NCBI RefSeq assembly: GCF_022376445.1 | Contig: NW_025955135.1 | Coordinates: 1 to 64,000, forward strand | Length of the DNA: 64,000 bases | Source: Fomitopsis serialis | Lineage: Eukaryota; Basidiomycota; Agaricomycetes; Polyporales; Fomitopsidaceae | Reading direction: 5' to 3' | Shown here: positions 1-64,000 of the stretch, in pieces | Layout: each line of letters opens with the position of its first letter | Numbering within the stretch: the first letter of the stretch is position 1 | Program-made: the position numbers and the translations under genes | Notes under the pieces: generated by a model | The model's database searches: none | What the model was told of the DNA's origin: nothing | What the model saw: the letters and a program-made list of their open reading frames with translations, nothing else

Positions 1-88
1 GTCGCGCAGGTGTAAGGGGGACTGCCTGAGCTACGAAGACAGTGCAAAGAAGAGTGACGGTGGCGAGAAGAGCAGTAGTAAGACGCAT
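1..88 (-). CDS. Module 1 secreted Cys protein, N-terminal fragment (runs off window)
   Basis: Only the first 29 codons lie in the window. Translation from the ATG at 88 starts with MRLTTALLATVTLLCTVF and continues to a VAQA-type signal peptidase site, so a secreted product is expected. The start and leader match the paralogues at 3731, 38170, 41789 and 45696 (all minus strand) and 62737 (plus strand). The closest leader is the 45696 copy, which shares the VAVPxTP-like stretch after the signal peptide. It is divergent from the propeller gene at 1051, as in every other module. The function of the mature protein is treated under the complete copy at 2836-3731. Confidence is high that this is a family member; whether the rest is intact cannot be seen. 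Confidence 0.8.
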   Translation of the reverse strand, partial: MRLTTALLATVTLLCTVFVAQAVPLTPAR

Positions 89-1050
89 GGCGGATGTATG
101 GGGCTGGTCGTTAGGTTCGTGCGATGAGGGGAGTTTCTGGAATAGTGTCTGGATAACGAATCAGACGGATGGGCGAGTAGTCGAAAGTATGTTAGAGCAA
201 GACTGCACGCGTGAAGGAGGACCGGCCTGGCTTTGGACATTGCTCCGTCCTGCCTTTTATGTCTGGCGGCCGTCCGCCTTGACACACGAGCGTCGGTACA
301 CAGTCCGTTCCGACATGCGAGCGTTTAACCCAATGTGCCCGTCAGCTCTCCAGGGGAGCAGTACAAAGCGCCCGAACAGCGCTCTGGCAGATAAGATGAT
401 ACGTGATTCGGAGCTGCACATGCAGATGTCATGTCAGTCAAAATTGCACCACACCTAATAGACAAGGCGGGCCCAGTCACCTTGAGCGCCCGGAGGTTTG
501 AACTTCGAAATAGTTATCCGGAACAAGCTCTGTGCCAAGTGCCCAAATACAAGGATGAACCAGCGAGGTTTCATGAAGTCGACAACCATCCTCTTGAACC
601 CGAATTCCGTAACATATTCCGGAGAAAGTGTGGGCTGCTCAGCGCTCAGGCCTCAGGTGCTGTACCTTTGAAGCCCAGGTTCGCCGCGCTCAAAGGTATC
701 AGGAAGCCCCTCTTGATCCGGCGCTCACCTCAGCATCCCGACACGGTATCCGGACACACCGTAGAAGGGCATCGGACGGTGCGCCACCCGTCGTTTCGGA
801 GGTACACCTGCCTATAGGGCGATGCCGATCATGAGATCAGGAAAGGGGCTGTGCGACGTGAATAGCAATCGTATCCCTAGGAGGCCACAGCCTGAACATC
901 TCGGGGGCTCAAAAGTGTTCCATCACAACCCCCACTACAACCATTCGACCTTGCCCGACTTCCACAGTGAGTGAGACTATACATTAGATCGCATATGATC
1001 AGTATATTGACGTGGGTTTTTTTAGCCAAAAGCACCCACCAACCACCTCG
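89..1050. promoter_or_regulatory. Divergent intergenic region of module 1
   Basis: This stretch separates the minus-strand secreted gene from the plus-strand propeller gene and is homologous to the same interval in all modules. On the secreted-gene side a GCCTTTTAT box (minus-strand TATA, ATAAAAGGC) sits near 250-260, about 165 bp from the start codon, next to a conserved GGCCTGGCTTTGGAC element. A conserved block from about 600 to 965 contains CATGAGATCA and CTCAAAAGTGTTCCATC. A GATC(G/A)xxTATGATCAGTAT element at about 985-1003 precedes the propeller ATG by some 50 bp. Open frames here shift between copies and are not conserved, so I see regulatory or non-coding sequence rather than a third gene. 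Confidence 0.6.
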
Positions 1051-2307
1051 ATGTCCCCAGCAAACTCCCAACCCCTCACTCTCGACGGCAACGTCGAGAC
1101 ATTCTACGTCCATCAGTCCTATGTACTCACCTTCGGCAAAACCAGCGTCGATGTCTGGCGCGCGGGAGGCCCACACGAGCGCCTCGAGCACGTAGCACAC
1201 CTCGCCCACTTCGTACAGCCTCCGCCGTATCACCTCGAACCCATCTTCGACATCGACCGTAACCTCATCATCATCGCCGACCAGGCCCAGGAGAATGTCC
1301 CACCCTCGCTCTTCGTGTTCAGCGTCGTCGACGGTCACCTCATCCGCAAGCTCGAGCTGTATGGCACCTTGACCGAGGATCACCTGTGGTACGCGGACGG
1401 CAAGGTCGTTGTCGCCATTGTAGAAAACCTCACCACAGCCTTGCTCTGCGACGTCCTCGGCGACGGTGGGGTCCTCGGCCGGGCCACCCTCCCCTCACGT
1501 CTCAGGGCGCGCGAGGAGAAGCGGCTGAACACGAACGGAGGCGTGCTGTTGCCCGTCCACGTCAGGCCGAACGGCGATATCATCGCGACGTCGTCCGAGG
1601 CGTGGGGTGACAAAATGGAGGTCCTGCGCTGGCGCGGGGCCGACGTTCCCCACTCACCGGAGCCAGACGCTAGCTTCACGCTCGACGTCGGGATCGAGGA
1701 TGGCGATGAGATCTACCCGACATGCAGCGCGCACCTGAATGAGAACACCTTCCTGCTGGCCGTCTACGAGGCAGACGGTAGCGGGCTCCCGGTGCAATCT
1801 GCCTGCCAGACGTCGATCTATGCCATCGACACGGAGACCATGACCATTCGGTGGCACGCTAAGCCCATCGAAGGCTGGGTGCACACCGTTCGATACGTTG
1901 CTGCTCTGGATGTTATCGTCGCATTTGGACGGCACGACAATGGAGACGGCATAAAGTCCGATAAGTTCGGATACGCCGTCGTCCTCGACCCCGCGACGGG
2001 CAGCCAGCGGCAGATGGAGACGATCAACCACGGCGTGCAGGGCACTGCAGTAGAGTATTGTGGGCTCAGTCAAACCGGTGATGAGTTCGCGGTCGTCGTT
2101 GTCTTCGCTGATGGGTCCGTATGCGCGGTCGATCTGAGGCGATTCCTGGAGCATGGCTTCCCGAGAGAAGGCGAGCGGGTGGTGGTTTCGAGGCCACTGC
2201 CCGAGGGATCCAGCGTCAAGGAAGTGGCCATCGCTGGGCAGACAGTAATCCTTTTCGTCGACGACGGCGGCGAGTCTCCGCGCAGCCTGTACTTTAGCCT
2301 TGAGTAA
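1051..2307 (+). CDS. Beta-propeller-like cytosolic protein, module 1 (P1)
   Basis: Single open frame of 418 aa. I chose the ATG at 1051 because MSxxxSQPLTLDG is the shared start of all copies; an upstream in-frame ATG at 1012 is not conserved. There is no signal peptide. The chain is a series of short beta-strand-rich segments such as TSIYAIDTETMTIRW, VVVLDPATG and FADGSVCAVDL, which is the pattern of WD40/PQQ-like propeller blades, but no classical GH..WD repeats are present and I recognise no named family. It lies divergent from the secreted gene at 88. P1 is closest to P5 (46397): both have VETFYVHQ, VDVWRAGGPHER and IDRNLII, where P2-P4 have VEAFYVHQ and DIWRxGAPHGR. Function is unknown; an intracellular partner of the secreted protein is an inference from linkage only. 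Confidence 0.8.
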   Translation: MSPANSQPLTLDGNVETFYVHQSYVLTFGKTSVDVWRAGGPHERLEHVAHLAHFVQPPPYHLEPIFDIDRNLIIIADQAQENVPPSLFVFSVVDGHLIRKLELYGTLTEDHLWYADGKVVVAIVENLTTALLCDVLGDGGVLGRATLPSRLRAREEKRLNTNGGVLLPVHVRPNGDIIATSSEAWGDKMEVLRWRGADVPHSPEPDASFTLDVGIEDGDEIYPTCSAHLNENTFLLAVYEADGSGLPVQSACQTSIYAIDTETMTIRWHAKPIEGWVHTVRYVAALDVIVAFGRHDNGDGIKSDKFGYAVVLDPATGSQRQMETINHGVQGTAVEYCGLSQTGDEFAVVVVFADGSVCAVDLRRFLEHGFPREGERVVVSRPLPEGSSVKEVAIAGQTVILFVDDGGESPRSLYFSLE

Positions 2308-2835
2308 AGGTCGGAAGATGGGAGTACTGACGCAAGAGGGTCGAGGCACATACTGTACTTACCGAGCACATACTTACTGTACCGATACCGTGACAGTGCT
2401 ATGTAAGGATGTAATTATACATGTAGTAAGTAAGTACTACTTGCTCGGTGATCGTAGCTCTGTCACGGTTACGGAATTTGTGACTGCTGGTAAGATCTAC
2501 CTACAAGTTGTTAACATGTTATTACCGAGGCCCTGAGTATCATCGGCACGCAGTGACGGTTCTCAAGACCTCATCTCTTGATTGTTCACTTTAAAACCTG
2601 AGTGACATCCTGAACAAATATGTAATATACTCTCCAAGCCGTACAGCAGTTTGTTACTGGCCACAAGACCGCGCGCAGCGCGCAGCATGAGAAGTGTGAC
2701 GGTCCGGATGGTGTACAGCACCAATTGAGCACCGGGGTAGGTTCTCATAACGTTCAGTCATCTGGAGATGGTCGCCTAGGATATTCAAAAATCACATTGA
2801 CAAAGATGTGAATATATGGTCCGGCCCACCCCGTC
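2308..2835. other. Intergenic between modules 1 and 2
   Basis: About 530 bp between the convergent 3' ends of P1 and the module 2 secreted gene. It is AT-richer than the genes and holds no supported gene. The outer edge of the inverted repeat that can be seen in this window falls at 2468; homology may continue leftward, because the matching arm is cut by the window end at 64000. Confidence 0.6.
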
Positions 2836-3731
2836 CTAGCAATTCGCACCCCGTGCTGCCGTCGTCGCACGGATGTCCTTCGGGAAGCACTGGTCGTTCG
2901 TCACGTACACGCAGATGTTTGGCCCGAAGGTCGTTGCGACAGAATATGAGCCATTCGTCACTGAGTCGCGCAACTTACCCGCCTTGAGCCCCGCTGTGAT
3001 CGCGTCCGTGCAGATCCTGGCCACATCCATCTCCTTGTACCTATGCACAATGTTTTGAGCCTTGATCTCGGCCTTGTCGTCAATCCAAAGTGTCTTTGGC
3101 TTAACAAGTGGTAGAGGGACCGGTCAATCGGGAACAGCATATGGGGCTAAGTGGCCCACCTTGCGTGTGCGTGGCACTTGAGCGAGAGCCGTCGCCTCAT
3201 CCTTTTCTGAGTCGTCAGCATGATTCTTCAGCCAGGCTGACATAAGATGCCGGCCGGAACCTGGGCTACTGCCGCCGTGCAGGACGTGTGTCTTCATCAC
3301 CGCCCATAATTGAGCTGCTTTCGCAGCGATTTCAGTATCCTCGGCCTCACTTCTCGCAGCAAGGCTCTGTCGTGTAAGCTTCGGCGTTAATGCAATCGCG
3401 CCGCAGGGTCAGTGCTAAGTACTGACAGCGGATGCCTTCCTGCATTGAGCCGCAGATGTTGCGAGGGACCCAGGGTGGCCTTCTTTCGCGGCACAGCTTA
3501 GCGTGTCAAGCGAGAATCCGCAACGATCCGCACGGGCTGCAGTGGTAATAAGCGTGGGTGATAGCTTTCGTGCGACCACCACCATTACAACGTACCACAA
3601 GAGTCACAGTCTGTCAATCTCGCACAGGCTCTAGCATCGTTTCGGGAGCCAATCGCCAGCGGGGCGGCTTGCACTAAGAAGACGGTGCAAAGGAGGGTGA
3701 TGGTAGCAAGGAGAGCAGTAGCGAGACGCAT
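2836..3731 (-). CDS. Secreted Cys-containing protein with EndoU-like features, module 2, intact
   Basis: Four exons, 3731-3596, 3536-3427, 3378-3160 and 3099-2836, join in frame to 242 aa. Residues 1-21 are a signal peptide ending LVQA. The next segment has conserved cysteines (ACARLTDCDSCG, then RCGFSLDTLSC and AAQC). The C-terminal half has H113 in a HVLHGG motif, H126 in a GRH motif, a lysine at 157 in PKTLW, a helix with regularly spaced Ile/Ala, then NGSYSV, a GPNICVYV strand and QCFP near residue 227. This order (H..G, GxH, Lys, amphipathic helix, G..G strand, aromatic-Pro) resembles bacterial EndoU nucleases, but a Phe replaces the usual Tyr and the match is by eye. Intron 2 has a GTCAGT donor. 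The divergent neighbour is the propeller gene at 5011. A secreted nuclease-like effector is inference; secretion is well supported. Confidence 0.8.
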
Positions 3732-5010
3732 GTCGGGTGTACGGGACTAGTCGTGACGTTCGTGAACGGACGGTCGATAGGATGGATGGGTCGAGTAGCA
3801 AATGCCCGGCGATGCAAGACTGCACGAATGGAGGAGGACCAGCCTGGTTTTGGACATTGCTATGCCCGGCCTTTTATACTTGTTGACCGTCAGCCAGGAC
3901 ACGCCTGATTGCCCATCCGTTAGGATATCCGAGCGTTCTAACTGACCGGACAGCTCTTCAGGAGATGTCGCGAAGCTCCCAGATACCGCCCGGGCAGATC
4001 GGGAGCTTGAGATGATACACGATGCGAAGTACCGCAAGGCTCTGCGCAATACGGAATGTAAATTGAGATAGCACAAGATGCGCGCAAGCAGTACGTGCCT
4101 TGTGAGGTCGGGCGCTCTAAGTTCGACACCTACTGCCGAATGAAAGGCCATATTCAGAAATCGGGCACTTAAATCACATTTTTTCCCGCCACGCTACCTT
4201 TGCATTCTTACGCGCGAATACTAGCCAACGCATCCATAGAACGCAACGTGAGTGGCTGTGCTGCATCGTCGAGGGCGATGTTCATCACATTTGCCATTTG
4301 AACGTCGCAGGAAGCTGTCAACAGTTCTCTTGGACCCGCGCCCGGCGAAGCATGCTGTAACAGTATCAGGATACTCCGAGGAAGGCGTCGGTCCATGGGC
4401 CTTACCACAGGCAGAAGTGCCTTTAGGGCGCCGGTCCCGATCATGAGATCAACAAAGGGGCTGTGCGAAGTTGTCCACAGGCCCGAGGACACCGCATCTC
4501 GGGGCCACAAAACTTGTCCCTGCGACCGTTTTGCTTCCAGAGACTGGGACACTTCGTTGGAGATGTATGATCAGCATGCTGACGTGCTTCGTTCAGTTTA
4601 AGCATTCCGTAACATACTCCAGGGAAAGCGTCGGCTGCTGTGGTACTGCACCTTTGAAGCCCGCGTTCGCCCCGTCCAAACGTCTCAGGAAGCACCTCTT
4701 GATCCAGCGCTCATCGAAACATCCCGCAGCGATATCCGGACACCCCGAAGAAGACGTCGGATGGTGGGCACAGCTGCCTGAGGGCGGTCCCAATCATGAG
4801 ATCAGGAAACTTGGGTGCGACGTGAATATTTGGATGGCTATAGTATCCGTAGAAGCATCTTGGGTGCTGAGAATGTCCCATCGCACCTCCTGCTACGGCC
4901 CATCGGCCTTGCCTGACTTCCACGGAGAATGAGACGCTACATTGGATCGTGTATAATCAGTATGCTGACGCGCTTATACAGCCAAAAGAAAACACACACC
5001 ATCCACTTCG
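3732..5010. promoter_or_regulatory. Divergent intergenic region of module 2, with internally duplicated block
   Basis: Same role as 89-1050. The minus-strand TATA (GGCCTTTTATACT) lies at about 3870. The conserved block is present twice in tandem, roughly 4255-4600 and 4608-4925: both carry a GGTCCC(G/A)ATCATGAGATCA element and a preceding CAGCxTxCC/GATACTCCGA-like stretch, but they have diverged. The element before the propeller, GATCGTGTATAATCAGTATGC, lies at about 4945-4965. No frame is conserved between copies. Confidence 0.55.
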
Positions 5011-6270
5011 ATGTCTCTAGCAGTCTCCCAGCCCCTGACCCTCGACGGCGACGTAGAGGCATTCTACGTCCACCAGTCGTATGTACTCACCTTCGGCAAA
5101 ACCAGCGTCGACATCTGGCGTGCGGGAGCCCCACACGGGCGTCTCGAGCACGTAGCGCACCTCGCCCACTTCGTACAACCTCCGGCGTATCACCTCGACC
5201 CCGTCTTCGACACCGACCGCAACCTCATGGTCATCGCCGATCAGACTGAGGAAAACGTCCCACCCTCGCTCCTCGTGTACAGCCTCATCGGCGGTCAACT
5301 CATCCGCAAGCTCGAGCTGTATGGCACCCTGACTGAGGATCGCTTGCGGTACGCCGATGGGAAGATCCTTGTCGCCGTCGTACTGGAAGACCTCACGACC
5401 ATACTGCTCTGTGACGTCCTCGGGGATGGCAGGGTCCTCGGCCGTGCTACCCTCCCCACACGCCTCAGGGCGCGCGAGGAGAAGCGACTGAATACGAACG
5501 GAGGTGTGCTGCTTCCCGTACACGTCAGGCCGAACGGCGACATCATCGCGACGTCGTCCGAGGGATGGGCTGACAAGATGGAGGTCCTGCGCTGGCGCGG
5601 GGCCGACGTTCCCAACTCACCGGAGCCAGACGCGAGCTTCGCGCTCGAGGTCGGGGTCGAAGACGGCGATGAGATCTATCCGACATGGAGTGCGCCCCTG
5701 GACGAGAACACCTTCCTTTTGGCCGTCTACGAGGCAGACGGTAACGTGCTTCAGGTGAAGTCTGCCTGCCAGACGTCGATCTATGCTATCGACACGGAGA
5801 CCTTGACCATCCGGTGGCACGCTGAGCCCATAGGAGGCTGGGTGCACACCGTTCGACATGTCGCCGCGCTGGACATCATCGTCGCGTTTGGACGGCACGA
5901 CAACGGGGACGGCATACAGTCCGACAAGTTCGAATACGTCGTCGTCCTCGATCCTGCGACGGGCAGCCAGCGGCAGACGGAGACGATCAGCCACAGCGTG
6001 CAGGGCACTGCAGTAGAGTACTGCGGACTCAGCCAGACAGGTGATGACTTCGCGGTCGTCGTTGTCTTCGCTGATGGGTCAGTATGCGCGGTCGACCTGA
6101 GGCGATTCCTGGAGCATGGCTTCCTGAGGGAAAGCGAGCGGTTGGTGGTTTCGAGGCGACTGCCAGAGGGGTCCAGAGTCAAGGAAGTAGCTGTAGGTGG
6201 GCACACAGTGATAATTTCCGTCGACGACGGCAGCGGGTCTCCGCGCAGCCAGTACTTTAGCCTCGAGTAG
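5011..6270 (+). CDS. Beta-propeller-like cytosolic protein, module 2 (P2)
   Basis: Intact single-exon gene of 419 aa starting MSLAVSQPLTLDGDVEAF. It has no signal peptide or membrane segment. Propeller-like strands recur through the chain, for example SIYAIDTETLTIRW, YVVVLDPATG and FADGSVCAVDLRRF, about 40-50 residues apart. It is clearly homologous to P1 and even closer to P3 and P4. An identical copy lies at 60197-61456 on the minus strand in the other repeat arm. No catalytic motif is visible, so a binding or scaffold role is more likely than an enzyme. Its constant divergent neighbour is the secreted protein at 2836-3731. The family is not one I can name. Confidence 0.85.
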   Translation: MSLAVSQPLTLDGDVEAFYVHQSYVLTFGKTSVDIWRAGAPHGRLEHVAHLAHFVQPPAYHLDPVFDTDRNLMVIADQTEENVPPSLLVYSLIGGQLIRKLELYGTLTEDRLRYADGKILVAVVLEDLTTILLCDVLGDGRVLGRATLPTRLRAREEKRLNTNGGVLLPVHVRPNGDIIATSSEGWADKMEVLRWRGADVPNSPEPDASFALEVGVEDGDEIYPTWSAPLDENTFLLAVYEADGNVLQVKSACQTSIYAIDTETLTIRWHAEPIGGWVHTVRHVAALDIIVAFGRHDNGDGIQSDKFEYVVVLDPATGSQRQTETISHSVQGTAVEYCGLSQTGDDFAVVVVFADGSVCAVDLRRFLEHGFLRESERLVVSRRLPEGSRVKEVAVGGHTVIISVDDGSGSPRSQYFSLE

Positions 6271-6531
6271 AGTTTTGGTACCTATGTAGAGGTCAAGACA
6301 CAGACTTGAACCGCACGAAAAATGGTAGCTCTCTGTCACAATCACGGGACATGTGACTTGGCGCGCTCCCGCCGGCAGCATCGTGATTCGTGACGGCGGT
6401 CCTCATCTTTATCATGACTCTGTGCGCCCTGGTCAGTCTGACTCGACGCGATATGTCTCTGTTAAGAATGGCCACCTCTCCACCGTATTTTCCCACACAA
6501 ACACCCGGACAACGTAGCGAGGACTGAGACC

Positions 6532-7353
6532 ATGTCTCCGGCATTCGTAAACAACTTCACCCCGCCACCAGCAACCGTTTATCCTGACCCTGACAGCGTC
6601 CTCGCCTCCAAGGAGCCGTACGACATCAACTTCTCATTTCCGCTGCACTTCGATACGCTCGCATGTCCGACTGTCCGTCTTACGCCGTTCGTACCAACCT
6701 TGCACGCCCGCACGCTCTGGGAGCACGTCGGCCCACGGGCGCGTGAACTCTTCAGGTACTATCCCTACTGTCCTGATACCCTCGCACATTTCCTCTCCGT
6801 CGTCGAGAACATCCGCCGACACCCGGATAACTGTGCATTCGCCATCTTCGACCGGACGCGTCGACCAGATGGACCAGGAGGAGACTCACCCGCGGATTCG
6901 GAGGACGGTACGCTCGCGGGCGTGATGGCCCTCATCAACACGTCTAAGCAGCACAAGAACACGGAGATCGGACTCGTCGTCGTCTTCCCCGCGTTCCAGG
7001 GCACGCACGTCGCGCGCACCGCGCTCGGCCTTCTCCTGCGCTACTGCTTGCAGCCGGCGGCGGCCTCTCCTCCTGGGTTGGGCTTCCGTCGCGTGCGCTG
7101 GTCGGCGCACCCGCATAACAAGGCCTCGATCAAGCTTGCGAAACGTATGTGCTTCCAAGAGGAGGGCGTCATGCGCTGGACGTTTTGCATACCGAACGTG
7201 GAGGAGATGAAGCGAGAGGCGCATGGAGTGAAGAGAGAAGGAGAAGACGGTTGGGGACGCGATAGCGTCTGTCTGGCGATCTGCTGGGACGAGTGGGATC
7301 GGAGCGCAGGATATGGTGTGGAAAGACTGTTACAGCAGCCGTCGGGCCAATAG
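6532..7353 (+). CDS. GNAT-type N-acetyltransferase (copy 1)
   Basis: Intact 273-aa frame. The N-terminal part (YDINFSFPL, then [19 protein letters not shown]) is the start typical of fungal Acetyltransf_3-type GNAT proteins. The core has LAGVMALINTSKQHKNTEIG, where the beta-4 strand is followed by VVFPAFQGTHVARTALGLLL, the acetyl-CoA pyrophosphate-binding loop and helix, and then RWSAHPHNKASIKLAKRM and GFxEEG-like FQEEGVMRW, the usual C-terminal GNAT signature. The enzyme is expected to transfer acetyl from acetyl-CoA to an amine; the substrate is unknown. A paralogue follows in tandem at 8032, and an identical copy lies at 59114-59935. Confidence 0.85.
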   Translation: MSPAFVNNFTPPPATVYPDPDSVLASKEPYDINFSFPLHFDTLACPTVRLTPFVPTLHARTLWEHVGPRARELFRYYPYCPDTLAHFLSVVENIRRHPDNCAFAIFDRTRRPDGPGGDSPADSEDGTLAGVMALINTSKQHKNTEIGLVVVFPAFQGTHVARTALGLLLRYCLQPAAASPPGLGFRRVRWSAHPHNKASIKLAKRMCFQEEGVMRWTFCIPNVEEMKREAHGVKREGEDGWGRDSVCLAICWDEWDRSAGYGVERLLQQPSGQ

Positions 7354-8031
7354 GTGAGCCGACAGTCGTTTGTCACCTATGCTGGTGTCTCAAGACCGTA
7401 AGCTGTCACTAGATTGCTGCTGTAGGAGACCAAGTAAATTGACTGGTGAGCGTGAGCAACTGTACCCTCGCCCCGAAATGAAGCTGACAATCAATGATGC
7501 AGTGTCCCTCCATTGCATCATTCCAGCGAACGAAGGGTACAATACTGCATCTCGACTGGCGCTGGACTGAGTGCGATCTGCATGTTTGTGGAACGCTTCA
7601 CCGCATTCAGAGAGGAAGACTGGGTTGTGAGATCGAAATGATCTTGTTGTCTGAGCTCCGTAGTGTCCCTGGTGTTCAAGTTGAGTGGACAGGTCTTTCA
7701 CTTCGTACATCCCAGGGCAGAGCGAGGGAACACAGAAGTGCTTACGAGCTATTGGCAGATAGGTTCTATGTGCGTCTGAGTGGACGATGCAGATGACTCT
7801 TCAAACTGAATACGTACTGATCAACCCAGGATCACCCTTTCCTTAGGGCATGCGCCTGATTCAGGAGAGGTTACTGTTGACGGCATGGTTCCGGCCGAGA
7901 CCATCGCGATCACTGTTTCTGCGGTCGTGATCGTCAAATGACTCGACGTCGGTTCTCTACCTATATACACGGCAGCAGATTCACTGCTGCATTGTCCACC
8001 GCTACCTAAAAGGCGTGGTCACTGGTCAGAA
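7354..8031. other. Spacer between the two GNAT genes
   Basis: About 680 bp with several short frames on both strands, none with family features. The part close to 8032 is probably the copy 2 promoter (a TATATACACGG stretch at about 7962-7972). Confidence 0.5.
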
Positions 8032-8868
8032 ATGCCACCGCCATACGTGAACAACTACACCCCGCCCAAGATCGCGCCTTACCCTGACCCCGAGAGCATC
8101 CTCGCCTCCACGGAGCCCTACGACATCAACTTCTCCTTCCCGTTGCACCTCGACACCCTCACGTGTCCTACTATCCGCCTCACGCCGTTCGTACCTTCGT
8201 TGCACGCTCGCACACTCTGGGAGCAGATCGGCCCACAGGCACGCGAGTGCTTCAAGTACTACCCCTACTCCCCCGACACCTTCGCACACTTCCTGTCCGT
8301 CGTTGAAGGCCACCGACAGAATCCACATACATGCGTCTTCGCAGTCTTCGATCGGACGTGCGGGCCAGATGGGGCGCGCTCGGACACAGACTCGGGCGCA
8401 GAGGAGCGTGACGGCGTGCTTGCGGGTACGCTGGCCCTGATTAACACGTCCAAGCCGCACAAGCACACGGAGGTCGTCCTCGTCCTCGTCCTCCCCGCCT
8501 TCCGGCGCACGCACGTCGCGCGCATCGCGCTCGGCCTCCTGCTCCGATACTGCCTGCAGACACCGTCGGCCTCCCCGCCCGGGCTGGGCTTCCGCCGCAT
8601 CCGCTGGTCGGCCCATCCGCAGAACGCGCCGTCGATCGGGCTCGCAAAGCGCATGGGGTTCAGGGAGGAGGGCGTGTTGCGCTGGACGTTCGCTCTCCCG
8701 GACGTGGAGGAACTGACGCGCGAGGCGCCGGTGGTGGAGAGAGAGGGCGACGAGGGGTGGGGACGGCATAGCGTGTCTTGGCGATTTGCTGGGATGAGTG
8801 GGAGAGTGGAGGGCGAGCGACTGTGGAGGGGTTGTTGCAGCAGACGTCGGGCCATTGATACTGAGTGA
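8032..8868 (+). CDS. GNAT-type N-acetyltransferase (copy 2), frameshifted near the C terminus
   Basis: Same family as the gene at 6532 (shared [62 protein letters not shown] and [11 protein letters not shown]). In this arm the run TCTTGG at about 8776-8780 has one T fewer than the other arm (TCTTTGG). The last 30 or so residues are therefore read in another frame and the frame ends at 8868. The other arm (57608-58435) reads SLAICWDEW there, matching copy 1, so that version is the ancestral one. A T at 8477 also changes one Gly to Val. The acetyl-CoA binding core is unaffected. This may be a true recent mutation or a base-calling error. Confidence 0.75.
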   Translation: MPPPYVNNYTPPKIAPYPDPESILASTEPYDINFSFPLHLDTLTCPTIRLTPFVPSLHARTLWEQIGPQARECFKYYPYSPDTFAHFLSVVEGHRQNPHTCVFAVFDRTCGPDGARSDTDSGAEERDGVLAGTLALINTSKPHKHTEVVLVLVLPAFRRTHVARIALGLLLRYCLQTPSASPPGLGFRRIRWSAHPQNAPSIGLAKRMGFREEGVLRWTFALPDVEELTREAPVVEREGDEGWGRHSVSWRFAGMSGRVEGERLWRGCCSRRRAIDTE

Positions 8869-9691
8869 GCTGGTATTCGTGCGGCGGCGCAGGCCTGGCT
8901 GATCATCATCTCAATTGCTGCAGGGACTGTATCCCCATAAAACGCCTTCAAACGAGTTTGTGTGAGAGGAGATGACGGTAATAAGTAGTGCTCACGCTTT
9001 CGACATATCTTGCAATGCAGATGTTGAACCCATCTATTCGATCCTGTCCGTCGACGGACTGGGTTCAAGTAAATTTTGGCTAATGGATCAGTCCATCGTG
9101 CTCGGAGCTGTCGTCGAAAGCATCCTTATCCGCTATGCCAGAGCGATCATGGACGCAGAGACACATCAACCGCGGGCCCATAAGATCAGTTGGACCTTGC
9201 GTGCGACAGGGATATGCCCTCAGGCTTCGAGTACGATCACTAGAACTACTTTACTGTATCATGATAGTCAGACAGCGTTGATTGGTCATTTAGCATCCGT
9301 GGCACGGAACCCGAGAGCATAGAGGCCACCGCCAATCCTGCAGAAAGAGGCTGAAATGTAGTTTCAACCGAACTCTACAATCGAGCGTTGCCGTTTGTCA
9401 TATACCGAGTATGAATATCGTTGCGGACATCGTAAGTAAATGGCCAACTTCACATCAAACGCGAGCTTCAGCAGCGAGATTTGTCCCGGTTTCGTTTTCT
9501 GCGACATACGACTATCAAGGCTGCGAAGTGGCCCAACAGCCTTTTGGCGCCCGGCGATGCAGAAGATGTCACGCGAACCGTGGGAACCCCTGAGGTTGTG
9601 GCGACGTGAATCATTTTCCTGTGCTCTCCTCCCAACGACGACCTCAAGCTGACCTGAAGACTCTACGTACGCCGCAATTCCCTAAGGCACA
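8869..9691. other. Spacer and inner boundary of repeat arm 1
   Basis: Contains the last part of repeat arm 1 (to 9515), including an open frame at 8972-9322 with no recognisable features that changes its start between arms because of a 5-bp indel. The unique 176 bp from 9516 to the BYE1 start must hold that gene's promoter. Nothing else is supported. Confidence 0.5.
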
Positions 9692-12600
9692 ATGTCCAAG
9701 CTGGAAGATGTCGACAATAAAGAAAACGCGAAGGTAGCCATGGCCAAACCGAAGAGCAAGAGACCGCGGACGACGAGTAAGGCGTCCAAAGTGCATTGTC
9801 TGTGTCGGAAGCCGGATGACGGATCGCCCATGATCAGATGCGAAGAGTGCAGAGAATGGTACGTGTCGGCCTTGAACGCACCTGCAGGTGCGCGCGATGG
9901 ACAGTGGATTGACTCCTGGGCGGTTCTAGGTACCATTTCCGTTGTGTGAGTCTTCCCGAGAGGGATGCGGAGGATGTCCGTAAGTTGTCGCTTTTCCTGT
10001 GTTCAAGCGTCGAGGACTAACGTGTGTCACAAGCAGAAACGTACATATGCCCTTCGTGCCACGAGCGTACGGGCTTGCGGACAATCAGTGAGTATTTCGG
10101 CTCAATACACGGGCGCGTTGCCTGCATTCTGGTTCTCGTTTCTTTTGCCTGTCCATGTACTTCGTTTACGCATCATGTAACTTTGCCCTCATGTGCTCCG
10201 TGCCCGCACTCTTGAGAGACCGTCAAGTTAGTTGCGCGTAGGTAGTGTCCGTTGTGGCGTTCGCGTGCGTACCCTGCACGAGCAAGTGTGTGGCCTAGTC
10301 AAAGTCGGCCTCTCGATGTCAGGCAGGTCGTACGGTGTCACTCGTCTGGGGCGACTGCATGATTGCCGTCGTGAGGCAATGCCTAAGGAAGCTCCTTGAG
10401 CAACCGGGGGTCGTTGTCTTAACGGGCACTGCCTGCAGAGCATATTAGGAGGGTCGTACCACATGTTTCTCATTCGTTGTGTTTGGTGTTATGTGTGCAC
10501 GGGCGGTGACTGATAGTTGGTTCTCGCAGTGGACTGGGAAGGTGTGGACGGCTTGGAAGAGAGCAGCGACGGGACAAGACAGAAAGCAACACCGATGGCC
10601 AGGCAAGACGGCCCGGAGAGTGGGCGAGATAGCGATATGAACTCTCCAGAGTCGGATGATGGAAGTGGGGACGAGTATGTTGCGGAGGAGTCGAAGTCGA
10701 GAGTGACGGTCAAGGTGTGTGTCTACCGTTACCTCCTCGCCACCAAAAATCCTCACCTGTGGCGTCGCTTTCCAGCGTCGGACACGCAGGGTATCGATCT
10801 CATCCAACTCGGACACGGATTCCGATGGGTCGCCCACCAAACAGAAGGCACCGAAGCGACAGCGTCGTACAAGCACTGTGACTCACGAAGGTGGTGTGCG
10901 CAAATCTGCATCCCCTGGTGCGAGTTCCCTGGTCAAGCGTAAGCAATCAAGTGCCACTGCACCTCCCGCGAAGCGTGCGAAGTCCGCCTCGGGCGACGAT
11001 CCTGCGCGGAAGTATTGCTTGACCAAGCTCGAGGAGATATTCTGTCCTATTTTCCTCCGTCACCCTTTTCTGGACGGGAAGAAGGCCACCTCGGGTAACC
11101 TAGAGCCCACCAAGCAGGAAGATCTCACCGATGAGGAGAAAGAGAAGCTGGAGATGACTGCGAAACATTTCGCTGCAGACCTCGAGCAGTGTATCTTCAA
11201 CTTGTATTCCGATACTGACAAACACGGGAGGCATTTCGTGGGAAGCAAGTATAAGTGAGTCGTTTGTCAACAAGCAGTTGTGGTCGTACTGACATGACCT
11301 GTGCAGGGAGCGTTTCAGGATGCTAACATTTAATCTAAGCAAACCTGATCGTGTGCTACTTCATAAGCGCATAGCTTCATCGAGCCTCACGCCAAATGAA
11401 CTGTCGACAATGACCTCCACCGAGCTGGCTGACGAAGAGACAAAACAGTCCATCAGGCATGCTGAAGAGGAAGCGCTGGCTCATTCTATCCTCAAGAAAC
11501 AGGCGCTTCCCCGTGCGAAGATCACGCACAAAGGTATTGAGAATATCGAGGATGTCAACGGTGCTACGCGTGATGTTGAGCGTGCGCGTGAGGACCAGGA
11601 GGAGGAAGATAGGATCGCGCGCGAAAGACAGGCTCGTTTGCGGCTCCAGGCTGAGCGTGCGCGATCTGCGAGCACGCAGGGTCAGGGGTCTGTTCCGCCT
11701 GAGTCTCCCGTTGTCCCACAGACTCCTACTTGGGGTGCCCCGCCTCCTGTTCCTTTGCATGCTTCGCACACAGATGTCAATGTGGGAGTACCTGGCATGG
11801 GCAGGCCTCCTGCGAATCCGCTGTTCGTACCGTCTGCGTCGGACTACCAGACTCCTGTAGAGGGCGAGCTGAACCTTGCCGACCTCATCAATATTGACGA
11901 GGACGTTCCGAACGATGTTCCCGCTACTGCACCCACACCGACGCCTTTCGGTGAGGATACCCCGCCGCCGTTCCAAGCGCACTCCCCTGGCGCACAAAGT
12001 CTGTCACCTCCCGGTGCTGCAGGTCCGACACCATCCACAGGGATGTCTCCGTTCGCGGCGAAGCCTGATTTAACGTCGCGCCCGTCGTTTGATCTCAATG
12101 CGTTATGGGTTCCTAAAGGCGATTCCCCTGGGCAGGAGCAATCGACTGAGCTTCAGGATGTGCCGATGCAGGATGGAGAGTCGGAGCCCACCGTTGAGCC
12201 CCACCCTCTGGGCGAGACGGCCGACGATCAGGACTTCGACATGTTCCTAGGCAAGGACGAAGAGGAACCACCTGCTCCACCACCAGTGGATAACAGTCCG
12301 GAGGGACTGCGTGCTGCTTTCGAAGCCCTTCCGAAAGTATGGACAGGCACGGTAAGCGTGACAACCCAATGCTATCAGTCTGACGTCGTACTGAAGTATC
12401 AATCGCAGCTGAGCATGCCACTGGATTCAGCGATGGCTCAAGACGTATCACTCAATGCTCGCCAGTCTGGTGGGCGGGCGCTGGAGGACGGCTCGCCTCT
12501 TTGGCAAACCTTGTTACCCTCCAAGGAGCTTCGCATTGATGGCAGAGTGCCCGTGGACAAATCCGCGCAGTACCTCACGCAGATGCGCTTGAACCCATTG

Positions 12601-13697
12601 AAAGAGCTCATAGCGGTGGCCTTCTCTCCTGAGCCTGGCCTTGGCATCGAGGGCACGGGCTTCAAACTTCTGATTGATCACTTGACAGCGAAAGGGTACG
12701 AGTGCCTTTGCCACGCACACTTCTGATTGCTGACCACACCGTGTTCTCTAGGCGTCATGGACTCGTATTCCCTTGGGGAAACCGACCGAAAGACTGGGCA
12801 CCAGGCCGTGAGCTGTACATCATTCCCCTTCTGGCTTCCGATCCGATCCCCGAATACATGGAGCTTCTCGACGACCTTCGTCTTCCCAAACAACGCACAT
12901 CCAACTATCTTGTCGGAATATGGGTTCTGAACAAGGGCAAATTAGCACCGCCCCCACCGACCTCTACTCCTGCGCCGCATCCCTTGGGCCCGGGCGCACC
13001 TCCCATCCAGTTACCTCAATCGCTCCTGGATCTTCTTCCCTCCTTCGTTCCCCAGCCTCCATCTCAGCCTCAGTTTTTTGTACCACCCCCTACGCAGCCG
13101 CCTGCTACGAACTCTGCCCTGGCTGCAGAGGTGGCGCAGCTGACTCCCGAACAGATACAGTTGATGTTGCGCACGTTGACTTCGACTACGCTTGCACCAC
13201 AACAGCCTACTATATCCGGACCATCACAGCCTGCCATCCCAATTGTCCCGCATATACCCCCGGCGGCCAGTCTACTACCGCAACAGCTACCACCCGGCCA
13301 ACAGCAGCCCATACCCCTGCAGCCGTGGCTCAACCCGGCAGCCATCTACCCACCGCCATTTCAATCTCCCCCGCACAACATGTATCCCGGTCAAGGCCCG
13401 CCTCCGTCACATCCTTATCCTGAGATGCATCAGGACTTCTACGAACGCGACCGACCGGGTCCACGTGGGCGGTTTGACGGTCCTGGTGACCGTGGGCAGA
13501 GAGGAAGAGGACGGAATCGAGGAAGGGGACGCGACCGCGATCGCGAGCATGAGAGGCCGAGGGACTCTGGGTGGAAGAGCAGAGGGCGTGGAAGAGGTGG
13601 TGGTGGCGGTGCGTCTAGTCCGCCGCGAGGTCGCGGACGGAATGACCACCCGGATGGAGTTGATGTGGTTGCGTCTGCTGTTGTCCTGTCTCGTTGA
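9692..13697 (+). CDS. BYE1: BYE1-like PHD / TFIIS-central / SPOC transcription elongation factor
   Basis: Seven exons (9692-9858, 9930-9979, 10037-10087, 10530-10714, 10776-11254, 11307-12695, 12752-13697) join in frame to 1088 aa. A PHD finger spans exons 1-3 (CLCRKPDDGSPMIRCEECREW, completed by YHFRCV and ICPSCHE after two introns). A basic, Ser-rich linker follows, then a TFIIS central domain (about residues 235-400: PARKYCLTKLEEIF through VLLHKRIASSSLTPNEL). After a long Pro-rich linker a SPOC domain starts at about W675 (VWTGTVSV) and continues across intron 6 (YLVGIWVLNKGKL). The C terminus is Pro-rich, then RGRGRGG-rich. This is the architecture of yeast Bye1, which binds H3K4me3 and RNA polymerase II. 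Nuclear. The gene starts 176 bp from the inverted-repeat boundary. Confidence 0.9.
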
Positions 13698-13849
13698 TCT
13701 ATTCTTGACTTATTCTCCGTTGTCGCTGTATCAATAGTGTCGTTCGTAGCTAGTAACGTAGTCGTTGGTCGCCGCTCGGACTCTTCTTTCCCTACCGTAT
13801 GAACTCACAGCGAAAGTGTATGATGTTGCACGAAGTATGAAGTATGTCA

Positions 13850-15560
13850 TTGCAATGCTATGCAATCTTGTTGAATTCGACAAACATCTGGAGACACTTC
13901 CAGCAGCCATGAATTGAGTATGGTGGATTCATACGTATGGTGCTCCCGTTGTTATTTTTGGTATGGTGAAGTCAGTCCAACAAAGCTCAACCAGATCATG
14001 CAGATAGATTGTCGAGCGCGAGGTGTGCGATGGCGACGCTCGAAGTACAGATGAGACCTGGCCATGTTAGGGTGGCATTCAGCTATCTTGCTTCGCGACC
14101 TGTATTCAAAATGACATACCCAGCCAAATCAGCGTGTGGATCTTGGCGGTGTTGTACACATTTCGCTGGTGAACAGGCAAAGATCGGAAGATGTACGGAT
14201 TGATGCAACTGAGAATGGCACACCTTTGCAGGATCGCCGGTGCTGTAACCAATAGTGTAGATGAGACGGGAGAAAGACCAAGTGCCACACAAGGTGGCTG
14301 CGAGGATTGGGTACTTCGCAGCGGTGATGACGGTGCTTTGGAATACCTGATCAGTGTGGTTGGACTCCTCTGAATAGTGCCTGGCATACCAGGTGATCAC
14401 GGCCGGTAAGTATTCAAGCGTATTCTGTGCAGCGCCTACATCCCGAATCATGTCAACTCTTAGAGAACACTCAACGGTGCCATGAACTTAATACGTTGGG
14501 TGCAGTTGAAGATCATCGCATCCTTCGACGCGGCCGCTTCCGCCTTCTCGGCATACACTACCGGGTAGTACCCATTCAACCTCGTGATAGATGCAAGTCA
14601 AGTAAGGCTCACCTTGGGGATACTCTATTGCAGCCCGTTTCCTCGCGCTGACCGTTTTAAACGTCTGGTAGAATGTTAGCCAGCATGTCGACACGATCGC
14701 CGCAGCGGGGTAGATCGCCCTGAGTAGGTTGAATCAGAGTTGAATCAGACGTCGGCATTTACTACAGACCAGCATGAGTATATAACTCACTGGTGAGATG
14801 CAGTGCCAGTGACAAGCATGGTACTAGATTGTGAGGTGCTATGTTGTTTGTGCAGCAACAGCGCCGTGAGCCTAGGACTCGGCGGAGAGACATAAGCTTT
14901 GAGAAGCTCTATATATATCCCGGTCTAGTCGAACTGGGCTGAGGTCCCAGCGCATCGAGTTACCATTCAGTTTACACCGTCGCTAAGACTGTGCTTACTC
15001 ACCTGGAAGAGTTCGTCGCATTGGTAAGGGACCTCAGTAAGCGAGGCAGGCGGCAAGTTCGCAGCATCTACACACCCTATCATCGAGACGTCGAACACCT
15101 CTAGGCTCGAGCCGCTATTCAGATGGACACAGTAGCCAGAGTACAGCCAGGGTCGCTCACGGAAGTCAGACGGTCTGGAAAGCCCGACGTGCGCACTTCG
15201 AGAATGCGGAACCACACAAGCGCTAGACAAGGAATTCGCGAGCCTCGTCCATAATATGGGTCTGTTATACGTCCTCGCGCCCGAGCAACGTCGCCAGCTG
15301 CTCAGTGAGTTGCATAACCATCATGCCATCTTGTACTGTGATCAAATCATTCAGAACTACTGCATCACAAGCTTACTGGCAAAGGGGTCTGGTTCAAGGA
15401 CGTGATTGAGTCCATGAGAGCAAACCTAGCAAGGCCTACTGTTGATTGGTACAAAGCGTCCGATGTGATGGCACGATGCATTCAGCTTGGTGTTCTTCAT
15501 CGGTCTCGTTGCCAAAGTCAGGCTCTGAGACGTCTCGTTCCCTACCTCACTTGTAAAGTA
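13850..15560. repeat. Older inverted duplication, copy A (MAPEG region)
   Basis: The reverse complement of about 13850-15560 aligns with 32190-33860. Conserved anchors include CTCGAGCGTCGCCATCGCACACC-type sequence over the last MAPEG exon, the GGCGATCTACCCCGCTGCGG exon start and the GAACTCTTCCAGGTGAGTAAGC stretch near 14990-15010. Identity looks about 80-90% with many small indels, so this duplication is much older than the >7-kb repeat. Confidence 0.85.
13996..14819 (-). CDS. MAPEG family protein, microsomal glutathione S-transferase 3-like
   Basis: Seven exons (14819-14791, 14719-14613, 14557-14495, 14435-14401, 14346-14224, 14165-14120, 14057-13996) join in frame to 154 aa, the normal size for MGST3. 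Diagnostic motifs span junctions: AIEYPQVYAEKAEA, then FNCTQR joined to AAQNTLEYLP (the MGST3 FNCxQRAHQNTLE signature), then GTWSFSRLIYTIGYSTGDPAKR. Four hydrophobic segments are expected in the ER membrane. The family conjugates glutathione to electrophiles and reduces lipid peroxides. A TATATATA box at about 14910-14918 precedes the start by roughly 90 bp. A decayed paralogue lies at 32923-33712. Confidence 0.85.
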
Positions 15561-15891
15561 GAGGTTAATGGCACTGCTTGTCCCGGACCCTGGCCGATCG
15601 TCCGATATGTCAGAGGTAAGTACACCAGGAACCCGCCTGCTGTCATGACCTTCGGGCATAACTTAGTATCTATGGTGGCCAAGCCAATAAATAGGGCCTA
15701 GGATGCGAATGAAGAACAGAAAGTCGAGGTAAGGAATGATAATTTAGAGGAACACTCCTCTTGTATGGAGGGCAGTGCATCGATAACAGACCGGATAAAC
15801 CGACAACTGGGAGAGACCCCGAGTTAGTACGCGCACCGGCACTCAAGCTGCATCACGCACAGTGAATCGCGCCGAACCATTGCGAGACTCG
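14820..15891. other. Degenerate spacer, mostly inside the old inverted duplication
   Basis: Contains the MAPEG promoter and about 600 bp that is also present upstream of the dead MAPEG copy. A minus-strand frame at 14967-15230 has no recognisable domain, and its counterpart near 32640-32760 is broken by indels, so I do not call it a gene. Confidence 0.4.
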
Positions 15892-17076
15892 TTACTGGCT
15901 CTTCAGACCAGTAGGAACCCCGAACACTTCCTTGACATTAACGGCGAGCAGCATCGCGCCGGAGAGCCATTCGGGGGCGATGTGCAGCGAGTAAAACAGC
16001 GCCTTCGCCATGGGGCCATTGAGCGATCCTGGCGCCATTGACAATAGCGAGGTGGTAGAGTTGGACATCGCTGCCAACCTATACACGCTAGGGATCATCT
16101 ACTCACAGGTAGGCGAGAAAAATCAAGGTAATGAGCATTCGTTGTGAGAGCCGAGTGTTAGTACTCACAATAATACAGAGCATACTGCAGAGATACAGCG
16201 CGGGCCCACGAGGTATCCGATTCGGCCGCGTCGACAAAGCCCAAAGGACCTCGTACAAGGCAACGAGCTGTAGGAACAGCACGATGATCGTTGAGGCATA
16301 ACTGTGGCACGTGCAAATTGTCAGAAAATGAATATACGCGTTCCTCTGTGCAACGCACTTCATTGCCCGAACGACTTTTGCCACGGTTTCGTTCGTGATA
16401 CCCGTAAAATACAGACCGCCGGATACGGAGCCTAGGGCAATTGCTTGTAAGCGCAGCACCACGGAGGCTATCCCATATGCTCAAGTAGAGCACGGAGTTT
16501 CGGCTCGTCCTGGAAGGTTTCCTGCTCGACAGTCGGCAATTTACTGTAAGACGAGCTGTTACTGGTATGTCCAGACAGGCGCATCGGCTTGAGCGGTTGC
16601 TCTTCCTCTAAGGGAAGAAATGTGCGATCTTCGAAGGCCTGCGGCGGGATCTCCACAATGAAGGAAGTGCCTTTTAACGCCTTCACGACAAACAGCCGCG
16701 CGATGTTGTTGAGGTCCTGCGTCGTGCTTAGGAATCCCAAGGCATACGCGCTCTGCAGCCAAGAGACGAAGAAATTTGTCGTGCGGATGTTGGGTTTCTG
16801 AGCCTCAGCGGCACGAATGGCGAAGTCAGCTATCCTATGAAGTCAGGTGCCATTAGGTTGAGAGGATCACATACACTGGACAGAGTGTACTTACCGCTCT
16901 ACCGAGAAAGTCACAGTCCCGATGTACGAGAGCGACCGTGACCGTTTGTCGATCATTCGCCAGACTGCAACTGGAACAGTCAGAGCATAGAGAATTGTAA
17001 AGATCAAGGCAGGCGTAAAATCATGAGGGAACGGAATGCCTCCAATGGGCGATGGAAACTTGTGTTCAGAAGACAT
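15892..17076 (-). CDS. Seven-TM membrane protein with a one-base frameshift
   Basis: Four exons (17076-16895, 16834-16359, 16301-16169, 16098-15892) give about 332 aa if one base is missing at a GGG run near 16472. Without that base exon 2 stops after LLEHMG, while the next frame continues IASVVLRLQAIALGS and closes in phase through exons 3 and 4. Seven hydrophobic segments are visible: ALIFTILYALTVPVAV, YIGTVTFSVERIADFA, WLQSAYALGFL, VVLRLQAIALGSVSGGLY, TIIVLFLQLVALYEVL, ALYLCSMLCII and EWLSGAMLLAV. A cytosolic Ser/Glu-rich loop lies between TM3 and TM4. It looks like one of the many basidiomycete 7-TM families, but I cannot name it. It is either a sequencing error in a homopolymer or a young pseudogene. 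Confidence 0.6.
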
Positions 17077-18874
17077 GGAACAGACGGAGAAAGGATGAAG
17101 AAGAAGATAGTACTGGCATTCGATGGCGCGGCGTTGCTCTTTTATTCAATGTGCGAAGATGCTGCGCCGTGGACGTGGATAGACTACCAGTAACAACCAC
17201 CGCTGCAATTGAGATGCATGAGGCAGAGTCGCGGTGTTGGCCCATCGCCGCTCCTTGTCCACAGAGGACGCCGCAGTGAGTGTCGTCAGCCGCGAGTGCC
17301 TCGGCCGTGACTCGGTGATGGCTAGAGACAAATAGACGTCGTTCAACGTTCATCGATGTAGCGACGCGCATCCATATGCGATAGTGGGGTGTCTCACACA
17401 CAGGACGCACCTGACTGGAAATCCCCGACTGCGACCAGAACGAGGGAGGGTATTGTACTTGCGAGGTCGTTACGGTTCTCTGCGAGGAAGGATACACACG
17501 GGCTGAGGATCATTCGCCCATACACGGTTGATCCGTTGCCATGACTAGACTTGATCTCTCCCTCTGATATTCATATCCAGGCCGCAGGCTTCGACCTGTG
17601 CAATTCGCAGATTTGACGGCGTGATGTTCACGTCCAACTCTATTGACAGCGACGTCGACGCGTTGACGTGACCGAGGCTTGCCCGTGCCAGTATGGCAAC
17701 CTCGTACGTGAATCGCCTGCTAGAGCTGGTCAGGCGACATATCACTAGATTAACTTGGAATCCAACATCGACACATACTGACCTGACACTCACCGAGATG
17801 CAACCAACCGCCGTGTGGTACTGAGACTAGCGTGAAGCGCTAGGCGTCTAAGTGGCTGTTCAACGCACCAGGAACATACACCATGACATGTCCGACAACT
17901 CCCTTGGCCGTGCACCCGCGCTATCCGCGAAGACGACCTGATATTCGTGGTGTGAATACCGCGGGAGTCAGACTCAGCGGACGAAACTTATGGCCTGGGA
18001 CTCTGGAGATTCACTGTCACGACGCTGGCACCGACAACGTCTGGTCCCGTCGTCTTGGCTCCTCACGGAATGAGCACATTCTGCGCATGAGCATGGTTTC
18101 GATATCTAGAACACACAGTGGGACATACGCCTGTCCGAGGAGAAGTGTTCGCTCACATCCGTCGTGTCCGAAGCTCGTCTCAAGGCTCTGTAACATTTGT
18201 CGAGCTGTTGATCACCGAGGTGTGTACGGTAGAGCCTGATGTTTACAACTCGCAAGGTGGTACTTCGTATGAGGCTGCCATGACAATCTACGTTACAGAT
18301 GTGTCAGCGTTGAGAGCTAAGGGGAGGAGGCAAGGAGAATCCTTGAGAGAAGATAATGCGATTTCGCTGTACAGAGCCAAGGACGCTCCGGCTGCTCCAA
18401 GAAGTCGATCAACCGGCGCGAAGTTTTGTGACACAGATTGACAGATTGACCCCGGGCCAGCGAACGTCCAGGTCAACAAGGAAAGCACGGCCTCCCAAGC
18501 CCATGATCCAGTCGTGTACCTATACCACTCGCATGCCGCTAGGGTCAGCATTCACCAACCTCAGAAGACAGCACTCACCAGGATGCCTGACGAAATGTGA
18601 TAGAGACCGTCTGGCATGTCGTCGACATTGTTCAGGCACCAGGCGTCGGGATCAGAAGTTTCAAGATATTCCATGGGCAGCCAAGCTAAGGATTATGCAC
18701 CTGTGGACGAACATGTATGCGGTGTATAGTACATTGCAAAGGAAACGGAACAGAGACATGAAACGAGGACCCAACAGGAAGTCTGGCATACACAAGGCCT
18801 GTCATATAACACCATTCTTGACCTACAAATGCACACGACCATGACTTCCGGAGCAGGATGCATCGATAACATGG
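17077..18874. other. Gene-poor interval
   Basis: 1.8 kb between the start of the 7-TM gene and the 3' end of MBP1. Several frames of 80-160 codons exist on both strands (for example 17545-17793 minus and 18118-18441 plus), but none has a recognisable domain and I could not splice them into one product. A decayed gene is possible. Confidence 0.4.
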
Positions 18875-21837
18875 CTATCGTACCTTTTGCATAAACCCTG
18901 ATACACGACCAATATCCACAATCTGCGCCTCGCTCTCTACAGCGACGACAAGGTTCTCGAGCATCTGGCAAATGTAGCCATCATTTAAAAAGCACATTGA
19001 AAGCGTGGTCAGCGCAACGCACCTCCTCGACTTTGTCGATCGGTACGCCCGTGCAAAGCGCCACGATTTTCTTGCACTGAAACTCCTTCTCCGCACTGGC
19101 GCCCTGCAAGGACCGGAATCGCGCGTCCACCAACCGCTCCGCCCGCTCATGCCACAGCTTCATCCTACGTAACCTGATTAAGCTCGCCGCGGAGTCCACC
19201 GTCGGTACTGGCGGGTCCGCATCCAGATTGAACGATAGGTCGACCGGACCTGCGCCCGTCATCGTGTACGTCGCCCCCCTCAAGCGGAATGCGGGCCCAG
19301 CCACCACGCCGGCGTCGGATCCGTCGAGCTCTCTCCGGCCCGTCCATTCAAACTCGTCCTCGTCTTGAAGCGCCTTCTCGAGGTTCCGTATTCGCTGGTT
19401 GACTTGGTCCATCTCGCCGCATCGCTGCGTCCACGACTGAATCTGTTTTCGTTGTTCTGAGAGCTCACGCGTTGCCGCGCGCAGGTGTGCTTGCGTGACA
19501 TCGAGCGCGTCCTGCTTCGTCTTAACCTCCGCTGAGAAGTCATTTCCCAGCATTTGGACCATGGCGGTCATCTCTACGTAGTTTCATGAGACCAGTGATA
19601 AGGCAACGACGCAGGGTACATACCAGCTAGCACGTCCTGACTTTTCAAGACGGGAGCAGAGGGCCCGGATCGCAGTGAATTGAGGATGTCCTCAGCGCGA
19701 GGTCCACCACCCAGTTCCTATTAACGCAGCCGAATCACATCAATACACAGTCATAGTACAGCTGCGACGAGTCCTACCTCCGTCTCAACACCGAAGTCAC
19801 CGGGTCGCAAGCCAAGGTTATTGGGCAGGATTCGATTCGCCCCCACATCCAACAGTGTCCTCACCAGACTCCGATTCCCAACCCTCGCAGCGATATTCAG
19901 TGCTGTATCGCCATGCTCATCCTGCAGGTCCACAATTGAGCGGAACTCGCCGCCCTGGTGTTGTGCGATCCAGTAGAAGATCTGGTCGAGGTAATACCTC
20001 GCGGCCGACGCGCGCCCCTTCACACCCGCGGACGAGACGACATGGTGGATCACCGACTTCCTTGACGAGTCGAGTGTGCGGATGGACGGGTGCAGCGCGG
20101 CGACAAGCAGGTGGAAGCTCTGTTGGTCCGCGTTGTGCGTCGCGAGGCACGCTCGTACGAGTGCGGTCTCGCCGTTGTAGTTCCCGCGGTGCACGTCCGC
20201 GCCGTTCGCGACGAGCGCATTTACGATCGCATGCCTCGCCATACTCGCCGCCAGGTGCAATGCGGTATGTCCCTGGTCGTCCAGAACGAGGTCAACGTCC
20301 ATGTTCAGCGCGGGATTGTCTGGCCCAATATCGCGGATCTGGTCCACGATGGGCAGGGGTTCGTCGCCTCTGCAGATGGCAGTCACAATCGCCGCTCTGC
20401 GTGAGTCGCGTAGAGGCGCCGCGGCGTCGGTTGTCCTTGGGATGTAGGGTTTGGATGCAAAGCGGATCTCGAGTGTGTCGGGATCGAGTTGTCCATCGGG
20501 TAGCTTACCATTGGGCATCAAGGACTGAGAACTGCCCGGGCGCGAGACACCGTTTCCCATGGCTGGCGTAGCTGCACGCAGGTCCTGTACCCCAGCAAGG
20601 CTAGGGTCTATAGCAGCATCTGGTGACGGGTCCAACCGCGGGCGCTTAGAGGGGCCCGCACCGTCCATCTGCGGCGAGATCGAAGGCGGGCGCGATTGGT
20701 CTGCCATTTGAATGTCAGGAGAACCAGCAAGGTGTGGCGTCTGCCGTGAAGGCGGGCGTGGGGAGGCTGCAGATGACTCGCCGTCAACATCTGACCGCGA
20801 GCGTTTGAGAGAAGGCGGTGGTGGTGTAGGGGATACATTGACTGTATGCTGTTGATATGCGGCTAGACACACAAGTTCCTCGCATATACTCAGGTTTCTG
20901 AGAAGCGATGGCTACGTACCTGAAGTTGAAGGGGTGAATAAACCTTGTGCACGCCCCTGATTCAATAAGCGAAGGGCAGAACCTGGCATAATTGGCGGGG
21001 GCGCAAGGCCAGCGGGTACAAAGTTTCCTACGAGAGGTGTTAGCAAGTGGCCAGATAGGTGTGAACGAAAGAATTGAGGATAAGAAGGACAGGGTGAAAT
21101 GTAACGTAGTTTCTGCGGTGAGTATTCATGCGAGATCTGCGTGCAGCTACCCGCCGACGTGGGCCTCATAGCGCCACTGGGCAGAGAGGCAGTATGCTCT
21201 CTGTTCGGGCAGTATATGTAGTGTATTGCGAGGATAGAGCGTTCGCGCCCTGTCACTCGCACATCGTGACGTTGCGGGGAAATGGAGGCTAAGAGCAGCC
21301 CCTCATGCAGTCGCTTTAAACAATGCAATGAGGTACTAACCTGACGTGATATTAGGCAACCCAGCTGGAAGGCCACCGAGAGCATTGGCGTTGGGAACGA
21401 AGTCGAAGAGAGGCGCGAGTAGAGGTGCGACGCCATACTGCACAGCAATGTCACGGCCCCTCTCGAGGGGAATCCTACTCAAGTATGAGCGGAAAAAGTG
21501 GAGGAACAGATGTAACACGTACCATGTGCCTTGATACTTGCCATACCCACCCTGTACAATCTCGTGTTTCCCTGGCAGGATCTCCTTCTCGAGAATCTTG
21601 GTACGGCGTCCCTTGTCAACGCCGGCGACCTTGAGGATTTGGGTCGCGTTCACGTAGGAATCGGTGCGGCGGCGCATGACTGCGATGCCGCGCACCATGC
21701 ATTCGTAGACCTAGACGACGCGACGCGTTAGGGCGTGTCTGTAGAGGAAGAGGGAAACGCACCTGGACGGACGAATAGACGGCATTATAGATCTTGACAG
21801 GCTGCTGCTGGCCCGGGGCGCGCGCGACGGCCTGCAT
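18875..21837 (-). CDS. MBP1: APSES-ankyrin cell-cycle transcription factor, MBP1-like
   Basis: Eight exons (21837-21763, 21710-21523, 21474-21341, 21027-20920, 20862-19778, 19717-19624, 19573-19023, 18964-18875) join in frame to 774 aa. Residues about 15-110 are the APSES/KilA-N DNA-binding domain: VKIYNAVYSSVQ joins VYECMVRGIAVMRRR, then YVNATQILKVAG, KGRRTKILEKEIL, GGYGKYQGTW and, after an intron, IPLERGRDIAVQYGV. A Ser/Pro-rich linker follows. Ankyrin repeats come next (DDQGHTALHLAAS, NGETALVRAC, DEHGDTALNIAARVG, LLDVGANR). The C-terminal part is a coiled coil and a conserved end (VEEMLENLVVAVESEAQ). This is the DNA-binding subunit of an MBF/SBF-type complex for G1/S genes. The start at 21837 gives the usual short leader; a longer in-frame start lies at 21978. 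Confidence 0.92.
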
Positions 21838-22258
21838 ACTGGCGGCGTCGTCGGGGTCGTCGAGGATGGTCGTCGGGCGGAGGCGGGTCTGGGGACTCTC
21901 ACGTCGTCGCGCGCCGAGACGCGCTGCAAAGCGTGTTGGCGGAGCTCGAAATCCGCCACCGTCTGCCCTCGCCACCACCGCGACCGCTTAGGTAAGCAAC
22001 GCGTGGACTGTGCCCCGACGCCCGACAGTCGTCCTCACAGCGTCCCGTCGTCGTCGCCGGCCTCGTCGCCACCGCCCACACCCTGCTCGTCGCTGCCGTC
22101 GGCCCTGCCTCAGCGCGCGCGCGCCCCGCCGGGATCATCACACACGTCACGCGCCGGGCACGAGCGCACAGCCGACCGCAACGCCTGCCTAAAGCGGCCT
22201 GCCACAGGCGTCCGTCGACTATCGCGAGCGCGAGCTCAAAGGCAACGCCGAGGCCAAC
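21838..22258. promoter_or_regulatory. Divergent promoter between MBP1 and MVP1
   Basis: 421 bp, GC-rich, between the two start codons. Short arginine-rich frames cross it on both strands and are composition artefacts. No clear TATA box is visible. Confidence 0.5.
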
Positions 22259-24876
22259 ATGTTCAACGCCCCCCGCCCGTCGCAGCCGTACGGCGCGTCG
22301 CCCTCCAACGGCTTCGGTGTCACCAGCTTCATGAGCGAGAACCCCCTCGCGAGCTCAATCTACGACGACGGACTCGACCCGTGGAGCAATTCGCCCAGTC
22401 CAGCGCCCCAGCCCGTCCCATCTTTCCCGGCTGCCTCATCGGGTCTCAGCTCGGTCATTGGTGAGCCGTCTATGTCTGCGTATTGCATGTAACAACACTC
22501 AGACGCGCTCCGCAGGCAATGCTTCCGTTCCGCCAATATACATCCAGGCATTCGCTGCGGTGGACGATACGAATACCGGCGAGACATCCGTCAGTGCGCT
22601 CTCGCGAGTGCTGCGCACATCTGCTCTCCCAGCATCCACCATCGACAAGGTGCGTTTCCTTTGTGCCGTGTCCGACACCTCACCGACAGGCATAGATCGT
22701 GAGCTTGGTCAGTTCGCGGCCCCGCGTGTCGAGACTCGAGTTCTTTGTCGCACTCGCGCTCGCTGCCCTGGTACAAAGCGGCAAAGGTATGTCGCCCTCC
22801 GTGGCCCGAGCACCGCCAGCTGACAGCAATACCATAGATGTGAGCATCGAACGTGTCGCCCAGCTAGCGCAGGAGGACGCACTACCTGTCCCCACCCTCG
22901 ACTTGGCTTCATTACCGCCGTCGACCTCCGCATTCAGCCCTTACTCTATGCCCGATCCCGCGCGCAACGTGGCACCGCGGAACTACACGGCCGATGACCC
23001 ATGGAGCGTCCCCAAGTTCCCTTCATCAACAATAGCCTCGCCGCCTGTACTACCTATCACAAACGGGGCTGGCAGTGTAACGAATGGTGGGTCTTCGAGC
23101 ATTGCCGGCACGGGTCTCCCGAAGGAATGGTGGCGGAAGCAAGAGACGATCCACGTCAACATACTCGGCCAACAAGGCTTCCTTCTCAACCGATACCTCG
23201 CGTACGAGGTGACGAGCGATGTGAGACTGATCAGTGTGAGTAATGCACAAGTGCTCATGAATGTGTTCGATAGCGAGGCGCACCTGTGCCGAGGCGCTAC
23301 TCCGAGTTTGTATTTCTCTGGGACTGTCTCGTCAAGCGCTATCCGTTCCGATTGCTTCCAGCGTTACCTCCGAAACGTGTGGGACGTGAGTACAGACGTT
23401 TTGTTTGATGCAGTACCCTGATGACGTTGGTGTTGACTAGCGGATGAGAATTTCCTGGAACAACGAAGGTGAGTGTGCATGTTGCGCTGCCGTGTTATTC
23501 TGACCACACAACAGAAAGGGCCTGGCTCGATTCCTCAACTTCGTAGTGTAAGTAATCCACCATCGCTCGTTCGCCTATTATTCATACATTGACACGACAG
23601 GAACCATCCTATCATCAAGGACGATGGCATTCTCGCAGTTTTCCTTACCGAGCCCTCCTTCGAAGCATGGCGGAAGCACACCTCTATCTATTACGAGGAA
23701 GAGTCCGCCAGCAAGCGCGTCGACCGCGTCGAGGAAATGAGCATCCCGAGCGACCTCGACGACAAGCTCGCGTGCGTCCGCCACGCCCTTCCCGCCTTCC
23801 ATGTGAGCTCACGCACCCACAGTTCCGTCCGCGGCAAGGTCGGCTACCTCATCGAGCACTGGCAGCGGATCAGCATGCTCGCCGAGCGCATTATCCGGAG
23901 ACGCGAGGCAGAAGCGGTACGGGTCCCTCCTCTCGTCCGGCGCGCGTACCTCCCGGCTCACTTCGCGTTGCCCCCGTTCGCTTCCCCGTCCGCGTCCACT
24001 ACCTCCTTTACACCCGCGCCTGCACCCGCGCCCGCCCCGTCGTCCCCGTCGGACACGGATTCGCTCGCGTCTTCGATCTTTGGCGGCTTCGCGCGCGCGC
24101 GAATCATTGACGCGCAGGCGGACCTATCGAGACTGACGAACACGGCAAAGAGTCTGGTGGAGGTGAATGAGCGGTGCTGGCGGGGCGACGAGTGCGAGCT
24201 GTGTGCAGGCGTCCGGCAGGGGCTTGTCGATAGTGCGACGCACATGCAGAGGCATTCAGATATGCTTGAACATCGGGTACGTGGGCGTGATATACGAATG
24301 GGAACTGGCGGGCTTACTGGATCGCAGTCACGGACGATGTTGTATTCCACACTGGAGGCGCTTAAGGTAAGGCTTGCAATAGCTTGACAGAGTACGGTCG
24401 TGTGTTGACTCTTCCCGAAGGGACAACGAGACTTGTACATCGCCCTCCGAGATCTGTTCATACGACACGACAGGCTTTCGGGGGACCAGGTCGACCGCCT
24501 CAAGAAGCGCGTCGACACGAACTCCATGAAACTGGAAGGCATCAAGCAGGCGCACAAAGAGGGGTGGGAGCAAGAGGCAGACAAGTACACTGTCCTCATC
24601 GAGAAGGACCAGGCAGCGATCGCAGCTGCACTTAACAGGAGAGTATTCATCCGCGCCTGGTGAGTATCCGGCTCGTTCCCAGCGGTTTGTCGTACCCGTC
24701 CTCAACGTCGCCCACAGCATGTGGCACGAGCTGCGCGTCGTGCTGCACAACCGCGAGAACACGTTGGTCTCGCAGGCCGTTCAGGCTTTCACGCGGGAAG
24801 AGCTGGACTTCTCCGATCCGCCGTGGCGAATTGGGCTGCGATGGCGGAGGCTGTGGAGAGCATGCCTTACGAGTGA
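22259..24876 (+). CDS. MVP1: Sorting nexin MVP1 (PX-BAR)
   Basis: Twelve exons (22259-22460, 22516-22649, 22696-22786, 22838-23220, 23274-23385, 23441-23468, 23515-23547, 23601-23771, 23823-24276, 24328-24366, 24421-24659, 24718-24876) give about 681 aa. An N-terminal EH-like region (IYIQAFAAVDDTNTGETS) is followed by a PX domain at about 235-370: LPKEWWRKQETIHVNILG, then RRYSEFVFLWDCLVKRYPFRLLP and LARFLNFVVNHPII. A BAR-type helical region follows (YLIEHWQRISMLAERI, YIALRDLFIRHDRLSG, IRAWCMWHELRVVLHN). The protein binds PI3P on endosomes and retrieves vacuolar sorting cargo. Near 24821-24828 (GATCCGCCGTGG) the frame reads PPWRIG and runs on to 24943, while the next frame gives VANWAAMAEAVESMPYE and a stop at 24876, a typical end for the family, so one base is probably missing there. 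Confidence 0.88.
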
Positions 24877-27131
24877 TCAGATATTTGAGGAGCACATCGT
24901 GCTTACTCTCGGGTCGGGGAAACGGACGGTGCTTTTAATTTGATGACTGCGTGCTCCATTCACAATGCATTTGATACCGATACCATACAGTCTGACTACA
25001 TGTCTTTGGATGACCTCGTTTAACATAACTCATGCTATGATGCTATCACATATGGAGGTAGCATGACGTCGCCATGCTTCACTTTCAAGCTCAAGCTTCA
25101 AGTCTCGAGCGCGAGCAAGAATATGCCTGTCGGACGGCGTAGAAGATGTCATGAGAGCGGGTTGGTTATGGTGGGATATGCGCAGCAGGCCGGTGGCTGT
25201 CCAGCTGAGTACCCTCGTCGCAAAGGTCACGATGCTTCATTCTATTGCTTGGAGTGCTGCTGACGACGTCTGGGACAGCGAAGTGCATGACACTTAGACT
25301 CCCCGTGCCAAGTCAAACCTTGGAGACGCGAATAGGACGGGGCCTGCGACTTGGAGGCGGCGATACGTGATGAACCACCGCCGCCCGCCGGAGCTGCTTT
25401 CTGGGAGAGAAACATCACAGGTGAGCCCTTCCGCAGCACCTGCAGCGTGTCCAGTTCTGACCTATGGTATATCCTACCACCGGGTGCGAGATATGTCTGT
25501 ACGGTTAATGACGTACGCGATGCATAGCTCCGTGGCATGCATCTCACTCTTCATCTTGTTGTCTCGACCAGAACCCCTCTCATACGGATCGTTGATCTCC
25601 GCAGGATCCAAGATTGAGAGGGTTACTTCAAGATGTCAACCGTCCAACTGATCATTCGTATTCTATGGGGCACTTATGCGTCACGGCTATGGACTTCCGT
25701 TCTAGAGGTTGGTCCGGCTTTGAACAGACTCGCATCTCATCCTTCCGCCGGCGGGATATATGGGTTAGTGCTCGCCATCCTGGAATCGATCGCTTGTACA
25801 CAGGAGTCCGAGCATTCCGGCGAGGAACCTACATGGAAAATGTGAATCGCAGCGAACATCTATCCTGTTCAAGTCCGAGTCCACGTGATTTCACGCCATA
25901 TGGTACATACAGTCTTTCCATCATCACCGACTAAGATCGAGACTTACGCAGCCACTATGTACTAGAGCCCTTTTGCATCACATCTGAGTATTCCCTCGAG
26001 CTCTGGGGCTGACAGACACAGCACTTCATATCGCATCACAGTCACAGACGATGATATCTGCCGCCTTGCCCCCCGGGGCGCCGCAATGGAAGCGCAACTC
26101 TGTTATCTGCCACACGGAGCCAGGATGTCCTGGAGGTATGCCATAAGGCCTAATCGAGCGTACCGGGACGACGTGCCAATGATATGGAGAACTCACCTCG
26201 CAGACCGAGGCATCCATATGGTTACCGATCGGAGGCTAAGATAGGCGTAGATTTCACAAGGTGAGTTCGACCCGCGTCTTCGAAACTCACGGTGCGTAGG
26301 AAGGAGACTTGTTTAGTTCAAGTACTGTGCCGCGCTGGTAGGTCCGCGCTTCTATCGCAGAGGGCCTGCCGCAATGAGGTGAGTTTAGTGTTCCAGCAAC
26401 ACGATATAACGCCGATTCGGCTGAGCAAGAAGGATATTCCTGTATGGGCAGCCTACTGCTCGGTACGTCGGCTCGCTATCCTCAGAAATGCTGCCAGCGA
26501 TTCCATATCTTGCAAGGCGCGTTTATTTTGAGGGTGTTCGCCAGACATTTCTGTATGTCATTCGTGGGTGCATATCAAGTGCAGCATGAGGTTTGGCTGG
26601 GAAGAAGGTAAGGCCAGAGGTCCAGTGAGCTTTGCTTTGATTGAACTGACAGTGGGCCGCATGTCACGAAAAGACACTACTTGTGGTTGCGCTCGGCGCT
26701 CGTCACTTGCATGAGGCCGCCGATTGGTAGTAGTCCCGGCTCGGGTGGTTCCACGCGCGGCGGACTGCGTGCCTCACGGAGGTCTTCGAGGCTGCCTTGT
26801 GCTAAATCACTCGCCGTAGCCCGCCAGTGTATGCTTTCCGCAGGAGAACTGTGACGTTGAATGGTGAGTACCCTATTTACCGTGCACGAGGATCATGAGT
26901 ATCTCACTACAGCTGATAGCATCGAAGGCCTCCGTGTCGCGTACGGTTGTGAGAAGACCACATGCCGAAGTGTCTTCTGAATTGTCGCAGCGGGTTCCCT
27001 GGCGGTCTCAATCATCGAGACAGCGGGGGAGAGCTATATAATGACCTCGTCGACTGGCGCCTGGTCTTTAGGCGATCCTCCGCTTCCCCTTCGCATCCCG
27101 CGGTCGACAGGCAAGAGTCTCCACCGTCAGA
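24877..27131. other. 2.2-kb gene-poor interval with possible gene relics
   Basis: No complete gene found. A minus-strand stretch at about 26676-26800 reads EDLREARSPPRVEPPEP and looks like the acidic tail of a basidiomycete membrane protein, but nothing upstream completes it. A TATATAAT box at about 27034-27041 lies some 95 bp before the chitinase start and probably serves it. Confidence 0.4.
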
Positions 27132-28695
27132 ATGGCAGCACGCTCTTTCTCTCGTTTGGTCACCCTTGTCTCTCTCCTCTGTAGCACCGCGTTCGGCGCC
27201 TTTGGAGCACCCTCCGCTACGGAAGAGCATAGCGTTGCGCCTCTCAGGAAGCGCTTCACCCCTTCTGCGCCGTACTTTGTCGAGTATTTCGACAAGGGCA
27301 CGTCAGGTATAACAGGCGCGCCCAATGTATCGGACGTGACGGTACGTGCTAGATCGTCCAAGGCGGAAAGATTGGCTCTGACGCAACATCTCAGGGATAC
27401 AATGTCTTGTGTGTGCACTCCTTTGATCGCCGAGAGACTCTTTATCGATGTTTTCAAAAATCTCAGCATTATCGCGTTCTTGCTCACTGAGGGAGCTTGG
27501 GACAACGCTCAAGGCTGGTCTTCGCTGACAGCGGACGAACGCAGCTCGACGAAGACAGCCTATAACAATGCTGGAATCGCGCTTATGGTGTCCTGCTTTG
27601 GTTCCTCTGACACCCCGACGTCCAGTAATGCCGATCCGACTGATACGGCCAACACGATGGCGGCATGGGTGAAACAATATGACCTTGACGGCATTGACGT
27701 TGATTACGAGGTGAGACAGGCGTATCGCTTTTCACTTACATTCCTCTGATAAGACTTGCCCTAGGACTTCGACGCGTTCGACGCCGGGACTGCGGAAGCA
27801 TGGCTCGTTACGTTCACTACTCAGCTGCGCAACCAGCTCCCTGCGGGCGACTACATCATCACGCACGCACGTAAGTAACGTTCTTCGATCAGACGAAATT
27901 GGCTATAGAACTTCAATCTACGATATGCAGCTGTTGCGCCTTGGTAGGTTGACAGGCGTTGCGTTCCTTGCGCACGAAGCTTATTCAAGCGCTTTAGGTT
28001 CTCGTCAAGCCTATGGAGCAACGGCGGCGGCTACCTCCAAGTGAACAAAGTAGTTGGTAACTTAATTGACTGGGTGAGACAATATCTTTCGAACATAAGT
28101 CCTCGATGTTGACGTGGTCTACCAGTATAATGTCCAGGTGAGCATCTCTGTCGTTTTGCAGCACGCTCAAAAGAGAATTGAGCGTCTCTGTCTCTTCCTA
28201 CACGTGATGCAGTTCTACAATCGTCAGTCGCTCATTCTCGATCCTATGTAGTATGAAGCTCATGTTCATTGTGCGATTCAGAGGGCACCTCAGAGTATAC
28301 CACATGTGATGGTTTACTCACGAACTCTAGCTCTACCTGGCCGGAGTCAGCTCTCTTCCAGATCATAAGCAGCGGCGTCGACCAGGCCATGCTAGTCATT
28401 GGTAAGCCTGCAACGTCAGGCGATGCTAATTCAGGCTACATGAGTTCCTCTACTCTGGCCACATGCGTTGAGCAGGCCAAAAATCAGGGTTGGGGTGAGA
28501 CTCGCGTGACTTCACTTGCGCACTACAAGCGGTACTGATGTGTTTGCGTTGTACAGACGCCGGTGTCATGGTCTGGGAGGTATGTTGCGACATACACGAT
28601 ATCAACGAATGAGTGAACTTACATACTTGCAGTATCCCGATGCTGGGACGCCGTGGATCACGGCGGTGCGCGCAGATTCTTGGCCGGTCTCGTAA
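27132..28695 (+). CDS. Secreted GH18 chitinase-like glycoside hydrolase (copy 1)
   Basis: Eleven exons (27132-27341, 27395-27408, 27467-27710, 27765-27870, 27931-27943, 27998-28073, 28126-28137, 28213-28222, 28282-28494, 28557-28579, 28633-28695) join in frame to 327 aa. Residues 1-25 are a signal peptide, followed by a basic site (PLRKR) that suggests Kex2 processing of a propeptide. The fold starts PYFVEYFDKG. The GH18 catalytic motif DGIDVDYE closes exon 3, with the acid Glu at the exon end; DFDAFDAGTAEAWL follows. APWFSSSLW and a final MVWEYPDAG are further GH18 landmarks. Expected activity is cleavage of beta-1,4 GlcNAc links. Four exons are only 10-14 nt. Its paralogue lies at 30438. 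Confidence 0.9.
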
Positions 28696-30437
28696 GTTGG
28701 CCGCCCACAGTAACTGCTTGAAGGTGAGTTATTGCGATGGTTTCGCACTCACCTCGGATGCTTATCGGAGTATCCTCAGATACCCAGTCAGCCACGGAGC
28801 CGTCTGGAAACGGTCTCTTTGTACATGTCTCTCCTTAACACCGAACTACCAGTAGAGGTTTGTCGCACGACGCACAGGGCGTTTCTGGTCGATGTTTCAC
28901 TGTATAACAGGTGTATTTGCATCATGTATGTGGTTTTAAACAGAGAATTGCCGTAGTAATTCTCGTTTTACGCGTTGGCTCTGAAATAGTCAATCTGCCA
29001 GTACCAAGTTACTACCTGCGATGAACCTGCGACGGAGAACACGATATGTACCCGGCAAAGGCCGGCCGAGGCAAGGCCGGAGGAGGACGGTCTCCAGCCG
29101 CAAGTCAAGCGCGTGAGCTTGTTCTCAGCCACCACTATCGACCTCGCCAGAACCTGCAAAATGCGCACAGAATGCAGCAGGTATCGTCTCAATCGTTCAG
29201 GTTGACCGCTGCAGCCTAGAATGCACTCTTGCATGCCCCAGCATCGCCCTGAGTCCAGACCTTCCACGCGTTGACACGTACGAAGAATCAATCCTCCGTT
29301 CCTCATGCTCAAGCACGATATTCAATCGTTATGGTCCAAGCTGCGCAATAGGGTTGGTCTGCACCTGCTTCGGAAGATAAAATTCTATTGACCTCGCTTC
29401 TATCGCACCCGTACCTGCCTCGACGGCCTCTGTACCATCCGTTCTGTCCATCATTGGAAGTGCTTATCTGACCTGTAATAGAGGGCCGCCATGTTCTTCG
29501 GTGCCGGCGCAGCAAAGAACACTCGGAGAAGATCTGCGTGTCTAGGTCTCGGAATGCTCGACCTACTATGCCGATAATGCTCTCGTTGGACGAGCTAACG
29601 ACTCCACGCGTACGCTTGATCACTTTCCGACATCTGCGACCCCCTTATCGCCACTGCCGACGCTCAGGTCTTGCAAAAATAACCACGTCGCAGTGCTACA
29701 GGGAGAATTCACTCTGGTGCTCTGAATCTTGATATGTGCCTTCCTTCTACTCCCGACAGAGTAGTCCACGGGCTTCGAGAAAGGGGCTGATTCTGGCCAT
29801 GCATACACTTGGCAAGCTTCGCATTCTGCAGTATGCTCGTCCTGCATGGGGCCCACTTTGTCTCGGCTCCATACTTATTTACCTGCTCGAGTATGTGCCA
29901 TGCACGATGCAGGTACCGAAACTTTCCCTGGCGTAGTCTTTCAGATTTGATCCCCATTCCACATGCTTGAGTTACTGATAAACCCTCCTGGTTATTGTGC
30001 CACGCGTGTTGCGTAGAATGCGTGCCGTTCGGCCTCTGGACAGGTACGGAATGCTGGAATGCAGTGCCTGTGTAACACGCGCCGATGTATTGGTGATTGT
30101 TCAGTAGCCGTGTGGTGCGTTCTTTACTACAGCATGGGTTTGCCTATCATGACTGAATGGAACACGTTTTATGGTTTGCAGACTCGCAGTCCTCTGGAGG
30201 CACGTCATGGCAGACATACTGAACGCGACAGATATGGCGAGCCTCCATATTCATGCGTCGTTCTTAGAAGAAACAAGTACGCGTCTCTTCACAATACCGC
30301 CGATCATGCCAACATACTGGATCGCGCACTCAGCTACTTAAAGTCGCATTCTCGTACAGAGAATTTCAGCGGAGACATCCCTCAGCCTCTTCGCAAACCA
30401 CCATACGGGTTTGGTATTCATCTCGGGTCTTGCTGAC
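28696..30437. other. Spacer between the two GH18 genes
   Basis: 1.7 kb. Frames of up to 125 codons on both strands lack domains and conserved splice junctions. A TTAAAG-type box at about 30338 may belong to the second chitinase. I see nothing else. Confidence 0.45.
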
Positions 30438-31978
30438 ATGGTACTCATCACGCCCCTGATATCTACCGTCCTTTTGGGCCTCGTTGGCACGGCGGTGGTA
30501 GCTTTGCCCGTCAGTGTAGGCGAAAGTGAGGCCCGAGCAGTCGTATCCTCACCACCCCAGAAGCGTTACAGTCCTTCTGCCCCGTACTTTGTGGAATACT
30601 TCGACGCGTATGCGTCAGGGGTGACCGGTGCCCCGCCCGTCTCCGATGTGTCGGTGCGTTCCCAACCACCGCGTGTCGTTCTAAGCTGACTTGGATGTAG
30701 GGCTACAACGTCTTGTGAGTGTAAACGCCAATGCAACATGTTTCTCCTGGCTGAACGTGAACAATTGTTCAAGCATCCTCGCATTCTTGCTGATCGAGGG
30801 CGCTTGGGATAACGCCGAAGGCTGGACTGAGCTTACCGCGGATGAGCGCTCATCGACAAAGTCGGAGTACAACGACGCTGGCATCGCGCTCATGGTCTCT
30901 TGCTTCGGCTCAAGTGACACCCCGACAACGAGCGGCGCGGATCCAACTGGCACCGCTAATACCATGGCTGCTTGGGTTGTCGAATACGGCTTGGATGGGA
31001 TTGATGTCGATTACGAGGTATGCGCCCACGTGCCCCTCATTTGTGCGATACATACTTACGCTTATCGCGGCTATACGGTAGGACTTCGACGCGTTCGATG
31101 CTGGAACCGCCGAGGCCTGGTTGGTGACATTCACGACCCAGTTGCGGAACCAACTCCCAGCGGGCGACTATATTATCACGCATGCACGTGGGTATCTTCC
31201 TTTCCTCTTCCCAGAACATGAGCTCATGTATACTTCGCAGCGGTCGCCCCTTGGTAGGCGACCCGATAATCATTCGATGACGACACTCATTATCGATAGG
31301 TTCTCGCCGAATCTATGGACGAATGGAGGTTATCTACAGGTGGACTCGGAAGTCGGCAGCTTGATTGACTGGGTATGTCATGTCTTTCAACTAACCTCGG
31401 GCGAGCGACTGATTCCATACAGTACAATATTCAGGTCAGAAAACTTAATCAATCGACGCACCTGTTAGTTGAAGCGTCCTCGACACCTGTTCAGTTCTAC
31501 AACCGTAAGTTCTCTGACCTCGCTAGTAACTCAGCTGAGAACTGACGTCACATCGTTTGTGCGCAGAGGGTAGCACCGAGTACACGACGTGCTCCGGCCT
31601 GCTCGACGAGTCGAGTTCCACTTATCCCGAATCTGCGCTGTTCCAGATCTCGGCAAACGGTGTTACCCTCGACAAGCTTGTCATCGGCAAGCCCGCAACG
31701 ACCGGAGACGCAAGTACAGGCTACATGAGCCCCTCCACACTGGCGACGTGCGTCGAAGACGCTATGAACGAGGGCTGGGGTGAGTATCTGAGCTCACGCG
31801 ACGTAGCTGGATAACGTGTTGACCGGCATTCCCCCACAGATGCTGGTGTCATGGTTTGGCAGGTGGGTCCGTCACGGAATGCATAGGCCTGCATCGTCTG
31901 AACCGATGCTCGTCACAGTATCCTGATGCAGGCACTTCGTGGATCACCACCGTCCGCTCTGATTCTTGGCCCGTGTAA
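30438..31978 (+). CDS. Secreted GH18 chitinase-like glycoside hydrolase (copy 2)
   Basis: Eleven exons (30438-30653, 30701-30714, 30774-31017, 31082-31187, 31241-31253, 31300-31372, 31423-31434, 31495-31504, 31567-31779, 31840-31862, 31919-31978) join to 327 aa, with the same exon structure as copy 1. A signal peptide (VLLGLVGTAVVALP) is followed by a PPQKR Kex2-like site. The catalytic motif GLDGIDVDYE ends exon 3, and IITHAPVAPWFSPNLW, GKPATTGDASTGYM and MVWQYPDAG follow. The first ATG of the frame is at 30411; I chose 30438 because it gives a proper signal peptide. The two copies are tandem paralogues, probably working on fungal or prey cell walls; the exact substrate is not visible. Confidence 0.9.
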
Positions 31979-32922
31979 GTGTTGTGCATAGTGCGCTCAG
32001 CACGCACACCCGAAAGACGTGAGTACAAAATTTTGACCATGTCCCACCGACTCTGATTCTTCAGCTTTGATTCGCCAGCCCCTTTCCTTACGAAGCGCAA
32101 TGTATTGATGTATAGGTATGTTCCTTGGGTAGATTGTATCGATTCGTCAATTGTCTAGATTTCTATGGTTAACGCATCTGTTTGGATCTGTTACCCCCAG
32201 TGGCATACTGCTTGATTAGTGAGGTAGGGAACGAGACGCCTCATAGCCTTGCTAAAGCAACGTGACAGATGAACACCACGCTGAATGCATCGTGCCGTCA
32301 CATCGGATGCTTCGAACCAGTTAACAGTAGGCCTGCTGGTCTTGCTCTCCTGGACTCACTCGTGTCCTGGAACCGGATTACTCTGCTGGTAACCTTCGGA
32401 ATGCAGTAGTACTGAATGATTTGATCACAGCAGAAGGTTGCATGACGACTAGGCGACTCCTTGTCCAGCGCTAGTGTGGTTGCGCATTCGATGAGGAGGG
32501 GCCCATTTACTCAGTCACTGTCCGTGGACTTTCGGAGCGCGCACTGACCAGGCTTTCCAGACTGTCTGATCGCCGTGAACGACTCTGTGGCTGTGCGCTG
32601 GCTACTGTGTCCGACTGAATAGTGGCTAGAGGCGACATCTCGATGTCAGCCTGAGGGCGTGTAGATAGGTGTAGATGCTGCGACGCCGCCTGTCTCGCTT
32701 ACCGAAGTCCCTTACAAATGCGACGAACTCTTCCAGGTGAGTAAGCACAGTCCTAGCGACGATGCAGACTCAGTACTGAAGGGTAGTTCGATGCACTAGG
32801 ATCATAGCCCGGTCCGACTAGACCGGGATATAAGGGCTTTAAATGACCATGTCTCTCCGTCGACTCTTTAGATCCACAGCGCTGTTATTGCACACTCTAC
32901 ATAGCACCCCACAACATCCACC
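31979..32922. other. Spacer including outer part of old duplication copy B
   Basis: From about 32190 this matches the reverse complement of sequence upstream of the intact MAPEG gene. A GATATAAGG box at about 32827-32835 is the relic of its promoter. No gene is supported. Confidence 0.5.
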
Positions 32923-33860
32923 ATGTTTGTCACTGTCACTACATCTCACCAGTGAGTTCTATGCAGTGCCGCTCATGCTGGTCTGTAGTAAATACCGACG
33001 TCTCATTCACCCTATATACTCAGGGCGATCTACCCCGCTGCGGCGATCGTGTCGACATGCTGGCTGACATTCTATCAGACTTTCAAGACGGTCAAGGCGA
33101 GGAAACGGGCTGGAATAGAGTATCCCCAAAGTGTGTATCACGACTCCTTGTATCTGGTACAGGGCTCATGGGTACTACCGTAGTGTACGCCGACAAGGCG
33201 GAAGCGGCCGCGTCGAAGGACGCGATGATCTTCAACTGCACCCAACGTATCTGAAGTTCACAATGCTGAGCACTCTCTGAGAGCTGACATGATTCGGGGT
33301 GTAGGTGCTGCACAGAATACGCTTGAGTACTTACCGGCCGTGATCGCCTGGTATGCTAGACACTATTTGGAGTAGTCCTACCACACTGATTGGGTATTCC
33401 AAAGCACCACCATCACCAATGTGTGGTACCTGGTCCCTCTCCCGTGTCATCTACACTATTGGCTACAGCACCGGCGATCCTGCAAAGGTGTGTTCTCAGT
33501 TGCATCATACCACACATATTCCGACCTTCGTTTGTTCACCAGCGAAACGTGTACGGCGTCACCGCGATCCAAAATTCGTTGTGGCTGGGTATGTCAATCT
33601 GAATGCAGGTCGCGAAGTATGATAGCTGACTGCCACCCTAACATGGCCAGGTCTCATCTGTAATTCGAGCGTCGCCATCGCACACCTCGCGCTCGACAAT
33701 GTGTTTGCATGATCTAGTTGAGCTGTGTTGGACTGACTGCACCATCTTACAAGACAACGGGAACACCATACGTGTAAATCCACCAGACTCAATTCGTAGC
33801 TTCTAGAAGTGTCTCCAGATGTTTGTGGATTCAACAAGTTGAGTCAAGATTGCATAGTGC
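32190..33860. repeat. Older inverted duplication, copy B (dead MAPEG region)
   Basis: Counterpart of 13850-15560 in opposite orientation. It shares the whole MAPEG gene plus upstream and downstream flanks, with many small indels. The two copies flank MBP1, MVP1 and the chitinases at a distance of about 17 kb. Confidence 0.85.
32923..33712 (+). pseudogene. Decayed MAPEG / MGST3-like copy
   Basis: Homologous throughout to the intact gene at 13996-14819. The start, first intron, the IYPAAAIVSTCWLTFYQTFKT exon, the DAMIFNCTQR exon and the AAQNTLEYLPA exon are still readable. The acceptor of the next intron has changed from GATCAG to GATTGG at about 33390, and about 25-30 bases are missing in the following exon just before TGTGTGGTACC, so the TM3 region is broken. 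IYTIGYSTGDPAK is preserved downstream. The last exons carry further changes. It is not expected to make a functional protein. Confidence 0.8.
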
Positions 33861-34403
33861 TCTGGCCGAGCGTTTCAATGTGTACTGTGTTGCTCATAAG
33901 TACGTGTAATAAAAATGGCATGCAACGTGCAAGTGGGCCCCCGGCGGCGACGAACGATGGCTTGACCGATCGACGGCCGTGTTCAAGGAACTCGAATGCA
34001 TTGTGAGTACTTGGAGGAGGACGCGTAGAAGACGCCGGTCGAGCTTTTTGGTCTGCAGTGGAGACTATTGACATGACTCGCGGTGTTATGGTGGCTGAGT
34101 GAGCTCAAAGCATCTCCGACCTGGACATGCACCGCCTTTGCTACATACCAAAGCGCAATCGGGGAAAGCAGCGTGCGGATGGACGACTGGCACACCTACG
34201 CGATTTCTTTCAATCCCTGTACACGGTGCATCACAGGAATCCATAAGTTCGGCCTGATGAACATCTGGGTTGAGTGCAGAAGTGAAGGATGTAGCTCGTG
34301 AAAGCCTACAATCATTGAAACATTTAGCGCACGACTCCCGTATCTTCTGCTCTTCATCCGCAAATATACCTGCCAAAAGTCCTCAATCCCGTCCCCACCT
34401 AGA
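33713..34403. other. Spacer
   Basis: About 690 bp between the dead MAPEG copy and the 3' end of the F-box gene. No gene or RNA is supported. Confidence 0.5.
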
Positions 34404-35808
34404 TCACGGGAACCATCGCTCGTGCCTCTGTGGAAGGGGCAGATTCTCGTCGATTTCATCCTCCAGTATCGGGACCTCGTCTTCGTCTTCCTCCACGAAC
34501 TCGTGAGGCATGCGCACTTGATACTGGCCATTAGCCCGCTGCCTACCCTCCGGATGCGAGCGCACACAGAGGCGCACGCGGCTTCCTGCAGCAATGGCAG
34601 TCCGCCCGCGATGGCCTCGACAAACCGTCTGACCACTCAAAGACAACGAGCGTGACGACGAGGCCAGGTCGGTCACTTGCGAGCTCGGCAAGCGCGTTAT
34701 CCAGAGGCGCAAGAGCCATCCGCAGGGCGTCCGGTGGGGCGGGATCTTCTTCCCAAGTCAACCCAATCTCAACGCCCTCCAAGGCCCGCGAATTGAGCTG
34801 CCGAATGACGTGGCCCATCCACACCAAGTCTTCCGCCGTGGGTGCACCCTCAAAGTCGTAGTGATCCGTGAGCATCAACACACGCAACCTCTTGCAGTGC
34901 CCGAGCCCGAGGTCGATCTGCTCGACCTCCTCCGACGGGTATCGCCCGTACAGCTCAAGGTGCTCGAGCGTAGGTCCCGCCCTTCGTATCGTCTCCCGTA
35001 TCATCTCCTGAAGCACCTTCTTCTCACCGATAGCGGGAGAAACGAAGTGCGACATTTGCGCCCCGTTCCATCCGAGGCTCAGATAGCGAAGGGGAAGCTT
35101 GGGGAGGCCATGCAGAAGCCACATCAGCGGGAAGTCGGTGGAATGATGCCACGTGAGGGCGCGAAGCTCCATCGTTGGTGCCGGAGGCGCGACTGTGGTT
35201 GGGTGGACTCGAAGCGAGGTGACCTCGGCGAACATCACCGAGCGGAAGTGGAGCGCGTGGAGGCCAGGCAACGCGTGGAGGAGTCGAGCGAGCTCGTACA
35301 CGTTGAGGTAGATGGTGTGTAGCGTGAGCTCGCGCACGTTCGCGAACATGCCGGGCATTGGCATCTGCTGTCGTGGCGACGAGAGCGGGGCCTGGGGCGG
35401 GAAGTAGTTATCGAGCGGTAGCCAGTGCCGGACGCGCAGGTGCGCAAGCTGCGGGAGCCTGGGCACGAGTGCGAAGAGCTCCAAGAAGGTGCGGTGCAGA
35501 ATGAGCCAAGTGCTGTCGATACGCAGCTCGCGGACGAAGCATGCGAGATGTGGATGGGCGATGAGCATCTGGTCGGCGCGTCTGTGCTTGCCTGGGCTGT
35601 TGATGATGAGCGTGCGGAACATGTGCGAGCGTGCGGAGGGCAGCCAAGCATAGCAGGTTAGGCTGCAACTTGCCAGGGTTGGTAGGTCATCCCATAGGTA
35701 GTCGATGATGTAGTGATGCAGCTCTAGAGGGAGCCACGCCGTCGCCGCGCGGGGTGTCGAACACATCGAGGAAGGGAAGGAAGACGAGAGGTTCATCTTC
35801 ACAGCCAT
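34404..35808 (-). CDS. F-box domain protein with leucine-rich C-terminal part
   Basis: Two exons (35808-34626, 34585-34404) give 454 aa. The F-box-like domain is near the N terminus (WLPLELHHYIIDYLWDDL, then LASCSLTCYAWLPSARSHMFRTL), as in the large basidiomycete F-box/LRR families. The rest is leucine-rich with irregular LRR-like units (LPQLAHLRVRHW, VRELTLHTIYL, LHALHFRSVMF, LRYLSLGWN, LEHLELYGRYP, LRVLMLTDHY). The 40-nt intron (GTTTGT..TGCAG) is needed to reach the acidic tail FVEEDEDEVPILEDE; unspliced, the frame stops at 34543. An upstream in-frame ATG at 35928 is less likely. It probably recruits a substrate to an SCF ubiquitin ligase. Confidence 0.8.
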
Positions 35809-36050
35809 CCTCAAGATGGTCACGAATTGGGCCACACCAGCAACATTCAACTCAGCACCTCCGCAACTCGCTTGATGCCACACGCGGCAGAGAACAATGG
35901 TGAGATGAAGAACAATAACAAGAAGCACTTACTCGGGACGTTGTCACGTATTAGAACGGCACCCGAAACAGGCAACGTAGTTATAGTCGTCTTCCTGTAT
36001 AATCTCGCTATTGTACATGCGTCTTACATTCGTCTTATTTCTGCAATGCT
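35809..36050. other. Short spacer upstream of the F-box gene
   Basis: Holds the F-box gene promoter and the 3' end of the NTF2-like gene. AT-rich, no gene seen. Confidence 0.4.
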
Positions 36051-36575
36051 TCAAGTTCCTGCCGTCGACGCGGTCATGAATTGCCACAGACCAATGTTAC
36101 GATCTCGTACCTTTCTCTTCGTACTCAGCTCGCCATGTCGAGCAAGATACGCAGCCCCTGAGTCTGCCCAGACTTTGTAGTCTGTGACCTTGCCCTCGTC
36201 GTCAAAGTCAAGGACATAGACGAACTCTTCGTCCCAAGCCTGGCCCTCGCCGTCGCCTTCAATCCATGTAAACTTCGCGCTTCCCTTGGTGCACACTTTG
36301 CGGGACTCTGTGTCCACGACCCACTCTGAGAACGACATGTTCTCGTATTTGAGGTACTTCTGGAGAAGGGAGAAGTAGGTGGAGACGGAAGTAGGTCCGC
36401 TGCGGCCCGTGAAGGGGCGTCCGAGGAACGGTGCTAGACAGGGCTCGCCATACTCGATGACGGTGATCTGGTGGGTGGTAGAGAAGTGTGAGAGGAGGTC
36501 ATCGAGGGTGGCCTGGCTAGCGAAGGCGTCGCAGAGGGCCTGTGCAGAAGCGAGGAGGCGAGCACGAACAGACAT
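36051..36575 (-). CDS. SnoaL/NTF2-like fold protein
   Basis: Single frame of 174 aa from the ATG at 36575 (MSVRARLLASAQALCDAF). The order of elements fits a cone-shaped NTF2/SnoaL-like fold: N-terminal helix, then LLSHFSTTHQITVIEYG, a loop with GRPFTGRSG, VSTYFSLLQKYL, a strand ending VVDTESRKVCTKGSAKFTW and a final EEFVYVLDFDDEGKVTDYKVWAD. Such proteins bind or isomerise small molecules or serve as stress-related pockets; no substrate can be given. The end is uncertain, because a GTACGAG donor near 36115 and a TTGCAG acceptor near 36050 would replace the last 20 residues with a short tail. An upstream in-frame ATG at 36641 adds a non-conserved leader. Confidence 0.75.
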   Translation of the reverse strand: MSVRARLLASAQALCDAFASQATLDDLLSHFSTTHQITVIEYGEPCLAPFLGRPFTGRSGPTSVSTYFSLLQKYLKYENMSFSEWVVDTESRKVCTKGSAKFTWIEGDGEGQAWDEEFVYVLDFDDEGKVTDYKVWADSGAAYLARHGELSTKRKVRDRNIGLWQFMTASTAGT

Positions 36576-37276
36576 GGCGGAGAGGCACAAACACGCGAAC
36601 GAGCGCGGCCAATTGAATGATAAGGCACTTACTGTAAACAAAGTTATTTAACCCGCAGACTCGGAGCCTTTCCTTCTTGACTCGAGCGTCTAGATCGTGA
36701 CTAATGATACCTCCTCCTCCTCCTCAACTTCTGTAGATCGTACGCGGCGTTGAGCCAAGCCGACATTCGCCAGCGGATAGATTACCAGCTCCTCGAATGA
36801 CACAGGGTTAACGTTCAGTACGACGTGCCTAATTTATAATGCTTTGTCTCGCCGCAAGCGTGCACATGAGAGGGCCAGGTAAGAGAAAGCAGCGGGTCTA
36901 ACCGTACTCGAAAAGTGACGATTCACTGTAGGAAAGTAATAAGTAATCACTGCACTCTATTCTGTCCTTCCAGTGCTCTCCCGAAACGAATGAAAAAATA
37001 CTAGTACTGTGATGTTCGTAGTAAACTTAAGCTTGAGTACTTGAGTGACATACGCATGCATGATAGGCCGACTCAACGCGAGTGCGGTATGGTATAGTAT
37101 CCCAGTCATACGGTAGCCTACTCAGGCTGCGTATTATTATTCCGGCCACAAGACCACGCGCAATCACAGCAGCAGACACCGTGACAAGACGGTCAACCAG
37201 GATATCTAAGGATCATCACAATAGCAACAATGCGAATACATATTTCAATGCTACTTTCCGTCCTACCCATCCCGTA
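36576..37276. other. Spacer with the 3' flank of module 3
   Basis: From about 36860 to 37276 this aligns with 44430-44805, the 3' flank of the module 5 secreted gene, so the duplicated module unit extends some 400 bp beyond the stop codon. A (CTC)n-like TCCTCCTCCTCCTC tract lies at about 36711-36724. No gene is seen. Confidence 0.6.
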
Positions 37277-38170
37277 TCAACACTTTCCACCCGCTGCTAC
37301 CGTCGTCGCATGGATGTTCGCCGGGTAGCACTGTGCATTGGACACCGCCACGCAGATGTTGGTCCCAGTAGGCGTTCGGACAGAGTAAGAGCCACTCGTC
37401 ACCGTCGTCCTCGAATTTCCCGCTTTGAGTGCCGCCCTGAGCGCCGCCTTGCATATGCCGGCGACCTGTCTCCGCGTGTACTTGTGCGCGACGTTTGTCG
37501 TCATTCCCGTCGTACCTTTATTAACCCAGAGCGTCTTCGGCTTCACAGGAAAGGATCAGGGTTAGTCGGGGAAAGCATATGAGGCGAAGCAGCTCACCCC
37601 CTTGCCGGCCTGCACATGAGCGAGAGCCGTCGCAGGATCGACCGTCATGTGCCCAGCAGTGCCTTTGTTGGCGTTGTGCGCGAACCAAGTGGACGTGAGA
37701 TGCCGGCCAGAATTTGCCTTGTCGGGACGGCCGTTCAGGACGTGGTTCTTCATCCCTTTCCACTTTGCCTCGGCCTTTTTCCCACAACACTTCTTGTAGC
37801 AAGGATCTGTCGTATAGGCTTTAGCACTAAGACGGTCACGTCACGCAGGCAGCACTAGTAGGTACTTACAGCGGATGCCTTCTTGCATTGAATGGCAGAT
37901 GTCGCGAGAGATCCAGGATGGCCTTCTTTCGCCGCACAGCTTTGAGTGTCTAGCGAGAACCCGCAATGACTTGCACGGACTGCAGAAGCAGGAGCATGAA
38001 TAACGGCTTCTGAGCCACTGAGACGGTGGAAACGTACCACAAGAGTCGCAGTCTGTCAGTCTCGCACATGCTGTGGCATCATGTCGGGAGCCGGGCGTAA
38101 GCGGGGCGGCTTGCACTAAGAAGACAGTGCAAAGGAGGGTGAGGGCGGCGAGAGCAGTAGTGAGACGCAT
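37277..38170 (-). pseudogene. Secreted Cys-containing protein, module 3, one-base frameshift in exon 3
   Basis: Four exons as in module 2. The leader MRLTTALAALTLLCTVFLVQA is an intact signal peptide, and exon 2 keeps ASHCGFSLDTQSCAAKEG. Exon 3 enters in the family's frame but, at a five-A run (plus-strand TTTTT at 37777-37781), one base is lacking compared with the frame that encodes the HVLNGRPD and SGRHLTSTW motifs. Exon 4 is intact (PKTLWVN, AHKYTRRQVAGICKAAL, GSYSVRTPTG, AQCYPAN, stop at 37277). The break is a single homopolymer deletion, so a base-calling error is as likely as true loss. The C-terminal QCYP has the Tyr expected for an EndoU-like site. Divergent from P3. Confidence 0.75.
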
Positions 38171-39234
38171 GGCTGCTATTTGGAACTGGTCGTTACGTTC
38201 GTGCAATAAGGGAAGATTATACGTGAGTGACTGGAAGGTTAAGATGAAGGGTGAGTAGCTGGATGTACGTTAGAGCAAAGCTACACGAGTGATGGAGGGC
38301 CAGCCCGGCTTGGGTCGTTGCTACAACCTGCCTTTTATCTTGTTGAACCCGTCATTTAGACGTGCGAGCGTTCCACTGAATGCGATGGCATTTCTCCGCA
38401 TGAGACCGACTGAACGGTACGAAGCCCCCAAGCGCGCGCGTAGTATGGCAGATTGAGATGATACACGATTCAAAGCATCGCAAGGTTCTATACCATGCAG
38501 CATGTAAACCACAACAGCATACACTCGGAGCGCAATGAGAAGTACTTACCTTGAAAGATTGGAGGCTTAAGGTTTTTACGCTTCGCTGTTGTATGTGACG
38601 GTCTAGGTCCCAGCGCCTGGGCATACAGCTCGAACTCAAGGACGAACATAGGGCATATCCGGAGAAGAGACAGTTTGCACTTCGTCTTGTCCGCCCTACG
38701 CTCTAGAATTGATCAGCGCCCTCGTGATACGCAACGCCGGCTGCTGTGCGCGTTTGGGACCCACGTTCGCCGCGTTGAACCGCTACACTCAGACGTTCCA
38801 GCGAGTATTCAACGGTTCTCTTCAAGTGAATTCGCGCTCACCAGTCACAAGCATCTCGTAACATGCTCCGAAGACGGTGTCAACTGCTATGCTGCACCTT
38901 TGAGGTGCGCATTCACCAATTAACGTTCGATGGCCGCGCGCAAACGTATTCGGAAACTCCGGAGCAGGCGTCGGACCCTGCCAAAGCCACAACTGCCAGG
39001 GCGGTCCCGATCAGGAGATCAAGACAGGAGCTGTGCGTCGTGAATGACCATTGTTTCCAGAGGAGGCCACAGCATCTCGGAGGCTCAAAAGTGTTCCATC
39101 GCGCCGCCTGCTACAACCATTCGACCTTGCCCGGCTCAGGCTTCCACAAAGAGTGAGATACTACAAGTTGGACTCGTGTATGATCAGTATGCTGACGGGC
39201 ATATTATAGCCAAAAAGACCCACCGTCCACCTCG
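38171..39234. promoter_or_regulatory. Divergent intergenic region of module 3
   Basis: The TATA of the secreted gene (GCCTTTTATC) is at about 38330. The conserved block spans about 38860-39160 with CGGTCCCGATCAGGAGATCA and CTCAAAAGTGTTCCATCGCG. The propeller-side element CGTGTATGATCAGTATGCTGA lies at about 39175-39195. Confidence 0.55.
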
Positions 39235-40479
39235 ATGTCTCTAGTGAACTCCCAGCCCCTCACTCTCGACGGCGACGTAGAGGCATTCTACGTTCACCAG
39301 TCGTATGTACTCACCTTCGGCAAAACCAGCGTCGACATCTGGCGCGCGGGAGCCCCACACGGGCGCCTCGAGCACGTAGCGCACCTCGCTCAGTTCGTAC
39401 AGCCTCCGCCACATCAGCTCGACCCCATCCTCGACCCCGACCGCAACCTCATTGTCATCGCCGATCAGACTCAGGAAGATATCCCACCCTCGCTCCTCGT
39501 GTTCAGCCTCGTCGACGGTCGGCTCATCCGCAAGCTCGAGCTGTATGGCACCCTGACTGAGGACCGCTTGCGGTACGCCGATGGGAAGGTCCTTGTCGCG
39601 TCGTACTGGAGGACCTCACGACCATATTGCTCTGTGACATCCTTGGGGATGTCAAGATCCTCGGCCGGGCCACCCTCCCGACGGCCTCAGGGCGCGCGAG
39701 GAGACGCGGCTGAATACGAACGGAGGGTGCTGTTCCCGTCCACGTCAGGCCGAACGGCGATATCGTCGCGACGTCGTCGAGTCATGGGGTGACAAGATGG
39801 AGGTCCTGCGCTGGCGCGGGCCGACGTTCCCACTCACCGGAGCCAGACGCGAGCTTCGCGCTCGAGGTCGGGTCGAGACGGCGATCAGATTACCCGACTG
39901 CAGGCGCCCTGGACCGAAACCTTCCTGCTGGCTGTCTACGAGGCAGACGGTAACGTCCTCCCGGTCAATCCGCGTGAGACGTCGATCTATGCCATCGACA
40001 CGGAGACCATGACCATCCGGTGGCACGCTGAGCCCATCGGAGGCTGGGTGCACACCGTTCGACATGTCGCCGCGCTGGACATCATCGTCGCGTTTGGACG
40101 GCACGACCACGGGGACGGCATACCGTCCGACAAGTTCGGATACGTCGTCGTCCTCGACCTGCGACGGGCAGCCAGCGGCAGACGGAGACGATCAATCACG
40201 GCGTGCAGGGCACTGCAGTAGAGTATTGCGGGCTCAGCGAGACCGGGGATAGCTTCGCGGTCGTCGTTGTCTTCGCTGATGGGTCCGTATGCGCGGTCGA
40301 CCTGAAGCGATTCTTGGAGCATGGCTTCCCGAAGCAAGGCGAGCGAGTGGTGGTTTCGAGGGTTCTGCCGAGGGATCTAGCGTCAAGGAAGTGGCCATAG
40401 CTGGGCACACAGTGATCATTTCCTTCGACGACGGCAGCGGTCTCCGCGCAGCCTGTACTTTGGCCTGTCAGTGGAGTAA
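39235..40479 (+). pseudogene. Beta-propeller-like gene, module 3 (P3), riddled with single-base deletions
   Basis: Starts normally (MSLVNSQPLTLDGDVEAFYV) and stays open for about 120 codons. From about 39600 onward it loses the frame repeatedly. Compared with the almost identical P4, nearly every difference is a missing single base: for example GACGGCCTC versus GACGGGCCTC near 39680, CGCGGGCCGACG versus CGCGGGGCCGACG near 39815, GTCGGGTCGAGACGG versus GTCGGTGTCGAAGACGG near 39870, and CAGCGGTCTCC versus CAGCGGGTCTCC near 40440. Substitutions are rare. The end (SVE, stop at 40477) and 3' flank match P4. This pattern fits poor consensus sequence in a recent repeat better than slow decay, so the real gene may be intact. 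Confidence 0.8.
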
Positions 40480-40781
40480 GAGTCCATGCGTAGAGGGCCG
40501 AGGCGCCACATACAAACATGCATTTATTGTTTGGTACGATACAATGAAGTAGATCAAAACCAATACACATGTAGTTTTATGCAAGTACTTCAACCGTACT
40601 TCAACCGTAGCGTACGGCAGCTCACTGCTCATTATTACTATTCCGGCCCCAAGACCGCGCACAGTAACTTAGCAACATGGATACCGTGACAAGACGAACA
40701 ACCAGGACATTCAAGAATCATCATGATGACAACAATGCAAATACATGATTGAACACTACTCTCCGTCCTGCCCATCCCGTC
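40480..40781. other. Spacer between modules 3 and 4
   Basis: About 300 bp between convergent 3' ends, similar to the flank after P4 in its first 70 bp. No gene. Confidence 0.5.
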
Positions 40782-41789
40782 CTAGCACTTCCCACCCGGT
40801 GCTACCGTCGTCGGATTGATGCTCGCCGGGAAGCATTGTACTTTGGACACCGTCACGCAGATGTTGCCCCCAAAAGGCGACTGGACGGAGTAGGAACCTC
40901 TCGAGTCGCCCGTTTTGAGCAGTACCGCGAGCGCGGCCTTGCATATGCCGGCGACCTGCACCTGCGTGTACTTGTTCGCACCTACCGCCGTTCCCTCCGC
41001 ATTGTCATTAATCCAAACTGTCTTGATCTTCGACTACGCAGGAGATGATTAGGGTTAGTCGGGAAAAGTATATGAGGCGAAGCAGCTCACCTTCCCGCCG
41101 GTCTTCACCTGACCGAGACCCGTCGCATCATTGACATCCATGTCCCCAGCAGTGCCTTTTTTGGCAGGGTGCGCGAACCAAGTGGACGTGAGATGCCGGC
41201 CAGAATTTACGTTGTCGGGACGGCCGTTCAGGACGTGGCTCTCCATCCCATCCCACAATGTATCCGCCGTCACGGTTTGTCCCACAACCTGCTTTGCAGC
41301 AACCACTGCAACAGTACTTGCAGCGCTTACTGCAACAGTACTTGCAGCGCCTACTGCAACAGTACTTGCAGCACCTCTTGCAGCAGTCCTTGCAGCACCC
41401 GCTGCATCAGTCCTTGCAGCAAGGGTCTGTCGTACGGACTTCAGCATAAAGACAGTCCCGTCACGGGACAGCGCTAGGTACTTACAGCGGATGCTCTCTT
41501 GCATTGAGCCGCGGATGTCGCAAGGGACCCAGGGTGACCTTCCTTCGCGGCACAGCTCTGAGTGTCAAGCGAGAACCCGCAACGACTCGTATGAGCTGCA
41601 ATAGCAGAAGCATGAGTAACGGGTCTCGAGCCACTGAGACGGTGGAAACTCACCACAGGAGTCGCAGTCTGTCAGTCTCGCACAGGCTGTGGCATCGTGT
41701 TGGAAGCGAAGCGTAAGCGGGGCGGCCTGGGCCAAGAAGACAGTGCAAAGAAGTGTGAGGGCGGCAAGGACAGCAGCAGTGAGACGCAT
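40782..41789 (-). CDS. Secreted Cys-containing protein with Ala/Val repeat insertion, module 4, intact
   Basis: Four exons (41789-41654, 41595-41486, 41438-41091, 41033-40782) join in frame to 281 aa. The signal peptide is LAALTLLCTVFLAQA; conserved cysteines follow in ACARLTDCDSCG, SRCGFSLDTQSC and AAQC. Exon 3 is 129 nt longer than in module 2 because of an Ala/Val-rich stretch encoded by 24-bp repeats (units such as AASTVAVG). The EndoU-like landmarks are all present: H150 in HVLNGRPD, H164 in SGRH, Lys in KTVW, the helix YTQVQVAGICKAAL, SYSVQSPFGGNICVTV and QCFP. It is 39 residues longer than the module 2 protein. The divergent neighbour is P4. Secretion is firm; nuclease activity is an inference. 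Confidence 0.8.
41303..41418. repeat. 24-bp tandem repeats inside exon 3 of the module 4 secreted gene
   Basis: Three near-perfect units of ACTGCAACAGTACTTGCAGC plus four bases are followed by degenerate units with CTTGCAGCA. The repeat is in frame and lengthens an Ala/Val-rich linker between the Cys region and the His motifs. Other module copies lack it. Confidence 0.85.
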
Positions 41790-42876
41790 GGTAGCTATAC
41801 GGGACTGGTCGTTACGTTCGTGCAATAAGGGAAGATTCTACGTGAGCGAGTGGACGGTGAAGAGGAAGGGTGAGTAGCTGAATGTACGTTAGAGCAAGGA
41901 TGCACGAATGATGGAGGGCCAGCCTGGCTTGGGTCGTTCCTATTCCCTGCCTTTTATATTGTGTGGCCGTCAGTTCAGATATACGAGCGTTCTGCCGAAT
42001 GCGATCCGACATCTCTTCAGGAGACACTTGAACGGCACGAACCACACAAACAGCGCCGTGGAATGGCAGATTGAGATGAAACACAATTCGAAGCATCGCA
42101 TGGTTCTGTACCAAGGAGCATGTAAGCTGTATAAAGCGCGTACAAGAAGTACTTACCCTGAGAGACCAGATGTTTGATGTTAAGCATCGCTTTTGGGGTA
42201 TAAACTCCTTACGCCTGGGCCTACGGCTCGAATGCAAGGACTTACATAGGGCGTATCCAGAGGAGAGACAGTTTGAACCTTATCTTGTCTGTCATGTCAA
42301 CCCTGTCTGCCTGCGCTGTAGAATTGACCAACGCACTCGTGATACGCAACTCGGCTGCTGCAACGTTCGCCACGTCCGCCGCAATCAGACGTTTCGTCAA
42401 CGGTCCACTTGAACCCCCACCCACCAAGGCATCCAGTAACAGCTCCGAAGGAGGCATCGGCTGCTGCGCTACACCTTTGAAGTCCCCAGCATTCACTATG
42501 TTCGCTGCGTCTAAACGTCTCCGAGTCAGGAAGCTGTCAACGACCCTCTTGAATTCCCACTCACCTAAGCATCCCATAACAGTATCGAATTTCCCTCTTT
42601 CTCCCCCGGACACTGCGGAGCAGGCGTCGGACCCATCTGCCAAAGGCATAACTGCCTACAGGGTGGTCCCGGTCATGATATCAGGACCATTGTGGTCAGA
42701 GAAGACTACAGCATCTTGGGGCGAGTCAAAAGTGTTCTATCGCGCTTCCTGCTACGACCATTCGACCTTGCCTGACTTTCCTGGTTTCCACAGAGAGTAA
42801 GACACTACATTGGACTCGCGTATGATCAGCACACTGATGTGCGTTCTCTAGCCAAAAGTACCCACCATCCACCTCA
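41790..42876. promoter_or_regulatory. Divergent intergenic region of module 4
   Basis: TATA of the secreted gene (GCCTTTTATATT) at about 41950; conserved block at about 42430-42800 with CGGTCATGATATCAGG and GTTCTATCGCG; propeller-side element CGCGTATGATCAGCACACTGA at about 42815. Homologous to the other module promoters, with indels. Confidence 0.55.
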
Positions 42877-44141
42877 ATGTCTCCAGCCAACCCCAGCCCC
42901 TGGCCCTCGACGGCGACGTAGAGGCATTCTACGTTCACCAGTCGTATGTACTCACCTTCGGCAAAACCAGCGTCGACATCTGGCGCACGGGAGCCCCACA
43001 CGGGCGTCTCGAGCACGTAGCGCACCTCACCCAGTTCGTACAACGTCCGGCGTATCACCTCGACCCTGTCTTCGACACCGACCGTAACTTCATCGTCATC
43101 GCCGACCAGACTGAGGAAAGCGTCCCACCCTCGCTCCTCGTGTTCAGCCTCGTCGACGGTCAACTCATCCGCAAACTCGAGTTGCGTGGCACTCTGACTG
43201 AGGACCGCTTGCGGTACGCCGATGGGAAGGTCCTTGTCGCTGTCGTACTGGAGGACCTCACGACCATATTGCTCTGTGACATCCTCGGGGATGTCAAGAT
43301 CCTCGGCCGGGCCACCCTCCCGACGGGCCTCAGGGCGCGCGAGGAGACGCGGCTGAACACGAACGGAGGTGTGCTGTTGCCCGTCCACGTCAGCCCGAAC
43401 GGCGACCTCATCGCGACGTCGTCCGAATCATGGGGTGACAAGATGGAGGTCTTGCGCTGGCGCGGGGCCGACGTTCCCAACTCACCGGAGCCAGACACGA
43501 GCTTCGCGCTCGAGGTCGGTGTCGAAGACGGCGATCAGATCTACCCGACCTGCAGTGCGTCCCTGGACGCGAATACCTTCCTGCTGGCTGTGTACGAGGC
43601 AGACGGTAACGTCCTCCCGGTTCAATCCGCGTGCCAGACGTCGATCTATGCCATCGACACGGAGACCATGACCATCCGGTGGCACGCTGAGCCCATAGGA
43701 GGCTGGGTGCACACCGTTCGACATGTCGCCGCGCTGGACATCATCGTCGCGTTTGGACGGCACGACCACGGGGACGGCATACAGTCCGACAAGTTCGGAT
43801 ACGTCGTCGTCCTCGATCCTGCGACGGGCAGCCAGCGGCAGACGGAGACGATCAATCACGGCGTGCAGGGCACTGCAGTAGAGTATTGCGGGCTCAGCGA
43901 GACCGGGGATAGCTTCGCGGTCGTCGTTGTCTTCGCTGATGGGTCCGTATGCGCGGTCGACCTGAAGCGATTCTTGGAGCATGGCTTCCCGAAGCAAGGC
44001 GAGCGAGTGGTGGTTTCGAGGGTTCTGCCCGAGGGATCTAGCGTCAAGGAAGTGGCCATAGCTGGGCACACAGTGATCATTTCCTTCGACGACGGCAGCG
44101 GGTCTCCGCGCAGCCTGTACTTTGGCCTGTCAGTGGAGTAA
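42877..44141 (+). CDS. Beta-propeller-like protein, module 4 (P4), frameshift at codon 6
   Basis: The expected start ATG at 42877 (ATGTCTCCAGCC) is followed by AACCCCAG where the other copies have AAcTCCCAG, so one base is missing and the ATG frame does not reach the body. The body is completely open from QPLALDGDVEAF to the stop at 44141, about 416 codons, and matches P2 and P3. No other ATG in the body frame lies upstream; the first internal Met is at 43140 and would remove three blades. The protein is therefore either inactivated by this one deletion or intact with a sequencing error. It ends with GLSVE like P3. Divergent from the intact secreted gene at 41789. Confidence 0.75.
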
Positions 44142-44805
44142 GAGTCCATGCGTAGAGGGCCGAGGCGCCACATACAAAACATATACTTTTTGTTTGGTAC
44201 GATACAATGAAGTAGATCAAAACCAATACTTACTGTATGTAGTACCATACACAAGCAGACAAATGATATCAACTTGACGGGCACCACAAACTCAGGAGAC
44301 GCGACGCGACGCGCCCAGCGCGTCGCGCGCGAGGAGATTTACACGCGCTTTTCGATGAAGGTGCTCATGATCATGTTCTTCCGCTAAGGACGAGCTACTG
44401 TGCTCGGCCGGTACATATTTTGATTCGGACTAAGGAAGGCAGCGGCCGACCGTACTCAAATGCAACGACTCAGAGCGGCTGAAGAATAGACTGTAGAAAG
44501 GTAAGAGGTACTCCCTGCGTGCAATCCTTGCAATACACGCCCCGAAACGAGGAAAAGTACTGCCACCTTGTGATGATCGCATTAGACTTGAGTGTCATCC
44601 GCTGATAGGCCGAACGCTCGAGTGCGGTACGATATCCGAGTCGTATGGCAATCCACTCAGGCTGCTTATTACTATTCGGGCCACAAAACCAAGCGCAGTA
44701 GCAGACTCCGTGACAAGACTGTCAGCCAGGAAATAAAAAGGTCATCACGATAGCAACGATGCAAATACATATTTCAATGCTACTCTCCGTCCTACCCAAC
44801 CCGTC
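44142..44805. other. Spacer between modules 4 and 5
   Basis: Contains the P4 3' flank, a strong GC hairpin (separate entry) and, from about 44430, the duplicated 3' flank of the module 5 secreted gene. No gene. Confidence 0.5.
44305..44327. repeat. Perfect 10-bp GC hairpin
   Basis: CGCGACGCGC, loop CCA, GCGCGTCGCG. It sits about 165 bp after the P4 stop codon and is followed by more CG-rich sequence. It could act as an RNA 3'-end structure or be fortuitous. Confidence 0.6.
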
Positions 44806-45696
44806 CTAACAATCCCACCCGGTGCCACCGACGTCGCTCTATCTTCGCCGGGTAGCACTGTGCGTTGGACACCGACACGCAGATGTGTTCCCCCAAGGCG
44901 TCTGCACAGCGTAATTCCCACTCGTCACCGACTTCTTTGACTTGCCCGTGTTGAGCGCGGCCGCGAGCGCGGCCTTGCATATCTCGGCGACCTGTTCCCG
45001 CGTGTACTTGTGCGCAAGGTGTGTCGCCTTACCGTGCGCGTCGTTATCAATCCATAGTGTCTTGCTCTTCGCAGGAAAAACGATATGGTCAGTCGGGGAA
45101 AAGGCATGAGGCAAAGCAGCTTACCCCCTTGGCTAGCGTCACTTGAGCGAGAGACGTCGTTGTGTCGATGGTCATGTGTTCAGCAGTGCCCTTGTTGTCA
45201 TCGTGCGCGAACCAAGTCGACGTGAGTGCCGGCCGGAGTCTGCCTTGTCGGGACGGCCATCCAGGACGTGCGTCTCTATCCCTGTCCATTTCACATCGGC
45301 TCTCGCAGCGACATACCACTCTCGTGCGGCATGGATCTACGGTACACGCATCAGCATTGACGCAAACTAATCAGGTACAGTGCAGGGTACTTACGGCGGT
45401 CGCCTTCTTGCATTGAGTTGCAGATGTCGCAAGCTTTCCAGCGTGGTCTTCCTTCGCTTCACAAGTTTGCGTGTCCAGTGAGAACCCACAACGGCTCGCG
45501 CGGACTGCAATAGCAGGGATTGTGAATGACAGCTTGGAGGCAGCCAACGCAAATATGACGTACCACAGGAGTCGCAATCTGTTAGTCTTGCGCAGGCTAT
45601 CGCATCGTGTCGCGAAGGTGTAACAGGGACTGCCTGCGCTACGAAGACAGTGCAAAGGAGAGTGACGGTGGCGAGAAGAGCAGTAGTAAGACGCAT
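44806..45696 (-). pseudogene. Secreted Cys-containing protein, module 5, several frameshifts
   Basis: Exon 1 is intact with the leader MRLTTALLATVTLLCTVFVAQA, nearest to the fragment at 1-88. Exon 2 (SRCGFSLDTQTCEAKED) is open. Exon 3 keeps THVLDGRPDKADSGRH but then lacks one T near 45225 (CGGCACTCACG versus CGGCATCTCACG), which breaks the frame. Exon 4 has SKTLWIDNDAHG and YTREQVAEICKAAL, then loses one G in a GGGGG run near 44890, so the ICVSVSNAQCYPA strand is read in another frame, and a further change near the stop alters the end. All three are one-base losses. Divergent from P5, which also carries two one-base losses. Confidence 0.75.
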
Positions 45697-46396
45697 GGTG
45701 GATGTATGGACTGGTCGTTATGTTCGTGCGGTGAGGGGAGTTTCTGAATTAGTGTCTTGAAAGCAGATTAGAAGGATGGACAAGTAGTTGAAAGTACGTT
45801 AGAGCAAGATTGCACGCGTGAAGGAGGACCGGCCTGGCTTTGGACATCGCTCCGTCCTGCCTTTTATATCTGGCAAATATCGGCCTTGACACGAGCGTCG
45901 GTGGACAGTTCGTTCCGACAGGCGACCGTTTACTAACCGAGTGTGCCCCGCCAGCTCTCCAGCGGGGTCATGCCAGTCATGATAGCACCACACGCGGACA
46001 AGGCGCGGTCACCTTGAGCACCCGGAGGTTTGAAACCAGCGAAGAAGTCGACAACCATCTTCCGGAACCCACATTCCGCCGCCCGTAACATACTCCGGAG
46101 AAAGCGTGGACTGATCTGGTACTGCACCTTTGAAGCCCAGGTTCACCGCAAGTTCGCCGTACCCAAACGTCTCAGGAAGCCCCTCTTAACCGCGCGCCCA
46201 CCGAAGCATCCCGTAACGGTATCCGTGAGGGGCCACAGCATCTGGGGGGCTCAAAAGTGTTCCATCGCGCCCCCTACGACCATCAATTCGACCTTGCTTG
46301 ACTTCCGCCTGCAGAGAGTGAGACGCTACATTGGATCGCGTAGATTCAGTATGCTGACGCGCTTTGTCCAGGCAACACTACCCACCATCCACCTCG
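45697..46396. promoter_or_regulatory. Divergent intergenic region of module 5 (shortest copy)
   Basis: TATA of the secreted gene (GCCTTTTATATC) at about 45860; shortened conserved block at about 46085-46330 with CTCAAAAGTGTTCCATCGCG; propeller-side element CGCGTAGATTCAGTATGCTGA at about 46337. It is some 300-600 bp shorter than in the other modules. Confidence 0.55.
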
Positions 46397-47660
46397 ATGT
46401 CTCCCCAGCCTTTGACTCTCGACGGCGACGTAGAGACATTCTACGTCCATCAGTCCTATGTACTCACCTTCGGCAAAACCAGCGTCGATGTCTGGCGTGC
46501 GGGAGGCCCACACGAGCGCTCGAGCACGTAGCGCACCTCGCCCACTTCGTACAACCTCCGGCATATCACCTTGAACCCATCTTCGACATCGACCGTAACC
46601 TCATCATCGTCGCCGATCAGGCCCAGACAAAGTCCCACCCTCGCTCTTCGTATTCAGCCTCGTCGACGGTCACCTCATCCGCAAGCTCGAGCTGTATGGC
46701 ACCTTGACCGAGGATCACCTGTGGTACGCTGACGGCAAGGTCGTTGTCGCCATAGTAGAGGACCTCACCACAGCCTTGCTCTGCGACGTCCTCGGGGACG
46801 GCGGGGTCCTCGGCCGGGCCACCCTCCCCTCACGTCTCAGGGCGCGCGAGGAGAAGCGGGTGAACACGAACGGAGGCGTGCTGTTGCCCGTCCACGTCAG
46901 GCCGAACGGCGACATCATCGCGACGTCGTCCGAGGCGTGGGGTGATAAGATGGAGGTCCTGCGCTGGCGCGGGGCCGACGTTCCCAACTCACCGGAGCCA
47001 GACGCTAGCTTCGAGCTCGAGGTCGGGATCAAGGACGGCGATGAGATCCACCCGACATGCAGTGTGCCCCTGGACAGGAACACCTTCCTGCTGGCCGTTT
47101 ACGAGGCACACGGCAGCATGCTCCAGGTGCAATCCGCCTGCCAGACGTCGATCTATGCCATCGACACGGAGACCATGACCATCCGGTGGCACGCTGAGCC
47201 CATCGGAGGTTGGGTGCACACCGTTCGATACGTCGCCGCTCTGAATGTCATCGTCGGGTTTGGACGGCACGACAACGGGGACGCCATACAGTCCGACAAG
47301 TTCGGATATGTCGTTATCCTCGACCCCGCGACGGGCATCCAGCAGCAGACGGAGAAGATCAACCACGGTGTACAGGGCACTGCAGTGGAGTATGGCGGGC
47401 TCCGTCAGACCGGGGATAGCTTCGCGGTCGTTGTTGTCTTCGCTGATGGGTCAGTGTGCGCGGTCGACCTGAAGCGTTTCCTGGAACATGGGTTCCCCAG
47501 AGAAGGCGAGCGAGTGGTGGTTTCTAAGCCGCTGCCAGAGGGGTCTAGAGTCAAGGAGGTAGCTGTAGGTGGGCAGACAGTGATTATTTCTGTCGACGAC
47601 GGCAGTGATTCTCCGCGCGTCGTGTATTTTAGCCTGGAGGCCAACGGGTATGTACAGTAG
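46397..47660 (+). pseudogene. Beta-propeller-like gene, module 5 (P5), two early one-base deletions
   Basis: Starts MSPQPLTLDGDVETFYVHQ, matching P1. One base is missing at about 46520 (GAGCGCTCGAG versus GAGCGCCTCGAG) and another at about 46627. From 46704 the frame is open to 47660 (318 aa), ending in SLEANGYVQ, slightly longer than the other copies. The residues that separate P1 from P2-P4 (VETFYV, DVWRAGGPHER, HLWYADGKVVVA) are all of P1 type. So modules 1 and 5 descend from one ancestor, in both partners. Confidence 0.75.
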
Positions 47661-48049
47661 TGGCCGTCGAGGCAATGAATTATGCCAGTACGCTGTCACA
47701 GCCACGTGATGCGTGACTCCTGGTGTCAAAGACAGTCACCAAGCCGCTCGATGTGTGCGTGCCAAGGGTCCACTGCATGAGGCTTGGGCCAGCCTCATCA
47801 CGCACCACTTCGAGCACAATCAATACAGACGAAGTGGCGATCCCGAAAGTGTACAATTGATCATGGTATTCGGAGTGTGATACAAGCATCACTTAATCCC
47901 ATCGACGGCTACAAAACGTTACGGTTCCTGGTAAGTCACTAGAGCCACTGGCACCTCGTGTTGTACTGCCAACGAAAAGCAATGCGGACAAATTTTACAC
48001 CTCGCGCTGCATAAGGAGCGTCAATCAATCTACATACAACACGTCGAGC
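47661..48049. other. Spacer after module 5
   Basis: About 390 bp between convergent 3' ends. No gene. Confidence 0.5.
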
Positions 48050-48890
48050 TCAATCCAGGTCGAGCGAGCCATCGAAGAATTCACGGTCAAACAGCTCTCG
48101 AGGGCGCGAGCCGACGCCGTGGGTGCCGCCGTTGGCGACGTGGTGCACCTTCCCACTGTGATCAAGGTAGGCACGGTCAACCAGCTCTCGAGGGCGCGAG
48201 CCGACGCCGCCGTGGCCACCGTTAGATGTATGGTGTACCTCCCCGTTGTGTCCAAGGTAGGCACGGTCAACTAGCTCTCGCGGGCGGGAGCCGACGCCGT
48301 GGGTGCCGCCGTTGGCGACGTGGTGCACCTTCCCACTGTGATCAAGGTAGGCACGGTCGACCAGCTCTCGCGGGCGGGAGCCGACTCCGCCGCGGCCGCC
48401 ATTCGCGACGTGATGCACCTTCCCACTGCGATCAAGGTAGGCACGGTCAACCAGCTCTCGAGGGCGGGAGCCGACGCCGTGGGTGCCGCCATTGGCGACG
48501 TGGTGCACCTTCCCGCTGTGATCAAGGTAGGCACGGTCAACCAGCTCTCCTCGCGGGCGAGAACCGACACCGCCGCGGCCGCCGTTGGCGACGTGGTGCA
48601 CCTTCCCACTGCGATCAAGGTAGGCACGGTCGACCAGCTCTCGAGGGCGGGAACCGACTCCGCCGGTGGAAACGCGCCGGCCAGAGGAGTGGTGCATCTC
48701 CCCGTTGTGTCCAAGGTAGGAAGCGCGAGACTGCAAGTCAACGTCCACGTCGCGGGGCTCGCTGCAGACAACATCAGCTCAGAAACATTATAGCGATTGT
48801 GGAAACTTACAACTCGGCGAAAGATGCGAAGACGGGTGTGGTGGAGGCGGCCGTGGCCAAGGTCAAAGCGAGGATGGTGCTGCAGCGCAT
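48050..48890 (-). CDS. Secreted protein made of seven 30-residue repeats
   Basis: Two exons (48890-48811 and 48761-48050) join in frame to 263 aa. Exon 1 encodes a signal peptide (MRCSTILALTLATAAS). After a short spacer with RDVDVDLQSRASY the chain is seven copies of a 30-residue unit of the form AYLDHSGKVHHVANGG, then a variable GG/TH pair, then GVGSRPRELVDR. Two subtypes alternate (DRSG..GGRGG and DHSG..GGTHG), which makes a 60-residue higher-order unit; unit 5 has GHNGEVHHTSN. Each unit has a His-His pair and Arg-rich RPR/DR steps but no Lys-Arg Kex2 site. The end is EFFDGSLDLD. No family is recognised. A cell-wall or metal-binding secreted protein, or a repeat precursor cut at single Arg, are possibilities. 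Confidence 0.8.
48075..48690. repeat. 90-bp tandem repeats (about 7 units)
   Basis: Coding repeats of the gene above. On the plus strand each unit contains AAGGTAGGCACGGTC(A/G)ACCA. Alternate units are most alike, so the array probably grew by duplication of a 180-bp dimer. Confidence 0.9.
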
Positions 48891-50712
48891 AGTGAAGATT
48901 GTCGGTGATGAGGCGAAGGTAGGTAGTGTGGTCGTTGGGGAAAGTGAGCGCGGCGAATAAAGGCGGGGGTCGTAAAATAATCAAGCAAGGCTGTTGATCG
49001 AGAATAACCAGGTAAGCGTAGTGCTCGCACGTAGGAAGACAGGCAGGATACTCACCAACCAGTGCCGATGCTGTCGTGAGCTCGAAAGGTAGAAGTTGTG
49101 AGAGCTGGGGAGCTTGTACAGACAGCAACACTTATTTATATGCAACAAGGTCGGCAGACTCGCCCGCCCAGACGTAGACATCTGTCGCAGAATGACACCG
49201 AGGCGCAACGTCGATATCAGGATCTGCACTGGATCACCACAGTGCTGGAGCGAATTCATCAGACTCATCAGGAGGAAGGCGCATATGATCTCCTGTCTTG
49301 GGGCTGTCTTGGGGTGGTCGTGTACCATAGCTGCTGCAGCTGTGGGCTTTGCGCCATGTGCGGTCACACAGTGGCGGCAAATCTGCCAAGACTGCGCACA
49401 GGGCGACCACCTGCGAAACAAATCCATATTGCGGTCTATATCGCCGTCGAATGAACTGCTGGACCTATGCATTAATTGCGACCGTCAGGCGCACACCGCA
49501 CTGTCCCTGAGCGTCGCCGGCGTGAGCCCGGTATGCGTCAAGATAAGTTGCGGCGTACCAATCAAATCCTGCGCAACGCACGCGGACCAAATCCGTGTAT
49601 GCACGTTACTGAGTGATTGGTCGCTATGCTCAATGTCTGAATCAGAATACAGGAAGCCGTATAGCGAAGACACTGACACTAAGTACGTTGAGCCTCGGGC
49701 CCGGTAATCTGGCCAAGGTACTAGCTATTGATCCTGACGATGGGAGCCCTGGTCCTTGCTCCAGAACAGCTTGGTCCGCGGACGATCTCGGCGAAGAGCG
49801 CGACAGAAATGACTGCCAGTGGCCATTGTTCCGCATCGCATGTTGAGTCGTTGGACATCTAGCCCGACTCTGAACCCAGCGCACGGACCGCAGAATGGTC
49901 TAGTGAAGATTGTTATGCGCGATAGGTACCCGATACATGTCCGGAGAATTACATACCTCAGGCTGACCATGGGCGGATGGGTCATGAATGTCTACGAGGG
50001 GAGGGCTTGGTCGACGACGCGGCTGGCCACGGAGCGGGAGCGTGTTTATATGTTCATCTTCGTGACGCACTGATTTTCCGAGTTGAGAACGGTACCCTGT
50101 ACATCAAAACTCACCTAAGTGAGAGTAGGTCCATCGACGAAGCTTGAAAGCTTGAAGCTTCGTCACCATTGTGACTCAGCTATTACAGTACTATCAGATC
50201 CGAGTCCAGTACTCCCATTCAGTACTAATTTGATGGTGTGTAGATACACGTCACTCTCCGAAGAACATGCTCTCAGTCTTCAAGGTATGAAAGACGGAGA
50301 CGACTCGGAAGTTGGACAACAAGTTACGCCGATACCAACTTATCAGACACGAGACAGGACTCGCTGTCACTTCCCGGTGGCAGTGAATTGTGGGGTGAAC
50401 AGGGAGGAAACACAGCCAAAATCCGCTGGCGAACGCGTCGAAGAGGGATAAATTGAGACGGGCGATATGTATGGCGGAGGGAGGAGAAGGAGGAGAGGTC
50501 GAAGATGCACGTGAGGAACACGGACATGCGGCGGTATAATTTACGTACAGACGCGGTGGCGCGGATCAGCTGTCTGCTTGTCTTCCTTCCAGCATGCGAG
50601 GAACGCCCATATCGCCCCAATTCTCTTCCTCTTTTTCTCTTCTCCCGCAGTCTGCTGCCCGCCGTCTCCCGGGTCGCTTACGCACCGCCATCTCTTGCGA
50701 CTGCTGGCGTTC
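48891..50712. other. 1.8-kb gene-poor interval
   Basis: Includes the promoter of the repeat-protein gene and a 197-codon open frame (49114-49707, plus) rich in Cys, Arg and His with no domain and no coding-like periodicity that I can see. No supported gene. Confidence 0.4.
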
Positions 50713-51664
50713 ATGACATCTGAGACTCAGAGGGTAGATAACTCGACTCCCACCGCTGAGCGGCACGGCCAGACGAACGTGCCGCAGCCATCTCAGGGCG
50801 GAAGCCCCCAGCCAGGGTAAGTCGTCTCGGTGTAGCGTCGCGGCTGTGCTGAGCAGAGTCTGTCTGCAGTGATTTGAGTGCTGCCTTTGCCTCCATATCT
50901 CGCCGGACTCTTCGGTACGAGCATCAGATCAAGGACCTCGAGGTGAGTCAAATCCATCACCGGTCTTAACCTCGCGGCAAACAGCTTTCGTTTTATCCCC
51001 CAGGGCAAGCTGACGGTCAACATGAGCAACTCTCGCGCCGTCCACAACCTCTTGCAGGAGGTCCTCTCCGGTCTGCACGTACGTACCGCTGCACCTACTG
51101 CGATCGCTCAGTATCTCACGTCAGTATACCTTCACAGCAAAGCCAGCGCCGCGCGGACGTCGCTTCGAACACCACTGTCCCCCACATCGAGCAGTCCCTC
51201 GCTGAGGATCTTGACGCCCTCTCCTATCTCGACGAGCACCTCCCCCGCGTCCAGCAGCAGGTCCACGACATCCGGCATGTCTACGACCGTGGTAGGGACA
51301 AGGTGCGTTAAACCATCATGCCCTTGTTCCCTGGGGCCCACCTCGCCGCTGTATACGGTGCCTGACTCGCTCCAGGCACATGAATTGATCACCGAGCTCG
51401 AGTGGCTGAACACCCCGCTCTCCGCGCGTCTCCGCACCATCATCTTCACGCCGAACGCACCTGTCAGTTCTCGAGGGAAGGCGTTCATCGTGCGTTCTCT
51501 CAGCTGTGATTCTACCCTGTGCACCGCTGACATCGCCTCGCTCGTAGCGCACGCTTTTTGCTCTGGCCCTCCTGGTATGCATATGGATAACGTGGATCAC
51601 TCTGCGCGGTGCCGTCAGGGCTCACCGTCAGCGCCTCGTCTGGGGCGAACGCCTGATGAGCTGA
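50713..51664 (+). CDS. Tail-anchored coiled-coil protein
   Basis: Six exons (50713-50816, 50870-50942, 51004-51078, 51138-51302, 51376-51489, 51548-51664) join in frame to 215 aa. Residues 1-35 are polar and disordered. From about 36 to 145 the sequence is helical and heptad-like (LSAAFASISRRTLRYEHQIK, VNMSNSRAVHNLLQEVLSGL, DALSYLDEHLPRVQQQVHDI), followed by ELITELEWLNTPLSARLRTI. The last exon encodes a single hydrophobic segment (TLFALALLVCIWITWITL) and a short basic tail (HRQRLVWGERLMS). This is the layout of a tail-anchored membrane protein of the ER, Golgi or lysosome-related tethering type. I do not recognise the family. Confidence 0.7.
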
Positions 51665-52171
51665 CACTGCCGGGATCTCATCGGACGCACGCGATACATG
51701 ATGTCTACAGTTGGACGTCGCCCCGATACTTCGCTTCCCGAACATGGTCTTTCCCTAACTTGTGCAATTAGCTCATCGCACGGTCCACTGCTCCATCTGG
51801 CTTGATGCCCTACCGTCGCTCTATGGGATCCTAGTGGTGTTGTGTAACATTATTGCTGTATTATAATCACCTGGCTTCAGTCGTGTAGGATGTTCGCTTT
51901 CTGTAGACACTTGGAGGAACTTGTATATGCTTTACCCGCACGTCATTGAGACTGATTGGACCGACGCAAAGTCACCACACCGCCTCACCCTCCCACTAGA
52001 CTTCTTTTTCATTCGGCGCATGTATGATAGCCCTCAAGGCCTCATGATTCGTCTAGATCACGCTGGCATTTTCTGTGTCACTGACCCCGAGCCTCAGCTC
52101 CAAGTCGGATTCATAGCGACGTTCAGCGTAATATACATCGAGCTTGGGGCACATATCCCCTATCCGGGCCC
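51665..52171. other. Spacer between convergent genes
   Basis: About 500 bp. It lies under the first part of a plus-strand frame (51921-52610) that is antisense to P450 exons 11-14 and is not a gene. Confidence 0.5.
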
Positions 52172-54414
52172 TCATATGTCGGACATCTGGCGTATGAGGG
52201 CGACCGAATTGTGGCGCCTGGGCTTGATCGTACACTTGAATGGCCGAGGGTGTCTAACCACACATGAATGCTCAACAACGATTGGCACTGACCGGGAGCA
52301 CATACCTGATACTGTGTTCGGAGTACTCGAGATCTATAGGTATTTCCTGGCCCCGCTCGTCAAGCGCAGGCGTGATCTTGAACGCGTAGAAAAGAGACGC
52401 GATCGTGATCCATACGTGGTTCTCTGCGAGATCCTTGCCCGGGCAAACGCTGCAACGATGCGCTCGGTCAGTATCAACTCAAAAAACACCGTCGAGGCTG
52501 CATGTCACCGTCTGCCGAAGCCGAAGGCGGGCCCTCTCGGATCGGGCTGTGGGGTGCGCCCTTCTCCGCTCAAGAAACGATCGGGATTGAACACTTCCGG
52601 GTCCGGATAGACTCGAGAGTCGTGAAGCATGGCCCTGCCACCTAGTCAGCGAGTGAGTGTACGTCGTGTCGAGAAGAGGGCTCACCACGCGTTAGCTATG
52701 ATCATACAGCCTGCCGGCAAGTAGTATCCATTGTAGTGGTCGTCTTGACACAACCGATGAGGTACACCTACGTTCAGCGATCAGTAATGCTCGTTCAACG
52801 CGTCTAAAGCACACGGAAACATACCAACTGGAGTGACCACGCCCCAGCTGCATATACAGAGCAGTATGTATCCCGGTAAGCAACCTACAAACGAAGAACA
52901 TACCGGAATGCTTCGCTCATGATGCATTGCATATAAGGCATCTTGCTGCGGTCAGCAAAGGTCGGAAGACGTTCCTTTCCAAGAACCAAGTCCATCTCTG
53001 CCTGCGCTCGGGCTTGAATTACGGGGTTGGTGACAAGCGCAATGATCGCTGTCATCAGTGCGGACAAGGTCTAGCTCGAGTTGAGCAAGCGCACAATGAT
53101 CTAAGGTAAAGAAACCGCACCGTGTCAAAACCAGCTTTCATTCGCGTCATGCGTAGTAGTGAGCGACTGGACACAAACACAAAAGGAAATATTTTCACCC
53201 GAGTAGGTTATGGCAGCTGTGCTTCGAACGCCCTCCTCATCTAGTCCGTTCGTTTCTTCGAGCAGCTCTGTCGTATAACAACCAGACGCTGTTCCATTGA
53301 TCTGGGTATCGATGTTAGTACACACCAACTTGCTCATATTGTCGCTCACCATCTGTTGTTTCACATGGTCAAACGGCTTATGAACGAAGTCGTGGAGGTC
53401 TTCTCTCGTTCCCGGAGGAAGGCGCTTGATTCCTGCGCCAGGGAACCAATCGGGGATGTGTCGCACTGCCAAAAATGAATGTCATTGAGCATTCTTCCTG
53501 TCAATGGCCATTCTGATTAGATACGAATACGTACACCATGGGAGGAAGTCGACGATATGCGCGCCTACGGCTCCAGTGGCTTCGATTGTCAAGACACCCT
53601 TCTCTGCTATGCGAATGAAGGGATCATCGAATGATTGTACTTCGTGTCCATACGTGATATTCATGGTCACTCCACCTGCCAATCTGTGCGAAATAAGTGA
53701 GCCGTGACGGTCATTTCCTCTGAAGTCTAACATACCTCTTGATATGCGCAGCATAATCGCCCGGACTATCCAAGATGTCATTGAGAAGTTTGTACACCTC
53801 TTTGACTTCTACGTCGTAGTACTTGGGTAGATTCTGCTTGCCGAAGTATTGCTGGAGATATCGCCTGTGTCGCTTGAATTTCTCGCCGTAGTCCATCGAA
53901 GGCAGAGACCATTTCTGCAAATGCATCTCAGCATCTAGTCACCACACTGAGACATTGTTGCTATGCAGTCTCACCCAGCCAATGCTGCGCCGGTCTTGTG
54001 AGAATGTCGAATCGTTACAAACAGGAGGACACGTACACTTCATTCGCCATAACCATGGGCGTGCGATGCGAGTAGATAGCGCTTCTCTTGTCAAGTAAGT
54101 CGTGAGCAGCAGCAGCCGAGTTCAAGACAACGGCTTCTCTGCCCAACACATGGAAGTAGATGATATCTCCTGCATTGCACTTGAGTGACGACCTGCTGGA
54201 CGCTGTACGAACACATACCATAGTTGGCTCTCCACTGCGCGAATTGTTTCCAGGCCGCTGTAGTTGGTATATCAAACAGATTGCCAAGAATAGGATATGA
54301 CTTGGGGCCGGGAGGTAGAGGTAGACCCTTCGAATTCCTCGAGAGACGGTTGTGCACTACCAGTGCCCGAACAGCGACGAGCAACGCTACCAGGCAGAAG
54401 ACCGTCTGCAGCAT
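52172..54414 (-). CDS. Cytochrome P450 monooxygenase
   Basis: Fourteen exons (54414-54219, 54169-54037, 53984-53975, 53914-53736, 53683-53535, 53465-53350, 53301-53199, 53134-53121, 53070-52904, 52847-52825, 52767-52686, 52634-52509, 52449-52306, 52253-52172) join in frame to exactly 507 aa. An N-terminal membrane anchor (LQTVFCLVALLVAVRALVV) is followed by LPLPPGPKSYPILGN. The oxygen-binding I-helix motif AGFDTT is at 296-301, built across a 14-nt exon. The K-helix EAFR is at 353-356, PDRF at 408-411, and the heme loop FGFGRRVCPGK has the ligand Cys435. The C terminus HPRPFKCTIKPR is typical of basidiomycete clan-CYP64-like enzymes. It is an ER-bound oxygenase of unknown substrate. Exons 3, 8 and 10 are 10, 14 and 23 nt. 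Confidence 0.93.
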
Positions 54415-56376
54415 AGATGTGAGATTTTCAGTCAATCGGAGGCACAAGTATAGGATCTCCTTACCTATAGCTGCTCGCTGGGCACAATAAATAGGCTGCG
54501 GTTCAGGAACTTGAATCCGGAGGTCGGTACTCTACTGCAATGGTGGTGCTACTTACGCCGGGCAATACACGGCGGGTCGGTCACCCCCCGAGCCCAATCC
54601 GAACCACAAGCGCGACTAGGACGGAAGTGGTCGCCGGGATCTTAGGCCCCTCATAGTATAGTTGAGCATCGTGTTCTCCATATGCAAGTTGTCGGATGAT
54701 ACACATAGCAGCATGGAAGATTCTTACCACTCTTCAGATTGTTTTATTCAAGACTCGGAGCAGACGCCTGGCAGACCGTCGCAGTAGCCGAACACCTCGG
54801 GGAGAAGTCGGCCAGTAAGTAGCCTTATTTGAATATGCAACGCGCCCAACCAGTGAGTCCATCCGAGTCCGACTCCATGTACCTAAGGCTTAGTCTTGCA
54901 TACAGTTGCAGCGTTTCTGTCAAGCGGACCCCCGTTGCCATCTTCAAATATTGATACGCTGAAACGTTTCGACTTCATCGCAGACGCGTCATGAGAGACT
55001 GGACTCTCAGTGTCTCCATCATACCAATGCCAGTTGTGGATCCGGATTCCGCGCTCCCGCGACCATGGTGACCAGTGACTCTCGAGTCCAACCAAGAATG
55101 CCTGCAGGGTCATTAGGCAAGCCTACGCATAAGTGACGGGTTTGCAACTTAGTGGAGAAGGTGAGTTGCGGTATAAGGACGACGCGCTCTGAGACTGATG
55201 CTCAGGCCTCTCTAGCAACTTGGCAGGTTGTCCGACCGCTACCGCGTCGAGTAGCTCGCGCGCCTCCCTGATCTTCTCTCTATTCCATATGGGGCGTGTT
55301 ATATCCTCGCTGCGCCCAAAAACGCACGCGTCCAGCGCATGACATCGTTCGTGTGCTTCGAAAGCCTGTGGACGAGTACACAGCGGTGACAGTCTCCACA
55401 TCTGATCCCGCTTGATTTGGCGGATCTAATGGTAAGCATGTGCGTTTTGCTCGTAACATCCCCTTTCCCGCTGTAGTTGAAGACTGAGTTCCACCATCCT
55501 GGCAGATGCTTCTATTAAATAATAGTAAAAACGTGTTCATCTGAGTGTCGTCGGATGTTCGACACGGCAAGTGTGCGATAGTGATAGGAGGGTAGATAAG
55601 GGTACGTGAAACCCAGAGAGTGCGCGCCCACAGGCCAACGTTCGTGCTGATCAGACACTCTTTCGCAGTGAGCAATCCGGTGTAGTAGCGTGGATCGGTG
55701 ATATCCACGCACTATCAGTGTATGGATGACGCCCAACGTCGAGGATACTGTCAAAGTCAGGCATAGAGTATGGGTTTGCATTCCAGCAGCTGACAGACTG
55801 TGAGTAAATCATGTACTGTTGTCCGAATACGATGCTAATTACGTTCAGCGTCAGAGTTGCAGCTTGTCATGATGCGCTTCGGCCGGATATGTACGCCGTG
55901 ACATGCATCTCGTGGAGGCCGCCTAATTCACACCTCTACGAAGTGCAAGTCTGCGTTGCCAGTCGTTAGTGTCACGATCTTGATAGTAAAGGTTGTGAGT
56001 CTTGTCTCGCGCAGCTTTGCGACCGGCATTTTACTAGACGCGGTACGTACGACTACTAGACCTTAAACCCCCGAAGTATGTATGAATCACTCATTGTAAC
56101 AGTGACAGAACTTACATGAACGTCTGTCATAGAAGGTGGCTATCAATATCATCCACGTCAACAGGGTTGGGCCGAAAGACTGAATTACCTCAAAGGCCAT
56201 GCTCTAGGAGCATTCTACGCGCGCGGCGCAGTGGAGACGCCGCATTGACCACGAGGGTTGCGCTCCTAATGTGAGAATGTGCTCATAGGACAACGTGCGC
56301 CGCTGGCGTTTGTCCATGGAATAAAAGCAGGATTGGGAAGACTCCTTTCCACTGTCGAATTTCTCATTACTGCAGC
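54415..56376. other. 2-kb gene-poor interval
   Basis: Minus-strand frames at 54883-55113 and 55123-55401 are adjacent and hydrophilic and could be the remains of one gene, but I could not recognise or splice a product. An AATAAAA box at about 56319-56326 lies some 55 bp upstream of the small secreted gene. Confidence 0.4.
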
Positions 56377-56858
56377 ATGAAGCTCACCTCTAGTCTTATT
56401 ATCCTCGCCTGTGTCATTCTCGACGTTGCTATCGCTATGCCTGTTGAAGTTGAGAGGCGACTTGTCGGTGCGTAAGAATACTCGCTAGGTCTCTGGGTCG
56501 CTCTCTAACTACTAGGCTGGTTGATACCCGTTCGTCGTGTTCATGATGCAGATGTAGACGAAGGTGAGATGACGTTACCTGATGCCTTATTGATGGCAAT
56601 GTCATTTCATGCCGGCTGACTGTCTTGTGTGCTAGGCCTCGAGATTCGCGGTACGTCGTGGATTACCCTCCCTGGCCATACGAAAGACTGACGCTTCGAC
56701 TGACCTAGAATCAAGGTCCATAGGGAACCACAAATCCAGTGGCGCTTATAGAGCTACTGATCCAGAGGACATCGAAGGTTAGCTCACTTATTTTATGGCA
56801 TGTTACTCGTTGTTAAAATGCTCCGTCCCACCCTGACCTACTTCGCGCAGACCCTTGA
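56377..56858 (+). CDS. Small secreted peptide built from micro-exons
   Basis: Too short for ordinary frame searches. Five exons (56377-56467, 56552-56563, 56636-56650, 56709-56777, 56851-56858; 91, 12, 15, 69 and 8 nt) with GT..AG introns, all in phase 1, join to 64 aa. The first 20 residues are a clear signal peptide (MKLTSSLIILACVILDVAIA). The mature part starts MPVEVERRLV, with a possible Arg-Arg processing site, is acidic through DVDEGLEIRE, then RSIGNHKSSGAYRATDPEDI, and ends EDP. There are no cysteines in the mature part. An AATAAAA promoter box is 55 bp upstream. The gene lies 88 bp from the inner edge of repeat arm 2. The family is unknown; it could be an effector or a signalling peptide. 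Confidence 0.7.
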
Positions 56859-57607
56859 AACGTACGTGCGCGCGCTCTCGAAACGGATGACATACTTAGG
56901 AATCGCACGTTCATAGTTGCCGACCACTCACAGTAGCAGCGCTCAATAGTCGTATGTCGCAGAAAACGAAACCGGGACAAATCTCGCTGCTGAAGCTCGC
57001 GTTTGATGTGAAGTTGGCCATTTACTTACGATGTCCGCAACGATATTCATACTCGGTATATGACAAACGGCAACGCTCGATTGTAGAGTTCGGTTGAAAC
57101 TGCATTTCAGCCTCTTTCTGCAGGATTGGCGGTGGCCTCTATGCTCTCGGGTTCCGTGCCACGGATGCTAAATGACCAATCAACGCTGTCTGACTATCAT
57201 GATACAGTAAAGTAGTTCTAGTGATCGTACTCGAAGCCTGAGGGCATATCCCTGTCGCACGCAAGGTCCAACTGATCTTATGGGCCCGCGGTTGATGTGT
57301 CTCTGCGTCCATGATCGCTCTAGCATAGCGGATAAGGATGCTTTCGACGACAGCTCCGAGCACGATGGACTGATCCATTAGCCAAAATTTACTTGAACCC
57401 AGTCCGTCGACGGACAGGATCGAATAGATGGGTTCAACATCTGCATTGCAAGATATGTCGAAAGCGTGAGCACTACTTACAGTATTACCGTCATCTCCTC
57501 TCACACAAACTCGTTTGAAGGCGTTTTATGGGGATACAGTCCCTGCAGCAATTGAGATGATGATCAGCCAGGCCTGCGCCGCCGCACGAATACCAGCTCA
57601 CTCAGTA
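56859..57607. other. Spacer at the inner boundary of repeat arm 2
   Basis: Repeat arm 2 begins at 56946. It contains the counterpart of 8869-9515, with a 5-bp insertion relative to arm 1. No gene is supported. Confidence 0.5.
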
Positions 57608-58435
57608 TCAATGGCCCGACGTCTGCTGCAACAACCCCTCCACAGTCGCTCGCCCTCCACTCTCCCACTCATCCCAGCAAATCGCCAAAGACACGCTATG
57701 CCGTCCCCACCCCTCGTCGCCCTCTCTCTCCACCACCGGCGCCTCGCGCGTCAGTTCCTCCACGTCCGGGAGAGCGAACGTCCAGCGCAACACGCCCTCC
57801 TCCCTGAACCCCATGCGCTTTGCGAGCCCGATCGACGGCGCGTTCTGCGGATGGGCCGACCAGCGGATGCGGCGGAAGCCCAGCCCGGGCGGGGAGGCCG
57901 ACGGTGTCTGCAGGCAGTATCGGAGCAGGAGGCCGAGCGCGATGCGCGCGACGTGCGTGCGCCGGAAGGCGGGGAGGACGAGGACGAGGCCGACCTCCGT
58001 GTGCTTGTGCGGCTTGGACGTGTTAATCAGGGCCAGCGTACCCGCAAGCACGCCGTCACGCTCCTCTGCGCCCGAGTCTGTGTCCGAGCGCGCCCCATCT
58101 GGCCCGCACGTCCGATCGAAGACTGCGAAGACGCATGTATGTGGATTCTGTCGGTGGCCTTCAACGACGGACAGGAAGTGTGCGAAGGTGTCGGGGGAGT
58201 AGGGGTAGTACTTGAAGCACTCGCGTGCCTGTGGGCCGATCTGCTCCCAGAGTGTGCGAGCGTGCAACGAAGGTACGAACGGCGTGAGGCGGATAGTAGG
58301 ACACGTGAGGGTGTCGAGGTGCAACGGGAAGGAGAAGTTGATGTCGTAGGGCTCCGTGGAGGCGAGGATGCTCTCGGGGTCAGGGTAAGGCGCGATCTTG
58401 GGCGGGGTGTAGTTGTTCACGTATGGCGGTGGCAT
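57608..58435 (-). CDS. GNAT-type N-acetyltransferase copy 2, arm 2, intact
   Basis: 275 aa, identical to the 8032 gene except for one Val/Gly difference and the intact C terminus ([18 protein letters not shown]), which matches the copy 1 protein. The acetyl-CoA binding loop and C-terminal MGFREEGV signature are present. This arm preserves the functional reading frame. A plus-strand frame of 308 codons covers the same DNA but is an Arg-rich antisense shadow. Confidence 0.85.
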
Positions 58436-59113
58436 TTCTGACCAGTGACCACGCCTTTTAGGTAGCGGTGGACAATGCAGCAGTGAATCTGCTGCCGTGT
58501 ATATAGGTAGAGAACCGACGTCGAGTCATTTGACGATCACGACCGCAGAAACAGTGATCGCGATGGTCTCGGCCGGAACCATGCCGTCAACAGTAACCTC
58601 TCCTGAATCAGGCGCATGCCCTAAGGAAAGGGTGATCCTGGGTTGATCAGTACGTATTCAGTTTGAAGAGTCATCTGCATCGTCCACTCAGACGCACATA
58701 GAACCTATCTGCCAATAGCTCGTAAGCACTTCTGTGTTCCCTCGCTCTGCCCTGGGATGTACGAAGTGAAAGACCTGTCCACTCAACTTGAACACCAGGG
58801 ACACTACGGAGCTCAGACAACAAGATCATTTCGATCTCACAACCCAGTCTTCCTCTCTGAATGCGGTGAAGCGTTCCACAAACATGCAGATCGCACTCAG
58901 TCCAGCGCCAGTCGAGATGCAGTATTGTACCCTTCGTTCGCTGGAATGATGCAATGGAGGGACACTGCATCATTGATTGTCAGCTTCATTTCGGGGCGAG
59001 GGTACAGTTGCTCACGCTCACCAGTCAATTTACTTGGTCTCCTACAGCAGCAATCTAGTGACAGCTTACGGTCTTGAGACACCAGCATAGGTGACAAACG
59101 ACTGTCGGCTCAC
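58436..59113. other. Spacer between GNAT genes, arm 2
   Basis: Mirror of 7354-8031. No gene. Confidence 0.5.
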
Positions 59114-59935
59114 CTATTGGCCCGACGGCTGCTGTAACAGTCTTTCCACACCATATCCTGCGCTCCGATCCCACTCGTCCCAGCAGATCGCCAGACAGAC
59201 GCTATCGCGTCCCCAACCGTCTTCTCCTTCTCTCTTCACTCCATGCGCCTCTCGCTTCATCTCCTCCACGTTCGGTATGCAAAACGTCCAGCGCATGACG
59301 CCCTCCTCTTGGAAGCACATACGTTTCGCAAGCTTGATCGAGGCCTTGTTATGCGGGTGCGCCGACCAGCGCACGCGACGGAAGCCCAACCCAGGAGGAG
59401 AGGCCGCCGCCGGCTGCAAGCAGTAGCGCAGGAGAAGGCCGAGCGCGGTGCGCGCGACGTGCGTGCCCTGGAACGCGGGGAAGACGACGACGAGTCCGAT
59501 CTCCGTGTTCTTGTGCTGCTTAGACGTGTTGATGAGGGCCATCACGCCCGCGAGCGTACCGTCCTCCGAATCCGCGGGTGAGTCTCCTCCTGGTCCATCT
59601 GGTCGACGCGTCCGGTCGAAGATGGCGAATGCACAGTTATCCGGGTGTCGGCGGATGTTCTCGACGACGGAGAGGAAATGTGCGAGGGTATCAGGACAGT
59701 AGGGATAGTACCTGAAGAGTTCACGCGCCCGTGGGCCGACGTGCTCCCAGAGCGTGCGGGCGTGCAAGGTTGGTACGAACGGCGTAAGACGGACAGTCGG
59801 ACATGCGAGCGTATCGAAGTGCAGCGGAAATGAGAAGTTGATGTCGTACGGCTCCTTGGAGGCGAGGACGCTGTCAGGGTCAGGATAAACGGTTGCTGGT
59901 GGCGGGGTGAAGTTGTTTACGAATGCCGGAGACAT
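59114..59935 (-). CDS. GNAT-type N-acetyltransferase copy 1, arm 2
   Basis: 273 aa, identical in sequence to the gene at 6532-7353 and intact. See that entry for domains. Confidence 0.85.
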   Translation of the reverse strand: MSPAFVNNFTPPPATVYPDPDSVLASKEPYDINFSFPLHFDTLACPTVRLTPFVPTLHARTLWEHVGPRARELFRYYPYCPDTLAHFLSVVENIRRHPDNCAFAIFDRTRRPDGPGGDSPADSEDGTLAGVMALINTSKQHKNTEIGLVVVFPAFQGTHVARTALGLLLRYCLQPAAASPPGLGFRRVRWSAHPHNKASIKLAKRMCFQEEGVMRWTFCIPNVEEMKREAHGVKREGEDGWGRDSVCLAICWDEWDRSAGYGVERLLQQPSGQ

Positions 59936-60196
59936 GGTCTCAGTCCTCGCTACGTTGTCCGGGTGTTTGTGTGGGAAAATACGGTGGAGAGGTGGCCATT
60001 CTTAACAGAGACATATCGCGTCGAGTCAGACTGACCAGGGCGCACAGAGTCATGATAAAGATGAGGACCGCCGTCACGAATCACGATGCTGCCGGCGGGA
60101 GCGCGCCAAGTCACATGTCCCGTGATTGTGACAGAGAGCTACCATTTTTCGTGCGGTTCAAGTCTGTGTCTTGACCTCTACATAGGTACCAAAACT

Positions 60197-61456
60197 CTAC
60201 TCGAGGCTAAAGTACTGGCTGCGCGGAGACCCGCTGCCGTCGTCGACGGAAATTATCACTGTGTGCCCACCTACAGCTACTTCCTTGACTCTGGACCCCT
60301 CTGGCAGTCGCCTCGAAACCACCAACCGCTCGCTTTCCCTCAGGAAGCCATGCTCCAGGAATCGCCTCAGGTCGACCGCGCATACTGACCCATCAGCGAA
60401 GACAACGACGACCGCGAAGTCATCACCTGTCTGGCTGAGTCCGCAGTACTCTACTGCAGTGCCCTGCACGCTGTGGCTGATCGTCTCCGTCTGCCGCTGG
60501 CTGCCCGTCGCAGGATCGAGGACGACGACGTATTCGAACTTGTCGGACTGTATGCCGTCCCCGTTGTCGTGCCGTCCAAACGCGACGATGATGTCCAGCG
60601 CGGCGACATGTCGAACGGTGTGCACCCAGCCTCCTATGGGCTCAGCGTGCCACCGGATGGTCAAGGTCTCCGTGTCGATAGCATAGATCGACGTCTGGCA
60701 GGCAGACTTCACCTGAAGCACGTTACCGTCTGCCTCGTAGACGGCCAAAAGGAAGGTGTTCTCGTCCAGGGGCGCACTCCATGTCGGATAGATCTCATCG
60801 CCGTCTTCGACCCCGACCTCGAGCGCGAAGCTCGCGTCTGGCTCCGGTGAGTTGGGAACGTCGGCCCCGCGCCAGCGCAGGACCTCCATCTTGTCAGCCC
60901 ATCCCTCGGACGACGTCGCGATGATGTCGCCGTTCGGCCTGACGTGTACGGGAAGCAGCACACCTCCGTTCGTATTCAGTCGCTTCTCCTCGCGCGCCCT
61001 GAGGCGTGTGGGGAGGGTAGCACGGCCGAGGACCCTGCCATCCCCGAGGACGTCACAGAGCAGTATGGTCGTGAGGTCTTCCAGTACGACGGCGACAAGG
61101 ATCTTCCCATCGGCGTACCGCAAGCGATCCTCAGTCAGGGTGCCATACAGCTCGAGCTTGCGGATGAGTTGACCGCCGATGAGGCTGTACACGAGGAGCG
61201 AGGGTGGGACGTTTTCCTCAGTCTGATCGGCGATGACCATGAGGTTGCGGTCGGTGTCGAAGACGGGGTCGAGGTGATACGCCGGAGGTTGTACGAAGTG
61301 GGCGAGGTGCGCTACGTGCTCGAGACGCCCGTGTGGGGCTCCCGCACGCCAGATGTCGACGCTGGTTTTGCCGAAGGTGAGTACATACGACTGGTGGACG
61401 TAGAATGCCTCTACGTCGCCGTCGAGGGTCAGGGGCTGGGAGACTGCTAGAGACAT
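60197..61456 (-). CDS. Beta-propeller-like protein P2, arm 2 copy
   Basis: 419 aa, identical to P2 at 5011-6270 and intact. It is divergent from the secreted gene at 62737, so the whole module is preserved in the second arm. Confidence 0.85.
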   Translation of the reverse strand: MSLAVSQPLTLDGDVEAFYVHQSYVLTFGKTSVDIWRAGAPHGRLEHVAHLAHFVQPPAYHLDPVFDTDRNLMVIADQTEENVPPSLLVYSLIGGQLIRKLELYGTLTEDRLRYADGKILVAVVLEDLTTILLCDVLGDGRVLGRATLPTRLRAREEKRLNTNGGVLLPVHVRPNGDIIATSSEGWADKMEVLRWRGADVPNSPEPDASFALEVGVEDGDEIYPTWSAPLDENTFLLAVYEADGNVLQVKSACQTSIYAIDTETLTIRWHAEPIGGWVHTVRHVAALDIIVAFGRHDNGDGIQSDKFEYVVVLDPATGSQRQTETISHSVQGTAVEYCGLSQTGDDFAVVVVFADGSVCAVDLRRFLEHGFLRESERLVVSRRLPEGSRVKEVAVGGHTVIISVDDGSGSPRSQYFSLE

Positions 61457-62736
61457 CGAAGTGGATGGTGTGTGTTTTCTTTTGGCTGTATAAGCGCGTC
61501 AGCATACTGATTATACACGATCCAATGTAGCGTCTCATTCTCCGTGGAAGTCAGGCAAGGCCGATGGGCCGTAGCAGGAGGTGCGATGGGACATTCTCAG
61601 CACCCAAGATGCTTCTACGGATACTATAGCCATCCAAATATTCACGTCGCACCCAAGTTTCCTGATCTCATGATTGGGACCGCCCTTCAGGCAGCTGTGC
61701 CCACCATCCGACGTCTTCTTCGGGGTGTCCGGATATCGCTGCGGGATGTTTCGATGAGCGCTGGATCAAGAGGTGCTTCCTGAGACGTTTGGACGGGGCG
61801 AACGCGGGCTTCAAAGGTGCAGTACCACAGCAGCCGACGCTTTCCCTGGAGTATGTTACGGAATGCTTAAACTGAACGAAGCACGTCAGCATGCTGATCA
61901 TACATCTCCAACGAAGTGTCCCAGTCTCTGGAAGCAAAACGGTCGCAGGGACAAGTTTTGTGGCCCCGAGATGCGGTGTCCTCGGGCCTGTGGACAACTT
62001 CGCACAGCCCCTTTGTTGATCTCATGATCGGGACCGGCGCCCTAAAGGCACTTCTGCCTGTGGTAAGGCCCATGGACCGACGCCTTCCTCGGAGTATCCT
62101 GATACTGTTACAGCATGCTTCGCCGGGCGCGGGTCCAAGAGAACTGTTGACAGCTTCCTGCGACGTTCAAATGGCAAATGTGATGAACATCGCCCTCGAC
62201 GATGCAGCACAGCCACTCACGTTGCGTTCTATGGATGCGTTGGCTAGTATTCGCGCGTAAGAATGCAAAGGTAGCGTGGCGGGAAAAAATGTGATTTAAG
62301 TGCCCGATTTCTGAATATGGCCTTTCATTCGGCAGTAGGTGTCGAACTTAGAGCGCCCGACCTCACAAGGCACGTACTGCTTGCGCGCATCTTGTGCTAT
62401 CTCAATTTACATTCCGTATTGCGCAGAGCCTTGCGGTACTTCGCATCGTGTATCATCTCAAGCTCCCGATCTGCCCGGGCGGTATCTGGGAGCTTCGCGA
62501 CATCTCCTGAAGAGCTGTCCGGTCAGTTAGAACGCTCGGATATCCTAACGGATGGGCAATCAGGCGTGTCCTGGCTGACGGTCAACAAGTATAAAAGGCC
62601 GGGCATAGCAATGTCCAAAACCAGGCTGGTCCTCCTCCATTCGTGCAGTCTTGCATCGCCGGGCATTTGCTACTCGACCCATCCATCCTATCGACCGTCC
62701 GTTCACGAACGTCACGACTAGTCCCGTACACCCGAC
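61457..62736. promoter_or_regulatory. Divergent intergenic region of module 2, arm 2 copy
   Basis: Mirror of 3732-5010, with one extra base at about 61686. The TATA of the secreted gene reads AGTATAAAAGGCC at about 62588-62600. Confidence 0.55.
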
Positions 62737-63632
62737 ATGCGTCTCGCTACTGCTCTCCTTGCTACCATCACCCTCCTTTGCACCGTCTTCTTAGTGCAAG
62801 CCGCCCCGCTGGCGATTGGCTCCCGAAACGATGCTAGAGCCTGTGCGAGATTGACAGACTGTGACTCTTGTGGTACGTTGTAATGGTGGTGGTCGCACGA
62901 AAGCTATCACCCACGCTTATTACCACTGCAGCCCGTGCGGATCGTTGCGGATTCTCGCTTGACACGCTAAGCTGTGCCGCGAAAGAAGGCCACCCTGGGT
63001 CCCTCGCAACATCTGCGGCTCAATGCAGGAAGGCATCCGCTGTCAGTACTTAGCACTGACCCTGCGGCGCGATTGCATTAACGCCGAAGCTTACACGACA
63101 GAGCCTTGCTGCGAGAAGTGAGGCCGAGGATACTGAAATCGCTGCGAAAGCAGCTCAATTATGGGCGGTGATGAAGACACACGTCCTGCACGGCGGCAGT
63201 AGCCCAGGTTCCGGCCGGCATCTTATGTCAGCCTGGCTGAAGAATCATGCTGACGACTCAGAAAAGGATGAGGCGACGGCTCTCGCTCAAGTGCCACGCA
63301 CACGCAAGGTGGGCCACTTAGCCCCATATGCTGTTCCCGATTGACCGGTCCCTCTACCACTTGTTAAGCCAAAGACACTTTGGATTGACGACAAGGCCGA
63401 GATCAAGGCTCAAAACATTGTGCATAGGTACAAGGAGATGGATGTGGCCAGGATCTGCACGGACGCGATCACAGCGGGGCTCAAGGCGGGTAAGTTGCGC
63501 GACTCAGTGACGAATGGCTCATATTCTGTCGCAACGACCTTCGGGCCAAACATCTGCGTGTACGTGACGAACGACCAGTGCTTCCCGAAGGACATCCGTG
63601 CGACGACGGCAGCACGGGGTGCGAATTGCTAG
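62737..63632 (+). CDS. Secreted Cys-containing protein with EndoU-like features, arm 2 copy
   Basis: Four exons (62737-62872, 62932-63041, 63090-63308, 63369-63632) give 242 aa, the same protein as 2836-3731. Exon lengths of 136, 110, 219 and 264 nt close exactly in frame. Features are as described for the arm 1 copy: signal peptide, N-terminal Cys region, HVLHGG, GRH, KTLW, NGSYSV and QCFP. Confidence 0.8.
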
Positions 63633-64000
63633 GACGGGGTGGGCCGGACCATATATTCACATCTTTGTCAATGTGATTTTTGAATATCCTAGGCGACCAT
63701 CTCCAGATGACTGAACGTTATGAGAACCTACCCCGGTGCTCAATTGGTGCTGTACACCATCCGGACCGTCACACTTCTCATGCTGCGCGCTGCGCGCGGT
63801 CTTGTGGCCAGTAACAAACTGCTGTACGGCTTGGAGAGTATATTACATATTTGTTCAGGATGTCACTCAGGTTTTAAAGTGAACAATCAAGAGATGAGGT
63901 CTTGAGAACCGTCACTGCGTGCCGATGATACTCAGGGCCTCGGTAATAACATGTTAACAACTTGTAGGTAGATCTTACCAGCAGTCACAAATTCCGTAAC
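63633..64000. other. Outer part of repeat arm 2
   Basis: Mirror of 2468-2835. No gene; the repeat continues beyond the window. Confidence 0.6.

Follow-up and report, generated by a model that had tools for sequence, protein, structure and literature searches.

Does the repeated pairing of a gene for a secreted Cys-rich protein with a gene for a signal-less beta-propeller protein in Fomitopsis serialis, a polypore of brown-rot habit, reflect a working partnership of the two products? We have analysed a window of 64,000 bp, positions 1-64000 of the 81,194 bp contig C85, together with the rest of the assembly (66.2 Mb in 806 contigs). The reading that we put forward, to which we give about an even chance, is that the modules are fungal toxin/antidote cassettes of the killer type.

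Gene organization and genome-wide distribution

The preliminary description had reported secreted-protein genes and signal-less propeller genes transcribed away from each other, and this layout was confirmed: all 12 of the gene starts given are ATG codons, and the kinds and strands of the genes were right (Table 1). The propeller gene is one open frame of 418–419 codons. In the spliced models the secreted gene is made up of four exons separated by short GT-AG introns, and 0.7–1.3 kb of intergenic DNA lies between it and the propeller gene. Export was judged by eye from the sequence, without a signal-peptide program. The public model P0019 fits the secreted gene at 38170 with a different intron-2 donor. 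P0022 and P0024, from copies of the gene at 3731, splice the C-terminal part otherwise than our model, which agrees at this end with the rest of the secreted family.

Table 1. Features of the modules in the 64,000 bp window
Feature	Position	Strand	Remarks
Module 1 secreted gene, part of exon 1	1..88	-	truncated at contig start
Module 1 divergent intergenic region	89..1050		
Module 1 propeller gene	1051..2304	+	418 aa, open
Module 2 secreted EndoU-like gene	2836..3731	-	238 aa (our model)
Module 2 secreted gene exons	3731-3596, 3536-3427, 3366-3160, 3099-2836	-	
Module 2 divergent intergenic region	3732..5010		
Module 2 propeller gene	5011..6267	+	419 aa, open; propeller structural model
Module 3 secreted gene	37280..38170	-	P0019, 239 aa, shifted intron-2 donor; our own model has a shift and a stop
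Module 3 propeller gene	39235..40467	+	broken, nine frame shifts to align
Module 4 secreted EndoU-like gene	40782..41789	-	277 aa, identical to public model P0017
Module 4 secreted gene exons	41789-41654, 41595-41486, 41426-41091, 41033-40782	-	Ala-rich insert N-terminal to core
Module 4 propeller gene	42877..44129	+	open from 42894; ATG at 42877 out of frame
Module 5 secreted gene	44814..45696	-	broken, three frame shifts
Module 5 propeller gene	46397..47639	+	broken, two frame shifts
Module 2 propeller, mirror copy	60200..61456	-	
Module 2 secreted gene, mirror copy	62737..63632	+	

A sixth module (62737/61456) had been offered as a further case. It lies in an inverted repeat and proved to be a mirror copy of module 2, and is not independent: over about 9.5 kb, C85:56936-66466 matches positions 9524-1 in inverted orientation, and the two differ by 5 mismatches and 7 gap openings. 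The arm runs to base 1, where the contig itself begins, and contig C24 breaks off at the corresponding point; the repeat is therefore possibly an assembly join. A complete copy of the module 1 secreted gene is present at C85:66379-67268. Between C85:66468-74000 and C24 there are 11 gap openings and zero mismatches over 7.5 kb. Since these two differ by gaps without mismatches, some frame shifts may be indel errors, and some of the broken copies may reflect the assembly in this way.

Contigs C85, C24, and C159 overlap as near-identical copies (97–99.9%), as do C407 and C223 (97–98%), and from this identity we took them to be haplotypes. With haplotypes collapsed, 14 distinct pairs were found genome-wide, and in 14 out of 14 the two genes are adjacent and divergent; the search scored best candidates only, so that pair and copy counts are lower bounds (at least 14 pairs). 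The C85/C24/C159 cluster contains nine; C24 has two more elsewhere, C223/C407 has one, and C778 has two, both degenerate. Copies at contig edges on C85, C24, and C159 were tallied together with their alleles. Outside the 14 pairs there were only contig-edge pieces, one remnant on C778, and matches at chance level. The remnant, of a secreted gene, stands alone at C778:356.1-356.4 kb; a tail piece lies at C159:1.9-2.1 kb, next to the deleted pair 10, and a propeller fragment is present at the edge of C537, a contig that matches C778 at 99.3%. Weak matches to the secreted query on C57, C157, C224, and C333 (E 6.6, 0.35, 0.0075, and 0.35) were dropped as chance.

The secreted protein

The secreted protein is predicted to consist of a signal peptide, a PSI-like Cys-rich module, and an EndoU/BECR-like RNase core, the fold of which is supported modestly. 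In the conservation count, from which five partial or degenerate models were excluded, the catalytic His, His, and Lys are aligned in 31, 31, and 32 of 33 rows (partly redundant), and the lost positions are gaps or fall in one fragment. Their order and spacing agree with those of the EndoU superfamily (14/38, compared with 15/40, 16/46, and 17/57). The C-terminal aromatic position holds Tyr, Phe, or Trp in 32 of the 33 rows; two residues before it, where EndoU has an alcohol or Asn, there is Ser in 9 rows, Gln in 23, and a gap in 1. By sequence the core carries the EndoU catalytic His-His-Lys-Thr set, and it is predicted to act as an RNase.

None of 11 secreted members matched the curated EndoU profiles PF14436 and PF09412, and for this reason we name the protein EndoU-like and do not file it as a member of EndoU. 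The XendoU and EndoU_bacteria profiles had no match over the whole genome, which is uninformative, as the controls were equally empty. Scanned against Pfam and NCBIfam, the secreted protein gave no EndoU match; a weak PSI repeat appeared in 7 of the 11 members, with a best E of 0.033, below the cut-off. DUF4381 (E 0.0068), CitG, and others were each hit by one member and were set aside as chance. A PDB sequence search with one core gave two chance rows, and with the profile none; a viral fold library gave nothing useful. The core alignment, when searched against bacterial and archaeal genomes, gave three pattern matches, none of them related.

The PP11 layout is a secretion signal, a Cys-rich N-terminal module, and an EndoU domain, and in all three the fungal protein is similar to the animal XendoU/PP11-type enzymes. 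Unlike them, it is multicopy and paired, and 0 of 11 members match Pfam XendoU.

In both C778 pairs the secreted gene retains the signal and the Cys module and has lost the core with its catalytic site. A zinc-finger-like tail stands in its place (Zn_SUZ12 at E 0.0007, C2H2 families at E 0.006–0.05, all below the cut-off). In both pairs the propeller is broken, so that loss of the RNase core goes together with decay of the partner.

The propeller partner

The partner protein is strongly acidic and has no signal peptide; the secreted core is basic. Comparison with WD40-type beta-propellers showed that it has the beta-propeller fold. Its identity to the WD40/BamB-like propellers Fbw7, Sif2, and BamB is 8–16%, and it differs from them in its strong acidity and in having no F-box match. 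A Pfam scan of three propellers found no F-box and no DNA-binding domain; there was one weak PQQ_2 match below the cut-off.

Propellers are general protein-binding platforms, and the divergent layout would permit co-regulation. Both points would suit a propeller dedicated to regulating or chaperoning the secreted RNase inside the cell, in folding, trafficking, or control of transcription through the divergent promoter, and not an antidote. However, a cytosolic protein normally does not meet a co-translationally exported one, and the three propellers scanned showed no DNA-binding domain, so that we regard a regulator or chaperone as distinctly unlikely.

Proposed function and known systems

If each module is a toxin/antidote cassette, the secreted protein would be exported through its signal peptide, and the Cys-rich module, better conserved than the core, would serve to stabilise the protein or to deliver it. 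Inside a neighbouring or rival cell, the basic core would cut RNA in the cytosol by means of its His-His-Lys(-Thr) site; tRNA as the substrate is a guess from bacterial and yeast cases. The acidic propeller, staying in the producer cytosol, would bind the core and cover the active site, and would in this way protect the producer from mis-targeted or re-entering toxin. Tandem amplification would then lead to a repertoire of diverged toxins and of antidotes that match them.

The closest working models are the yeast killer toxins zymocin and PaT and the bacterial EndoU toxins with their immunity proteins. The bacterial toxins (CdiA-CT STECO31/CdiI; Tox-EndoU) are exported RNases with a cytosolic immunity partner nearby (PMC9086364, PMC3482391). 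The likeness would lie in an exported core with His, His, and Lys-Thr and in the nearby gene for a cytosolic partner. What sets the fungal pair apart is its eukaryotic signal peptide, its introns and Cys-rich module, the divergent gene order, and the propeller partner, and there is no sequence-profile match. In passages of the 2012 polymorphic-toxin catalogue (PMC3482391), the immunity families for EndoU are Imm-SUKH, Imm-SuFu, and Imm28, with propellers absent, and EndoU is given for bacteria, hemichordates, plants, stramenopiles, and animals, with fungi not listed.

The PaT immunity protein has no signal peptide, and zymocin/PaT immunity works intracellularly (PMC4431711). A fungal secreted toxin with a signal-less partner is what these tRNase killer toxins would share with our modules. 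They are, in contrast, encoded on A/T-rich cytoplasmic virus-like elements and use chitin-binding delivery subunits. No such A/T-rich cytoplasmic linear element is seen here: the fungal pairs have introns and occur on contigs up to 1.67 Mb, and G+C in the window is 51–61% in 2 kb blocks. A literature search by title and start of abstract, with few subscription journals covered, found no description of this pair.

More tentatively, with somewhat less than even confidence, we propose that this could be the first chromosomal fungal EndoU-type toxin/antidote system, made up of tandem-amplified, diverging RNases each with a propeller antidote (a new immunity class), used in polypore combat or kin recognition, and with the core replaced on C778. 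If this is true, RNase toxins with matched antidotes are used by wood-decay fungi in combat or in telling self from non-self, and what underlies interference between polypores can be tested one gene at a time.

Evolution of the pairs

The strongest rival, though in our judgement rather unlikely, is that the secreted EndoU-like RNase serves defence or nutrition and that an unrelated propeller hitch-hikes with it through duplication of whole modules. The pairs fall into subfamily A (pairs 1–9) and subfamily B (pairs 10–12), between which the secreted proteins are 40–45% and the propellers 55–60% identical. Intergenic DNA is 63–87% identical within A and 71% in the single B comparison, whereas between A and B there was no BLAST match at E 1e-5 and forced alignment gave 40–43%. 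Because the homology stops at the subfamily boundary, the shared promoter elements of the preliminary description are explained by duplication, and we rejected them as evidence of co-regulation; what stands is the likeness of the intergenic regions within a subfamily. This likeness is linkage by descent, as hitch-hiking would have it. However, linkage and orientation are kept between A and B despite unrelated intergenic DNA and an identity of the secreted proteins of 40–45%. The linkage has lasted longer than the likeness of the intergenic DNA.

Median pairwise dN/dS was 0.20 for the signal (a stretch of 22 codons), 0.23 for the Cys module, 0.54 for the core (maximum 0.83), and 0.27 for the propeller, in six secreted and seven propeller genes without frame shifts in our models; comparisons with pair 12 are near saturation. 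These medians indicate that both genes are under protein-level constraint and that the RNase core changes fastest. Constraint on the propellers argues against a mere passenger.

The distances of the two proteins agree strongly overall (r 0.89, p 0.0003 over 12 pairs), mostly through the A/B split. Within A the agreement is weak (r 0.35, p 0.046), which speaks for hitch-hiking. The test used 12 of the 14 pairs, the two degenerate C778 pairs being left out and X-marked broken copies kept in, and its permutations treat related pairs as exchangeable.

Relatives in other genomes

Homologues of the secreted protein were found in F. serialis, in one Rhodofomes roseus cluster, and among metagenome proteins; those of the propeller in F. 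serialis, R. roseus, Daedalea quercina, F. betulina, and metagenome proteins. The secreted homologue of R. roseus EVJ58 lies on a contig of 47,778 bp, and the propellers, among the matches listed, on contigs of 67,975, 67,841, 8,723, and 93,327 bp. The other R. roseus assembly has three propellers on one contig, with no secreted protein from there among the matches listed. This comparison covers annotated proteins, and clusters can hide members. The R. roseus data are the main evidence against obligate linkage; the separation of the partners in EVJ58 leans that way and favours hitch-hiking.

Decay of the pairs

Six of 12 classified pairs are open on both sides, five are damaged on both, and one is damaged in the propeller only. 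Pair 4 (propeller ATG out of frame) and pair 7 (ambiguous intron 2 in the secreted gene) are outside this count as unclear. Pairs 3 and 6 were scored as open on the secreted side through P0019 and P0014, though our own models had shifts and stops; pairs 10 and 11 were not scored as open through P0026 and P0025, where the start or the C-terminal end is missing. Two pairs were counted as open on one allele of the propeller: in pair 12 the C223 allele stops early and the C407 allele is open, and in pair 6 the C24 allele needs two shifts and the C85 allele is open. Pairs thus tend to decay together, and part of this could come from indel errors and from decay common to the locus. That 5 of the 6 damaged pairs are damaged on both sides again speaks against hitch-hiking.

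The earlier suggestion of a secreted toxin with an intracellular partner is consistent with the EndoU-like core, the acidic signal-less propeller, the pairing in 14 of 14, and this tendency to joint decay; it draws nothing from the promoter elements (duplication) or the sixth module (a mirror), and the partner distances match weakly within A.

Tandem amplification and decayed copies would also fit a poison-antidote gene drive or an allorecognition cassette that works within the species, between nuclei or strains, and not against other species, and so would a pair deleted to differing extents in two haplotype contigs (C24:518.5-520.7 kb and C159). The conserved signal peptide, which suggests export, makes this very improbable in our view, and we retain the killer-type cassette as our reading. 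In pair 10 both starts are gone and the two genes adjoin directly, the arrangement expected after a single deletion.

Polymorphism of a divergent pair and possibly exchanged C-terminal parts

Comparison of C24 and C159, two contigs of the F. serialis assembly taken as haplotypes, revealed that both starts of pair 10, a subfamily B pair, are gone at C24:518.5-520.7 kb, and that most of its length is gone at C159:2.0-2.4 kb. This difference between C24 and C159 is a structural polymorphism of the module.

The secreted genes at L016 and L019 and those of P0027 and P0028 carry a short tail in place of the predicted EndoU/BECR-like RNase core. The tails at both C778 loci, L016 and L019, are zinc-finger-like, with weak Pfam matches, and P0027 gave no such match. 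A C-terminal domain swap is possible in these genes.

Core-less secreted genes and arms of the large inverted repeat
Feature	Location	Description
L016	C778:353653-353125	signal and Cys module retained
L019	from C778:407158	signal and Cys module retained
P0027		signal and Cys module retained
P0028		signal and Cys module retained
Inverted repeat arms	window 1-9524 and 56936-64000 (running on to C85:66466)	~9.5 kb, near-identical; spacer 47 kb

In the Rhodofomes roseus gene model P0011 (EVJ58_g885), a propeller fragment is joined to a signal-peptide-like start, which is either an annotation error or a real fusion.

Repeats and other genes in the window

The large inverted repeat reaches the first base of C85, and C24 terminates at the corresponding place. 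The repeat represents either a recent palindrome or an assembly join. Two tandem GNAT acetyltransferase paralogues (6532-7350 and 8032-8820, also present in the mirror copy) adjoin module 2. A tandem array with a 90-bp period lies within open frames at 48071-48639, where the open frame 48226-48957 had no Pfam match. Our analysis also showed a second inverted pair of ~1.1 kb (13963-15054 and 32685-33745), whose likeness is 85-92% in blocks.
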